A DNA stretch of 36,918 nt from an uncultured Hyphomicrobiales bacterium (GTDB taxonomy: Bacteria > Pseudomonadota > Alphaproteobacteria > Rhizobiales > Devosiaceae): positions 1 to 36,918 of the forward strand of contig CAIKKY010000016.1 in NCBI GenBank assembly GCA_903828145.1, given 5' to 3'. This document shows, one piece after another, positions 1 to 36,918 of the stretch. The position numbers were made by a program, and so were the translations under genes. Position 1 is the first letter of the stretch; the number at the start of each line of letters is the position of its first letter. The notes beneath the pieces are model-generated. The model did not search any database and was not told the origin of the DNA. It was given only the letters and a program-made list of their open reading frames with translations.

Positions 1-55
1 GGATGGCCGTCAGATCGGCCTTCTGAACCAGCGCAATGATGTCACCGAGCGTCAT
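1..55 (-). CDS. possible N-terminus of a site-specific integrase (partial)
   Basis: An ATG at 55 reads leftward off the window edge for 18 codons and begins MTLGDIIALVQKADLT. This resembles the first helix of the N-terminal DNA-binding (SAM-like) domain of tyrosine-type integrases of rhizobia, recalled from memory only. No catalytic residues are inside the window and no clear Shine-Dalgarno sequence precedes the ATG. The gene lies 155 bp downstream of an excisionase-like gene on the same strand, which supports an integration module. It could also be an unrelated short frame. Confidence 0.35.
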   Translation of the reverse strand, partial: MTLGDIIALVQKADLTAI

Positions 56-72
56 CGTGAAGCGTTTGAGGG

Positions 73-103
73 GACTGGAGTGGTCTCGTTAAGACCGGAG
101 TGG
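73..103. repeat. short direct repeat plus small inverted repeat
   Basis: GACTGGAGTGG at 73-83 recurs as GACCGGAGTGG at 93-103 (10 of 11 identical, 20-bp period). Between them GGTCT (82-86) pairs with AGACC (92-96). It sits just upstream of the putative integrase start and could be a recombinase- or repressor-binding site. The DNA from about 104 to 210 is noticeably AT-rich and I see no gene in it. Confidence 0.4.
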
Positions 104-210
104 ACAATAGGCCATTTTCGTGAATAAAGCAACATATAAACCAACGCAATAACAAAAACGCCAATTATAACGATATCTGTAAACCACTGAAAAATATGAA
201 ATTTGTACAC

Positions 211-468
211 TCACAATCCGTCAATCTCTGTCTGCCGGATTCGGACCGCGCGACCAATCCGAACGGCCATCAGTCGCCCGTCAGAAATCATCCGGCGAAC
301 CGTTCGGGTGGAGACCTGAAGTATGTCAGCGACGTCCCGGATGGTCAGAAATTCGCGTCGATCCGGCCGATCAGAATTGTCCGCTGATTGCTGGCAATCA
401 GTAGAGCGGCTCTGCGATTGTTGCGTTGCGGCAGCTCGCATCCAAGGCGGAAGGGTGTCAGGTGTCAT
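211..468 (-). CDS. helix-turn-helix (excisionase-type) DNA-binding protein
   Basis: This is an 85-residue basic protein. The N-terminal 38 residues are polar and low in complexity. Residues of about 40-80 form a MerR/excisionase-type helix-turn-helix: EFLTIRDVADILQVS, then TRTVRRMISDG and a short wing ending in RIRQTEID. This is the HTH_17 pattern, in which the first helix recognises DNA and a small wing follows. Proteins of this type act as excisionases or small regulators in integrated elements. It is transcribed towards the putative integrase start at 55, an order often seen in integrative elements. The ATG at 468 is preceded by a weak AGGCGA sequence. The fold call is firm and the role is inferred from position. 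Confidence 0.7.
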   Translation of the reverse strand: MTPDTLPPWMRAAATQQSQSRSTDCQQSADNSDRPDRREFLTIRDVADILQVSTRTVRRMISDGRLMAVRIGRAVRIRQTEIDGL

Positions 469-604
469 TCGCCTGTCTTCGGCGAAATGTTAAGCCATGG
501 CGTCCCCAGAACCTCCGGCAGAAAGTGCGAGGGTTTTGGCAGAGTTGGTGAATTATCTTTGGCAACCCCGCTTTGTATCTATGCTTGCCTGGACAGAAAC
601 TGGT

Positions 605-612
605 ACTCAGGT
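605..612 (+). repeat. 8-bp copy of a direct repeat flanking the island (left)
   Basis: ACTCAGGT lies 10 bp before the chrA start and recurs in the same orientation at 35927-35934, where the GFA gene loses its family-like end. It may be a remnant of an attachment site or target duplication. The match is short, so chance is a real alternative. Confidence 0.25.
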
Positions 613-621
613 TGAATTGTC

Positions 622-1797
622 GTGCCGTATATTCATGTTTTCGTCGTTTTTCTGAAACTCGGCCTGACCAGTTTCGGCGGGCCGATTGCGCATCTGGCGT
701 TTTTCCGTACCGAATTTGTCGTCAAACGCCGCTGGATCAACGAGGCCGGTTATGCGGAGCTTGTCGCGCTCTGCCAGTTCCTGCCCGGGCCGACGTCCAG
801 CCAGGTGGGCTTTGCCCTGGGGTTGATGCGGGCCGGTCCGCTCGGGGCGCTGGCCGCTTTTGCCGGTTTCACGCTGCCCTCGATGCTCCTGATGATCGGC
901 TTTGCCCTTGGCGGAGAGATGCTGCCACCCGATCTCGCCCGGGGCGTCATGGCGGGTCTTCTCTGCGTGGCCGTCGCCGTCGTGGCCGACGCGGTGCTGA
1001 CCATGGCGCGCACGCTCTGTCCTGACCCGGCCCGGGCTGGCCTTGCGATCGGGGCCGCCGTTGTGGTCCTCCTGTTCGGCAATGGCTGGGTGCAGATGCT
1101 GGTCATCGCCGCCGGGGCCCTTGCCGGAACGCTCGGTGTCGCGCCCCGTGCCGAAGGGGCGGGAAACGGCATGCCGGTCCCCCTCCGGCGCTCCACTGGG
1201 GTGGTGTTTCTCGGGCTCTTTGCGGCCTTGTTCGTGCTGGTCCCCTTGATTTCCGGTGAGGCTGGACGCCTGTTTGCGGCCTTGTACCAGTCGGGGGCGC
1301 TGGTGTTCGGCGGGGGGCATGTCGTGCTGCCGCTGCTTGAACAGGCGCTGGTCGCGCCCGGCCTTATCGGGCCGGACCTGTTCCTGTCCGGCTATGCGGC
1401 TGCGCAGGCGCTGCCGGGGCCGCTCTTCAGCTTTGCCGCCTATCTGGGCACGGTAATGTCTTCCGGCCCCGGAGGCTCCGGAGGTCCCGGCGGCGCAGTG
1501 CTGGCAACGGTGGCGCTGTTCCTGCCCGGTTTTCTGGTTCTCTTGGGAGTGCTGCCGTTCTGGCACATTTGGCGGCGCCACGCCATCGCCCTTCAGGCGG
1601 TCGCAGGCGCCAACGCGGCAGTTGTCGGCGTTCTCGGCGCGGCGCTCTACACTCCCGTCTTTACGAGCGCGGCACAGGGAACTTACGCCGTCGCGCTCAG
1701 TCTCGCCGCTTTCGGACTCCTCCGGGTTGGGCGCGTGCCGCCCGGGCTCGTCGTGCTTTTCGGGGGCCTGATCGGTCTCTTGCCCGGTCTTGTCTAA
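622..1797 (+). CDS. chrA: chromate transporter ChrA
   Basis: This 391-residue protein is a two-domain ChrA (CHR superfamily), a polytopic inner-membrane protein that exports chromate. The N-terminal CHR repeat carries FLKLGLTSFGGPIAHL (residues about 10-25) and LCQFLPGPTSSQVG. The C-terminal repeat, from about residue 215, carries GALVFGGGHVVLPLL and AAQALPGPLFSF. The paired FGG and LPGP motifs define the family, and the length is that of full two-domain members. The GTG at 622 is the first possible start because an in-frame TGA lies at 613-615. No good ribosome-binding site precedes it, and only about 10 residues precede the first CHR motif, so the 5' end may have been trimmed at a junction with mobile DNA. 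It has no obvious link to the phosphorus genes downstream. Confidence 0.92.
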   Translation: MPYIHVFVVFLKLGLTSFGGPIAHLAFFRTEFVVKRRWINEAGYAELVALCQFLPGPTSSQVGFALGLMRAGPLGALAAFAGFTLPSMLLMIGFALGGEMLPPDLARGVMAGLLCVAVAVVADAVLTMARTLCPDPARAGLAIGAAVVVLLFGNGWVQMLVIAAGALAGTLGVAPRAEGAGNGMPVPLRRSTGVVFLGLFAALFVLVPLISGEAGRLFAALYQSGALVFGGGHVVLPLLEQALVAPGLIGPDLFLSGYAAAQALPGPLFSFAAYLGTVMSSGPGGSGGPGGAVLATVALFLPGFLVLLGVLPFWHIWRRHAIALQAVAGANAAVVGVLGAALYTPVFTSAAQGTYAVALSLAAFGLLRVGRVPPGLVVLFGGLIGLLPGLV

Positions 1798-1828
1798 TGG
1801 CTCTCGAGTTGGCGCCGGCAAAGAACCA

Positions 1829-1846
1829 GCGTCGTGCGCCTGTCAC
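1829..1846 (+). promoter_or_regulatory. weak PhoB-box candidate before the inositol-phosphatase gene
   Basis: A perfect half-site CTGTCAC at 1840-1846 is preceded, at the correct 11-bp period, by the poor half-site GCGTCGT (4 of 7). It lies 43 bp before the ATG at 1890. One good half-site alone can occur by chance. Confidence 0.25.
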
Positions 1847-1889
1847 ACGATAAATCTAGCTAGTGTGCTGATCCTGAAAGGCTTACGCC

Positions 1890-2702
1890 ATGACCCCCAA
1901 CACCGGATTTCTCATCGACCACATGTCGCGGGCTGCCCGTGCGGCCGGCGCGCTGACGCTGGACGCTTTCCGCGATTTTCGCCGCATGGAGATCGGACAC
2001 AAGGGCCCCGCAGATTTCGTGACCGATTCCGACCGCGCCTCCGAACAGCTCATTCGCGAGCATTTGCGGCCGCTGGGGGCGGACTGGAGCTTCCGCGGCG
2101 AGGAATTCGCGCCCTATTCCGGGTCCGATCCGCACCATGAATGGCTGGTGGACCCTATCGATGGCACCACCAACTTCATCAACGGGCTCGACTACACCAT
2201 TTCCATTGCGCTCCGCCGCGATGGCGAAACGGTCTGCGGGGTGCTTTATAACCCGGTCGCCGACGAGATGTTCACGGTGGAGCGCGGCAGCGGTGCCTTT
2301 GCCAACGGCAAGCGGCTCACGGTCTCGGACCGGGTGGACCCGCGCCTCTTCAACATCGGCACAGGCCTGCCCACCAGCGGGCTCTTCACGCATGGGGGAT
2401 TTTACAGCCGCCTCGACCGCATCCGCGACCAGATCGGGGCGATCCGCATCATCGGCAGTTCGGCCAATAGCTGCGCCCATGTCGCCGATGGGCGTCTCAC
2501 CGGCTATTTCGAGGAATCCGGCCTCCTCGACTGGGCGGTGGGCGTGCTGCTCGTTACCGAGGCGGGTGGCATCGTGACGGACTGGTGGAGCCGTGACCGG
2601 CATTTCTACGAAAAGACGGGAACCGTGATCGCAGCCAATCCGGCGACCCACGCCTTTCTCATCGAACAGCTGGCCGACGCGCCCCGGAAGGACCCGGCCT
2701 GA
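1890..2702 (+). CDS. inositol monophosphatase family phosphatase
   Basis: This is a 270-residue, Mg2+-dependent, Li+-sensitive-type sugar-phosphate phosphatase (IMPase/FBPase/CysQ superfamily), probably cytoplasmic. Metal ligands are visible: the GEE loop (E71-E72), the WLVDPIDGTTNF motif (D88, D91), GSGAFANG, and the C-terminal LLDWAVG that corresponds to the family's WDxAAG signature. Family members hydrolyse myo-inositol phosphate, 3'-phosphoadenosine 5'-phosphate or related esters, and the sequence does not settle which. AAAGG 8 bp before the ATG supports the start. Placement next to phosphate-scavenging genes, with a phytase-like protein at 31.3 kb, makes an inositol-phosphate substrate attractive, but this is inference. 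Confidence 0.85.
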   Translation: MTPNTGFLIDHMSRAARAAGALTLDAFRDFRRMEIGHKGPADFVTDSDRASEQLIREHLRPLGADWSFRGEEFAPYSGSDPHHEWLVDPIDGTTNFINGLDYTISIALRRDGETVCGVLYNPVADEMFTVERGSGAFANGKRLTVSDRVDPRLFNIGTGLPTSGLFTHGGFYSRLDRIRDQIGAIRIIGSSANSCAHVADGRLTGYFEESGLLDWAVGVLLVTEAGGIVTDWWSRDRHFYEKTGTVIAANPATHAFLIEQLADAPRKDPA

Positions 2703-2710
2703 GCCGGGTC
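2691..2710. terminator. hairpin shared by two convergent genes
   Basis: GACCCGGC (2691-2698) pairs perfectly with GCCGGGTC (2703-2710) around a CTGA loop that contains the upstream stop codon. It sits exactly where the inositol-phosphatase and glycerophosphodiesterase genes converge, so it could end transcription from both sides. There is no T-run, so termination is likely partial or factor-assisted. Confidence 0.5.
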
Positions 2711-3545
2711 ACGTCCCCCAGCGTGCCGCCACCCCCTCAGGATCATCGGTCGTGATCTGGTCCACCTTGAGCGACACCAACCGGCGGATAAGGTCCATGC
2801 CGCGAGCATCCGCCGTGTTGATTGTGTAGGCATCAACGCGCTTTCCGGCCGCGTGACAGGCCGCGACGAGATCATGCCCGGCGGCAGCGGCCGAGAGCAC
2901 AAGCTGATGGTCCAGATAGATGATTTTCGCTTCCGGAACCTCGCCGACGGCACGGGCGGTAAAGGCCGCGAAATCCCAGGTCGCGCGCAACCGCTCGATC
3001 GCCCCCTCATGGCAGGGATCATAGCCGACCATCAGGCCGGGCAGGTCGCGGGCCAGCAGGCGGACGGCGGCCGCGTCGCCACCCGAGAGCACCACATGGC
3101 GCGCCACCGGCTGCAATGTCTCGCGGAAGCGCCGGGCAGCACGCGGCGAGAGGGCCGCAAGGTTCTCCTTGAGATCGAGCTGCAAAAGGGCGTCCGGATG
3201 GATTTCGCCGCCATCGAGCAGCACCACCAGATCATCGAGCAGCATCACCCGCTCGTCGAGCGGCGTGCCGTCATTGCCGCGAAGATGCAGCTGGCGCAGC
3301 ACGTCCGGGCTGGTCTCGCGCACGAGCCCGCGACCGGTCGTCTCTTCGGAAAGCACTTCATTGTGGAGGATCACCATGCCATCGGTGGCATCGAGCACGA
3401 TATCCACTTCCACGCTGGCCCCGGCGCGCAGCCCTTCGAGAATGCGCGTGCCGGTGAAAACCGGATCGGTGGCGAAACGCCGGGCGCGGTGCCACTTGAG
3501 ATGGACGCTGTGGCCCTTGTCGGCGATGGTGACGGGAAGGCTCAT
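2709..3545 (-). CDS. glycerophosphodiester phosphodiesterase (GDPD family)
   Basis: This 278-residue GDPD-family TIM barrel hydrolyses glycerophosphodiesters to glycerol 3-phosphate and an alcohol. Active-site elements are present: H19-R20 (KWHRARR), E46-x-D48 in SVEVDIV, H61 in VILHNE, and later LDLKEN and the C-terminal QITTDDPEG. There is no signal peptide, so it should act on imported substrate. It is the last gene of a five-gene operon with an ABC importer, and its ATG overlaps the ATPase stop codon in an ATGA arrangement. That coupling suggests the importer brings in phosphodiesters such as deacylated phospholipid head groups. It is distinct from the shorter ugpQ-like gene at 29.2 kb. 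Confidence 0.87.
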   Translation of the reverse strand: MSLPVTIADKGHSVHLKWHRARRFATDPVFTGTRILEGLRAGASVEVDIVLDATDGMVILHNEVLSEETTGRGLVRETSPDVLRQLHLRGNDGTPLDERVMLLDDLVVLLDGGEIHPDALLQLDLKENLAALSPRAARRFRETLQPVARHVVLSGGDAAAVRLLARDLPGLMVGYDPCHEGAIERLRATWDFAAFTARAVGEVPEAKIIYLDHQLVLSAAAAGHDLVAACHAAGKRVDAYTINTADARGMDLIRRLVSLKVDQITTDDPEGVAARWGT

Positions 3546-4585
3546 GCGGGGCTCCGGGCAATAACCTGATCGTTGCGGAACACGGCCCAGGCCGTGGGTT
3601 CGAGCTGAAGGCCGGGACCTTGCGGCAGGTCGGCACCATCGGCAACCTGTGCCTTGAGCCGGGCCCCTTCGCTCGTTTCAAGATCGATGATCCGGTGTGT
3701 GCCGTAATCGGTGAGGCGTCGCAGGCTCGCGGCCCCGCCGCCCGGGGCGGCACGGACAACGAGGTGTTCCGGGCGAACGGCGAGTTCCGCCGGGCCATCG
3801 GGCACCCCCTCGAGCGGCAACTCGAGGGCCCCATGGCGGAAGCGGCCTGCCTCGACACTACCCGGCAGCCGGTTCATCGAGCCGATAAAGCCCGCAACAA
3901 AGGGCGTGGCCGGGCTGCGATAGACCTCAGCCGGGGCCCCGACCTGCTCGGCGCGCCCCTCCTTCAGCACCACGATCCGGTCCGCGAGCGACAGCGCCTC
4001 GTCCTGCCCATGGGTGACGAACAGGGTGGTGATCCCGAGCCGGTGCTGGATGTCGCGTACTTCCTCGCGCAGCCGCTCGCGCAAATGCTGGTCGAGGCTG
4101 GCGAAAGGCTCGTCGAGCAGCAGGATCTTGGGTTCCAGCACCAGCGCCCTGGCGATCGCCACACGCTGCTGCTGGCCGCCGGACAGCTGGTTGGTCTGGC
4201 GCTTGCCGTAACCCTCCAGCCCCACCAAAGCGAGCACGCGCCCCACCCGGGAAGCGATCTCGGCTTTCGGCAGCCGACGGATGCGGAGCCCGAAGGCGAT
4301 GTTGCCGAACACATTCATATGGGTCCACAGCGCATGGCTCTGGAACACCATCGCGGTCGGCCGGCGTTCGGGCGGCGTCCGCGTCACCACTTCGCCGTCA
4401 ATCAGCACCTCGCCGGAGGTAGGGGTCTCGAACCCGCCCACCATGCGCAGCAGCGTCGATTTGCCGGAACCGGAGGGACCGAGCAGGCAGACCAGTTCGC
4501 CATCTTTCACGTCGAGGCTGAAGGCCGCCACGGCCGTGGTCGTGCCGAAGGTCTTGCCCAGCGCATTGAGAGTCAGTCGTGCCAT
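3542..4585 (-). CDS. ABC importer ATP-binding protein (transporter 1)
   Basis: This 347-residue ATPase has Walker A GPSGSGKST, Q-loop VFQSHALW, signature [14 protein letters not shown], Walker B ILLLDEP and the switch H in LFVTHGQDEA. The last ~110 residues look like the TOBE/OB regulatory domain of the spermidine/iron/UgpC-type (MalK-like) class. The open frame extends much further upstream, but homology begins at MARLTLNALGKTFG and the ATG at 4585 is the sensible start. It lies 11 bp after the permease gene and overlaps the downstream GDPD start by 4 bp. The substrate is inferred to be a phosphate ester from the GDPD partner and the PhoB-box array at 7593. Confidence 0.9.
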   Translation of the reverse strand: MARLTLNALGKTFGTTTAVAAFSLDVKDGELVCLLGPSGSGKSTLLRMVGGFETPTSGEVLIDGEVVTRTPPERRPTAMVFQSHALWTHMNVFGNIAFGLRIRRLPKAEIASRVGRVLALVGLEGYGKRQTNQLSGGQQQRVAIARALVLEPKILLLDEPFASLDQHLRERLREEVRDIQHRLGITTLFVTHGQDEALSLADRIVVLKEGRAEQVGAPAEVYRSPATPFVAGFIGSMNRLPGSVEAGRFRHGALELPLEGVPDGPAELAVRPEHLVVRAAPGGGAASLRRLTDYGTHRIIDLETSEGARLKAQVADGADLPQGPGLQLEPTAWAVFRNDQVIARSPA

Positions 4586-4596
4586 GAAAACCTCGT

Positions 4597-5436
4597 CTAG
4601 CCCCCGAAGCCGCGGGCAAATGTACTCGATCCGATCACCCGCCGCGTGAACACCAGCGCCACCAGCGATGGCACCCAGAGCAGCACCGAGAGCACCGCAC
4701 CGTACTGGATCACCGGCTGGTTGTTGATGAAGGTGATCATGAGCACCGGCATGGTGCGGATCTGCGGGGCGCCGATCAGCCAGGCGCCTTCGGTCTCGTA
4801 AAAAGTGCCCACAAAGCTGAGCAGCACCGCTGAAAAGATCGTCGGTGCGGCCTGCGGCAGCGTGATCGACCAAAAGACCCTCAGGGGCCCCGCCCCGGCA
4901 TCGCGCGCCGCCTCTTCCATGCGCCGGTCCACGGCCTGGAAGGCGGCAACGGGAATCCAGATCATGAACAGGAGCGTGCCCACGAGCTGGATCAGCACCA
5001 CACCCCAGAAGGTGGAAATGAGGTTGAGCTGGAGGAAGATCGCCGCAATCGCCACGAGCAGCCCGAATTTCGGGAAAGCCTGTCCCGCGAGAAAGGAGAA
5101 GAACAGCACGTCGCGGCCCCAGAACTTGAGCCGGGCGAAGGCATAGGCGGCGGGGAGGCAGATCACGGTGGACAGCAGCGTCACCACCGAAGCGAGGCTG
5201 AGCGAGGTGACGAGCGCACTCCACACATCAGCGCGCGCGAGCGTCGCCTGCCAGAACTTGAGCCCCATCTGCTGCGGCAGGATCGAGGGATAGCGCCACA
5301 CATTGGAAAAGCTCCAGGTGATGACGACCAGCATCGGCACGAGGATCACGAGCGTCAGCGCAAGACCTAGCCCGAGACCGGCCCAATCCGGGCGGCGGCG
5401 TGCGCGGCGCCTGACGGCAACTGTATCGGCGCTCAT
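4597..5436 (-). CDS. ABC importer permease (transporter 1, second subunit)
   Basis: This 279-residue inner-membrane permease of the binding-protein-dependent class (PotC/CysW-like) has several hydrophobic segments. The EAA loop reads EEAARDAGAGPLRVFWSITLP and contacts the ATPase. The ATG at 5436 is preferred over an in-frame start 36 bp upstream because GGAGGG lies about 6 bp before it and the upstream gene ends 1 bp earlier. It works as a heterodimer with the product of the neighbouring gene. Confidence 0.9.
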   Translation of the reverse strand: MSADTVAVRRRARRRPDWAGLGLGLALTLVILVPMLVVITWSFSNVWRYPSILPQQMGLKFWQATLARADVWSALVTSLSLASVVTLLSTVICLPAAYAFARLKFWGRDVLFFSFLAGQAFPKFGLLVAIAAIFLQLNLISTFWGVVLIQLVGTLLFMIWIPVAAFQAVDRRMEEAARDAGAGPLRVFWSITLPQAAPTIFSAVLLSFVGTFYETEGAWLIGAPQIRTMPVLMITFINNQPVIQYGAVLSVLLWVPSLVALVFTRRVIGSSTFARGFGG

Positions 5437-5437
5437 C

Positions 5438-6298
5438 TCAATCCCTCCGGTTCCGCGCCACGGAGCGCACATAAAAGAGCCCGAACAGGATGCAGAAGCC
5501 CATCACGATGGTGGCCTGCGTGAGCGCCATTTCGGGGTTGCGCAGATCGCTGAACGTGCGCTGCATGAAGGGACCCATCATTTCGGGCGAGGCCGGGCCC
5601 AGCACGTAGGGCAGGGTGAAGGCGGTGAAGAGCCCCAGAATGGTGAGGGAGATCACCACGAAAATCGAGGACCACATGCGGGGCAGGATGATGTGCACAA
5701 AGAGCGTCAGCGGCCGCGCCCCCACATCGCGGGCGGCCTCAATGGCCGGGTTGGGCACCGCGCCAAGCCCCGACGTGAGAATGAGCACGGTGAGCGGGAT
5801 ATTGTCCCACACCAGCCCGATGACAGGTCCCCAGACCGTGAGATAGGGCGAGCGGATTTTGGCGAGCCCCAGCGCGTTGAGGATGGTGTCCACCGTGCCA
5901 TTCGGGCCGAGCACGCGGATGAACGCGAACGCCAGAATGATCGACGGGACGAACATCGGGAACATCGCCAGCGTCTGCACGTAAGAGGCCAGCGGCCCCC
6001 TGGCAAAGCGCAGGTAAAGCGCCAGCGGCACCGAAACGGCGAGCAGGATGAGGGACGTGACGCCACAGGTCCAGAGGGTCAGGCGGAGGTTGTCGAGGCT
6101 GTAGTCATCCGAGAAGAACCGGTCATAGAGCTCGAGCGAAAAGCCCGCCGCATCCTTGGGGAACAGCGTGGTGACAAGGCCCGAAAGGATCGGCCAGACC
6201 GTCATCCAGCCCAGAAGAAATACCGGAACGGCGACAAGCAGGAGGCCGAGCGGCCCCCTGCTCTCGCCCGCACCGGAAGGGACGCGGACTTTGGTCAT
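5438..6298 (-). CDS. ABC importer permease (transporter 1, first subunit)
   Basis: This 286-residue permease of the PotB/CysU-like class has an N-terminal transmembrane segment at residues of about 18-40 and further hydrophobic spans. The EAA loop is EAARDVGARPLTLFVHIILP. Its start is 3 bp after the binding-protein stop codon and its stop is 1 bp before the next permease, so translation is tightly coupled. It should form the membrane channel for the solute delivered by the upstream binding protein. Confidence 0.9.
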   Translation of the reverse strand: MTKVRVPSGAGESRGPLGLLLVAVPVFLLGWMTVWPILSGLVTTLFPKDAAGFSLELYDRFFSDDYSLDNLRLTLWTCGVTSLILLAVSVPLALYLRFARGPLASYVQTLAMFPMFVPSIILAFAFIRVLGPNGTVDTILNALGLAKIRSPYLTVWGPVIGLVWDNIPLTVLILTSGLGAVPNPAIEAARDVGARPLTLFVHIILPRMWSSIFVVISLTILGLFTAFTLPYVLGPASPEMMGPFMQRTFSDLRNPEMALTQATIVMGFCILFGLFYVRSVARNRRD

Positions 6299-6301
6299 GG
6301 C

Positions 6302-7444
6302 TCAGGCGTTGCGGTCCACATTCGGGGCCACATTGCGATACCAGCCGTCATTGATCGCCGAACCCCAGTCCCCGCCCGGGAAGGTCGGGATCGAGGAGGG
6401 AACCACGGCCTGGTACTTCTGGCGCAGGTCAGCCGAGACATAATCCCAGGCCACGCCCGGGAAGCCGCCGAGTTCGGAGATGATCGCCGACTGGATTTCT
6501 TCGGTGAGGACGAAATCCGCCAGCTTGATCGCCGCGTCCCTGTTCGCACCATTGGCGAACACCACGCTGCGCGCAAACCCGCCGCAGAAGGCGAGATCGG
6601 TGAGCTGGGTGATGCCGGTCGTCTCGGGCAGCACGCCATTGGCAATGTTCTGGAGCGCCATGTCCGACCAGGCGGGGATCATGGTCACGGCCGACTGGCT
6701 GAGGAGCTGGATCGACGGCGTATTGCCGCCGGTATAGGCACCGCCTTCAAACAGCGACGGGGCGAGGTCCTTGAGCAGTTCCCAGGCGGGCGCCAGCATC
6801 TTTTCGGCATATTCCGGCGTGAAGTTCTCGACGGTGAACTTCGACGGATCGCGGCCATTCACTTCGTGGATGACGCGGCGGACGAAATTGCCACCCGAAC
6901 CGCCCTTGTCGGGACGGTTGTAGATGAACTGGCCGGGATTGGCCTTGATCCACTTCACGAGGTCTTCAAAGGTCTTCGGCGCGTCTTCCGGCGTCACCTT
7001 GGTGCCGTCAAACGCGAGCAGCACCTGGCTGCCGCGATAGGGAACGGCGAAATCGGTTTCGATGCCGAGCGGGTTCACCTTCGACCAGTTGGACAGCGAG
7101 TCCTTCAGGTTCGCATAGAGCCCGGCTTCCATGGCGCCCTTGGGCGAGAGCGGGTCGCCCTGCTCGATGAAATCGGCCTTGGGATCGGTCTTGGTCTCGA
7201 GCGCTGCAAGCGCGCGCTGGGTGATGGCATCCATGCCGTCGCCCGCATCGACGATATTGAGCTTCAGGCCCGGATTGGCGACCTCGAATTTCGGGGCAAC
7301 GGTGTTGGTCCAGAAGTCGAGAATGTTGGTGTCGGAATTGGTGTACCAATCGATGGTACCGGCCTCAGCAAAGGCAACTTTGGGCAGCACGAGCATGCCG
7401 ACGGCGGAGCCGGCAACGGAAAGCATGAAGTGGCGACGAAGCAT
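6302..7444 (-). CDS. periplasmic solute-binding protein (transporter 1), Tat-like signal
   Basis: This 380-residue extracellular solute-binding protein of the family 1 / YnjB-like type begins MLRRHFMLSVAGSAVG. The RRHFML motif fits the twin-arginine consensus and is followed by a hydrophobic stretch ending in VAFAEA, so export in folded form is possible. AGGAGA about 7 bp before the ATG supports the start. It is the first gene of the operon binding protein-permease-permease-ATPase-GDPD, and four PhoB half-sites lie about 150 bp upstream. The ligand is not shown by the sequence. A phosphorus compound is inferred from regulation and from the terminal GDPD gene. Confidence 0.85.
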   Translation of the reverse strand: MLRRHFMLSVAGSAVGMLVLPKVAFAEAGTIDWYTNSDTNILDFWTNTVAPKFEVANPGLKLNIVDAGDGMDAITQRALAALETKTDPKADFIEQGDPLSPKGAMEAGLYANLKDSLSNWSKVNPLGIETDFAVPYRGSQVLLAFDGTKVTPEDAPKTFEDLVKWIKANPGQFIYNRPDKGGSGGNFVRRVIHEVNGRDPSKFTVENFTPEYAEKMLAPAWELLKDLAPSLFEGGAYTGGNTPSIQLLSQSAVTMIPAWSDMALQNIANGVLPETTGITQLTDLAFCGGFARSVVFANGANRDAAIKLADFVLTEEIQSAIISELGGFPGVAWDYVSADLRQKYQAVVPSSIPTFPGGDWGSAINDGWYRNVAPNVDRNA

Positions 7445-7592
7445 GTCATTCTCCTTGGAGGGCGCGGCAGCACGCCTCTCTGCATGGGGCCCTGGATAAG
7501 GAGAGCGGGCGTGGCCCGGCCGTCGCCACCCCGCTCAGGCCTGGCGCAAGAGGGAGGAGCGCTTGACCCGGCAGCGACTAAAAGCCCGGGTC

Positions 7593-7632
7593 GTGACAAC
7601 GGAATGAATGGCGCATGACACTAATGTTAAAG
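7593..7632 (-). promoter_or_regulatory. four-unit PhoB box upstream of transporter operon 1
   Basis: Read on the minus strand, four 7-mers are separated by exactly 4 bp: CTTTAAC, GTGTCAT, CATTCAT, TTGTCAC (4, 6, 5 and 6 of 7 matches to CTGTCAY). The 11-bp period and 40-bp total length equal those of the other arrays in the window. It lies 149 bp upstream of the binding-protein start. Of the 301-bp gap 7445-7745, it is the main feature, together with the stem-loop at 7649-7720. Confidence 0.75.
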
Positions 7633-7648
7633 AGCTTTTTGCCGCACA

Positions 7649-7720
7649 GGCCAGCAATTGCCCGGCTTCGGGACGAAGGCGCGGAACCCGGGAAAGCGCG
7701 CGCCGAAGCCCTCACTGGCC
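7649..7720 (-). terminator. nested stem-loop after ppk2, possible terminator
   Basis: Three stacked stems are visible: GGCCAG (7649-7654) with CTGGCC (7715-7720), GGCTTC (7664-7669) with GAAGCC (7705-7710), and GGCGCG (7678-7683) with CGCGCC (7699-7704). It lies 26 bp past the ppk2 stop on the transcribed strand and before the PhoB box of the next operon. There is no T-run directly after the stem. Confidence 0.35.
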
Positions 7721-7745
7721 GGGACACAAAGTGCCTGTTACCGGC

Positions 7746-8744
7746 TCAATACTTCTGCGGAACGTAGAGTTCGGGCGGCAGCACGGCGCGCTCATAGTCG
7801 GGGTTGAAGACCCGCTGCGGCAGCGCGATGTCCTCGTGCGGAATCGCCTCGTAGGGGAACAGGCTGAGGAGGTGGTCGATGCAGTTGAGCCGCGCGCGCC
7901 GCTTGTCGTTGCCTTCAACGATATACCAGGGCGCCTCGGCAATGTTGGTGCGCGCCAGCATCTCTTCCTTGGCCTTGGTGTAGTCTTCCCAGCGCACGCG
8001 GGATTGCAGGTCCATGGGCGACAGCTTCCACTGCTTCATCGGATCATGGATCCGCATCATGAAGCGCAGCTGCTGCTCTTCATCGGTGATCGAGAACCAG
8101 TATTTCACCACCGTGATGCCGGATCGCACCAGCATGCGTTCGAATTCCGGCACGTCGCGGAAAAACTGCTCGACCTTGTCTTCGTCGGCGAAGCCCATCA
8201 CGCGCTCGACACCGGCGCGGTTGTACCAGGAGCGGTCGAACAGCACGATCTCGCCGCCTGCCGGCAGGTGGGGCACATAACGCTGGAAATACCACTGCGA
8301 GCGCTCGCGGTCGGAGGGCGCGGGAAGCGCCACCACACGCACCACGCGCGGGTTGAGCCGCTGGGTGATGCGCTTGATCACGCCCCCCTTGCCGGCGCTG
8401 TCGCGCCCTTCAAACAGCACCACTACCTTCTTCTTGTGGTAGGAAACCCAGTCCTGAAGCTTGATCAGCTCCGATTGAAGCTGGAACAAGCTGGTGAAAT
8501 AGACCTTGTGGTCGATGCTGTCGGGATGCATGTCCCGGTAGAGCCGGGCGATCTCGTCGGCAAGGGCGACTTCCTCGGTAAGTTCGGCCTCTTCCTCAAG
8601 GCTGTCTGCCAGTTCGGACCGAAGCCAGTCTTGCGGGATGGCGCGGGCGGGCACAGACGAGGCAGCTGGCCGGGGAGCGGCCGCGCCGTCGCCGCCAAAA
8701 TACCGCGCGATCGAGGACAGAAGGGTTCGTGCCGAGGAAATCAT
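7746..8744 (-). CDS. ppk2: polyphosphate kinase 2 (PPK2)
   Basis: This 332-residue PPK2-family kinase transfers phosphate between polyphosphate and nucleoside di- or monophosphates. The core domain starts near residue 75. It has Walker A GRDSAGKGG (113-121), the lid region QWYFQRY and Walker B LFDRSWYNRAGVE (168-180). The residues around NRAGVERVMGF match the one-domain class I enzymes that make nucleoside triphosphates or polyphosphate. The first 40 residues are a poorly conserved alanine/proline-rich extension. A two-unit PhoB box ends 23 bp before the start codon, so it is probably induced by phosphate starvation, when polyphosphate becomes a reserve. The short spacing may mean a leaderless or nearly leaderless transcript. 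Confidence 0.93.
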   Translation of the reverse strand: MISSARTLLSSIARYFGGDGAAAPRPAASSVPARAIPQDWLRSELADSLEEEAELTEEVALADEIARLYRDMHPDSIDHKVYFTSLFQLQSELIKLQDWVSYHKKKVVVLFEGRDSAGKGGVIKRITQRLNPRVVRVVALPAPSDRERSQWYFQRYVPHLPAGGEIVLFDRSWYNRAGVERVMGFADEDKVEQFFRDVPEFERMLVRSGITVVKYWFSITDEEQQLRFMMRIHDPMKQWKLSPMDLQSRVRWEDYTKAKEEMLARTNIAEAPWYIVEGNDKRRARLNCIDHLLSLFPYEAIPHEDIALPQRVFNPDYERAVLPPELYVPQKY

Positions 8745-8766
8745 ACCGGAACTCTAGTGCCCCTCG

Positions 8767-8784
8767 GCAACAGATTCATGACAG
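8767..8784 (-). promoter_or_regulatory. PhoB box upstream of ppk2
   Basis: On the minus strand CTGTCAT (7 of 7) and CTGTTGC (5 of 7 against CTGTCAC) are spaced by GAAT, giving the standard 11-bp repeat. It lies immediately upstream of the ppk2 start at 8744. No further units are recognisable. Confidence 0.65.
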
Positions 8785-8797
8785 GGGCTGCCGCGCC

Positions 8798-9793
8798 CTA
8801 CCGGCTTTCCCTGGCCCAGATGAACACCAGCACTGCAAAGCTGCTCAAAAGGCACAGCGACAGCCCGATCCAGAAGCCGAACGGGTTGTCGAGGAAGGGC
8901 AGCGCCGAAAAATTCATGCCGAAAAAGCCCACCACCAGCGTTGGCGGCAGGAACAGCGCGGTGAGGGCCGAGAGCGTGTAAAGGGTCCGGTTTGTCTGTC
9001 CCGCCAGCTTGGCCACCATCTCGTCATGCAGCAGGCGGGAGCGGCTCGCGATTTCCTCGAACTCCGAGTCGAGGTCCTCAAGCCTCTCCACCACCACTTC
9101 GGCAGGGAAGCGCGGGGCGAGGGTGTCGCGGTGCCGCTGATAACGCCGCAGCGCGCGCCGGTAGGTGCGGATCAGCCGGTGCAGGCGGGCCGCCAGCTGC
9201 CTCAGGGGGGCCAGTCGCTCGCTGTCATTGATCGGCTGGTTTTCGAGTACCCGGTCCTCGATCAGCTCCAGTTCGTCCGAGAGACCGTCCGCCAGCTTCT
9301 CGACGCGTTCGACAAATTGCTGGAGCACTTGCGCAAAAAGCGCTGCGGGGGTGTCGAAAGCCGACTCGCGCGTCATCGTGCCGCGAACCTGATGGACGCT
9401 CTGGCCGGGCCGACGGCGCCCGGTGACAAGCAGCCTCTCGCCAAGAATGAAGGACACGCGAACCGAATCATCAGCTGCCGAATCGAATGCCTGCGACAGA
9501 TCGGGCAGAACGCCGATGAGGTAGGGACCAAAGGGTTCGATCCGCGGTTGCTCGTCGTTCGACAGGAACAGGTCCAGCCCGGCGGCAGGAAGATCGAAGC
9601 GGCTGGCGATCCATTGGTGGCTCTGCCGGTCGGCCAGGGAAAAATGCAGCCAGACAAAGTCGCCATGGCCCCGCTGCGTGTGCTCAACAGCCCCAATGTC
9701 GAGCTGGGGCCCTTCCACCGGATGGCCATCCTGAAAGCGGAAGCCGCTGATGAGCCCGGGTATGGCGTTCTGCGACAAGGCCCCAACTCCCAC
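8798..9793 (-). CDS. CorA/ZntB-like divalent metal cation transporter
   Basis: This protein of about 331 residues belongs to the CorA/ZntB class. It has a large soluble N-terminal domain, a long helical stalk rich in E, R and L (about 150-260), then two C-terminal membrane segments around the GMN signature (residues 292-294, in GFFGMNF). The loop after the second helix is short and basic. Members move Mg2+ or Zn2+ across the inner membrane. The annotated start is a GTG, and a TTG five codons later, preceded by GGAG, is an alternative. It lies between ppk2 and the transporter 2 ATPase on the same strand. A Mg2+ link to polyphosphate is plausible but unproven. Confidence 0.88.
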   Translation of the reverse strand: MGVGALSQNAIPGLISGFRFQDGHPVEGPQLDIGAVEHTQRGHGDFVWLHFSLADRQSHQWIASRFDLPAAGLDLFLSNDEQPRIEPFGPYLIGVLPDLSQAFDSAADDSVRVSFILGERLLVTGRRRPGQSVHQVRGTMTRESAFDTPAALFAQVLQQFVERVEKLADGLSDELELIEDRVLENQPINDSERLAPLRQLAARLHRLIRTYRRALRRYQRHRDTLAPRFPAEVVVERLEDLDSEFEEIASRSRLLHDEMVAKLAGQTNRTLYTLSALTALFLPPTLVVGFFGMNFSALPFLDNPFGFWIGLSLCLLSSFAVLVFIWARESR

Positions 9794-9839
9794 CCGTCTA
9801 CTCCCGGTACTGGCAACAAGCTGCGGCGTCAGTACTCCG

Positions 9840-9864
9840 TGCGGGGTCAGGAGTCAGCCCCGCA
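9840..9864 (-). terminator. GC-rich hairpin after transporter 2 operon
   Basis: TGCGGGG (9840-9846) pairs with CCCCGCA (9858-9864) around an 11-nt loop. It sits 19 bp past the ATPase stop codon on the minus strand and before the CorA-like gene. No T-run follows. Confidence 0.4.
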
Positions 9865-9882
9865 GTCGCGGCAGGCGAATGG

Positions 9883-10944
9883 TCACGACGCCTCAAGCAC
9901 AAGGATATCGCTTGCCGAAAGCCGCAGCGCAGTGGTCGCCCCCACCGGCGGCGGCGGCTGATCCGGGCGGTTGAAGCTGTCAACCGAGATCAGTTGCCCG
10001 GCGACACGCGCCCGGATCCGGATGACGGAGCCGAGGAAATGCACGTCTTCGAGCACCGCAGGCAGGACGATGTCGCCGCCGGCACCCGCCCCGTGACGGA
10101 AGCTTTCGGGCCGGATGGCGAGGCGGATGCTGTCTCCCTTCTGTCCCTGGAGCTGACGCCCCAGCGGCACCGTCAGGTCGGCGATGCGGACATGTCCCCC
10201 CGTGGCATTCTCGATCACCGCCTCCAGCGTGTTGAGCGCACCCACGAAATTGGCGACGAAGGACGTGGCAGGGCGGTTATAGATGGCAAAGGGCACATCG
10301 GTCTGCTCGGCGCGGCCCTTGTTCATCACCACCACGCGGTCCGAGATGCTGAGCGCTTCTTCCTGATCGTGCGTCACGAAGAGCGTCGTGATGCCCAGCT
10401 CGCGCTGGATGGCCCGCATTTCGGTGCGAAGCGACACGCGGATCTGCGCATCGAGCGCCGAGAGCGGTTCATCGAGGAGCAGCACACGCGGCCGAGGGGC
10501 GAGCGCGCGGGCAAGCGCCACGCGCTGCTGCTGTCCGCCCGACAGCTGGAAGGGGTAGCGCCCGCCCAGGGCGTCAAGCCCGATCAGCGCCAGCATCTCG
10601 TCAACGCAAGGAGCGATCTCAGGCTTCGGCAGCCCCGCGACTTCCAGCCCGAAGCCGATATTCTGCCGCACGGTGAGGTTGGGAAAAAGCGCATAGGACT
10701 GGAACACCATGCCGATGTTCCGCTCGCGCGGGCGGAGGCCGGAAATGTCCGCGCCCGCGAGCCGGATTGCCCCGGCGCTCGGGCTTTCAAAGCCCGCCAC
10801 CATGCGAAGGATCGTCGTCTTGCCGCAGCCCGACGGACCCAGCAGCGAGATGAACTCGCCCTCGGCAATCGAGAGCGTGAAATCCTCCACCACACGGGTC
10901 GCGCCGAACGCTTTTTCGAGATGGACGAGATCGAGGTGACCCAT
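9883..10944 (-). CDS. ABC importer ATP-binding protein (transporter 2)
   Basis: This 353-residue ATPase has Walker A GPSGCGKTT, Q-loop VFQSYALFP, signature [14 protein letters not shown], Walker B VLLLDEP and LFVTHDQEEA. A C-terminal TOBE-type domain follows (residues about 240-350). It belongs to the PotA/PhnT/FbpC-like class. The ATG at 10944 shares its last base context with the permease stop (TGATG, 1-bp overlap). It is the last gene of the binding protein-permease-permease-ATPase operon preceded by a strong PhoB box, so phosphonate or phosphate-ester uptake is the favoured inference. Iron or polyamine remain possible from family membership alone. Confidence 0.9.
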   Translation of the reverse strand: MGHLDLVHLEKAFGATRVVEDFTLSIAEGEFISLLGPSGCGKTTILRMVAGFESPSAGAIRLAGADISGLRPRERNIGMVFQSYALFPNLTVRQNIGFGLEVAGLPKPEIAPCVDEMLALIGLDALGGRYPFQLSGGQQQRVALARALAPRPRVLLLDEPLSALDAQIRVSLRTEMRAIQRELGITTLFVTHDQEEALSISDRVVVMNKGRAEQTDVPFAIYNRPATSFVANFVGALNTLEAVIENATGGHVRIADLTVPLGRQLQGQKGDSIRLAIRPESFRHGAGAGGDIVLPAVLEDVHFLGSVIRIRARVAGQLISVDSFNRPDQPPPPVGATTALRLSASDILVLEAS

Positions 10945-11759
10945 CAGCGCGTCCTCCTTGTCTTTGAGAGCCTGGTCTTTGAGAGCCCGGTCGTTGAGAG
11001 CGTCGCCGCGAGTTGCAGGAGGCCCATTGCTCCCCAGGTCAGCCCGAAGGCGACCACCGCGAGGGCGGCGGGTTCATAGGCCTTGTTCGAGCCGGTCCAC
11101 ACCATGTAGGGCCCGAAAGCGGGGCGGTTCATCAGCGCGGCAAAGACATATTCGCCAATCACGATGGCAAAGGTGATGAACGCGCCCGAGAGGACCGCCA
11201 CCAGCACATTGGGCAGAATGACGCGATAGAGAATGCGCCCCCAGCCGGCCCCGAGGCTTTGCGCTGCTTCGGTCAGCGCCTTGAGGTCGAAGGCCCCGAG
11301 CCCGTTGTCAATGGCGCGGTACATGTAGGGCAGCGACAGCGTGACATAGCCGAGGCTGAGCAAGAGGTCCGTGCCCGTGGTGGAGCCGGTGAGCGGCAGC
11401 CAGCTCGACGTGTTGTAGAGCCGCAGGTACCCGAAGACGATGACGATCGGCGGGATCACGAGCGGCAGGACGGTGATGAATTCAACGACCGGACGGAAGC
11501 GCCGGAACTTGAGCCGCACCCAGAAGGCAGTCGGCACCACGATGAGGATGCCGAGAACGATGGTGACAACCGAGAGCACTGCCGAATAGGCGAGCGTGCC
11601 CAGAAACTGCGGGTCCTTCAGCACATTGGCATAGGCATCAAGGGACCAGGTGCCGCGCCGGGCGCGGAGTGAGAATTCGAACATGCCGATGAGCGGCAAG
11701 GCGAAAAACAGCACGGCGGCGATGAGGATCGCCCAGGCAAGGAGACGCCGCGCGCTCAT
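10944..11759 (-). CDS. ABC importer permease (transporter 2, second subunit)
   Basis: This 271-residue permease of the PotC-like class has an EAA loop in EAAQSLGAGWGRILYRVILP. The ATG at 11759 is chosen because it overlaps the upstream stop codon (ATGA); a second in-frame ATG lies 9 bp upstream. The C-terminus ends in a repeated, basic LSKTR motif encoded by a 15-bp tandem repeat and would face the cytoplasm. It pairs with the product of the preceding gene. Confidence 0.9.
   Translation of the reverse strand: MSARRLLAWAILIAAVLFFALPLIGMFEFSLRARRGTWSLDAYANVLKDPQFLGTLAYSAVLSVVTIVLGILIVVPTAFWVRLKFRRFRPVVEFITVLPLVIPPIVIVFGYLRLYNTSSWLPLTGSTTGTDLLLSLGYVTLSLPYMYRAIDNGLGAFDLKALTEAAQSLGAGWGRILYRVILPNVLVAVLSGAFITFAIVIGEYVFAALMNRPAFGPYMVWTGSNKAYEPAALAVVAFGLTWGAMGLLQLAATLSTTGLSKTRLSKTRRTR
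10961..11005 (-). repeat. 15-bp tandem repeat at the 3' end of the permease gene
   Basis: Three consecutive 15-bp units start at 10961, 10976 and 10991. Units one and two differ at one base, while the third diverges after ten bases. The repeat is in frame and adds copies of a five-residue LSKTR-like unit to the permease C-terminus, so its copy number can vary without disrupting the protein. Confidence 0.75.
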
Positions 11760-12649
11760 TTCGTCCACCGGTCGGCGCGGGCCCGGAGCACGATATAGAG
11801 CAGGTTCGCGATGCCGGTGACGGCGATCATCAGGCAGGCAATGGCATAGCCCAGCTGCTGCGAATTGAGCACATCGCCCCGGATCTGCGCAAAGAGCAGG
11901 ATCGGCATGAGCGAAAGGGAGGAACCGGTCAGCGCCATGGCCGTGGCGACGGCACCGAAGGCATTGGCAAAGAGCAGCGCGAACGAGCCCGCCAGCGAGG
12001 GCCAGAGCACCGGTAGCGCCACGCGGCGCCAGTAATAGGCCGTGGTCGCGCCAAGGCTTTCGGCTGCCTCCGCCCAGTCGGTCCGGAGCCCGTCAATGGC
12101 GGGGGTGATGATGAGCACCATCAGCGGGATCTGGAAATAGAGATAGACCAGCACCAGCCCCGAGAGGGTGATGAGGTTGAAACCCGCACCATAGAGATCG
12201 ATGCCGATCGCCTTGAGCAGCACCGTGACAAAGCCGAGCCGCCCGAGCGTGGCGATGAAGGCAAAAGCAAGCGGCACCCCGGCAAATTGCGAGGCAACAC
12301 CGGAAAAGGTGAGGAGCGCCGAGCGGATAAAGCCCGGCAGGCCGCCGCGCACCACGGCGAGTGCCAGCGCCAGACCGAGCGCCAGCCCGAGCCCGGCAGT
12401 GAGAAGGCTCACCTCGAGCGAGAGCGTGAACGCCTTGATGATGTTGGGGGTGAAAAGTCCCGCCATATAGTCAAGCGTCAGCCCACCGTCCGTCGCGCGG
12501 AACGCGCCGATAACGATATGGGCCGTGGGGTAGAGCAGGAACAGCACCGCAAACGCCATGAACGGCACGAGCCCCAGCCAGTCAAGAGCGGCGCGGCGGG
12601 GCTGTTTCCGGTTTTCGGGCAGGAGGCTGGTCTCGGTGATGTCAGCCAC
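11756..12649 (-). CDS. ABC importer permease (transporter 2, first subunit)
   Basis: This 297-residue permease of the PotB/CysU-like class has a first transmembrane segment at about 28-50 and an EAA loop in EAAESLGATTAYYWRRVALP. It starts at GTG 12649 with GAGG about 8 bp upstream, and its stop overlaps the next permease start. It follows the binding-protein gene after a 115-bp spacer that holds two stable hairpins, which may lower its expression relative to the binding protein. Confidence 0.88.
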   Translation of the reverse strand: MADITETSLLPENRKQPRRAALDWLGLVPFMAFAVLFLLYPTAHIVIGAFRATDGGLTLDYMAGLFTPNIIKAFTLSLEVSLLTAGLGLALGLALALAVVRGGLPGFIRSALLTFSGVASQFAGVPLAFAFIATLGRLGFVTVLLKAIGIDLYGAGFNLITLSGLVLVYLYFQIPLMVLIITPAIDGLRTDWAEAAESLGATTAYYWRRVALPVLWPSLAGSFALLFANAFGAVATAMALTGSSLSLMPILLFAQIRGDVLNSQQLGYAIACLMIAVTGIANLLYIVLRARADRWTK

Positions 12650-12681
12650 GGGGTGTCCTCAAGGAGACAGGGTCGGGGGGT

Positions 12682-12748
12682 GCCTCCCGCCCGGGAGAAA
12701 GGCGGGCGGGAGGCGCTGGCGCGGGCCCCGCCTGCCCCGAAGGCAGGC
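12682..12748 (-). terminator. two hairpins between binding-protein and permease genes (attenuator)
   Basis: Stem 1 pairs GCCTCCCGCCC (12682-12692) with GGGCGGGAGGC (12704-12714). Stem 2 pairs GCCTGCC (12730-12736) with GGCAGGC (12742-12748) around CCGAA. Both are perfect and lie in the only real gap of the operon, right after the binding-protein stop. Such structures commonly protect the upstream message and reduce read-through, so that the binding protein is made in excess. Confidence 0.6.
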
Positions 12749-12764
12749 AGCATCCCCGGGGGGA

Positions 12765-13874
12765 TTACTGGACGTTGGCGCCCACGACGCTGTCCCACCC
12801 GCCGGTCACGGCCGCCTTGTTGGCTTCCTGGTCGGCAACGGTCGGGAACACGGCCTTCGCATAGGCTTCGGCCGGGGGCAGCTTGGCGAGAACGTCGGCC
12901 GGGATCTTGCCCGCGGCGCTCATCGCGTTGAAGCGCGCCGGGTGGCAATAGCCCTTGAGCCAGCCGAGCTGGCCTTCGTCCGAATAGAGGTATTCCATCC
13001 AGAGCTTGGCCGCATTCGGGTGCGGGGCATAAGCCGAGATCGCCTGCACATACACACCGGCGAGCGAGGCGGAGGACGGGATCACCACTTCCATCGGCGG
13101 GTTGCCGGCAAGGCTGTCGCGCCAGGCGAGGAGGTTGTAGTCCCAGGCCGCGATGATCGGGGTCTGGCCCTGGGCGAGCGTGCCCGACTTGCCGGTGACC
13201 GGCACGAAGTTCCCGGCCTTGTTGAGCTCGGCGAAGAATTCGAGGCCCTTTTCGCCCGACTCGGTGCCCGGCTTCGCACCCTTCGACATGCCTGCCGACA
13301 TGAGGGCGAGGATGGCCTGGTTCGAGACGCGCGGATCACCCGTGAGCGCCACGGCGTTCTTGTACTCGGCCTTGAGCAGGTCGGCCCAGTCGGTCGGCAG
13401 CGTCTTGATGATGTCGGTGTTGATGCCGAACGCCATCACGCCATAATAATCGGCGTACCAGTGGCCATCGGCATCCTTCACGTCGGCCGGGATCTCGTCC
13501 CAGGTCGAGACCTTGTACGGCTGGAGCAGGCCTTCAGCCTGCGCCTGCGGGCCGAAAGCGAGACCAACGTCGATCACGTCCGGTGCCTGCGGGCCCTTGT
13601 TGTCCTTGTTGGCGCGGATGGCTTCGAGCTCGTCGCCCGAACCGGCATCCGGGTTCAGCTCGTTCACGGTGATCCCGGCATACTTGGCCTTGAAGCCGTC
13701 AATCACGGCACCATAGCCGCACCAGTCATGCGGCAGCGCGATGACGGTGAGCTGGCCCTCGGCCTTGGCGGCCTCGTACAGCGCGTTGAGGTCGGTCTGG
13801 GCGAAAACGGTGGTCGCGGACATCGCGAGGACGCTGACCGAAGCGGCAGCGCGGATCACGGTCTTCAGGTTCAT
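12765..13874 (-). CDS. periplasmic solute-binding protein (transporter 2)
   Basis: This 369-residue solute-binding protein of the PotD/AfuA-like type has a Sec signal of about 24 residues ending in TTVFAQ. The mature part begins near TDLNALYEAAKAEGQL, a common opening of Fe3+- and 2-aminoethylphosphonate-type binding proteins. The ATG at 13874 is preferred to the GTG at 13880 because AGGAG is 7 bp before the ATG and only 1 bp before the GTG. It heads a four-gene importer operon. The strong PhoB box 51 bp upstream implies induction under phosphate limitation, so a phosphonate or phosphate ester is the likely ligand; the exact ligand cannot be read from the sequence. Confidence 0.85.
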   Translation of the reverse strand: MNLKTVIRAAASVSVLAMSATTVFAQTDLNALYEAAKAEGQLTVIALPHDWCGYGAVIDGFKAKYAGITVNELNPDAGSGDELEAIRANKDNKGPQAPDVIDVGLAFGPQAQAEGLLQPYKVSTWDEIPADVKDADGHWYADYYGVMAFGINTDIIKTLPTDWADLLKAEYKNAVALTGDPRVSNQAILALMSAGMSKGAKPGTESGEKGLEFFAELNKAGNFVPVTGKSGTLAQGQTPIIAAWDYNLLAWRDSLAGNPPMEVVIPSSASLAGVYVQAISAYAPHPNAAKLWMEYLYSDEGQLGWLKGYCHPARFNAMSAAGKIPADVLAKLPPAEAYAKAVFPTVADQEANKAAVTGGWDSVVGANVQ

Positions 13875-13924
13875 GTTCACTCTCCTGGGGTGGGTCGGCC
13901 GTTGAGCACGACAGGGTGCTGGTT

Positions 13925-13964
13925 AGGAGAGGCGCATGTCAGTCCAGTGACAGTTTCGTCACGG
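13925..13964 (-). promoter_or_regulatory. four-unit PhoB box upstream of transporter operon 2
   Basis: Minus-strand half-sites CCGTGAC, CTGTCAC, CTGACAT and CTCTCCT follow each other at a strict 11-bp period (5, 7, 6 and 5 of 7). The central pair matches 13 of 14 positions, among the best in the window. It lies 51 bp before the binding-protein start and 48 bp from the oppositely oriented array of the phoB-like gene. Confidence 0.85.
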
Positions 13965-14011
13965 TTTTATTTCAGCTCAACCTGATAAGGGCCGGTCAAC
14001 ATGGTCATGGG

Positions 14012-14051
14012 CTGTTATTTTTCTGTCACGTTACAGTCACAGAGGTGTCAC
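14012..14051 (+). promoter_or_regulatory. four-unit PhoB box upstream of the phoB-like gene
   Basis: Plus-strand half-sites CTGTTAT, CTGTCAC, CAGTCAC and GTGTCAC have 4-bp spacers TTTT, GTTA and AGAG (6, 7, 6 and 6 of 7). The array ends 67 bp before the phoB-like ATG, which implies that the regulator activates its own gene. Confidence 0.87.
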
Positions 14052-14118
14052 CTGTGCCTTTTACTGCTGCGGCGAGGGTCGGCGAGTCCGGCCGCGTGCG
14101 CCACATGTGGAGAGGGCC

Positions 14119-14814
14119 ATGGCTGCCACGATATTGGTGGTGGAGGACGATCCGGACCTGGCCCAGATCGTGCGCTACAATCTTGAGGCCGAGGGATTTG
14201 CCGTCACCACGCTCAGCGATGGTGCCGCTGCCGACACGCTGGTCGGCGCCATCCGGCCGGACCTTGTCCTGCTTGATCTCATGTTGCCCAATGTTTCGGG
14301 GCTCGAGCTTTGCCGCCGCTGGCGCCAGCGCCCCGAGCTTCTCGACATGCGCATCATCATGGTGACGGCCAAATCCGACACCGGGGACCGCGTCGCGGGG
14401 CTTGAAACCGGTGCCGATGATTACGTGCCCAAGCCGTTTTCAGTTCCGGAACTGGTCGCCCGGGTGAAGGCGCAACTGCGCCGCGCGCAACCGGACCTGC
14501 CGCGCGGGCGCGTCGTCGCCGGGGACATCGAGCTCGATCCCGCGAGCCACCGCGTGCGCCGGGGCGGGCGGGAGCTCCATCTCGGCCCCACCGAGTTCCG
14601 CATGCTCGAACATTTTCTTGCCAATCTGGGCCGTGTCGTCTCGCGCCACCAGCTGATTGCAGGGGTCTGGCCGCGACGTCCCGATATCGATGCGCGCACC
14701 GTTGACGTACATGTGGGGCGGCTCCGGAAGGCGCTGAATGCCGGGCGCACGCAGGACCCGATCCAGACCGTTCGCGGCATCGGCTACCGGATGGACCCGG
14801 TCCCGCCAAAGTGA
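14119..14814 (+). CDS. phoB: PhoB-like (OmpR family) response regulator
   Basis: This 231-residue regulator has an N-terminal receiver domain with the acidic pair D10-D11, phospho-acceptor D53 (LVLLDLMLP), T83 and K105 (YVPKPF). The C-terminal winged helix, LGPTEFRMLEHFLANLGRVVSRHQLI followed by RTVDVHVGRLRKAL (a contiguous family-typical region, residues about 160-205), matches PhoB closely. ATG 14119 is chosen over an in-frame GTG 12 bp upstream because GGAGAG lies before it. PhoB is phosphorylated when phosphate is scarce and binds tandem 11-bp repeats, which flank this gene on both sides. No phoR or pst-phoU operon is in the window, so it may be a second, island-borne PhoB that uses a histidine kinase encoded elsewhere. 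Confidence 0.88.
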   Translation: MAATILVVEDDPDLAQIVRYNLEAEGFAVTTLSDGAAADTLVGAIRPDLVLLDLMLPNVSGLELCRRWRQRPELLDMRIIMVTAKSDTGDRVAGLETGADDYVPKPFSVPELVARVKAQLRRAQPDLPRGRVVAGDIELDPASHRVRRGGRELHLGPTEFRMLEHFLANLGRVVSRHQLIAGVWPRRPDIDARTVDVHVGRLRKALNAGRTQDPIQTVRGIGYRMDPVPPK

Positions 14815-14841
14815 ACCGGTCTCGCTTTTTGACGCGGTTCG

Positions 14842-14859
14842 GTGACTCGATTGTGACAG
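14842..14859 (-). promoter_or_regulatory. candidate two-unit PhoB box before the small ORF at 14900
   Basis: On the minus strand CTGTCAC (7 of 7) and GAGTCAC (5 of 7) are spaced by AATC. It lies 40 bp upstream of the rightward small gene, but the better orientation faces leftward into phoB, so its target is uncertain. Confidence 0.4.
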
Positions 14860-14899
14860 TCGGCTATGATGAAATTCTCTCCGAAACAGGAGACCAGCC

Positions 14900-15169
14900 A
14901 TGTCGAAACCGTCGACTGCCGACATTCGCCGCACGCTCTCGACCGTAATCACGCCGGGCATGACCCCCAAACAGCTGTTGAAGACGACGCTCAAGGCGCA
15001 TCCCTCCGCCAAGAAGAAGGACATCATCCACGCCGCTTTTGGCGCGATGATCGAGCTGGCGGAAACCGAGCCGGAAAAAGCCCGGCAGCTTCAGGATTTC
15101 GCGCTTTCCAACCGGGCCCCGGACGATAGCGAGTTCGTGCCGGATCACTCAGCCTCGGCGGACGCCTGA
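14900..15169 (+). CDS. small protein of unknown function
   Basis: I do not recognise this 89-residue protein. It has a basic, lysine-rich middle (about residues 20-45), a predicted helical segment IIHAAFGAMIELAE, and an acidic, proline-containing C-terminus. There is no signal peptide or membrane span and no cysteine. AGGAGACC before the ATG is a good ribosome-binding site, and codon use looks like that of its neighbours. It follows the phoB-like gene by 85 bp, with a candidate PhoB box between them, and its last 25 bp overlap the convergent phnN gene. Size and charge would suit a small regulatory or adaptor protein of the Pho response, which is only a guess. Confidence 0.7.
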   Translation: MSKPSTADIRRTLSTVITPGMTPKQLLKTTLKAHPSAKKKDIIHAAFGAMIELAETEPEKARQLQDFALSNRAPDDSEFVPDHSASADA

Positions 15170-15729
15170 CGGAGGGCCCGGAGCGCGCCGACCAGCGCGC
15201 CCTGCGCCTGCGCGATCTCGCCGGAATTGTCGATGCGCGTCACCGCAATGCCGGTCGGCAGCGGGCGCACCGCCCGAAGAAGCCGGTCGCGGATTTCGGC
15301 CTCGGTTTCGCGGCCACGCGCGGCAAGCCTCGCGGCAATCACCTCGGGCCGCGCCTCAATGCTGATGATGTGCAGCGTCGGAAACCCGGGCTCGGCCGCG
15401 CCGATCGCATCGCGCGACCCGTTGACGACAACGATCCGACCCTGAGCGAGGGCGGTGCGTATGGCCGCCGGAATGCCATATTCCAGCCCATGCGCCTGCC
15501 AGGTCAGCGCGAAGGCGCCTTGCGCCTTCTGTGCCGCGAATTCAGGGGCCGTGAGGCTGTCGAAATCCTCGGTCTCGGGACTTGGTGGGCGGGTAATCGC
15601 CCGCCGGGGAAAGACAAATCCCGGATCATCGGCGAGCGCCTCGCGCGCGGCGCGGAGCAGCGTGTCTTTCCCGACACCCGAGGGCCCAACGACAAAGACC
15701 AGCCGTCCGTCGCTCACCGGTCGCGCCAT
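15145..15729 (-). CDS. phnN: ribose 1,5-bisphosphate phosphokinase PhnN
   Basis: This 194-residue guanylate-kinase-like enzyme phosphorylates ribose 1,5-bisphosphate to PRPP, the last step of C-P lyase carbon salvage. Walker A GPSGVGKDT spans residues 15-23. The RRAITRPPSPETEDFDSL segment and QAHGLEYGIP match the PhnN/GMP-kinase substrate region. The ATG at 15729 overlaps the phnM stop codon (TGATG); longer in-frame upstream starts lie inside phnM. It is the third gene of the DUF1045-phnM-phnN operon. Confidence 0.92.
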   Translation of the reverse strand: MARPVSDGRLVFVVGPSGVGKDTLLRAAREALADDPGFVFPRRAITRPPSPETEDFDSLTAPEFAAQKAQGAFALTWQAHGLEYGIPAAIRTALAQGRIVVVNGSRDAIGAAEPGFPTLHIISIEARPEVIAARLAARGRETEAEIRDRLLRAVRPLPTGIAVTRIDNSGEIAQAQGALVGALRALRQASAEAE

Positions 15730-16868
15730 CAGCTGACTCGCTGGCCGTCGCGCCACACCGAACGCACCACCGGCACGCCGTGTGGCGGTCGCCACACGCG
15801 CACGAGATCGGCACGCAATCCCGGGGCGAGCGCGCCGCGATCGGTGAGCCCGACCGCCTCCGCCGAGCGCCGTGTCACCATCCGAATCGCCCGCGGCAGG
15901 CTCGTGGCGCCATGGAGCTCTGGCAGCAGGAAGGCCGCCTGAATGAGCGAGAAGGGCACATAATCCGAGCTCAGCACATCGAGCGTGCCTGCCCGGGCGA
16001 GGTCGAGCGCCGACACATTTCCGTTATGCGATTTTCCGCGAACGAGATTGGGCGCGCCCATCAGCACCGCCATCCCCGCCTGGCGCGCCGCCCTTGCCGC
16101 CTCAAGGGTGGTGGGGAATTCGGCCAGCACCACGCCGTCGGCAATGGCTTCGGCGACATGGGCGGGCGTTGCATCGTCATGGCTCGCAAACGCGAGGCCG
16201 AGGGTCTGGCCGAGCGCAAGGATGTCGCGCTTGCTTTTGGCCGACCAGCGATCGGCATCCGCCTTCCGGTCCTGAATGAAGGCGGCCATCTCGTCATCCG
16301 AGAGCCGGAGCTTTTTCTGGTAGTAGGCGACATAGTGATCGAGCGTCGCATATTGCCGCGCGCCCGGTGTGTGGTCCATCAGCGAGGCCAGCCCCACCAG
16401 CGGATGGGCGGCATGCGCCTCGAAATGCTGCGCGGCATCAGGTGTCGGCAATTCACAGCGCAGGTGAATGCGGTGCTCGGCCCGCAGCCGGTTTTCCGCC
16501 TGTGCGGTCGCCACCGCCTCGACCATCAGCGACACGTCTTCCGTGATGTCGCCCACTTCCGGGTCCGAGCCGATGCGGATGGCGTCAAATACCGTGGTAA
16601 TGCCTGCACCTGCCACCTGCGCGTCATGGCTCTGGAGCGCGGCAATCGCATTCCAGGTGACGCCCGGCCGGGGCCGGTAATGGTTCTCGAAATGGTCGGT
16701 ATGGAGCTCGATGATTCCCGGGATCAGGAAATCCCCCTCAAGGTCCTCGCCGAGCCGGGTGCCGCCCGTATCAATCTCGGCGATCTGGCCGTGCCGGATC
16801 ACCAGCGTCCCCGTTACCACCTCGTCGGGCAGCACGAGGCGGGCATTGCTGAGAATGGTCTCGCTCAT
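15729..16868 (-). CDS. phnM: RPnTP diphosphatase PhnM (copy 1)
   Basis: This 379-residue amidohydrolase-fold enzyme removes pyrophosphate from alpha-D-ribose 1-methylphosphonate 5-triphosphate, giving the 5-phosphate substrate of PhnJ. Metal-site motifs seen are ELHTDHFENH (about 55-64), HLRCELP, SLMDHTPG, SHDDATPAH and LSSDYVP. Length is normal. It overlaps the DUF1045 stop by 4 bp and phnN by 1 bp. A second PhnM is encoded at 28.1 kb in the phnCDE operon, so the island has two diverged copies. Confidence 0.94.
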   Translation of the reverse strand: MSETILSNARLVLPDEVVTGTLVIRHGQIAEIDTGGTRLGEDLEGDFLIPGIIELHTDHFENHYRPRPGVTWNAIAALQSHDAQVAGAGITTVFDAIRIGSDPEVGDITEDVSLMVEAVATAQAENRLRAEHRIHLRCELPTPDAAQHFEAHAAHPLVGLASLMDHTPGARQYATLDHYVAYYQKKLRLSDDEMAAFIQDRKADADRWSAKSKRDILALGQTLGLAFASHDDATPAHVAEAIADGVVLAEFPTTLEAARAARQAGMAVLMGAPNLVRGKSHNGNVSALDLARAGTLDVLSSDYVPFSLIQAAFLLPELHGATSLPRAIRMVTRRSAEAVGLTDRGALAPGLRADLVRVWRPPHGVPVVRSVWRDGQRVS

Positions 16869-17545
16869 TTGGCGTCTCGCGGGAAAGGGAATTCGGGGCC
16901 GCGCACAAAAGCCGCGCCGGGCGCGTCTTCGGTAAAAATCACCAGCCGGTCGAGGACGGTCTCCCCGAGCCCGGCGAACCAGTTTTCCGCCGCCCTGCGG
17001 ATGCCCGGACGGATCTCGTCGGAAACCCGGTCAGTCAGCGTCATGTGGAACTGGAAGCGTTCGAGCACATGCGGATAGCCCCAGGTCTCGAGCAGCTCCG
17101 CCGCGCGAGGGTCCAGCGGCCCGCGCCGGGCCCGGTCTTCTGCGCTGAGGGGCGCGCGGAGGTCATCAAGTTCGGTCACCACCCGGGCGGCGAGATCAAC
17201 GAGACCGGGCCGTTCGCCTTCGGGCACCAGTGCGAGGAAGCCGTCGAGATCGGCCACCTGAAGCGGGCCGAGCGACACCGGCGCGAGCGTGCGGGCGAGC
17301 GCCGCCACGCGCGCCCCAAGTTCTGCCTCGGTCACGTCCGGCCCAAGAACCATCGGGGCCTTTAGCGTGGCGTGAAAGCCATAGCGGATCGCTGACGCCA
17401 TGAGCCCGGTCCGGCCTTCCGGCAGGCCCGGAATGTCGGCCGCCACGGCACCCGCCGCCGCATCGCGTCCGAGCCAGGCGCTCGCCCGTTGCCAGAGCGG
17501 TGCCGCCGCATCAGGGGCGAAATAGATGCCGTAACGGCGAGCCAT
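16865..17545 (-). CDS. DUF1045 2H-phosphoesterase-like phosphonate metabolism protein
   Basis: This 226-residue protein is of the DUF1045 type, known from C-P lyase operons. It carries two HxT motifs, H58-A-T60 in YGFHATLKAP and H167-M-T169 in FQFHMTLTD, the hallmark of the 2H phosphoesterase superfamily. Some of its members open cyclic phosphates, including ADP-ribose 1'',2''-cyclic phosphate. The same reading frame continues far upstream, but homology and the ATG at 17545 set the start. It heads the operon with phnM and phnN, which act on either side of the PhnP step. No phnP is present in the window, so opening of ribose 1,2-cyclic phosphate 5-phosphate is a reasonable hypothesis. Confidence 0.87.
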   Translation of the reverse strand: MARRYGIYFAPDAAAPLWQRASAWLGRDAAAGAVAADIPGLPEGRTGLMASAIRYGFHATLKAPMVLGPDVTEAELGARVAALARTLAPVSLGPLQVADLDGFLALVPEGERPGLVDLAARVVTELDDLRAPLSAEDRARRGPLDPRAAELLETWGYPHVLERFQFHMTLTDRVSDEIRPGIRRAAENWFAGLGETVLDRLVIFTEDAPGAAFVRGPEFPFPRDAK

Positions 17546-17600
17546 GCGAATCCTCGACCAGAACCGGTCCAAAATGTGCCGCGGGACATAAGCGGCCACT

Positions 17601-17618
17601 GTGACGCTCCAGTGACGG
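17601..17618 (-). promoter_or_regulatory. two-unit PhoB box upstream of the DUF1045-phnM-phnN operon
   Basis: On the minus strand CCGTCAC and GCGTCAC (6 and 5 of 7) are spaced by TGGA. It lies 55 bp before the DUF1045 start and only 13 bp from the oppositely directed array of the phn operon, so PhoB would activate both divergent units. Confidence 0.65.
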
Positions 17619-17631
17619 AGCCACCCGCAGA

Positions 17632-17671
17632 GCGTTACCAAACCGTCATGAAGCTGCAACAGCCGTGTCAC
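17632..17671 (+). promoter_or_regulatory. four-unit PhoB box upstream of the TIM-barrel/phnG-L operon
   Basis: Plus-strand units GCGTTAC, CCGTCAT, CTGCAAC and GTGTCAC follow a strict 11-bp period with 4-bp spacers (4, 6, 5 and 6 of 7). It ends 54 bp before the ATG at 17726. Confidence 0.78.
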
Positions 17672-17725
17672 CTCGACAGCGTACCCGGTCCTCCAATTGG
17701 CAGGACTCCGCGAAGGGCAGGCATC

Positions 17726-18658
17726 ATGGCTCCGGTACAAGGCAATGGCATCACCTCGGTGGGCTTTGAGGCAATTTCGCTGGATGGCGAACTGGAAAGC
17801 CTGAAGCGGGAGTTGACCCGCATCGCCGATATTGGCGCCGATGCCGCCGAGATCGGCATCACCTCGCTCGATCTCGTCTCGGGCGGGCGCATCATCCCCG
17901 AGCGCGCCGAACGCTTCGTCAAGCTGATGCGCCAGTTCCCGCTGCGCTACACCGTGCACGGCATGGTCGCCTCCAATTTCATGGATCCGGTGACCCAGCC
18001 GATGCAGCTCACCGTCGCGAAGGCGCTGGTGCAGCTGTGCGACATGATCGGGGCCAAAATCCTCGTGCAGCATTCGGGCTTTCTGGCCCCGAACCAGATC
18101 GAAGCCCGTGCCGGTGCAACGATGCGCGAGCGGGAAAGCCTTGCCGAACTGGCCGAATATGCGCGCCCGCATGGCGTCCGCATCGCGCTTGAAAATCTCT
18201 ATTCGACCGAGCCCGGCCAGTACCGCCTCACGCCCTCGGAAGTGGCCCGGCAGGTGCAGGCCGTGGACCACCCCAATCTCGTTGGTCTTCTGGATTTCAG
18301 CCATGCCTATATCGAAGCGACCTACCGGGGGCTCGACCTCCTCGCCGAATTGCGCGCCATGGCTCCCGTCACCGGGCACCTGCATGTGCATGACAGCTTC
18401 GGCCGCCCGCAGGGGAATTTCCGCGGCTATTACCCGCAGGAACTTACAGCCATGGGCCTCGGCGACCTGCACCTGCCGCTCGGGTGGGGCGACTTCCCCT
18501 GGGATGCGGTTTTCGCCGAACTGACGTTCCGGCCGGACACCGTGCTCATCATGGAGGTGGGCGAACGTTACGCAGCCGAACTCCCGAACTCCCTGAAGCG
18601 CGCCCGGGGTTTTGCCCCGGCCGCGCTACCCCGCCCGAAGCTGGCGGTGACCGCATGA
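17726..18658 (+). CDS. xylose isomerase-like TIM-barrel protein heading the phn operon
   Basis: This 310-residue protein belongs to the xylose isomerase-like / AP endonuclease 2 TIM-barrel superfamily. Metal-type residues are E156 in ALENLY, D190 and H193 in LLDFSHAY, the H220-V-H222-D223 motif and E277/E280 in IMEVGE. H78 and H116 sit at barrel strand ends. Members isomerise or epimerise sugars, or cleave phosphodiesters, so the reaction cannot be fixed. ATG 17726 follows GAAGGGCAGG and removes an unlikely 79-residue upstream extension. Its stop overlaps the phnG start (ATGA) and it follows a four-unit PhoB box, so it is made with C-P lyase. A role on a ribose-phosphate intermediate or on the phosphonate is inferred. 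Confidence 0.8.
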   Translation: MAPVQGNGITSVGFEAISLDGELESLKRELTRIADIGADAAEIGITSLDLVSGGRIIPERAERFVKLMRQFPLRYTVHGMVASNFMDPVTQPMQLTVAKALVQLCDMIGAKILVQHSGFLAPNQIEARAGATMRERESLAELAEYARPHGVRIALENLYSTEPGQYRLTPSEVARQVQAVDHPNLVGLLDFSHAYIEATYRGLDLLAELRAMAPVTGHLHVHDSFGRPQGNFRGYYPQELTAMGLGDLHLPLGWGDFPWDAVFAELTFRPDTVLIMEVGERYAAELPNSLKRARGFAPAALPRPKLAVTA

Positions 18659-19101
18659 GTGCCACCACGGCGATGACCCGGGCCGACGCCCTGCGACTTC
18701 TCGCGCTTGCCGAGCCGACGCGGCTGGACGCCGTGATGCAAAGTCTCGGCCCCGAACCCGCCCATGAGGTGTTGCGCCCGGCCGAAACCGGCCTTGTGAT
18801 GGTGCAGGGCCGTGTCGGGGGCGGCGGCGGAGCCTTCAACCTCGGCGAAGCGAGCGTGTCGCGCGCGAGTGTGCGGCTTAAAACCGGCGAAGAAGGCCAT
18901 GGCTATTGCCTCGGGCGGGACAGTGGCAAAGCCCGCCAGATCGCGCTCTGCGATGCCCTTTTCCAGCGCGATCCGGCAAGCGTGACCAGCACCGTTCTCG
19001 TACCGCTCGCCACCGAACTCGCTGCGGCGGATGCACGCCGCCGCGCTGAAACCGCCGCGACCCAGGTCGATTTCTTCACCCTCGTGCGCGGAGATGATTG
19101 A
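18655..19101 (+). CDS. phnG: C-P lyase core subunit PhnG
   Basis: This 148-residue PhnG subunit of the PhnGHIJ core complex includes the family segment RPAETGLVMVQGRVGGGG and the NLGE and GYCLGRDSGKARQIALCDA stretches (read as separate short motifs). In the known complex PhnG binds PhnI and is required with PhnI, PhnH and PhnL for attaching the phosphonate to the ribose C1 of ATP. The start overlaps the upstream stop by 4 bp and the stop overlaps the phnH ATG by 1 bp. Length equals the usual ~150 residues. Confidence 0.95.
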   Translation: MSATTAMTRADALRLLALAEPTRLDAVMQSLGPEPAHEVLRPAETGLVMVQGRVGGGGGAFNLGEASVSRASVRLKTGEEGHGYCLGRDSGKARQIALCDALFQRDPASVTSTVLVPLATELAAADARRRAETAATQVDFFTLVRGDD

Positions 19102-19688
19102 TGGCCGCCGCCCTTGCCCAAGGCTTTGCCGATCCGGTGCTGGATGCGCAGCAGGCTTTCCGTGCCGTGCTGATGGCGCTGGCGGAACCCGGCGCGCCGC
19201 GCGCCCTCCCGGGGCTTGCCCATGCGCCCCCGCCGCTTCCGCCCGTGCTGGCCGCGCTGGCGCTGACCCTGCTTGACCACGAAACCCCGGTCTGGCTGGA
19301 CAGGCCGCTTGCCGATAGCAACGCTATGAAGAGCTGGCTCGCCTTTCAGTGCGGCGCGCCGCTGAGCGATGATCCGGCCCGGGCCGCCTTCGCGCTCATC
19401 GCCGAACCGGCGGGCCTGCCGCCCCTCGCGCTCTTTGCGCAGGGGACAGATGCCTTCCCGGACCGGTCAACCACCATCCTGATCGCCGCCACCCCGACGC
19501 GCCAGTCCCTCACCCTGACCGGGCCGGGGATTGACGGGTCCCGCAAGGCTGACCTGCCGATCCGGCCCTCCCTCGTGGCGGAGTGGGCCGAGAACCGCGC
19601 CCTCTTTCCCCGCGGCGTCGATGTCGTGATCGCCGGGGCAGGCGAGATCATCGGGCTGCCGCGCACCACCAGACTCGCGAGGGGCTGA
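19101..19688 (+). CDS. phnH: C-P lyase core subunit PhnH
   Basis: This 195-residue PhnH has a family-typical opening (GFADPVLDAQQAFRAVL) followed by MALAEPG, and FPRGVDVVIAG near the C-terminus. PhnH has a PLP-transferase-like fold without PLP and joins PhnG and PhnI in the core complex. ATG 19101 overlaps the phnG stop (TGATG) and is preferred over a TTG one codon upstream. phnI begins 2 bp after its stop. Confidence 0.94.
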   Translation: MAAALAQGFADPVLDAQQAFRAVLMALAEPGAPRALPGLAHAPPPLPPVLAALALTLLDHETPVWLDRPLADSNAMKSWLAFQCGAPLSDDPARAAFALIAEPAGLPPLALFAQGTDAFPDRSTTILIAATPTRQSLTLTGPGIDGSRKADLPIRPSLVAEWAENRALFPRGVDVVIAGAGEIIGLPRTTRLARG

Positions 19689-19690
19689 GC

Positions 19691-20779
19691 ATGTATGTTG
19701 CCGTCAAGGGCGGGGAAGCCGCCATTGCCAATGCCCATCGGCTGCTGGCCGACCGTCGCCGCGGCGACCGGTCGTTGCCGGCCATCGGCATCGAGCAGAT
19801 CGTCAACCAGCTCGGTCTCGCCGTCGACCGCGTGATGGGCGAGGGCTCGCTGTATGACCGCGAGCTGGCGGCGCTCGCCATCACCCAGGCGCGCGGCGAC
19901 ATGATCGAGGCGATTTTCCTCGTCCGCGCCTATCGCACCACACTGCCGCGCTTCGGCATCAGCGTACCGATCGACACGGCGGCGATGGAGATCGAACGCC
20001 GCATTTCGGCGAGCTTCAAGGATCTGCCCGGCGGGCAGGTGCTTGGGCCGACCTTCGATTACACCCACCGGCTGATCGATCCGGCACTGGCCGAGGACCT
20101 GCCGGTTGACGCGCCGCTCACCCGCGAGGCACCGGAAACCGCGTCGCCCCGCGTCACCGATCTTCTCGCGGGTGAGGGCCTGATCGAACCCGATGGCGTG
20201 GTTTCGTCCGAGCCGCCGGGCGACCTGACCCGCGAGCCGCTCGAATTCCCGCTCTCGCGCGAATTGCGCCTGCAGGCGCTGGCGCGCGGCGACGAAGGCT
20301 TCCTCCTCGCGCTCGGCTATTCCACCCAGCGTGGCTATGCCCGCACCCATCCCTTTGCAGGCGAAATCCGCATCGGGGAGGTCGAGGTGCGGCTCTTCGT
20401 GCCCGAACTGGGTTTCGAGGTGGTGCTGGGCCGCGTCCGCGTCACCGAGTGCCAGATGGTCAACCAGTTCCATGGCAATGCCGAAACCCCGCCGCAATTC
20501 ACGCGCGGTTACGGGCTCGTTTTCGGGCAGGCGGAGCGCAAGGCCATGTCCATGGCGCTGTGCGACCGGGCACTGCGCGCCCGCGAGTTCGGCGAAGATA
20601 TCGTCGCCCCGGCGCAGGACGAGGAATTCGTCATTTCCCATTCCGACAATGTGCAGGCAACCGGCTTTGTCGAGCACCTGAAGCTGCCCCATTACGTGGA
20701 CTTTCAGGCCGAACTCGATCTCGTGCGCCGCCTTCGGGCCGAACATGCCAGTGAGCGCAAAAGGGAGGCCGCCGAATGA
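19691..20779 (+). CDS. phnI: C-P lyase nucleosidase subunit PhnI
   Basis: This 362-residue PhnI is the subunit that, with PhnG, PhnH and PhnL, replaces adenine of ATP with a phosphonate to give ribose 1-phosphonate 5-triphosphate. The N-terminus MYVAVKGGEAAIANAH is diagnostic of the family, as are QLGLAVDRVMGEGSLYD and the C-terminal VQATGFVEHLKLPHYVDFQ region. Length is typical. The last codons overlap the phnJ ATG by 4 bp. Confidence 0.96.
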   Translation: MYVAVKGGEAAIANAHRLLADRRRGDRSLPAIGIEQIVNQLGLAVDRVMGEGSLYDRELAALAITQARGDMIEAIFLVRAYRTTLPRFGISVPIDTAAMEIERRISASFKDLPGGQVLGPTFDYTHRLIDPALAEDLPVDAPLTREAPETASPRVTDLLAGEGLIEPDGVVSSEPPGDLTREPLEFPLSRELRLQALARGDEGFLLALGYSTQRGYARTHPFAGEIRIGEVEVRLFVPELGFEVVLGRVRVTECQMVNQFHGNAETPPQFTRGYGLVFGQAERKAMSMALCDRALRAREFGEDIVAPAQDEEFVISHSDNVQATGFVEHLKLPHYVDFQAELDLVRRLRAEHASERKREAAE

Positions 20780-21642
20780 GCGCCCGCGCCTATAACTTCG
20801 CCTATCTCGACGAGCAGACGAAGCGCATGATCCGCCGCGCGCTTTTGAAGGCCGTCGCCATTCCCGGCTATCAGGTGCCGTTCGCCAGCCGCGAAATGCC
20901 CATGCCCTATGGCTGGGGCACGGGCGGCGTGCAGGTGACGGCGGCAGTGATCGGGCCCGATGACGTGCTGAAAGTCATCGACCAGGGGGCCGACGACACG
21001 ACGAATGCCGTCTCGATCCGGGCGTTCTTTGCCAAGGTCGCCGAGGTGAAAACCACCACGCGCACGGCCGAAGCCACCCTGATCCAGACCCGCCACCGCA
21101 TCCCGGAACACCCGCTGACGTCGGGGCAGATCCTTGTCTATCAGGTGCCGATCCCCGAGCCGCTGCGCTTTCTCGAACCGCGCGAGACCGAGACCCGCAC
21201 CATGCATGCGCTCTCCGAATACGGGCTCATGCATGTGAAGCTCTATGAGGATATTGCCCGGCACGGCCATATCGCCACCACCTATGCCTATCCGGTGAAG
21301 GTCGAGGGCCGCTATCTGATGGACCCCTCGCCCATCCCCAAATTCGACAATCCCAAGATGCATCGCTCGCCCGCCTTGCAGCTCTTCGGCGCGGGGCGCG
21401 AAAAGCGCATTTATGCCATTCCGCCCTTCACCGAAGTGGTGAGCCTCGATTTCGACGACCATCCGTTCACGGTGCAGGAATTTGGCGCACCCTGTGCGCT
21501 TTGCGGGGCCGAGGGCGTCTACCTTGATGAAGTGGTGCTCGATGACAAGGGCGGCCACATGTTCGTCTGCTCCGACACCGATTTCTGCGAGGACCGTCGG
21601 GCCCAGGGGTTCGGTCCGCAAGTGACGGAGGCGGCCGAATGA
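20776..21642 (+). CDS. phnJ: C-P lyase radical SAM enzyme PhnJ
   Basis: This 288-residue radical SAM enzyme cleaves the C-P bond of ribose 1-phosphonate 5-phosphate, releasing the hydrocarbon and ribose 1,2-cyclic phosphate 5-phosphate. The iron-sulfur motif is complete: C240, C243, C265 and C271, that is Cx2Cx21Cx5C, as in E. coli PhnJ. The glycyl-radical position is G31 in AIPGYQVPF and the active-site histidine is H107 in TRHRIP. Nearly the whole chain matches E. coli PhnJ as I remember it, and the C-terminus is about seven residues longer. It should be fully functional. Its stop overlaps the phnK start (ATGA). Confidence 0.98.
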   Translation: MSARAYNFAYLDEQTKRMIRRALLKAVAIPGYQVPFASREMPMPYGWGTGGVQVTAAVIGPDDVLKVIDQGADDTTNAVSIRAFFAKVAEVKTTTRTAEATLIQTRHRIPEHPLTSGQILVYQVPIPEPLRFLEPRETETRTMHALSEYGLMHVKLYEDIARHGHIATTYAYPVKVEGRYLMDPSPIPKFDNPKMHRSPALQLFGAGREKRIYAIPPFTEVVSLDFDDHPFTVQEFGAPCALCGAEGVYLDEVVLDDKGGHMFVCSDTDFCEDRRAQGFGPQVTEAAE

Positions 21643-22415
21643 CTAGTGAACCGCTGCTCCGCGTCACCGGGCTTGAAAAAATGTATGGCACCCGCGTCGG
21701 CTGCCGCGATGTGAGCTTCGAGCTCTGGCCCGGCGAAGTGCTTGCCGTGGTCGGGGAATCCGGCTCGGGCAAGACGACGCTCCTTAACACGCTCTCGACC
21801 CGGCTTGCCGCCACCGCCGGGCGCGCCGAGTACCTGATGCGCGACGGCGTCTGGCGCAATCTCTTTGATCTCTCCGAAGCCGAGCGCCGCCTGCTGATGC
21901 GCACCGACTGGGGCTTTGTGCACCAGAACCCGGCCGATGGCCTGCGCATGACCGTGTCGGCCGGGGCCAATGTCGGCGAGCGGCTGATGGCCGTGGGCGA
22001 GCGCCATTATGGCCGCATCCGTTCGACCGCCGTGGACTGGCTCACCCGCGTCGAAATCGCCGCCGACCGGGTGGACGACGAACCGCGCCGCTTCTCGGGC
22101 GGCATGCGCCAGCGCCTCCAGATCGCGCGCAATCTCGTCACCCATCCGCGCCTCGTCTTCATGGACGAGCCGACCGGCGGGCTTGATGTTTCGGTGCAGG
22201 CGCGCCTGCTCGATCTCCTGCGCGGGCTTGTCAGCGATCTCGGCATTTCGGTGATCCTCGTGACCCACGATCTCGCCGTGGCGCGCCTCCTCTCGCACCG
22301 CATGATGGTGATGAAGGATGGCCTCGTCGTTGAAACCGGGCTCACAGACCGCGTGCTTGATGACCCGCGCGAGCCCTATACCCAGCTGCTCGTAAGCTCG
22401 ATCCTGATGGTGTGA
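21639..22415 (+). CDS. phnK: C-P lyase ABC-type ATPase PhnK
   Basis: This 258-residue ATPase binds the PhnGHIJ core rather than a membrane channel. Walker A GESGSGKTT (39-47), Q-loop FVHQNP, signature FSGGMRQRLQIAR and Walker B LVFMDEP are intact. The close match to dipeptide-type ATPases (for example DDPREPYTQLL near the end) is typical of PhnK. It sits between phnJ (4-bp overlap) and phnL (1-bp gap). Confidence 0.95.
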   Translation: MTSEPLLRVTGLEKMYGTRVGCRDVSFELWPGEVLAVVGESGSGKTTLLNTLSTRLAATAGRAEYLMRDGVWRNLFDLSEAERRLLMRTDWGFVHQNPADGLRMTVSAGANVGERLMAVGERHYGRIRSTAVDWLTRVEIAADRVDDEPRRFSGGMRQRLQIARNLVTHPRLVFMDEPTGGLDVSVQARLLDLLRGLVSDLGISVILVTHDLAVARLLSHRMMVMKDGLVVETGLTDRVLDDPREPYTQLLVSSILMV

Positions 22416-22416
22416 C

Positions 22417-23130
22417 ATGGCCGCGACCCTTCCGAGCCTCAGCCTTTCCGGCGTGTCGAAGAGCTTCACCATGCATTTGCAGGGCGGCATCGTGCTGCCC
22501 GTGGTGCGCAATGTCGGCTTCGAGGTACACCCGGGCGAATGCGCCGTGCTGAGCGGCCCTTCGGGCGTCGGCAAATCCTCGCTGCTCAAGATGGCGTATG
22601 GCAATTATGCCGTGGAAGCGGGCGCGATCCGCATCCGGCATCTGGGCGAGATGGTCGATATCGCCACCGCGAGCCCGCGCACCATTCTTGAGGTGCGCCG
22701 CGATAGCCTCGGCTATGTGACGCAGTTCCTCCGGGTCGTGCCGCGCGTCTCGGCGCTCGATGTGGTGGCGGAGCCGCTGGTTGCCCGCGGAACCGAGGTT
22801 GAAACTGCCCGCGCGCGGTCCCGCGATCTCCTCGCCCGGCTCAACCTGCCGGAACGGCTGTGGAGCCTGCCGCCCGCCACCTTTTCGGGCGGCGAACAGC
22901 AGCGCGTGAACATTGCACGCGGCTTCATCACCGACCATCCGGTGCTGCTGCTCGATGAGCCCACCGCCTCGCTCGATGCGCGCAACCGGCAGGTGGTGAT
23001 CGACATGATCGGGGAGAAAAAGGCCGCCGGGGTTGCCCTGCTCGGCATTTTCCACGACGAGGACGTGCGCGACCGTGTGGCTGACCGGCTCATCGACGTC
23101 GCCCTCTTTGCCCCGGAGAAAGCCGCATGA
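22417..23130 (+). CDS. phnL: C-P lyase ABC-type ATPase PhnL
   Basis: This 237-residue ATPase is required with PhnGHI for the nucleosidase reaction. It has Walker A GPSGVGKSSLL, signature FSGGEQQRVNIARGF and Walker B LLLDEPTASLD, and the PhnL-typical YVTQFLRVVPRVSAL segment. The H-loop reads FHDEDVRD. No membrane partner is encoded beside it, as expected for PhnL. Its stop overlaps the next start by 4 bp. Confidence 0.95.
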   Translation: MAATLPSLSLSGVSKSFTMHLQGGIVLPVVRNVGFEVHPGECAVLSGPSGVGKSSLLKMAYGNYAVEAGAIRIRHLGEMVDIATASPRTILEVRRDSLGYVTQFLRVVPRVSALDVVAEPLVARGTEVETARARSRDLLARLNLPERLWSLPPATFSGGEQQRVNIARGFITDHPVLLLDEPTASLDARNRQVVIDMIGEKKAAGVALLGIFHDEDVRDRVADRLIDVALFAPEKAA

Positions 23131-23741
23131 CCCGGCTTGGCGAGACCCCCTTCATCGACTCCACCGCCGAAGTGACCCACAGCACGCTGGGCCGTTTTGT
23201 TGAGGTCGGCCCGCGCTGTGTGGTGTCGCGCTCGACCCTCGGCGATTATTCCTATTGCTGCGAGGGCACCCAGATCGCCTATGCCGATATTGGCAAGTTC
23301 GCCAATATTGCGGCCCATGCCCGCATCTATGCGAGCCGCCACCCGATGGACCGCGCCTCGCTCCACCACTTCACCTACCGCTCCGCCTGGTATTTCGAGG
23401 GCGAGACCGACGACGAGGCTTTCTTCGAGTGGCGCGCCGAACAGCGCATCACCATCGGCCATGATACCTGGGTCGGCCATGGTTCCGTCATCATGCCGGG
23501 CGTGACCATCGGCACCGGGGCGGTGATTGGCTCCAATGCTGTGGTGACCAAGGACGTGCCGGATTTCGCCATTGCCGTCGGCGTCCCGGCGAAAGTGGTG
23601 AAATACCGCTTCCCCGAGCCGATCCGCGACCGGCTGCTGGCGCTTTGCTGGTGGGACTGGCCGCATGACCGGCTCCACGACGCGTTGGCCGATTTCCGCA
23701 GTCTTTCCATCGATGCTTTCCTCGAAAAGCACGGCGCCTGA
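23127..23741 (+). CDS. phosphonate-operon hexapeptide-repeat acetyltransferase
   Basis: This 204-residue left-handed beta-helix transferase is of the kind often found in C-P lyase operons of alphaproteobacteria. Isoleucine-patch hexapeptides are visible at residues of about 8-60 and in [30 protein letters not shown], with the chloramphenicol/DapH-type [10 protein letters not shown] loop. Related enzymes use acetyl-CoA. E. coli uses an unrelated acetyltransferase, PhnO, on aminoalkylphosphonates, so this protein may acetylate aminophosphonates before or after uptake. That function is inferred. It is the last gene of the operon, and a PhoB box for phnC follows 12 bp after its stop. Confidence 0.88.
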
Positions 23742-23753
23742 GGGGGATTTCCC

Positions 23754-23782
23754 CTGTCACGGAACTTTCACCCAAGCGTCAC
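23754..23782 (+). promoter_or_regulatory. three-unit PhoB box upstream of phnC
   Basis: Half-sites CTGTCAC, CTTTCAC and GCGTCAC have spacers GGAA and CCAA (7, 6 and 5 of 7). The array ends 56 bp before the phnC start at 23839, so phnCDE-M2 has its own PhoB-activated promoter. Confidence 0.82.
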
Positions 23783-23838
23783 CTGAGTTTCGCGTCGGCA
23801 TCCTATCCCGTCTCTCCGTGAACAGGCGGGAGATGCCG

Positions 23839-24732
23839 ATGCTGAAGATTACCGGGTTGAGCCGACGTTTCGGCAGCAAGCTGGCCGTCGACAATGTGTC
23901 GCTCGAGATTGCGCCGGGCCAGATGGTCGGCGTCATCGGTCGCTCCGGGGCGGGAAAATCCACCCTTCTGCGCATGATCAACCGCCTCGTCGAGCCCTCG
24001 GAGGGCTCCATTGCCTTCTCCGGATGTGATGTCACTGGCCTGACGGGTGCCGCGCTGCGGGACTGGCGCTCCGATTGCGCCATGATTTTTCAGCAGTTCA
24101 ACCTCGTGCCGCGGCTCGATGTCCTGACCAATGTGCTGCTTGGGCGGCTCAACAGGCGCAACAGGTTGCTGAGCCTGCTCCAGGTATTTACCGAGATGGA
24201 GCAGTTGCTGGCGCTCCAGGCGCTGGAAAGGCTGGATATTGCCCAGACAGCCACGCAATGGGCGGAGACACTTTCGGGTGGCCAGCAGCAGCGCGTTGCG
24301 ATCGCGCGTGCGCTGATGCAGCAGCCCAAGATGATTCTGGCAGATGAGCCGATTGCCTCGCTCGATCCGCGCAATTCAAAAATCGTGATGGACTCGCTGG
24401 CGGCCATTAACCGCGACAAGGGCATTACGGTCATCACCAACCTGCACACGCTGGATACGGCGCGAAAATATTGCAGCCGCATCATTGGAATGTCCGCGGG
24501 CCGGGTGGTCTTTGATGGTCGTCCCGATGAACTGACCGAAACGGCGACCCGGCATATCTACGGCGCGGGCCACGGCGACGAAGACTTTTCGGAAGGGTCG
24601 ACCTCCATGGGGCTCGACCTGATCGGCGCAGACCGACCCGTCGCTGGCCCGATGTCGCGCGCCGCCGGGGCGGTTCCCACACATTCGTCAGGCCGTCCGG
24701 CGCCTGTCCTGACGAAAAGTGCCTCACTCTGA
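23839..24732 (+). CDS. phnC: phosphonate ABC importer ATPase PhnC
   Basis: This 297-residue ATPase energises the PhnD-PhnE phosphonate importer. Walker [10 protein letters not shown] (34-42), signature [14 protein letters not shown] (145-158), Walker B MILADEP and the NLHTLD switch region are intact. The second of two nearby ATGs (23839) is preferred because GGGAG is 6 bp before it. Unusually, a tail of about 54 residues (244-297), rich in G, S, P and A, follows the normal PhnC end, giving a protein about 35 residues longer than E. coli PhnC. The tail has no recognised domain. Confidence 0.93.
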
Positions 24733-24756
24733 CAGGCGTTGACCTAGGAGCTTAAC

Positions 24757-25668
24757 ATGAACGCATTTCGCGCGATGCTGCTGGCTGGCTTTTCGCTTGC
24801 GGCAATCTCCGTCCCCGCTTTCGCCCAGGATGCGGATGTGATCCGTATCGGCCTGCTTGGCGGTGAAAACGAGGCCGACCGTCTCGCCGACAATCAGTGC
24901 CTGATCGACAAGCTTCCCGCCGCTTTGGGCGTGAAGGAAGTCAAGCTGTTCCCGGCCGCCGATTATGACGGTGTGGTGCAGGGGCTGCTCGGCGGCACGC
25001 TCGACATCGCCGGGCTTGGTGCGTCGGCCTTCGCAAAAGTCTTCATCGCTGATCCGGCAGCCGTAGAGCCTTTTGTCACCACGGTCCAGACCGATGGCTC
25101 GACGGGGTACTACTCGATCGCGCTGGCCCGCAAGGACTCCGGTATCGCCACCATCACCGATGCCAAGGGCAAGCGTCTCGGTTACGCCGATCCGGACTCG
25201 ACTTCCGGGTACCTCGTTCCGCTGACGTCGTTGCCGACCACGCTTGGTGCCAAGCCCGATGAGTTTTTCGCCTCCACCGACTTCGGCGGCGGTCACGAAA
25301 ACCTTGTGTTGGCGCTCCTCGACGACAAGTTCGATGTCGTGACCACCTGGGGCTCGGGCGTCGGTGAATTTTCCGAAGGCTATACGTCCGGCAACATCCG
25401 CTCGATGGTCGACAAAGGCATGCTCGACATGGAAGACGTCGTGGAAGTGTGGCGTTCGCCGCTGATCCCGAACGGTCCGACGGTGATGCGCTCGGGGCTC
25501 TCGGCGGAGATGAAGGCGAAGATCGTGAAGTTCTTCACCGAGCTCCCGACCACCGATTACGAGTGCTTCCGCTCCATCGAGAACGGCGACTTCAAGGGGT
25601 ACACCCCGGTGAACGTGGAATTCTACATGCCGATCATTGACGCGCGCCGCGCGACCATCGGCGGCTGA
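24757..25668 (+). CDS. phnD: phosphonate-binding protein PhnD
   Basis: This 303-residue periplasmic binding protein has a Sec signal of about 23 residues ending in PAFA before QDADVIRIG. PhnD-family motifs are VIRIGLLGGENEADR, FPAADYDGVVQGLLGG (positions about 67-82), GYADPDSTSGYLVP and the FGGGHEN loop that binds the phosphonate group. AGGAG 7 bp before the ATG supports the start. A strong hairpin after the gene probably keeps its message more abundant than that of phnE1. Confidence 0.94.
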   Translation: MNAFRAMLLAGFSLAAISVPAFAQDADVIRIGLLGGENEADRLADNQCLIDKLPAALGVKEVKLFPAADYDGVVQGLLGGTLDIAGLGASAFAKVFIADPAAVEPFVTTVQTDGSTGYYSIALARKDSGIATITDAKGKRLGYADPDSTSGYLVPLTSLPTTLGAKPDEFFASTDFGGGHENLVLALLDDKFDVVTTWGSGVGEFSEGYTSGNIRSMVDKGMLDMEDVVEVWRSPLIPNGPTVMRSGLSAEMKAKIVKFFTELPTTDYECFRSIENGDFKGYTPVNVEFYMPIIDARRATIGG

Positions 25669-25680
25669 GTTCATGAAACA

Positions 25681-25705
25681 GAAGCGGCAGGTTTCCTGCC
25701 GCTTC
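25681..25705 (+). terminator. strong hairpin between phnD and phnE1 (attenuator)
   Basis: GAAGCGGCAGG (25681-25691) pairs perfectly with CCTGCCGCTTC (25695-25705) around a TTT loop, and pyrimidines (TTCCTCTTT) follow. It resembles an intrinsic terminator with a weak T-tract, suited to partial termination so that PhnD exceeds the permeases. Confidence 0.75.
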
Positions 25706-25727
25706 TTCCTCTTTGCGAGGCGGAACC

Positions 25728-26687
25728 ATGGCGATGACCGGGCATGACGGCCTGACTGAAATGGGGCGTGCCGTGCACGCGCATTACCGCACTCTGGTGC
25801 GGCAAAGGCGGCTCTATTCGCTCCTCGCGGGGCTTACCCTGGTTGTGCTCGTCCTCGGCGCTCTGGTTTTTGCAGATGCCAGCAATGCCGGCCGTTTTTT
25901 TGATCGTCTGCCGTATTTCTTCGACTATTTCGTACATTTCCGTCCCGACGACGCCATGGAAGTAGTGCGCGCGCTGCTGGACCTGCCGTCGCCCTATGCC
26001 GACGGCTCCTTCAAATATGATTACGAAGAAGGTCGCGTTTATCTGGCCGCGGGATTTTACATTCCGGAATACATTTTCCAGATGGGCGTAACCATCAACA
26101 TTGCACTGCTATCGACATTGGCGGGGTTCTTGCTCGCGGTGCCGCTGTCGTTTCTGGCGGCAAGCAACGTCATCCGGTCTCGCCTCTCCCGCGGGCTTGT
26201 TCGCCGCATCCTGGAGTTATTGCGGGCCTTTCCCGAAATCGTCATCGCCGGCATGCTGGTGGCCATCCTGTCCATCGGCCCCATCGCGGCCATTGTAGCC
26301 GTCGCGGTTCACACCGCCGGGGCGCTGGGGAAGCTGTTTTTCGAAGTCATCGAGAATGCCGACATGCGCCCGGACGAAGGTCTGCGGGCCGCCGGGGCAA
26401 ATGGCATCGAGCGGGTCGTTTTCGGCCTCATGCCGCAGGTGCTGCCGAACTTCGTCTCCTACGCCCTGTTGCGCGCCGAGGTGAATGTCCGGGCATCAAC
26501 GATTATCGGGGCCGTGGGCGGTGGCGGCATCGGCGAAATTTTCCGTCTCTCGATCGGGCGGGACCATGCTGCCAAGACCTTTGCGATCATCATCCTGCTG
26601 CTGGTCACGATCATCGCGATCGACTGGATGTCGGGGCGGTTGCGCCGCCGCCTGATCGGTCAGGCCGCCTTCGGAGTTGCGCAATGA
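25728..26687 (+). CDS. phnE: phosphonate ABC importer permease PhnE (subunit 1)
   Basis: This 319-residue inner-membrane permease has a first transmembrane helix at about 32-55, then a periplasmic stretch, then five or so further helices. The EAA-type loop reads DEGLRAAGANGIERVVFGLMP, and IIGAVGGGGIGEI is typical of PhnE. ATG 25728 is chosen because GAGGCGG precedes it; an in-frame TTG 15 bp upstream is less likely. It overlaps the next permease by 4 bp, and the two form a heterodimer. Confidence 0.92.
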   Translation: MAMTGHDGLTEMGRAVHAHYRTLVRQRRLYSLLAGLTLVVLVLGALVFADASNAGRFFDRLPYFFDYFVHFRPDDAMEVVRALLDLPSPYADGSFKYDYEEGRVYLAAGFYIPEYIFQMGVTINIALLSTLAGFLLAVPLSFLAASNVIRSRLSRGLVRRILELLRAFPEIVIAGMLVAILSIGPIAAIVAVAVHTAGALGKLFFEVIENADMRPDEGLRAAGANGIERVVFGLMPQVLPNFVSYALLRAEVNVRASTIIGAVGGGGIGEIFRLSIGRDHAAKTFAIIILLLVTIIAIDWMSGRLRRRLIGQAAFGVAQ

Positions 26688-28054
26688 GGCACCCGAAGAT
26701 GACACCGGTGCTGGGCGGCGAAGAGCTCGCTCGACTGAGGACGTCTCATGGACGGCTGCTGCGCGACAGGCGACGCCGGCGCATCGTCCCGCTGCTCGGT
26801 GCCGTTCTTGCCGTAATTTACCTGATCTTTTGTTGGTCTTTCTTCAATTTTCCCGGGGCTTTGGGCAGCGCTCAATGGGACCGGGCCGGAAATTACGTCG
26901 CAGACTGGTACTCCTGGGAGGCTAGTCCGCGGTTCCGTTTCGGGGAGGACCGGATCGCGGTCGAGTGGACCCGTTCTCTTCTCGGGGACAACCCCGACCC
27001 CGACTGGATCCGGCAGACAGGCTCCGGCGGGTACACCGTACTGTTTTCCGACCGGAGCAGGATCGAGATTGAACGCGGACGCGTCCGGGTTCACCTCGAT
27101 GGCGTCAGTTACCTTGTTGAAATCACATCCCAGGGCGCCCTCCTGCCGGAAGGTGCCCCTCCTGCCATGGCGCTGAAGTCCGGTCGTGTCACGGTCGATT
27201 TCGGCTTTGCCGGTCTCGCCGAGATTCGAAGCTCGCAAGTCTATGTGCGGAAGCGCTTCCTGGGGTGGCCAAACTTTTTCTTCGATACCCGTTCGCCCTT
27301 CTTCGGCATGGACCCGGGCGAGCTCTGGGAGGCCGCACGTTCGACCGATCGCCTCGACCCGCGGATGCCGAACTGGCAGCTGCTGTTCGCCGAGTTTTTC
27401 TACAACAGCGAATGGCAGCATCTCGACGTGATGGCGAAGCTGCTCCAGACAATCGTGATGGCGTTTGTCGGCACGCTGTTTGCCGCTCTTGTCGCCTTTC
27501 CGCTCTGCGTCCTCGCCGCCGGGAACATCACCCGCAACCGGTTGACGAATTGGCTGATCAAGCGCTGTTTCGACCTGCTCCGGTCCATCGACATGCTGAT
27601 CTGGGCCCTGTTTTTCGTACGCGGATTTGGCCCGGGGCCGATCCCGGGCATTGCTGCCATTTTCTTCACGGATACCGGCACTCTCGGCAAAACCGGCACC
27701 GAGGCGCTCGAAAACATCGATGACAAGCCTCGGGAAGGCATGCAGTCGGTTGGGGCTTCCCCGGCCAATGTGCAGCGTTTCGGTGTTGTCCCCCAGGTGT
27801 TGCCGGTCTTTCTGGGGCAGGTTCTCTACTTCTGGGAAAGCAACACCCGCTCGGCAACAATCATCGGCGCCGTTGGTGCGGGCGGGATCGGTCTGAAGCT
27901 CATCGAGGCCATGCGCACCAACCAAGACTGGGAAAATGTCGCCTACATGGTGCTGCTCATCCTGGTGGTGGTCTACGTCTTTGATACGGCTTCCGCGAAG
28001 CTGCGCGCCCGCTTGACTGGTGCCCCTTCTGAACGCGAGGAGCCTGCACGTTGA
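26684..28054 (+). CDS. phnE: phosphonate ABC importer permease PhnE (subunit 2, long form)
   Basis: This 456-residue permease has a helix at about 37-58, then about 190 residues of mostly soluble sequence (60-250) before the transport core. The core contains the EAA-type loop REGMQSVGASPANVQRFGVVP and IIGAVGAGGIGL. The soluble insert is periplasmic by topology and rich in charged and aromatic residues, including short beta-like segments. Long PhnE2 forms are known from rhizobia, and the role of the insert is not known to me. Its stop overlaps the TTG start of the second phnM. Confidence 0.9.
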   Translation: MRHPKMTPVLGGEELARLRTSHGRLLRDRRRRRIVPLLGAVLAVIYLIFCWSFFNFPGALGSAQWDRAGNYVADWYSWEASPRFRFGEDRIAVEWTRSLLGDNPDPDWIRQTGSGGYTVLFSDRSRIEIERGRVRVHLDGVSYLVEITSQGALLPEGAPPAMALKSGRVTVDFGFAGLAEIRSSQVYVRKRFLGWPNFFFDTRSPFFGMDPGELWEAARSTDRLDPRMPNWQLLFAEFFYNSEWQHLDVMAKLLQTIVMAFVGTLFAALVAFPLCVLAAGNITRNRLTNWLIKRCFDLLRSIDMLIWALFFVRGFGPGPIPGIAAIFFTDTGTLGKTGTEALENIDDKPREGMQSVGASPANVQRFGVVPQVLPVFLGQVLYFWESNTRSATIIGAVGAGGIGLKLIEAMRTNQDWENVAYMVLLILVVVYVFDTASAKLRARLTGAPSEREEPAR

Positions 28055-29181
28055 CCCTGCCAAGGATGCTGCTCACCAATGCCCGTGTCGTGCTTGCCGA
28101 CCAGGTGATCTATGGCGCCGTTGAAGTGGTGGACGGCATCATTGCCCGCATCGGCGAGCCGACTGCCGCCGGCAAGGACATGGGGGGCGATTACCTCCTC
28201 CCGGGGCTGGTTGAACTCCATACCGACCACCTCGAAGTCCATTATGCCCCCCGTCCCGGCGTCCGCTGGAGCCCCTTTGGGGCGCTTCTCGCCCATGATG
28301 CGCAGGTGGCAGGCGCGGGAATCACCACCGTGCTCGATGCCCTCCGCATCGGGCTGACCCACGAGGACCAGGTGACGCGTGAGGATGTGCAGGCCCTTGG
28401 CCGGGCCATTCACGAGGCATCAGATGCTGATGCGCTTCGCGCCGAGCACTACATTCACCTTCGTTGCGAGGTGCCGGTGCCCGATTGCCTTGCGCAATAT
28501 GCCGATTTCGCAGACGACACGAAGGTGCGGGTCGCCTCGCTGATGGACCATTCGCCGGGCCAGCGGCAGTTTCCGTCGCTGGAAGCCTACAGGGCCTATT
28601 ACCAGAAGAAAAAGCGCATGACCGATGCCGAGTTCGAATCCTATGCCTCGGCCCGCATCGCCGATTCCCGTAGATACGCGGCAGGCCATCGCGCTGCCAT
28701 TGCCCTTCGCGGCCGTGAGCAGGGCGTGGTGCTTGCGAGCCATGACGATGCGACCGAAGCCCATGTCGCCGATGCGCGTGCCCATGGCGTCCATGTCGCC
28801 GAATTCCCGACCACTCTTGAAGCCGCCCGCGCCTCGCGCGACGCGGGCATGAAGATACTGATGGGCGGCCCCAATGTGGTCCGCAACGGCTCCCACAATG
28901 GCAACATTTCCGCGCGCGATCTCGCCGCCGAAGGGCTGCTTGACATTCTCTCGTCCGATTATGTCCCGATGAGCCTGATGCAGGCGGCCTTCGCGCTTGA
29001 GGGCGAGATTGGCCTGCCCGCAGCTGTGGGGCTGGTCACCCGCCAGCCCGCCCGAGCCGCCGGTTTTGCCGATCGCGGGGAAATCGCCGAGGGGCTCCGC
29101 GCCGATCTCGTCCGGGTGCGGGCTGAGGGGCCCGTGCCGGTGGTCCGGGCCGTCTGGCGTGAAGGGCGACGGGTGGCATAA
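28051..29181 (+). CDS. phnM: RPnTP diphosphatase PhnM (copy 2)
   Basis: This 376-residue PhnM paralogue is similar to the copy at 15.7 kb but clearly diverged. It has ELHTDHLEVHY, HLRCEVP, SLMDHSPG, SHDDATEAH and LSSDYVP, so the metal site is intact. The TTG start at 28051 overlaps the phnE2 stop and follows GAGGAG at 8 bp; an ATG at 28066 is the alternative. In many alphaproteobacteria phnM ends the phnCDE operon, so this copy is in its usual place and the one beside phnN is the extra copy. Confidence 0.93.
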   Translation: MTLPRMLLTNARVVLADQVIYGAVEVVDGIIARIGEPTAAGKDMGGDYLLPGLVELHTDHLEVHYAPRPGVRWSPFGALLAHDAQVAGAGITTVLDALRIGLTHEDQVTREDVQALGRAIHEASDADALRAEHYIHLRCEVPVPDCLAQYADFADDTKVRVASLMDHSPGQRQFPSLEAYRAYYQKKKRMTDAEFESYASARIADSRRYAAGHRAAIALRGREQGVVLASHDDATEAHVADARAHGVHVAEFPTTLEAARASRDAGMKILMGGPNVVRNGSHNGNISARDLAAEGLLDILSSDYVPMSLMQAAFALEGEIGLPAAVGLVTRQPARAAGFADRGEIAEGLRADLVRVRAEGPVPVVRAVWREGRRVA

Positions 29182-29213
29182 GCACTCTTGGGGCGCTGAG
29201 CGGAAATGGCGGC

Positions 29214-29945
29214 ATGAAATTTCTTCCTCATCAGGTCATTGCTCATCGCGGGGCGTCGGCACACGCGCCTGAAAACACGCTGGCGGCCTTTCGCCGGGCG
29301 CGGGAGCTCGGCGCCCACTGGGTGGAGCTTGATGTCTCGCTTTCGGCCGATGATGTGCCGGTGATCGTGCATGATGACACGCTCGACCGCACGACGTCTC
29401 TTGCTGGTCCGGTGCGGTCGGCGACAGCGGCGCAGCTCGCCGCCGCCGATGCGGGTAGCTGGTTTCACCCCGATTTTGCGGGTGAACCGGTGCCGACCCT
29501 CGCCGCCGCATTCGCGCTCTTTGCCAAGATCGGGCTGTCGGTCAATGTGGAGATCAAGCCTGTCGCCACTGCTGCCGAGCGCATGGCGCTCTGCGAGGCC
29601 GTCCGCGCCGCGCTCGATATGCGGCCTTCTGGCGTCGATGTCGTCATCTCGAGCTTTGATCCGGAAGCGCTGGTGCTGATGCGCGCGTTGTCCGGCCCCG
29701 AACCGCTGGCGCTTCTGCTCGATAACCTGCCCCAAAACTGGCCCGCGCTGGTTGAAAGAACCGGCGCCAGCGCCGTGCACCTGGATATGGCCCTCCTCAT
29801 AGCCGATGTGCTGGCGCAGATGAATGCCGCAGGGCTCAAGGTCCGCGTCTGGACCTGCAACGATCCGGCGCGGCTCGTCCCATTCTGGCCGCTTGGCCTT
29901 GATGCCGTGATTACCGACGACCCGTCACTGTTCCTTGGCCTCTAG
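29214..29945 (+). CDS. ugpQ: glycerophosphodiester phosphodiesterase (UgpQ-like)
   Basis: This 243-residue cytoplasmic GDPD has the canonical HRG (H11-R12-G13) followed by APENTLAAF, E38-x-D40 in WVELDVS, H53 in IVHDDTLDRTT, VEIKP and a C-terminal VWTCNDP and DAVITDDP. It hydrolyses glycerophosphodiesters to glycerol 3-phosphate. It starts 32 bp after phnM2 with no promoter visible between, so it is probably co-transcribed with the phosphonate importer. It is about 35 residues shorter than the GDPD at 2.7 kb and closer to UgpQ. Confidence 0.9.
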   Translation: MKFLPHQVIAHRGASAHAPENTLAAFRRARELGAHWVELDVSLSADDVPVIVHDDTLDRTTSLAGPVRSATAAQLAAADAGSWFHPDFAGEPVPTLAAAFALFAKIGLSVNVEIKPVATAAERMALCEAVRAALDMRPSGVDVVISSFDPEALVLMRALSGPEPLALLLDNLPQNWPALVERTGASAVHLDMALLIADVLAQMNAAGLKVRVWTCNDPARLVPFWPLGLDAVITDDPSLFLGL

Positions 29946-29956
29946 GCAAAAGCGCT

Positions 29957-29996
29957 TAGTCACAAAAGCTTCATCCGGCTGTCATGCAGCCGTTAT
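29957..29996 (+). promoter_or_regulatory. four-unit PhoB box upstream of pstS
   Basis: Plus-strand units TAGTCAC, GCTTCAT, CTGTCAT and CCGTTAT are separated by exactly 4 bp each (5, 4, 7 and 5 of 7), again 40 bp in total. It begins 11 bp after the ugpQ stop and ends 69 bp before the pstS ATG. Confidence 0.82.
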
Positions 29997-30065
29997 CGGG
30001 CGCACGGTATTCCGCTGGCCGTCACAAGCGGCCCGCGGGCCGCGAGCTTTCCGAAAGGGACTGCC

Positions 30066-31088
30066 ATGAAGTTTTTCGTTACTGCTGGCGCGCTGGCGAT
30101 TGTTGCCGCTGCCTCGATTGGCGCGGCCTCGGCGCGCGACCAGATCCAGATTGCCGGGTCCTCGACCGTGCTGCCCTATGCCAAGATCGTCGCCGAAGCG
30201 TTCCCCGAAGCCAACCCGGATTTCAAGGTGCCGGTGGTTGAGTCCGGCGGTTCGGGCGCGGGCATCAAGCAGTTCTGCGAAGGCGTGGGCGAAGACAAGA
30301 TCGACATCGCCAACTCCTCGCGCGCCATGAAGGCCGAAGAGCTGGAGAGCTGCAAGGCCAACGGCGTGACCGACGTGCAGGAAGTGAAGTTCGGCTATGA
30401 CGGCATCGTGTTCGCGACCGATGCTGCCGGCCCCGACCTCGCGCTCGAGCCCGCCGATCTTTACAAGGCACTCGCCGCGCAGCTCGTCGTTGACGGCAAG
30501 CTCGTCGACAACCCCTATGCCAAGTGGAATGAAGTGAACCCGGCGCTGCCCGATTGGGAGATTGCCGCCTATATCCCGGGCGAAAAGCACGGCACCCGCG
30601 AAGTGTTCGAAACCAAGGTGCTGGCCGCCGGATGTGACAAGGACGCGCTCGCCGCTGCTGGCGTGGCCGAAGCCGATGTCGCCAAGGCCTGCGTGGCGGT
30701 GCGCAAGGATGGCAAGGCCGTCGATATCGATGGCGATTACACCGAGACGCTGGCCCGCATTGACTCGAACAAGACCGGCGTGGGCGTGTTCGGGCTCTCC
30801 TTCTACGAGAACAATGCCGACAAGCTGAAGGTCGCGACCGTTGGTGGCGTGGCCCCGTCGGTCGAGACGGTGGCGTCGGGCGAGTACCCGGTATCGCGTC
30901 CGCTCTACTTCTACGTGAAGAAGGCGCATATCGGGGTGATCCCGGGCCTCAAGGAATATGTCGGGTTCTTCCTTGCCGACGACATGGTTGGCCCGGATGG
31001 CCCGCTGGCCGAATATGGCCTCGTTCCGTCCCCGGATGCCGAGCGCGCCGCCGCCCGCGCCGACTTCGACGCTGGCAAGACCCTCTAA
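30066..31088 (+). CDS. pstS: phosphate-binding protein PstS
   Basis: This 340-residue periplasmic phosphate-binding protein has a Sec signal of about 22 residues ending in ASAR. Phosphate-site motifs are IAGSSTVLPYA and ESGGSGAGIKQFC, and the later SSRAMKAEE and EKHGTREVFETKV correspond to the other ligand loops. Three cysteines downstream (in FCEG, SCKANG and GCDKDA, KACVAV) may form disulfides. It stands alone: no pstC, pstA, pstB or phoU is beside it, and a good terminator follows. It may serve a Pst transporter encoded elsewhere, or act as an extra high-affinity scavenger under the PhoB box. Confidence 0.92.
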   Translation: MKFFVTAGALAIVAAASIGAASARDQIQIAGSSTVLPYAKIVAEAFPEANPDFKVPVVESGGSGAGIKQFCEGVGEDKIDIANSSRAMKAEELESCKANGVTDVQEVKFGYDGIVFATDAAGPDLALEPADLYKALAAQLVVDGKLVDNPYAKWNEVNPALPDWEIAAYIPGEKHGTREVFETKVLAAGCDKDALAAAGVAEADVAKACVAVRKDGKAVDIDGDYTETLARIDSNKTGVGVFGLSFYENNADKLKVATVGGVAPSVETVASGEYPVSRPLYFYVKKAHIGVIPGLKEYVGFFLADDMVGPDGPLAEYGLVPSPDAERAAARADFDAGKTL

Positions 31089-31117
31089 GCCAGCCGTCTT
31101 CCCCCCCGAAGACACCG

Positions 31118-31145
31118 AAGCCCGGGAGACATCCCGGGCTTTTTG
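31118..31145 (+). terminator. rho-independent terminator of pstS
   Basis: AAGCCCGGGA (31118-31127) pairs with TCCCGGGCTT (31132-31141) around GACA and is followed by a T-run. It lies 30 bp past the pstS stop and separates pstS from the phytase-like gene. Confidence 0.92.
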
Positions 31146-31172
31146 CATTGTGAAGCCTCGCGGGGCGGCAGG

Positions 31173-31189
31173 GATAAACAGCGTTTATC
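31173..31189. promoter_or_regulatory. inverted repeat upstream of the phytase-like gene
   Basis: GATAAAC (31173-31179) and GTTTATC (31183-31189) form a perfect palindrome with a 3-bp centre, flanked by GG and TCCCC. It is AT-rich inside a GC-rich context, 72 bp before the ATG at 31261, and could be an operator. No PhoB box is present here. Confidence 0.45.
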
Positions 31190-31260
31190 TCCCCGCAATG
31201 TAATCTTGTTGTCGCAAAAGCCGTGAACAGTTGGCGGGAAATCAACGCCAAAGGTTCAAC

Positions 31261-33429
31261 ATGCGCATGAGATCGACGCTTCTTGCCCTCACCAGCCTTC
31301 TTCTTGCCGGTTCGGCTCTCGCGGCCCCCGTCTTTAACCGGGTGGCCAGCTTCGACGTGGCCCTCAACAGCCCGGACGCCAAGGAAACTTCGGCCGAAAT
31401 CGTGGTCGCGACGGATGATGGCATGATGCTGGTCTATTCCGACAGCCTCAATGGCGGTGTCGGGTTCATCGACATTGCCGATCCCAATAGCCCGAAACCG
31501 GCCGGCTTCATCGCGCTTGGGGGCGAAGTCACGTCCGTCGCTGTCATCGGCAGCAAGGTGTTCGCCGCTGTCGACACGTCGCCGGACTTTGCCTCCCCCT
31601 CGGGCCACCTCGCGGTCATCAACCTCGCGGACAAGTCGGTCGAAACCACCATCGACCTTGGCGGGCAGCCGGATTCCGTGGCGCGCAATGCCGCCGGGAC
31701 CCGGATCGCCGTCGCAGTGGAAAACGAGCGCAATGAAGAGGTCAATGACGGCGACCTGCCGCAGCTGCCCCCGGGCCATGTCGTGCTGCTCGCCGTTGCG
31801 GATGGCGCGATCGATCCTGCCTCGTTCCGCAAGGTCGAGCTGACCGGCCTTGCTGCCACGGCAGGTGAAGACCCGGAACCCGAATACATTGCCTTCAACA
31901 GCAAGGACCAGATTGCCGTTACCCTTCAGGAAAACAACGAGATCGTGCTGATCGATGCCGCGACGGGTGCCGTGACGGCGCATTTCCCGGCCGGTACTGC
32001 CGCTCTCGAGGGGATCGACACCAGGAAGGACGGCATTCTCGATTTCTCGGGCTCGGCCGACGTGCCCCGCGAGCCCGACGCCGTGAAGTGGCTGGATGAC
32101 TCGCGTCTCGTCGTTGCCAATGAAGGCGACTGGAAGGGCGGCAGCCGCGGCTTCACCATCTTCGACACGACCGGTGCCGTGCTGTTCGAGTCGGGCGCCG
32201 CGCTCGAGCACGAGGTAGCTCGGCTCGGCCATTACCCGGAGGCCCGCAACAAGAAGGGCATCGAGCCCGAGACCGTCGAGGCCGCCCGCTTTGGCGACGA
32301 GACCCTGCTCTTTGTTGCAGCGGAACGCTCTTCGACCATTTCCGTCTATCGGGACACCGGGGCCGCGCCGGAATATCTCCAGACCTTGCCCTCGGGCATC
32401 TCGCCGGAAGGCCTTGTTGCCGTCCCGGCGCGCGACCTTGTTGCCTCGGCGAACGAACTCGACTTGCGCGCCGATGGCCTTGCCGGGTCGCATGTCATGA
32501 TCTACGTCCGCGCCGAAGGCGAGGCACACTATCCGCAGATCATCTCGGCGAACGACGAGAACGGTCTGCCGATTGGCTGGGGAGCGCTCTCCGGCGCGGT
32601 GGCCGATCCGGCCACCCCGGGTCGCCTGTTCGCGGTCAACGACAGTGTGTATTCCGGCCAACCGGCAATCTACACAATCGATGCGTCCGTCCACCCGGCG
32701 CAGATCATCGCCAAGCTGCCGGTCCGGCGCGGCAAGGACGCGGCCCAGAAGCTTGATCTTGAGGGCATCACCCTTGATGGCGAGGGCGGCTTCTGGCTGG
32801 CCTCCGAGGGACGCAGCGACCGGCTGGTGCCGCATGCGCTCTTCCATGTGGATGCCGAGGGCAAGATCGTTGAGGAAGTCGCGTTCCCCGAAGAGCTGAA
32901 GGGCCAGGAGGTCCGCTACGGGGCCGAAGGCGTCGCGCTTGTCGGTTCGGGCGATGCGGCCACGCTGTGGGTCGCAATCCAGCGCGAATGGAAGGACGAT
33001 CCCTCAGGTCAGGTGAAGCTCCTCGGCTATAACCTCAAGGAGAAGGCCTGGACGGCGGTGCGCTATCCGCTTGATGCCCCGACCGGCGACGGCTGGGTCG
33101 GTCTCAGCGAACTCACCCTCTTCGGCGATCACCTCTACCTCGTTGAGCGCGATAACCTGGTCGGCGAGGCCGCGGTGAACAAGAAGGTCTACCGGGTGCC
33201 TGTGGCTGGCCTTGAGGGCGCAGCGGCCCTGGGCGGCGACCTGCCTGTCGTCGAAAAGGAACTCGTTCGCGACCTGCTGCCCGACCTTTCCGCCACAAAC
33301 GGCTATGTCGCCGAGAAGGTGGAAAGCCTCGCCATCGAGGCAGACGGCACCGCCTGGCTGATCACGGACAATGATGGCGTCGTCGATTCGAGCGGCGAGA
33401 CCTTCCTGTGGAGCTTCAAGCTCAACTGA
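31261..33429 (+). CDS. secreted phytase-like esterase with N-terminal beta-propeller domain
   Basis: This 722-residue secreted protein has a Sec signal of about 22 residues (MRMRSTLLALTSLLLAGS to ALA). The N-terminal half (about 25-370) shows propeller-like repeats (GGVGFIDIADP, GHLAVINLAD, NEIVLIDAATG, FTIFDTTG, TISVYRD), as in choice-of-anchor I domains. The C-terminal half (about 420-722) matches the 'esterase-like activity of phytase' domain: GALSGAV, LEGITLDGEGGFWLASEG, YGAEGVAL and VESLAIEADGTAWLITDNDG. ATG 31261 follows AAAGG and fits the signal peptide better than a start 30 bp earlier. A phosphatase role in the periplasm or outside would fit the island, but catalysis in this family is poorly established. 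Confidence 0.82.
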   Translation: MRMRSTLLALTSLLLAGSALAAPVFNRVASFDVALNSPDAKETSAEIVVATDDGMMLVYSDSLNGGVGFIDIADPNSPKPAGFIALGGEVTSVAVIGSKVFAAVDTSPDFASPSGHLAVINLADKSVETTIDLGGQPDSVARNAAGTRIAVAVENERNEEVNDGDLPQLPPGHVVLLAVADGAIDPASFRKVELTGLAATAGEDPEPEYIAFNSKDQIAVTLQENNEIVLIDAATGAVTAHFPAGTAALEGIDTRKDGILDFSGSADVPREPDAVKWLDDSRLVVANEGDWKGGSRGFTIFDTTGAVLFESGAALEHEVARLGHYPEARNKKGIEPETVEAARFGDETLLFVAAERSSTISVYRDTGAAPEYLQTLPSGISPEGLVAVPARDLVASANELDLRADGLAGSHVMIYVRAEGEAHYPQIISANDENGLPIGWGALSGAVADPATPGRLFAVNDSVYSGQPAIYTIDASVHPAQIIAKLPVRRGKDAAQKLDLEGITLDGEGGFWLASEGRSDRLVPHALFHVDAEGKIVEEVAFPEELKGQEVRYGAEGVALVGSGDAATLWVAIQREWKDDPSGQVKLLGYNLKEKAWTAVRYPLDAPTGDGWVGLSELTLFGDHLYLVERDNLVGEAAVNKKVYRVPVAGLEGAAALGGDLPVVEKELVRDLLPDLSATNGYVAEKVESLAIEADGTAWLITDNDGVVDSSGETFLWSFKLN

Positions 33430-33437
33430 TCGCTGCC

Positions 33438-33474
33438 GCCTGCGCCCCGGAGCCAGTGGGACCGGGGCGCAGGC
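33438..33474 (+). terminator. long GC-rich hairpin after the phytase-like gene
   Basis: GCCTGCGCCCCGG (33438-33450) pairs perfectly over 13 bp with CCGGGGCGCAGGC (33462-33474). It starts 9 bp after the stop codon and separates the phosphorus island from the ars operon. No T-run follows. Confidence 0.65.
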
Positions 33475-33536
33475 TGACATTCCGCGGGGCGCGTTTCGCC
33501 GGGCCTTGCGGGTCCCGTTGTTTCCATATATCCAGA

Positions 33537-33550
33537 ATCATCGAAATGAT
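33537..33550. promoter_or_regulatory. candidate ArsR operator
   Basis: ATCAT (33537-33541) and ATGAT (33546-33550) form an inverted repeat around CGAA, next to the AT-rich stretch CATATATCC. It lies 11 bp before the arsR start at 33561, the usual place for ArsR autorepression. The match is short. Confidence 0.45.
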
Positions 33551-33560
33551 GGAGGCGGAG

Positions 33561-33932
33561 ATGGAGACTGCGGAGGCCGTTTCAATCCTCACAGCCCTTG
33601 GCCAGAACACCCGGCTCGATACCTTCCGCGCGCTTGTTGCGCATGAACCCGAAGGATTGGCCGCAGGCGAAATTGCCCGGCTGTCGGGCGTGCCGCAGAA
33701 CACGATGTCGGCTCATCTGGCGGCGCTTGCGCGTGCCGGGCTCGTCCGCGGCGAGCGCCAAAGCCGCTCCATCATCTATCGCGCCAATCTCGAAACGGTT
33801 CGCGCCCTGACACTCTATCTCATTCGCGATTGCTGCGGCGGTGCCCCGGAACTGTGCACCCCCATCGTCGCGGAACTCGCCCCCCGATGCGAAACGACTG
33901 GCCCCGCCAAGGAGGAAGACTGTGGCTGCTGA
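33561..33932 (+). CDS. arsR: arsenic-responsive ArsR repressor
   Basis: This 123-residue ArsR/SmtB-family winged-helix repressor has its recognition helix at VPQNTMSAHLAALARAGLV and wing at GERQSRSIIYR. Cysteines C91-C92 and C99 (DCCGGAPELC) resemble the C-terminal As(III) site of ArsR proteins with a vicinal cysteine pair plus a third cysteine, and a CGC ends the chain. ATG 33561 is chosen because GGAGG lies 5 bp before it; two ATGs 12-15 bp upstream overlap the ribosome-binding site. As(III) binding would release DNA and induce the downstream genes, which overlap or abut. Confidence 0.92.
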   Translation: METAEAVSILTALGQNTRLDTFRALVAHEPEGLAAGEIARLSGVPQNTMSAHLAALARAGLVRGERQSRSIIYRANLETVRALTLYLIRDCCGGAPELCTPIVAELAPRCETTGPAKEEDCGC

Positions 33933-34452
33933 CCGTGTGTTCAACGTTCTGTTCCTGTGCACGGGCAACTCCGCCCGATCCATTCTGGGCGAGGCCCTGC
34001 TGAACCATCTCGGCAATGGCCACTTCCGGGCCTTTTCGGCGGGCTCCCGTCCCAAGGGCGAGGTCCATCCCCTGGCGCTTGCCGCCCTCGCCGACGCGGG
34101 CATCGGCACTTCCGGCCTCAGGTCCAAGGGCTGGGAGGAGTTTGCAGGCCCGGGGGCGCCGTCGATGGATTTCATTTTCACCGTCTGCGACAGCGCGGCC
34201 GGCGAGGCCTGCCCGATCTGGCCCGGTCACCCCGCAAGCGCGCATTGGGGCATTGAGGACCCCGCCGCTGTCACCGGCAGCGCGTTCCAGCAGCGCGCGG
34301 CCTTCGACGAGGCGCTGGAGCACCTGCGGAACCGCATTCTTGCCTTTTCGAGCCTGCCGCTGGACCGGCTCGATGCCATCTCCCTTGCCGCAAAACTGCG
34401 GGCCATCGGTCAGTTGCCCGGGGCCTCCGCCAAAGCCTCGCGGGGCAGCTGA
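33922..34452 (+). CDS. arsC: arsenate reductase, low-molecular-weight phosphatase type
   Basis: This 176-residue protein has the Cx5R P-loop C13-TGNSA-R19 and the acidic DPAAV segment near GIEDP, as in thioredoxin-coupled ArsC and related phosphatases. FTVCDSAAGEACPIWPG provides additional cysteines for electron relay. It reduces arsenate to arsenite. The GTG at 33922 follows GGAGG and overlaps the arsR end by 11 bp; a longer in-frame upstream start lies within arsR and is unlikely. The final 40 residues are an extension beyond the core. It is mechanistically unrelated to the glutaredoxin-type ArsC two genes on. Confidence 0.88.
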   Translation: MAADRVFNVLFLCTGNSARSILGEALLNHLGNGHFRAFSAGSRPKGEVHPLALAALADAGIGTSGLRSKGWEEFAGPGAPSMDFIFTVCDSAAGEACPIWPGHPASAHWGIEDPAAVTGSAFQQRAAFDEALEHLRNRILAFSSLPLDRLDAISLAAKLRAIGQLPGASAKASRGS

Positions 34453-35129
34453 TGCGTCCTCTTCCGCTGTCCCGGGCGCTTGCGGCCGAAGCGCTCGGCA
34501 CTCTCCTTCTCGTCGCGACGGTGGTGGGATCGGGGATCATGGCCGAGCGCCTGACCGCCGATATCGCCCTTCAGCTGCTCGCCAACGCCCTCGCGACGGT
34601 TGCCATGCTGCTGGTGCTGATCTCGCTGTTCGGGCCGGTCTCCGGTGCGCATTTCAATCCGGCGGTCAGCCTGGTGATGACCCTGCGCCGCGGCCTGCCC
34701 GTGTCTGCTCTTGGTGTCTATGTGGCCGCACAGGTCGCGGGCGGCATCCTCGGCACCGTTCTGGCCCATGCCATGTTTGGCCTGCCGCTCATTGAATTTG
34801 CCGGTCCCAGCCGTATGGGGGCGGGGCAGTGGCTGGCAGAATTCGTCGCCACGTTCGGCTTGGTCCTCACCATTCTCGTCGGCCAGGTCTCCCGGCCTGC
34901 CGCGCTTCCTGCTCTCGTTGCCGCCTATATTGGCGCTGCCTACTGGTTTACAGCGTCCACCAGCTTTGCCAATCCGGCCATCACGATTGCCCGGGCCTTC
35001 ACGGCGAGCTTCTCAGGGATCGCGCCCGCCAGTGTTGCTGGGTTCGTCCTCGCGCAGCTGGCGGGTGCCGGAGCGGCGCTGGTCCTTGCCCAATGGCTGT
35101 TGGCCGCCCCGAAAAAGGAAAAGACATGA
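34452..35129 (+). CDS. aqpS: AqpS-type aquaglyceroporin for arsenite
   Basis: This 225-residue MIP-family channel has two NPA boxes: N69-P-A in GAHFNPAVS and N174-P-A in FANPAIT. Six hydrophobic segments fit the aquaporin fold. The second box is followed by ITIAR instead of the common RSFGP, as in AqpS of rhizobial ars operons. AqpS lets arsenite made inside by ArsC leave the cell down its gradient, replacing ArsB or Acr3, neither of which is present here. It overlaps both neighbours (TGATG and ATGA). Confidence 0.92.
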   Translation: MRPLPLSRALAAEALGTLLLVATVVGSGIMAERLTADIALQLLANALATVAMLLVLISLFGPVSGAHFNPAVSLVMTLRRGLPVSALGVYVAAQVAGGILGTVLAHAMFGLPLIEFAGPSRMGAGQWLAEFVATFGLVLTILVGQVSRPAALPALVAAYIGAAYWFTASTSFANPAITIARAFTASFSGIAPASVAGFVLAQLAGAGAALVLAQWLLAAPKKEKT

Positions 35130-35551
35130 GCACCTTCATCTATCACAACCCCGATTGCGGCACGTCCCGCAACACGCTCGCCATGATCCGCCAGAGCGGG
35201 GCTGATCCGGTGGTGATCGAGTATCTCAGAACCCCGCCCACCCGGCAGCAGGTGATGCGGCTGGTGAGTGACGCCGGGCTGACGCTACGCGAGGCCCTGC
35301 GCCAGAAAGACACGCCCTACGAGGCACTAGGACTTGGCAATCCCGCCCTTTCCGACACTGACCTGCTCGATGCCATCGCCGCCCATCCGGTGCTGCTCAA
35401 CCGCCCCTTTGTCGTCACCCCGCGCGGTGTGCGGCTCTGCCGCCCGTCCGAGCTGGTGTTTGACATCCTGCTCAACCCGGATATCGGCCCCTTTACCAAG
35501 GAAGATGGTGAGGTGGTGATCGATGCCGCTGGCCGCCGGGTGCGTCCGTGA
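35126..35551 (+). CDS. arsC: arsenate reductase ArsC, glutaredoxin type
   Basis: This 141-residue ArsC resembles the E. coli plasmid enzyme. Active-site C11 sits in NPDCGTSRNTL, YLRTPPTR follows, and the arginine-bearing RPFVVTPRGVRLCRPSE segment provides the arsenate-binding arginines. It reduces arsenate using glutathione and glutaredoxin. It overlaps aqpS by 4 bp and the next gene by 4 bp. The operon thus has two unrelated arsenate reductases. Confidence 0.95.
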   Translation: MSTFIYHNPDCGTSRNTLAMIRQSGADPVVIEYLRTPPTRQQVMRLVSDAGLTLREALRQKDTPYEALGLGNPALSDTDLLDAIAAHPVLLNRPFVVTPRGVRLCRPSELVFDILLNPDIGPFTKEDGEVVIDAAGRRVRP

Positions 35552-35982
35552 GCCCCGCCGCTGCTTCCGGCGACGTCCGGCACGGCCAGTGCCATTGCGG
35601 GGCCGTACGCTTTGAGGTGACGCTGGCCGATGGCTTCGCCTCCGTGCGGCGTTGCGACTGCTCGTATTGCCGTATGCGCGGTGCGGTGGTCGTCCTGGTG
35701 CCCAAGGGCGGCATTAAGGTAGTCGAGGGCGCGGAGCTTCTCACCAGCTACCGGTTTCATACCCGCACCGCCGAGCACTTTTTCTGTTCGCTCTGCGGCA
35801 TCTACACCCACCACCAGCGCCGCTCCACCCCCGATGCCTTTGCCGTGAATGTCGCCTGCCTCGAGGGTATCAGCCCGTTCGATTTCGCCGAAGTGCCGGT
35901 GGTGGTCGGGGCGCAACATCCTGCCGACTCAGGTGAACAGCCTCGAGTAGCAGGAAGATTACTGTTTCACACCACGTTTTAG
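35548..35982 (+). CDS. GFA/CENP-V family protein with altered C-terminus
   Basis: This 144-residue zinc-binding protein of the glutathione-dependent formaldehyde-activating (GFA) family has zinc cysteines in GQCHCGAV, RRCDCSYC and FFCSLCGIYTHH. The family-like part ends at HPAD (residues 124-127). The following 17 residues (128-144, ending LFHTTF) do not look like the family and run into AT-richer DNA next to a recombinase gene. The start is a GTG overlapping the arsC stop. The core looks functional, and the tail is probably read from inserted DNA. Its link with arsenic detoxification is unclear. Confidence 0.85.
   Translation: MSPAAASGDVRHGQCHCGAVRFEVTLADGFASVRRCDCSYCRMRGAVVVLVPKGGIKVVEGAELLTSYRFHTRTAEHFFCSLCGIYTHHQRRSTPDAFAVNVACLEGISPFDFAEVPVVVGAQHPADSGEQPRVAGRLLFHTTF
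35927..35934 (+). repeat. 8-bp copy of a direct repeat flanking the island (right)
   Basis: ACTCAGGT lies at the point where the GFA reading frame stops resembling its family (codons 127-129). The same 8-mer in the same orientation is at 605-612. The 48 bp from the GFA stop to the recombinase stop hold no gene and probably contain the element end. Confidence 0.25.
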
Positions 35983-36029
35983 TAACACGTACTGGTTTAC
36001 CCGCTGCGCTCGAAATCAAAAACGCCAGA

Positions 36030-36918
36030 CTAATATCGTGCTTGTATTTCAATTGTATACGAGTTCGCTCTTTCATTCTGACTGGCGCGCCATTTCCGTA
36101 CAAAACTACTAACTCCTGCTGGTGCGCTCGATTCGCTGGTGACCGCGGCCGCTAACGCGACTTGGGAACCGATGATCCGGACTTTATGATCATCGACCTC
36201 GATTGATCCGATGACGGAGGCAAGCCAGGCCTTGCGGGCTTGAGTGTCGCCATTGGCAAGTTTCTGGCGCATAGCGATTGAAAAGGCCTCGACCATTTCC
36301 GGGGTAGGCGCGGTTGAGGTCGTGGACCGAGCCTGCAGCCGGCTCAATGCCTCCCGGGCGACATCCCGCTCGGACTTTTGCGCTTGAATGCGACCCTTGA
36401 GATCGGCATCAAGTTCAGCCACGCCTTCTTCGATGGCGGCGTAGAGACGCTTAAGCCGAGAGTCCTTGTCTGTGATCTCGCGCTCAAGGGCGGCACGACG
36501 GGTAGCCACCTCAGTATCCTCATTGGCCCGCTTCGCCATCAGGCCAGACAGAATCTCGGTGACCCGTTCCGGCGCCAGCAGACGGTCGGCGACATTCTCA
36601 AGCACCAGCGTGTCGAGCTTCTGCATCGGAATATGCCGCCCCTTGCACACGGAGGTGCCCTTCTGAGCGCAGCCGGCGCAGGTGTAATGGTTGTAAGGCC
36701 TACCGCGGCGCACCGTGCCGGTGCGCGTCATGCCCGCTCCGCAGGAGGCGCATCTGGCAAGGCCTGTGAGCAGTGTAGGCCCGTTCACCACGCGCGGCGG
36801 CGTTACCCGCGGGTTATTGGCCTTGAGCCGCTGTTGAACGGCTTCGAAGAGATCAACCGGGATGATGGTCGGGATCGCGATAGTGATGACGCTATCGGGA
36901 TCATGAGTTTCCCCGGTA
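36030..36918 (-). CDS. serine recombinase, C-terminal part (N-terminus outside window)
   Basis: The frame is open from the window edge (THDPDSVITIAIPTIIP onwards) to the stop at 36030, about 295 residues. It contains the end of the recombinase DNA-binding domain (LFEAVQQRLKANN), a zinc beta-ribbon (CASCGAGM, CAGC and VCKG; about residues 57-95) and a long charged coiled coil (about 130-210). This is the layout of large serine recombinases, which catalyse site-specific integration and excision. The catalytic serine domain lies beyond the right edge. The gene points towards the GFA gene, 48 bp beyond its stop, so an attachment site is expected in 35925-36030. Confidence 0.9.
   Translation of the reverse strand, partial: TGETHDPDSVITIAIPTIIPVDLFEAVQQRLKANNPRVTPPRVVNGPTLLTGLARCASCGAGMTRTGTVRRGRPYNHYTCAGCAQKGTSVCKGRHIPMQKLDTLVLENVADRLLAPERVTEILSGLMAKRANEDTEVATRRAALEREITDKDSRLKRLYAAIEEGVAELDADLKGRIQAQKSERDVAREALSRLQARSTTSTAPTPEMVEAFSIAMRQKLANGDTQARKAWLASVIGSIEVDDHKVRIIGSQVALAAAVTSESSAPAGVSSFVRKWRASQNERANSYTIEIQARY

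Follow-up and report, generated by a model that had tools for sequence, protein, structure and literature searches.

The window analysed here, a stretch of 36,918 nucleotides from an uncultured Hyphomicrobiales bacterium, contains genes for phosphorus acquisition, with repeated CTGTCAY-like 7-mers ahead of their operons. This locus raises the question of whether the repeats are ordinary Pho operators, whether their four-unit form is peculiar to the island, and what role the phoB copy in the island plays. The window comprises one entire contig, whose ends showed no overlap in a check for plasmid origin. When examined for foreign origin, the window had a GC content of 64.6%, against 60–66% in 20 stretches of the genome, and the tetranucleotide correlations of its thirds were 0.92–0.94, against 0.90–0.98 for the genome stretches.

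The gene content corresponded to that of a classical Pho regulon, although the profile matches of some phosphorus-acquisition genes were under the curated cut-offs. The genes were as follows.

6302..7444 (-), ABC substrate-binding protein, first gene of an ABC operon
5438-6298, 3542-5224, and 2709-3545 (-), permease, ATPase, and GDPD-like protein, remainder of the same operon
7746..8744 (-), polyphosphate kinase 2 (ppk2; TIGR03707, above cut-off)
12765..13880 (-), phnS-like substrate-binding protein (profile match under the curated cut-off)
11756-12649, 10944-11768, and 9883-10944 (-), two permeases and ATPase, remainder of the phnS-like operon
14107..14814 (+), island PhoB paralogue of 235 amino acids, a second phoB copy; the canonical one is on contig C6
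15145..17545 (-), TIGR03223-type phn protein (below cut-off), phnM, and phnN; 17545 is a candidate ATG start
17726..23741 (+), TIM-barrel protein, phnG, phnH, phnI, phnJ, phnK, phnL, and hexapeptide transferase
23836..29945 (+), phnC, phnD, phnE, phnE, second phnM, and glycerophosphodiester phosphodiesterase-like protein
30066..31088 (+), PstS-family protein (below the cut-off of TIGR02136); another copy, on contig C7, shares 87% identity with it

The original prediction had listed eight CTGTCAY-like arrays with 4-bp gaps, each placed before an operon in the correct direction. All eight were found at their coordinates. Each contained at least two 7-mers in direct repeat with an 11-bp pitch, and in each the match to CTGTCAY was better on the strand that carries the downstream gene, which, together with the genes that follow, bears out the orientation. 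The coordinates of six arrays needed no amendment. For the array placed at 13925-13964(-) (24.4 bits), the best register was one unit away, at 13936-13975(-) (27.3 bits), and the last unit of the former register overlaps the -10 element. The array placed at 23754-23782 has a fourth, promoter-proximal slot that is degenerate (1.1 bits) and thus extends to 23793. The putative Pho arrays, with the spacer to the -10 element and its first six bases where assigned, were as follows.

7593..7632 (-), four slots, serving the ABC operon 7444-2709(-); 30.0 bits, 0 of 2000 shuffles
8767..8784 (-), two slots, serving ppk2; 14.0 bits, 0 of 2000 shuffles; spacer 10, TAGAGT
13936..13975 (-), four slots, serving the phnS-like ABC operon; spacer 10, TAACCA
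14012..14051 (+), four slots, serving the island phoB paralogue; 34.3 bits, the strongest in the window; spacer 10, TACTGC
17601..17618 (-), two slots, serving the TIGR03223-type gene, phnM, and phnN; spacer 10, TATGTC
17632..17671 (+), four slots, serving the TIM-barrel/phnGHIJKL operon; spacer 10, TACCCG
23754..23793 (+), four slots with degenerate slot 1, serving phnCDEE; spacer 10, TATCCC
29957..29996 (+), four slots, serving pstS; spacer 11, TATTCC

Several units of the four-unit arrays were weak, such as those of 2.5 and 3.2 bits at 17632. An additional two-unit match, absent from the earlier list, was present at 14842-14859(-) and lacked the TA of a -10 element at the expected place. 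This match is directed back into the phoB copy.

The arrays were scored with a generic CTGTCAY matrix, for which the window was not used in training; CTGTCAY is the general consensus of Pho box units. The density of four-unit arrays was assessed in 680 kb of sampled sequence from the same genome, supplemented by a genome-wide two-unit pattern. At a threshold of at least 16 bits, six distinct four-unit arrays (21.0 to 34.3 bits) were present in the 36.9-kb window and none in the 680 kb, and at 14 bits the numbers were six and four, respectively. When no more than one mismatch was allowed, the two-unit consensus occurred at 11 places genome-wide, 4 of them inside the window, which makes up 1.25% of the genome (P = 7.5e-6); counted as distinct arrays, 3 of 9 were in the window (P = 1.5e-4). 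Since 7 of the 11 places are outside the window, such boxes occur beyond it too. When each promoter region was subjected to 2000 dinucleotide shuffles, the observed score was reached by none of them for seven of the eight arrays and by 55 for 17601-17618, so that this last box depends mainly on its -10 spacing. Of the checks that the original prediction had proposed, those on shuffled sequence and on array density came out in favor of the arrays, apart from the shuffles for 17601-17618.

The units form an 11-bp ladder in register with the -10 element. A TA was located exactly 11 bases past the array in five of the eight cases, and at 22 in a sixth; with the degenerate slot counted, the -10 TA follows the last slot after ten bases in six of the eight (given a measured TA rate of 0.0202, the binomial P is 1.8e-7 for five arrays and 1.1e-7 for six). 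The spacer was 11 at the pstS array and 12 at the array at 7593..7632, where the closest TA is at base 13 past the array. Thus, all arrays are in the -35 position about ten bases upstream of the -10 element, six exactly and two off by one or two bases, and the out-of-phase slots were almost empty. A 10-base spacing to the -10 element is also found at phoA of E. coli.

The ladder was also observed in relatives. Counted from the best two-unit core, a TA was present at 11 bases in 65 of 96 promoters of relatives, at 22 bases in 11, and at 33 bases in 36, where one promoter may score at several offsets. Because the junction CAT/AAAAC of the pstS promoters creates a TA where the last unit ends, these promoters require a three-unit anchor; with this anchor, and with three-unit scores below 12 excluded (1 of 29 pstS and 2 of 29 phnC promoters), a TA at 22 was found in 26/28 pstS and 26/27 phnC promoters. 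In phnS-like promoters, a TA at 11 was found in 45/51. The pstS and phnC promoters have four slots with a weak first slot, and the phnS-like promoters have a two-unit core, the four-slot total of the window being reached in only 1 of 50. Judging from these promoters, four-slot operators at pstS and phnC are a habit of the family and no invention of the island, and the long array at the phnS-like operon is more lineage-specific. The array at 17632..17671 is not conserved, because none of 29 relatives had a phased array directly upstream of the orthologous TIM gene of this operon; one had an unphased two-unit match. Elsewhere in the same genome, the second pstS, on contig C7, is preceded by such an array (32 bits, TA at 23). 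On contig C6, a three-unit array (15.6 bits over four slots, TA at 22) precedes the first frame, pstC-like by layout only, of a gene run ending in the canonical phoB. The earlier notion of a compact Pho regulon is thus upheld by the gene content, the -10 spacing, and the conservation seen in relatives. As a novelty, the four-unit boxes were not supported, as four slots are usual at pstS and phnC in the family, and the cooperative, graded binding that the original prediction read from them would be a further, hypothetical property.

The features established directly are the sequence, register, orientation, -10 spacing, and gene content, as well as, at three promoters, a ladder that is conserved among relatives. 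The arrays are very probably PhoB-dependent Pho operators of ordinary PhoB-type promoters, and we infer from sequence that PhoB binds them and activates transcription in response to phosphate. A ladder of two to four slots would be filled by phosphorylated PhoB-type proteins in head-to-tail order, with one protein on each 11-bp unit. The gene-proximal slot would end ten bases ahead of the -10 element, so that PhoB would occupy the place of the -35 element and recruit RNA polymerase with the housekeeping sigma factor under phosphate scarcity. The targets switched on would include phosphonate uptake, C-P lyase, the 2-aminoethylphosphonate-like transporter, the second ABC operon, pstS, polyphosphate kinase 2, and the island's own phoB copy. 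The arrays provide a clean, conserved ruler of 11-bp slots numbered backwards from the -10 element, by which Pho promoters of this group can be called from geometry plus consensus. Four slots at pstS and phnC against two at phnS-like promoters predict unequal induction.

According to the available text of PMC4415409, the PhoB regulon of E. coli has the same 7-bp units with 4-bp spacers and the same consensus, CTGTCAT, and in the available part of PMC3348028 the PhoB sites of E. coli phoA overlap the -35 position. The E. coli box is usually defined as two units, whereas the arrays in the window often have four slots, with slot 1 degenerate at phnC. Multiple or complex Pho operators are already known and are not new here: those of E. 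coli ugp and S. coelicolor have more than two repeat units of variable number and quality, although Streptomyces has another consensus, and the available text of PMC4415409 mentions no fixed 40-bp layout. In S. meliloti and R. leguminosarum, the portion of PMC3131613 at hand describes Pho boxes in which a pair of CTGTCAT-like 7-nt repeats is separated by 4 nt, and the three Pho-box-like motifs of the rosR promoter are set apart, unlike the single phased ladder in the window. Arsenic islands provide a precedent for an additional PhoB located together with pst, phn, and ars genes: that of A. tumefaciens 5A carries PhoB1/PhoB2 and a second pst/pho/phn set (PMC3834237 and PMC7533571, as far as their available parts go). 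In this island and in that of Ensifer adhaerens plasmid p-3, the second phoB adjoins pst, phnCDEE, and ars genes. In the Ensifer case, both phnC and the pst operon are also preceded by Pho-like arrays followed by a TA at 11 bases. Unlike these islands, the window had no aio genes and no pstCAB, phoU, or phoR among its profiled genes.

The island PhoB paralogue, a divergent second copy that the original prediction had not recognised as such, scored 281.5 bits against TIGR02154, under the curated cut-off of 296.2, compared with 350.7 for the canonical copy on C6. Its receiver core and phospho-acceptor residues E13, D14, D57, T87, and K109 were kept, as in 86 of 86 proteins compared, and its recognition helix RTVDVHVGRLRKALN was the same as that of the canonical copy. 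A separate binding specificity of the paralogue was rejected on this ground, and, because the helices are identical, canonical and island PhoB are inseparable by sequence as occupants of the sites. The sigma-contact/activation loop was rewritten, and 31 of 141 near-invariant positions were altered. Aligned with the polymerase-contact residues of E. coli PhoB (numbering from the available part of PMC3348028), the paralogue did not retain the set: W184 was kept, and G185, V190, and D192 were replaced by P, I, and A, respectively. The activation loop, VWGHDIYVDER, is preserved in the PhoB of the Ensifer island but not in the window paralogue.

These results were weighed against other readings of the arrays. 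An origin by chance or compositional bias of A+T-rich intergenic DNA, to which the shuffles matching 17601-17618 and the four genomic places of at least 14 bits might point, is extremely improbable given the excess at 16 bits, the phased -10 elements, and the conservation; the shuffles refute it for seven of eight arrays, and conservation does so for three promoters. Other members of the OmpR/PhoB family use direct repeats of similar pitch, and 11 full-length PhoB-profile matches were found in the genome, two PhoB proteins and nine others, so that a different regulator of this family could be considered. Such a regulator is nevertheless very unlikely to own the sites, since the CTGTCAY consensus, the Pho gene content, and the -10 spacing all fit PhoB, and throughout the family arrays accompany pst and phn genes.

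A closer competitor to ordinary Pho control is that the PhoB paralogue has the main control of the island, as an insulated phosphate/arsenic circuit like that of PhoB1 with longer arrays tuned to the paralogue. This would agree with the position of the paralogue behind the strongest array, with pstS, phn, and an ars-like cluster close by, with the PhoB1/PhoB2 and Ensifer plasmid precedents, and with a phnS-like array longer than in most relatives. It is rather unlikely, however: with an identical recognition helix no separate site specificity is expected, arrays of the same kind are found at the C7 pstS and on C6, and the profiled window genes included no histidine kinase and no aio gene (aioBA).

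As a tentative reading, the island PhoB might be a natural separation-of-function form that reads the same arrays but, owing to its rewritten sigma-contact loop, activates weakly or by another contact with polymerase and serves as a self-made brake or re-tuner of the regulon. If so, this protein, made from the strongest island array, would increase along with the Pho response and would compete or form mixed dimers with canonical PhoB on long arrays. The divergent PhoB offers a ready case in nature for testing whether, in a response regulator, the contact with polymerase can evolve separately from the reading of DNA. Among the matches listed, no orthologue above 62% identity was found, 62% being that of the copy on C6; the search covered 136 genomes of the family (own included), 397 of the order (own and 20 of the family included), genome contigs (pattern-seeded, close relatives only, best 80), and plasmids (best 5000 records, all below 60% identity). 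The nearest named PhoB proteins among the best 80 were those of Salinarimonas, Methylobacterium, and their kin.

The Pho regulon originally proposed for the window is real, and its reading was mostly right; the regulon is a good one but of an ordinary kind. Pho boxes built of 11-bp repeats, and promoters carrying several of them, are established (excerpts of PMC4415409). At the E. coli phoB promoter, PhoB acts as an activator and, from a low-affinity site within the −10 region, also as a repressor (excerpts of PMC6194859). All eight predicted arrays of CTGTCAY-like 7-mers with 4-bp spacers (at 7593, 8767, 13925, 14012, 17601, 17632, 23754, and 29957) were present, and each fitted the consensus better when read in the direction of the gene that follows it, in agreement with the predicted orientation. 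With a threshold of 16 bits, a scoring matrix built from the consensus CTGTCAY, with the window not used for training, detected six distinct four-unit arrays in the window, whereas 680 kb (34 stretches) sampled from the genome to which the window belongs contained none; at 14 bits, the counts were six and four, respectively.

Four-unit arrays in the window (start position, strand, and score)
7593, minus strand, four-unit array, 30.0 bits
13936, minus strand, four-unit array, 27.3 bits
14012, plus strand, four-unit array, 34.3 bits
17632, plus strand, four-unit array, 21.0 bits
23754, plus strand, four-unit array, 23.5 bits
29957, plus strand, four-unit array, 25.6 bits

Six stretches chosen for pattern hits or for the phoB gene on contig C6 (L009–L014) were kept out of this background. 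Among them, the matrix scan gave 32.0 bits in L010, at pstS on contig C7, 15.6 bits in L009, on C6, and two unassigned matches of 16.2 and 20.3 bits in L012, the latter A+T-rich; L011, L013, and L014 contained no match of 15 bits or more. The shuffle control upheld seven of the eight promoters, whose scores were equaled by none of 2000 shuffles, but not 17601–17618, whose score was equaled by 55 of 2000. Across the whole genome, the two-unit pattern with up to three mismatches had 224 and 233 matches on the two strands, compared with 171 and 146 when the pattern was reversed as a control. Matches with at most one mismatch occurred at 11 places, four of them inside the window (P = 7.5e-6), or at three of nine when counted as distinct arrays (P = 1.5e-4).

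The −10 element is an independent ruler for the array register. TA was found at base 11 past the last unit in five of the eight arrays (8767, 13936, 14012, 17601, and 17632), at 22 in the phnC array, at 12 in the pstS array, and at 13 in the 7593 array, with a background rate of 0.0202 per position measured in relatives' upstream regions. The register proposed at 13925 includes one unit overlapping the −10, and the best-scoring register starts at 13936. The phnC array at 23754 exists, but its three-unit reading was not retained: TA at 22 suggests a skipped slot (one 11-bp unit position counted back from the −10), and the array is thus read as four slots, 23754–23793, with a degenerate slot 1 (1.1 bits). 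A two-unit Pho-like match at 14842–14859 (minus strand), just past the phoB paralogue and directed back into it, had no TA within 45 bases.

The same geometry was examined in 138 upstream regions of the same family (51 phnS-like, 29 pstS, 29 TIM/phnG, and 29 phnC), which are parts of the match lists, namely the best loci plus 40 phnS-like promoters taken by coordinate. A two-unit core of at least 12 bits was present in 96 regions, of which 65, 11, and 36 had TA 11, 22, and 33 bases past it, respectively. With the better anchor, TA lay at 11 in 45 of 51 phnS-like regions and at 22 in 26 of 28 pstS and 26 of 27 phnC regions. Slots 1–4 were filled (at least 4 bits) in 100, 98, 30, and 22% of 50 phnS-like regions and in 20, 95, 90, and 90% of 20 phnC regions; these samples, 50 of 51 and 20 of 29, respectively, exclude regions without a 12-bit core plus phased TA, and the anchoring core's two slots, not the remaining ones, are full by construction. 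Out-of-phase slots were filled in 0–1% at the four positions. None of the 29 TIM/phnG regions had a phased array; one (L205) held a two-unit match (16.2 bits) that was out of phase. Judged by slot use and TA positions in the relatives, the family form thus has four slots at pstS and phnC, the first of them weak, and two at phnS. The four-slot form is family-wide at the pstS and phnC promoters and not peculiar to this island. The phnS array of the window is longer, its four-slot total being reached by 1 of 50 relatives and its slots 3 plus 4 by 4 of 50.

The part of the window worth following up is its divergent PhoB copy (14107–14814, plus strand). It scored 281 bits against the PhoB profile, under the cut-off of 296.2, vs 350.7 bits for the canonical copy on C6, to which it is 61% identical. 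No orthologue (>62% identity) was found among the matches listed from 136 family and 397 order genomes, a pattern-seeded genome scan, and a plasmid collection. The comparison set, 86 of 87 loci scanned (tblastn, at least 230 bits to the island PhoB), is not random and includes many Methylobacterium; of its 141 near-invariant columns, the island PhoB departs from 31, compared with 16 for the next highest row and none for the C6 copy, and the terminal branch of the island PhoB was 0.68 vs at most 0.27 for the others. The island PhoB retains the recognition helix RTVDVHVGRLRKALN and E13, D14, D57, T87, and K109, and the loop preceding the helix is altered (G189P, D191R, V192P, Y193D, and E196A). 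In an alignment with the solved effector domain of E. coli PhoB, it has P at the G185 position, A at D192, and I at V190, and retains W184; these four E. coli residues were named polymerase-binding by mutation (excerpts of PMC3348028). We infer that the island PhoB may bind the same arrays yet activate differently. A limited literature search, which does not prove absence, found no PhoB paralogue with an altered activation loop.

There is precedent for an island that combines pst, phn, and ars genes with a second phoB: A. tumefaciens has PhoB1 and PhoB2 (excerpts of PMC3834237 and PMC7533571). On an Ensifer adhaerens plasmid, an island combines phnCDEE, pst genes, phoU, and phoB with ars genes, a gene whose annotation is arsenate reductase (azurin) large subunit, and a second regulator that is more divergent (46% identity to the window's PhoB); the island's arrays ahead of phnC and of the pst operon have TA 11 bases on. 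This second, PhoB-like regulator lies at 9703–10389 of L310 (plasmid p-3), directly after phoB, and has its activation loop and helix partly altered.

The window is one entire contig (C16) of a 2.95-Mb draft genome (32 contigs, 98.3% complete). Profile searches identified two ABC operons, ppk2, phnN-phnM with a TIGR03223-type gene (the DUF1045 protein), a TIM-barrel protein with phnGHIJKL and a hexapeptide transferase, phnCDEE together with a second phnM and a phosphodiesterase, pstS, a phytase-like protein, and an ars-like cluster of ArsR-type, LMW-phosphatase-type, MIP-channel, and ArsC genes; pstS, the phnS-like protein, the TIGR03223-type gene, and the window's PhoB were under curated cut-offs. 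The cluster (33540–35982, 3′ of pstS and the phytase-like gene), which also encodes a GFA protein, is similar to the ars part of arsenic islands. At the contig end (36030–36791), the presence of a recombinase zinc ribbon (PF13408) in the encoded protein hints at mobility. A possible small reading frame runs from 14901 onward (plus strand), between the phoB paralogue and phnN. In the ABC ATPase at 3542–5224 (minus strand), profile matches begin at about residue 214, and the first approximately 210 residues, without a match, are possibly a fused permease. pstS occurs in two copies with 87% identity (30066–31088 in the window and 13765–14781 on C7); the C6 gene run ending in the canonical phoB had no pstS match, whereas in relatives such as G098 the two genes are only a few kb apart. 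Contigs C10 (approximately 126142–132470) and C31 (approximately 45109–51106) share an identical 18-bp Pho-like match, with further similar matches in inverted order, which suggests a duplicated region.
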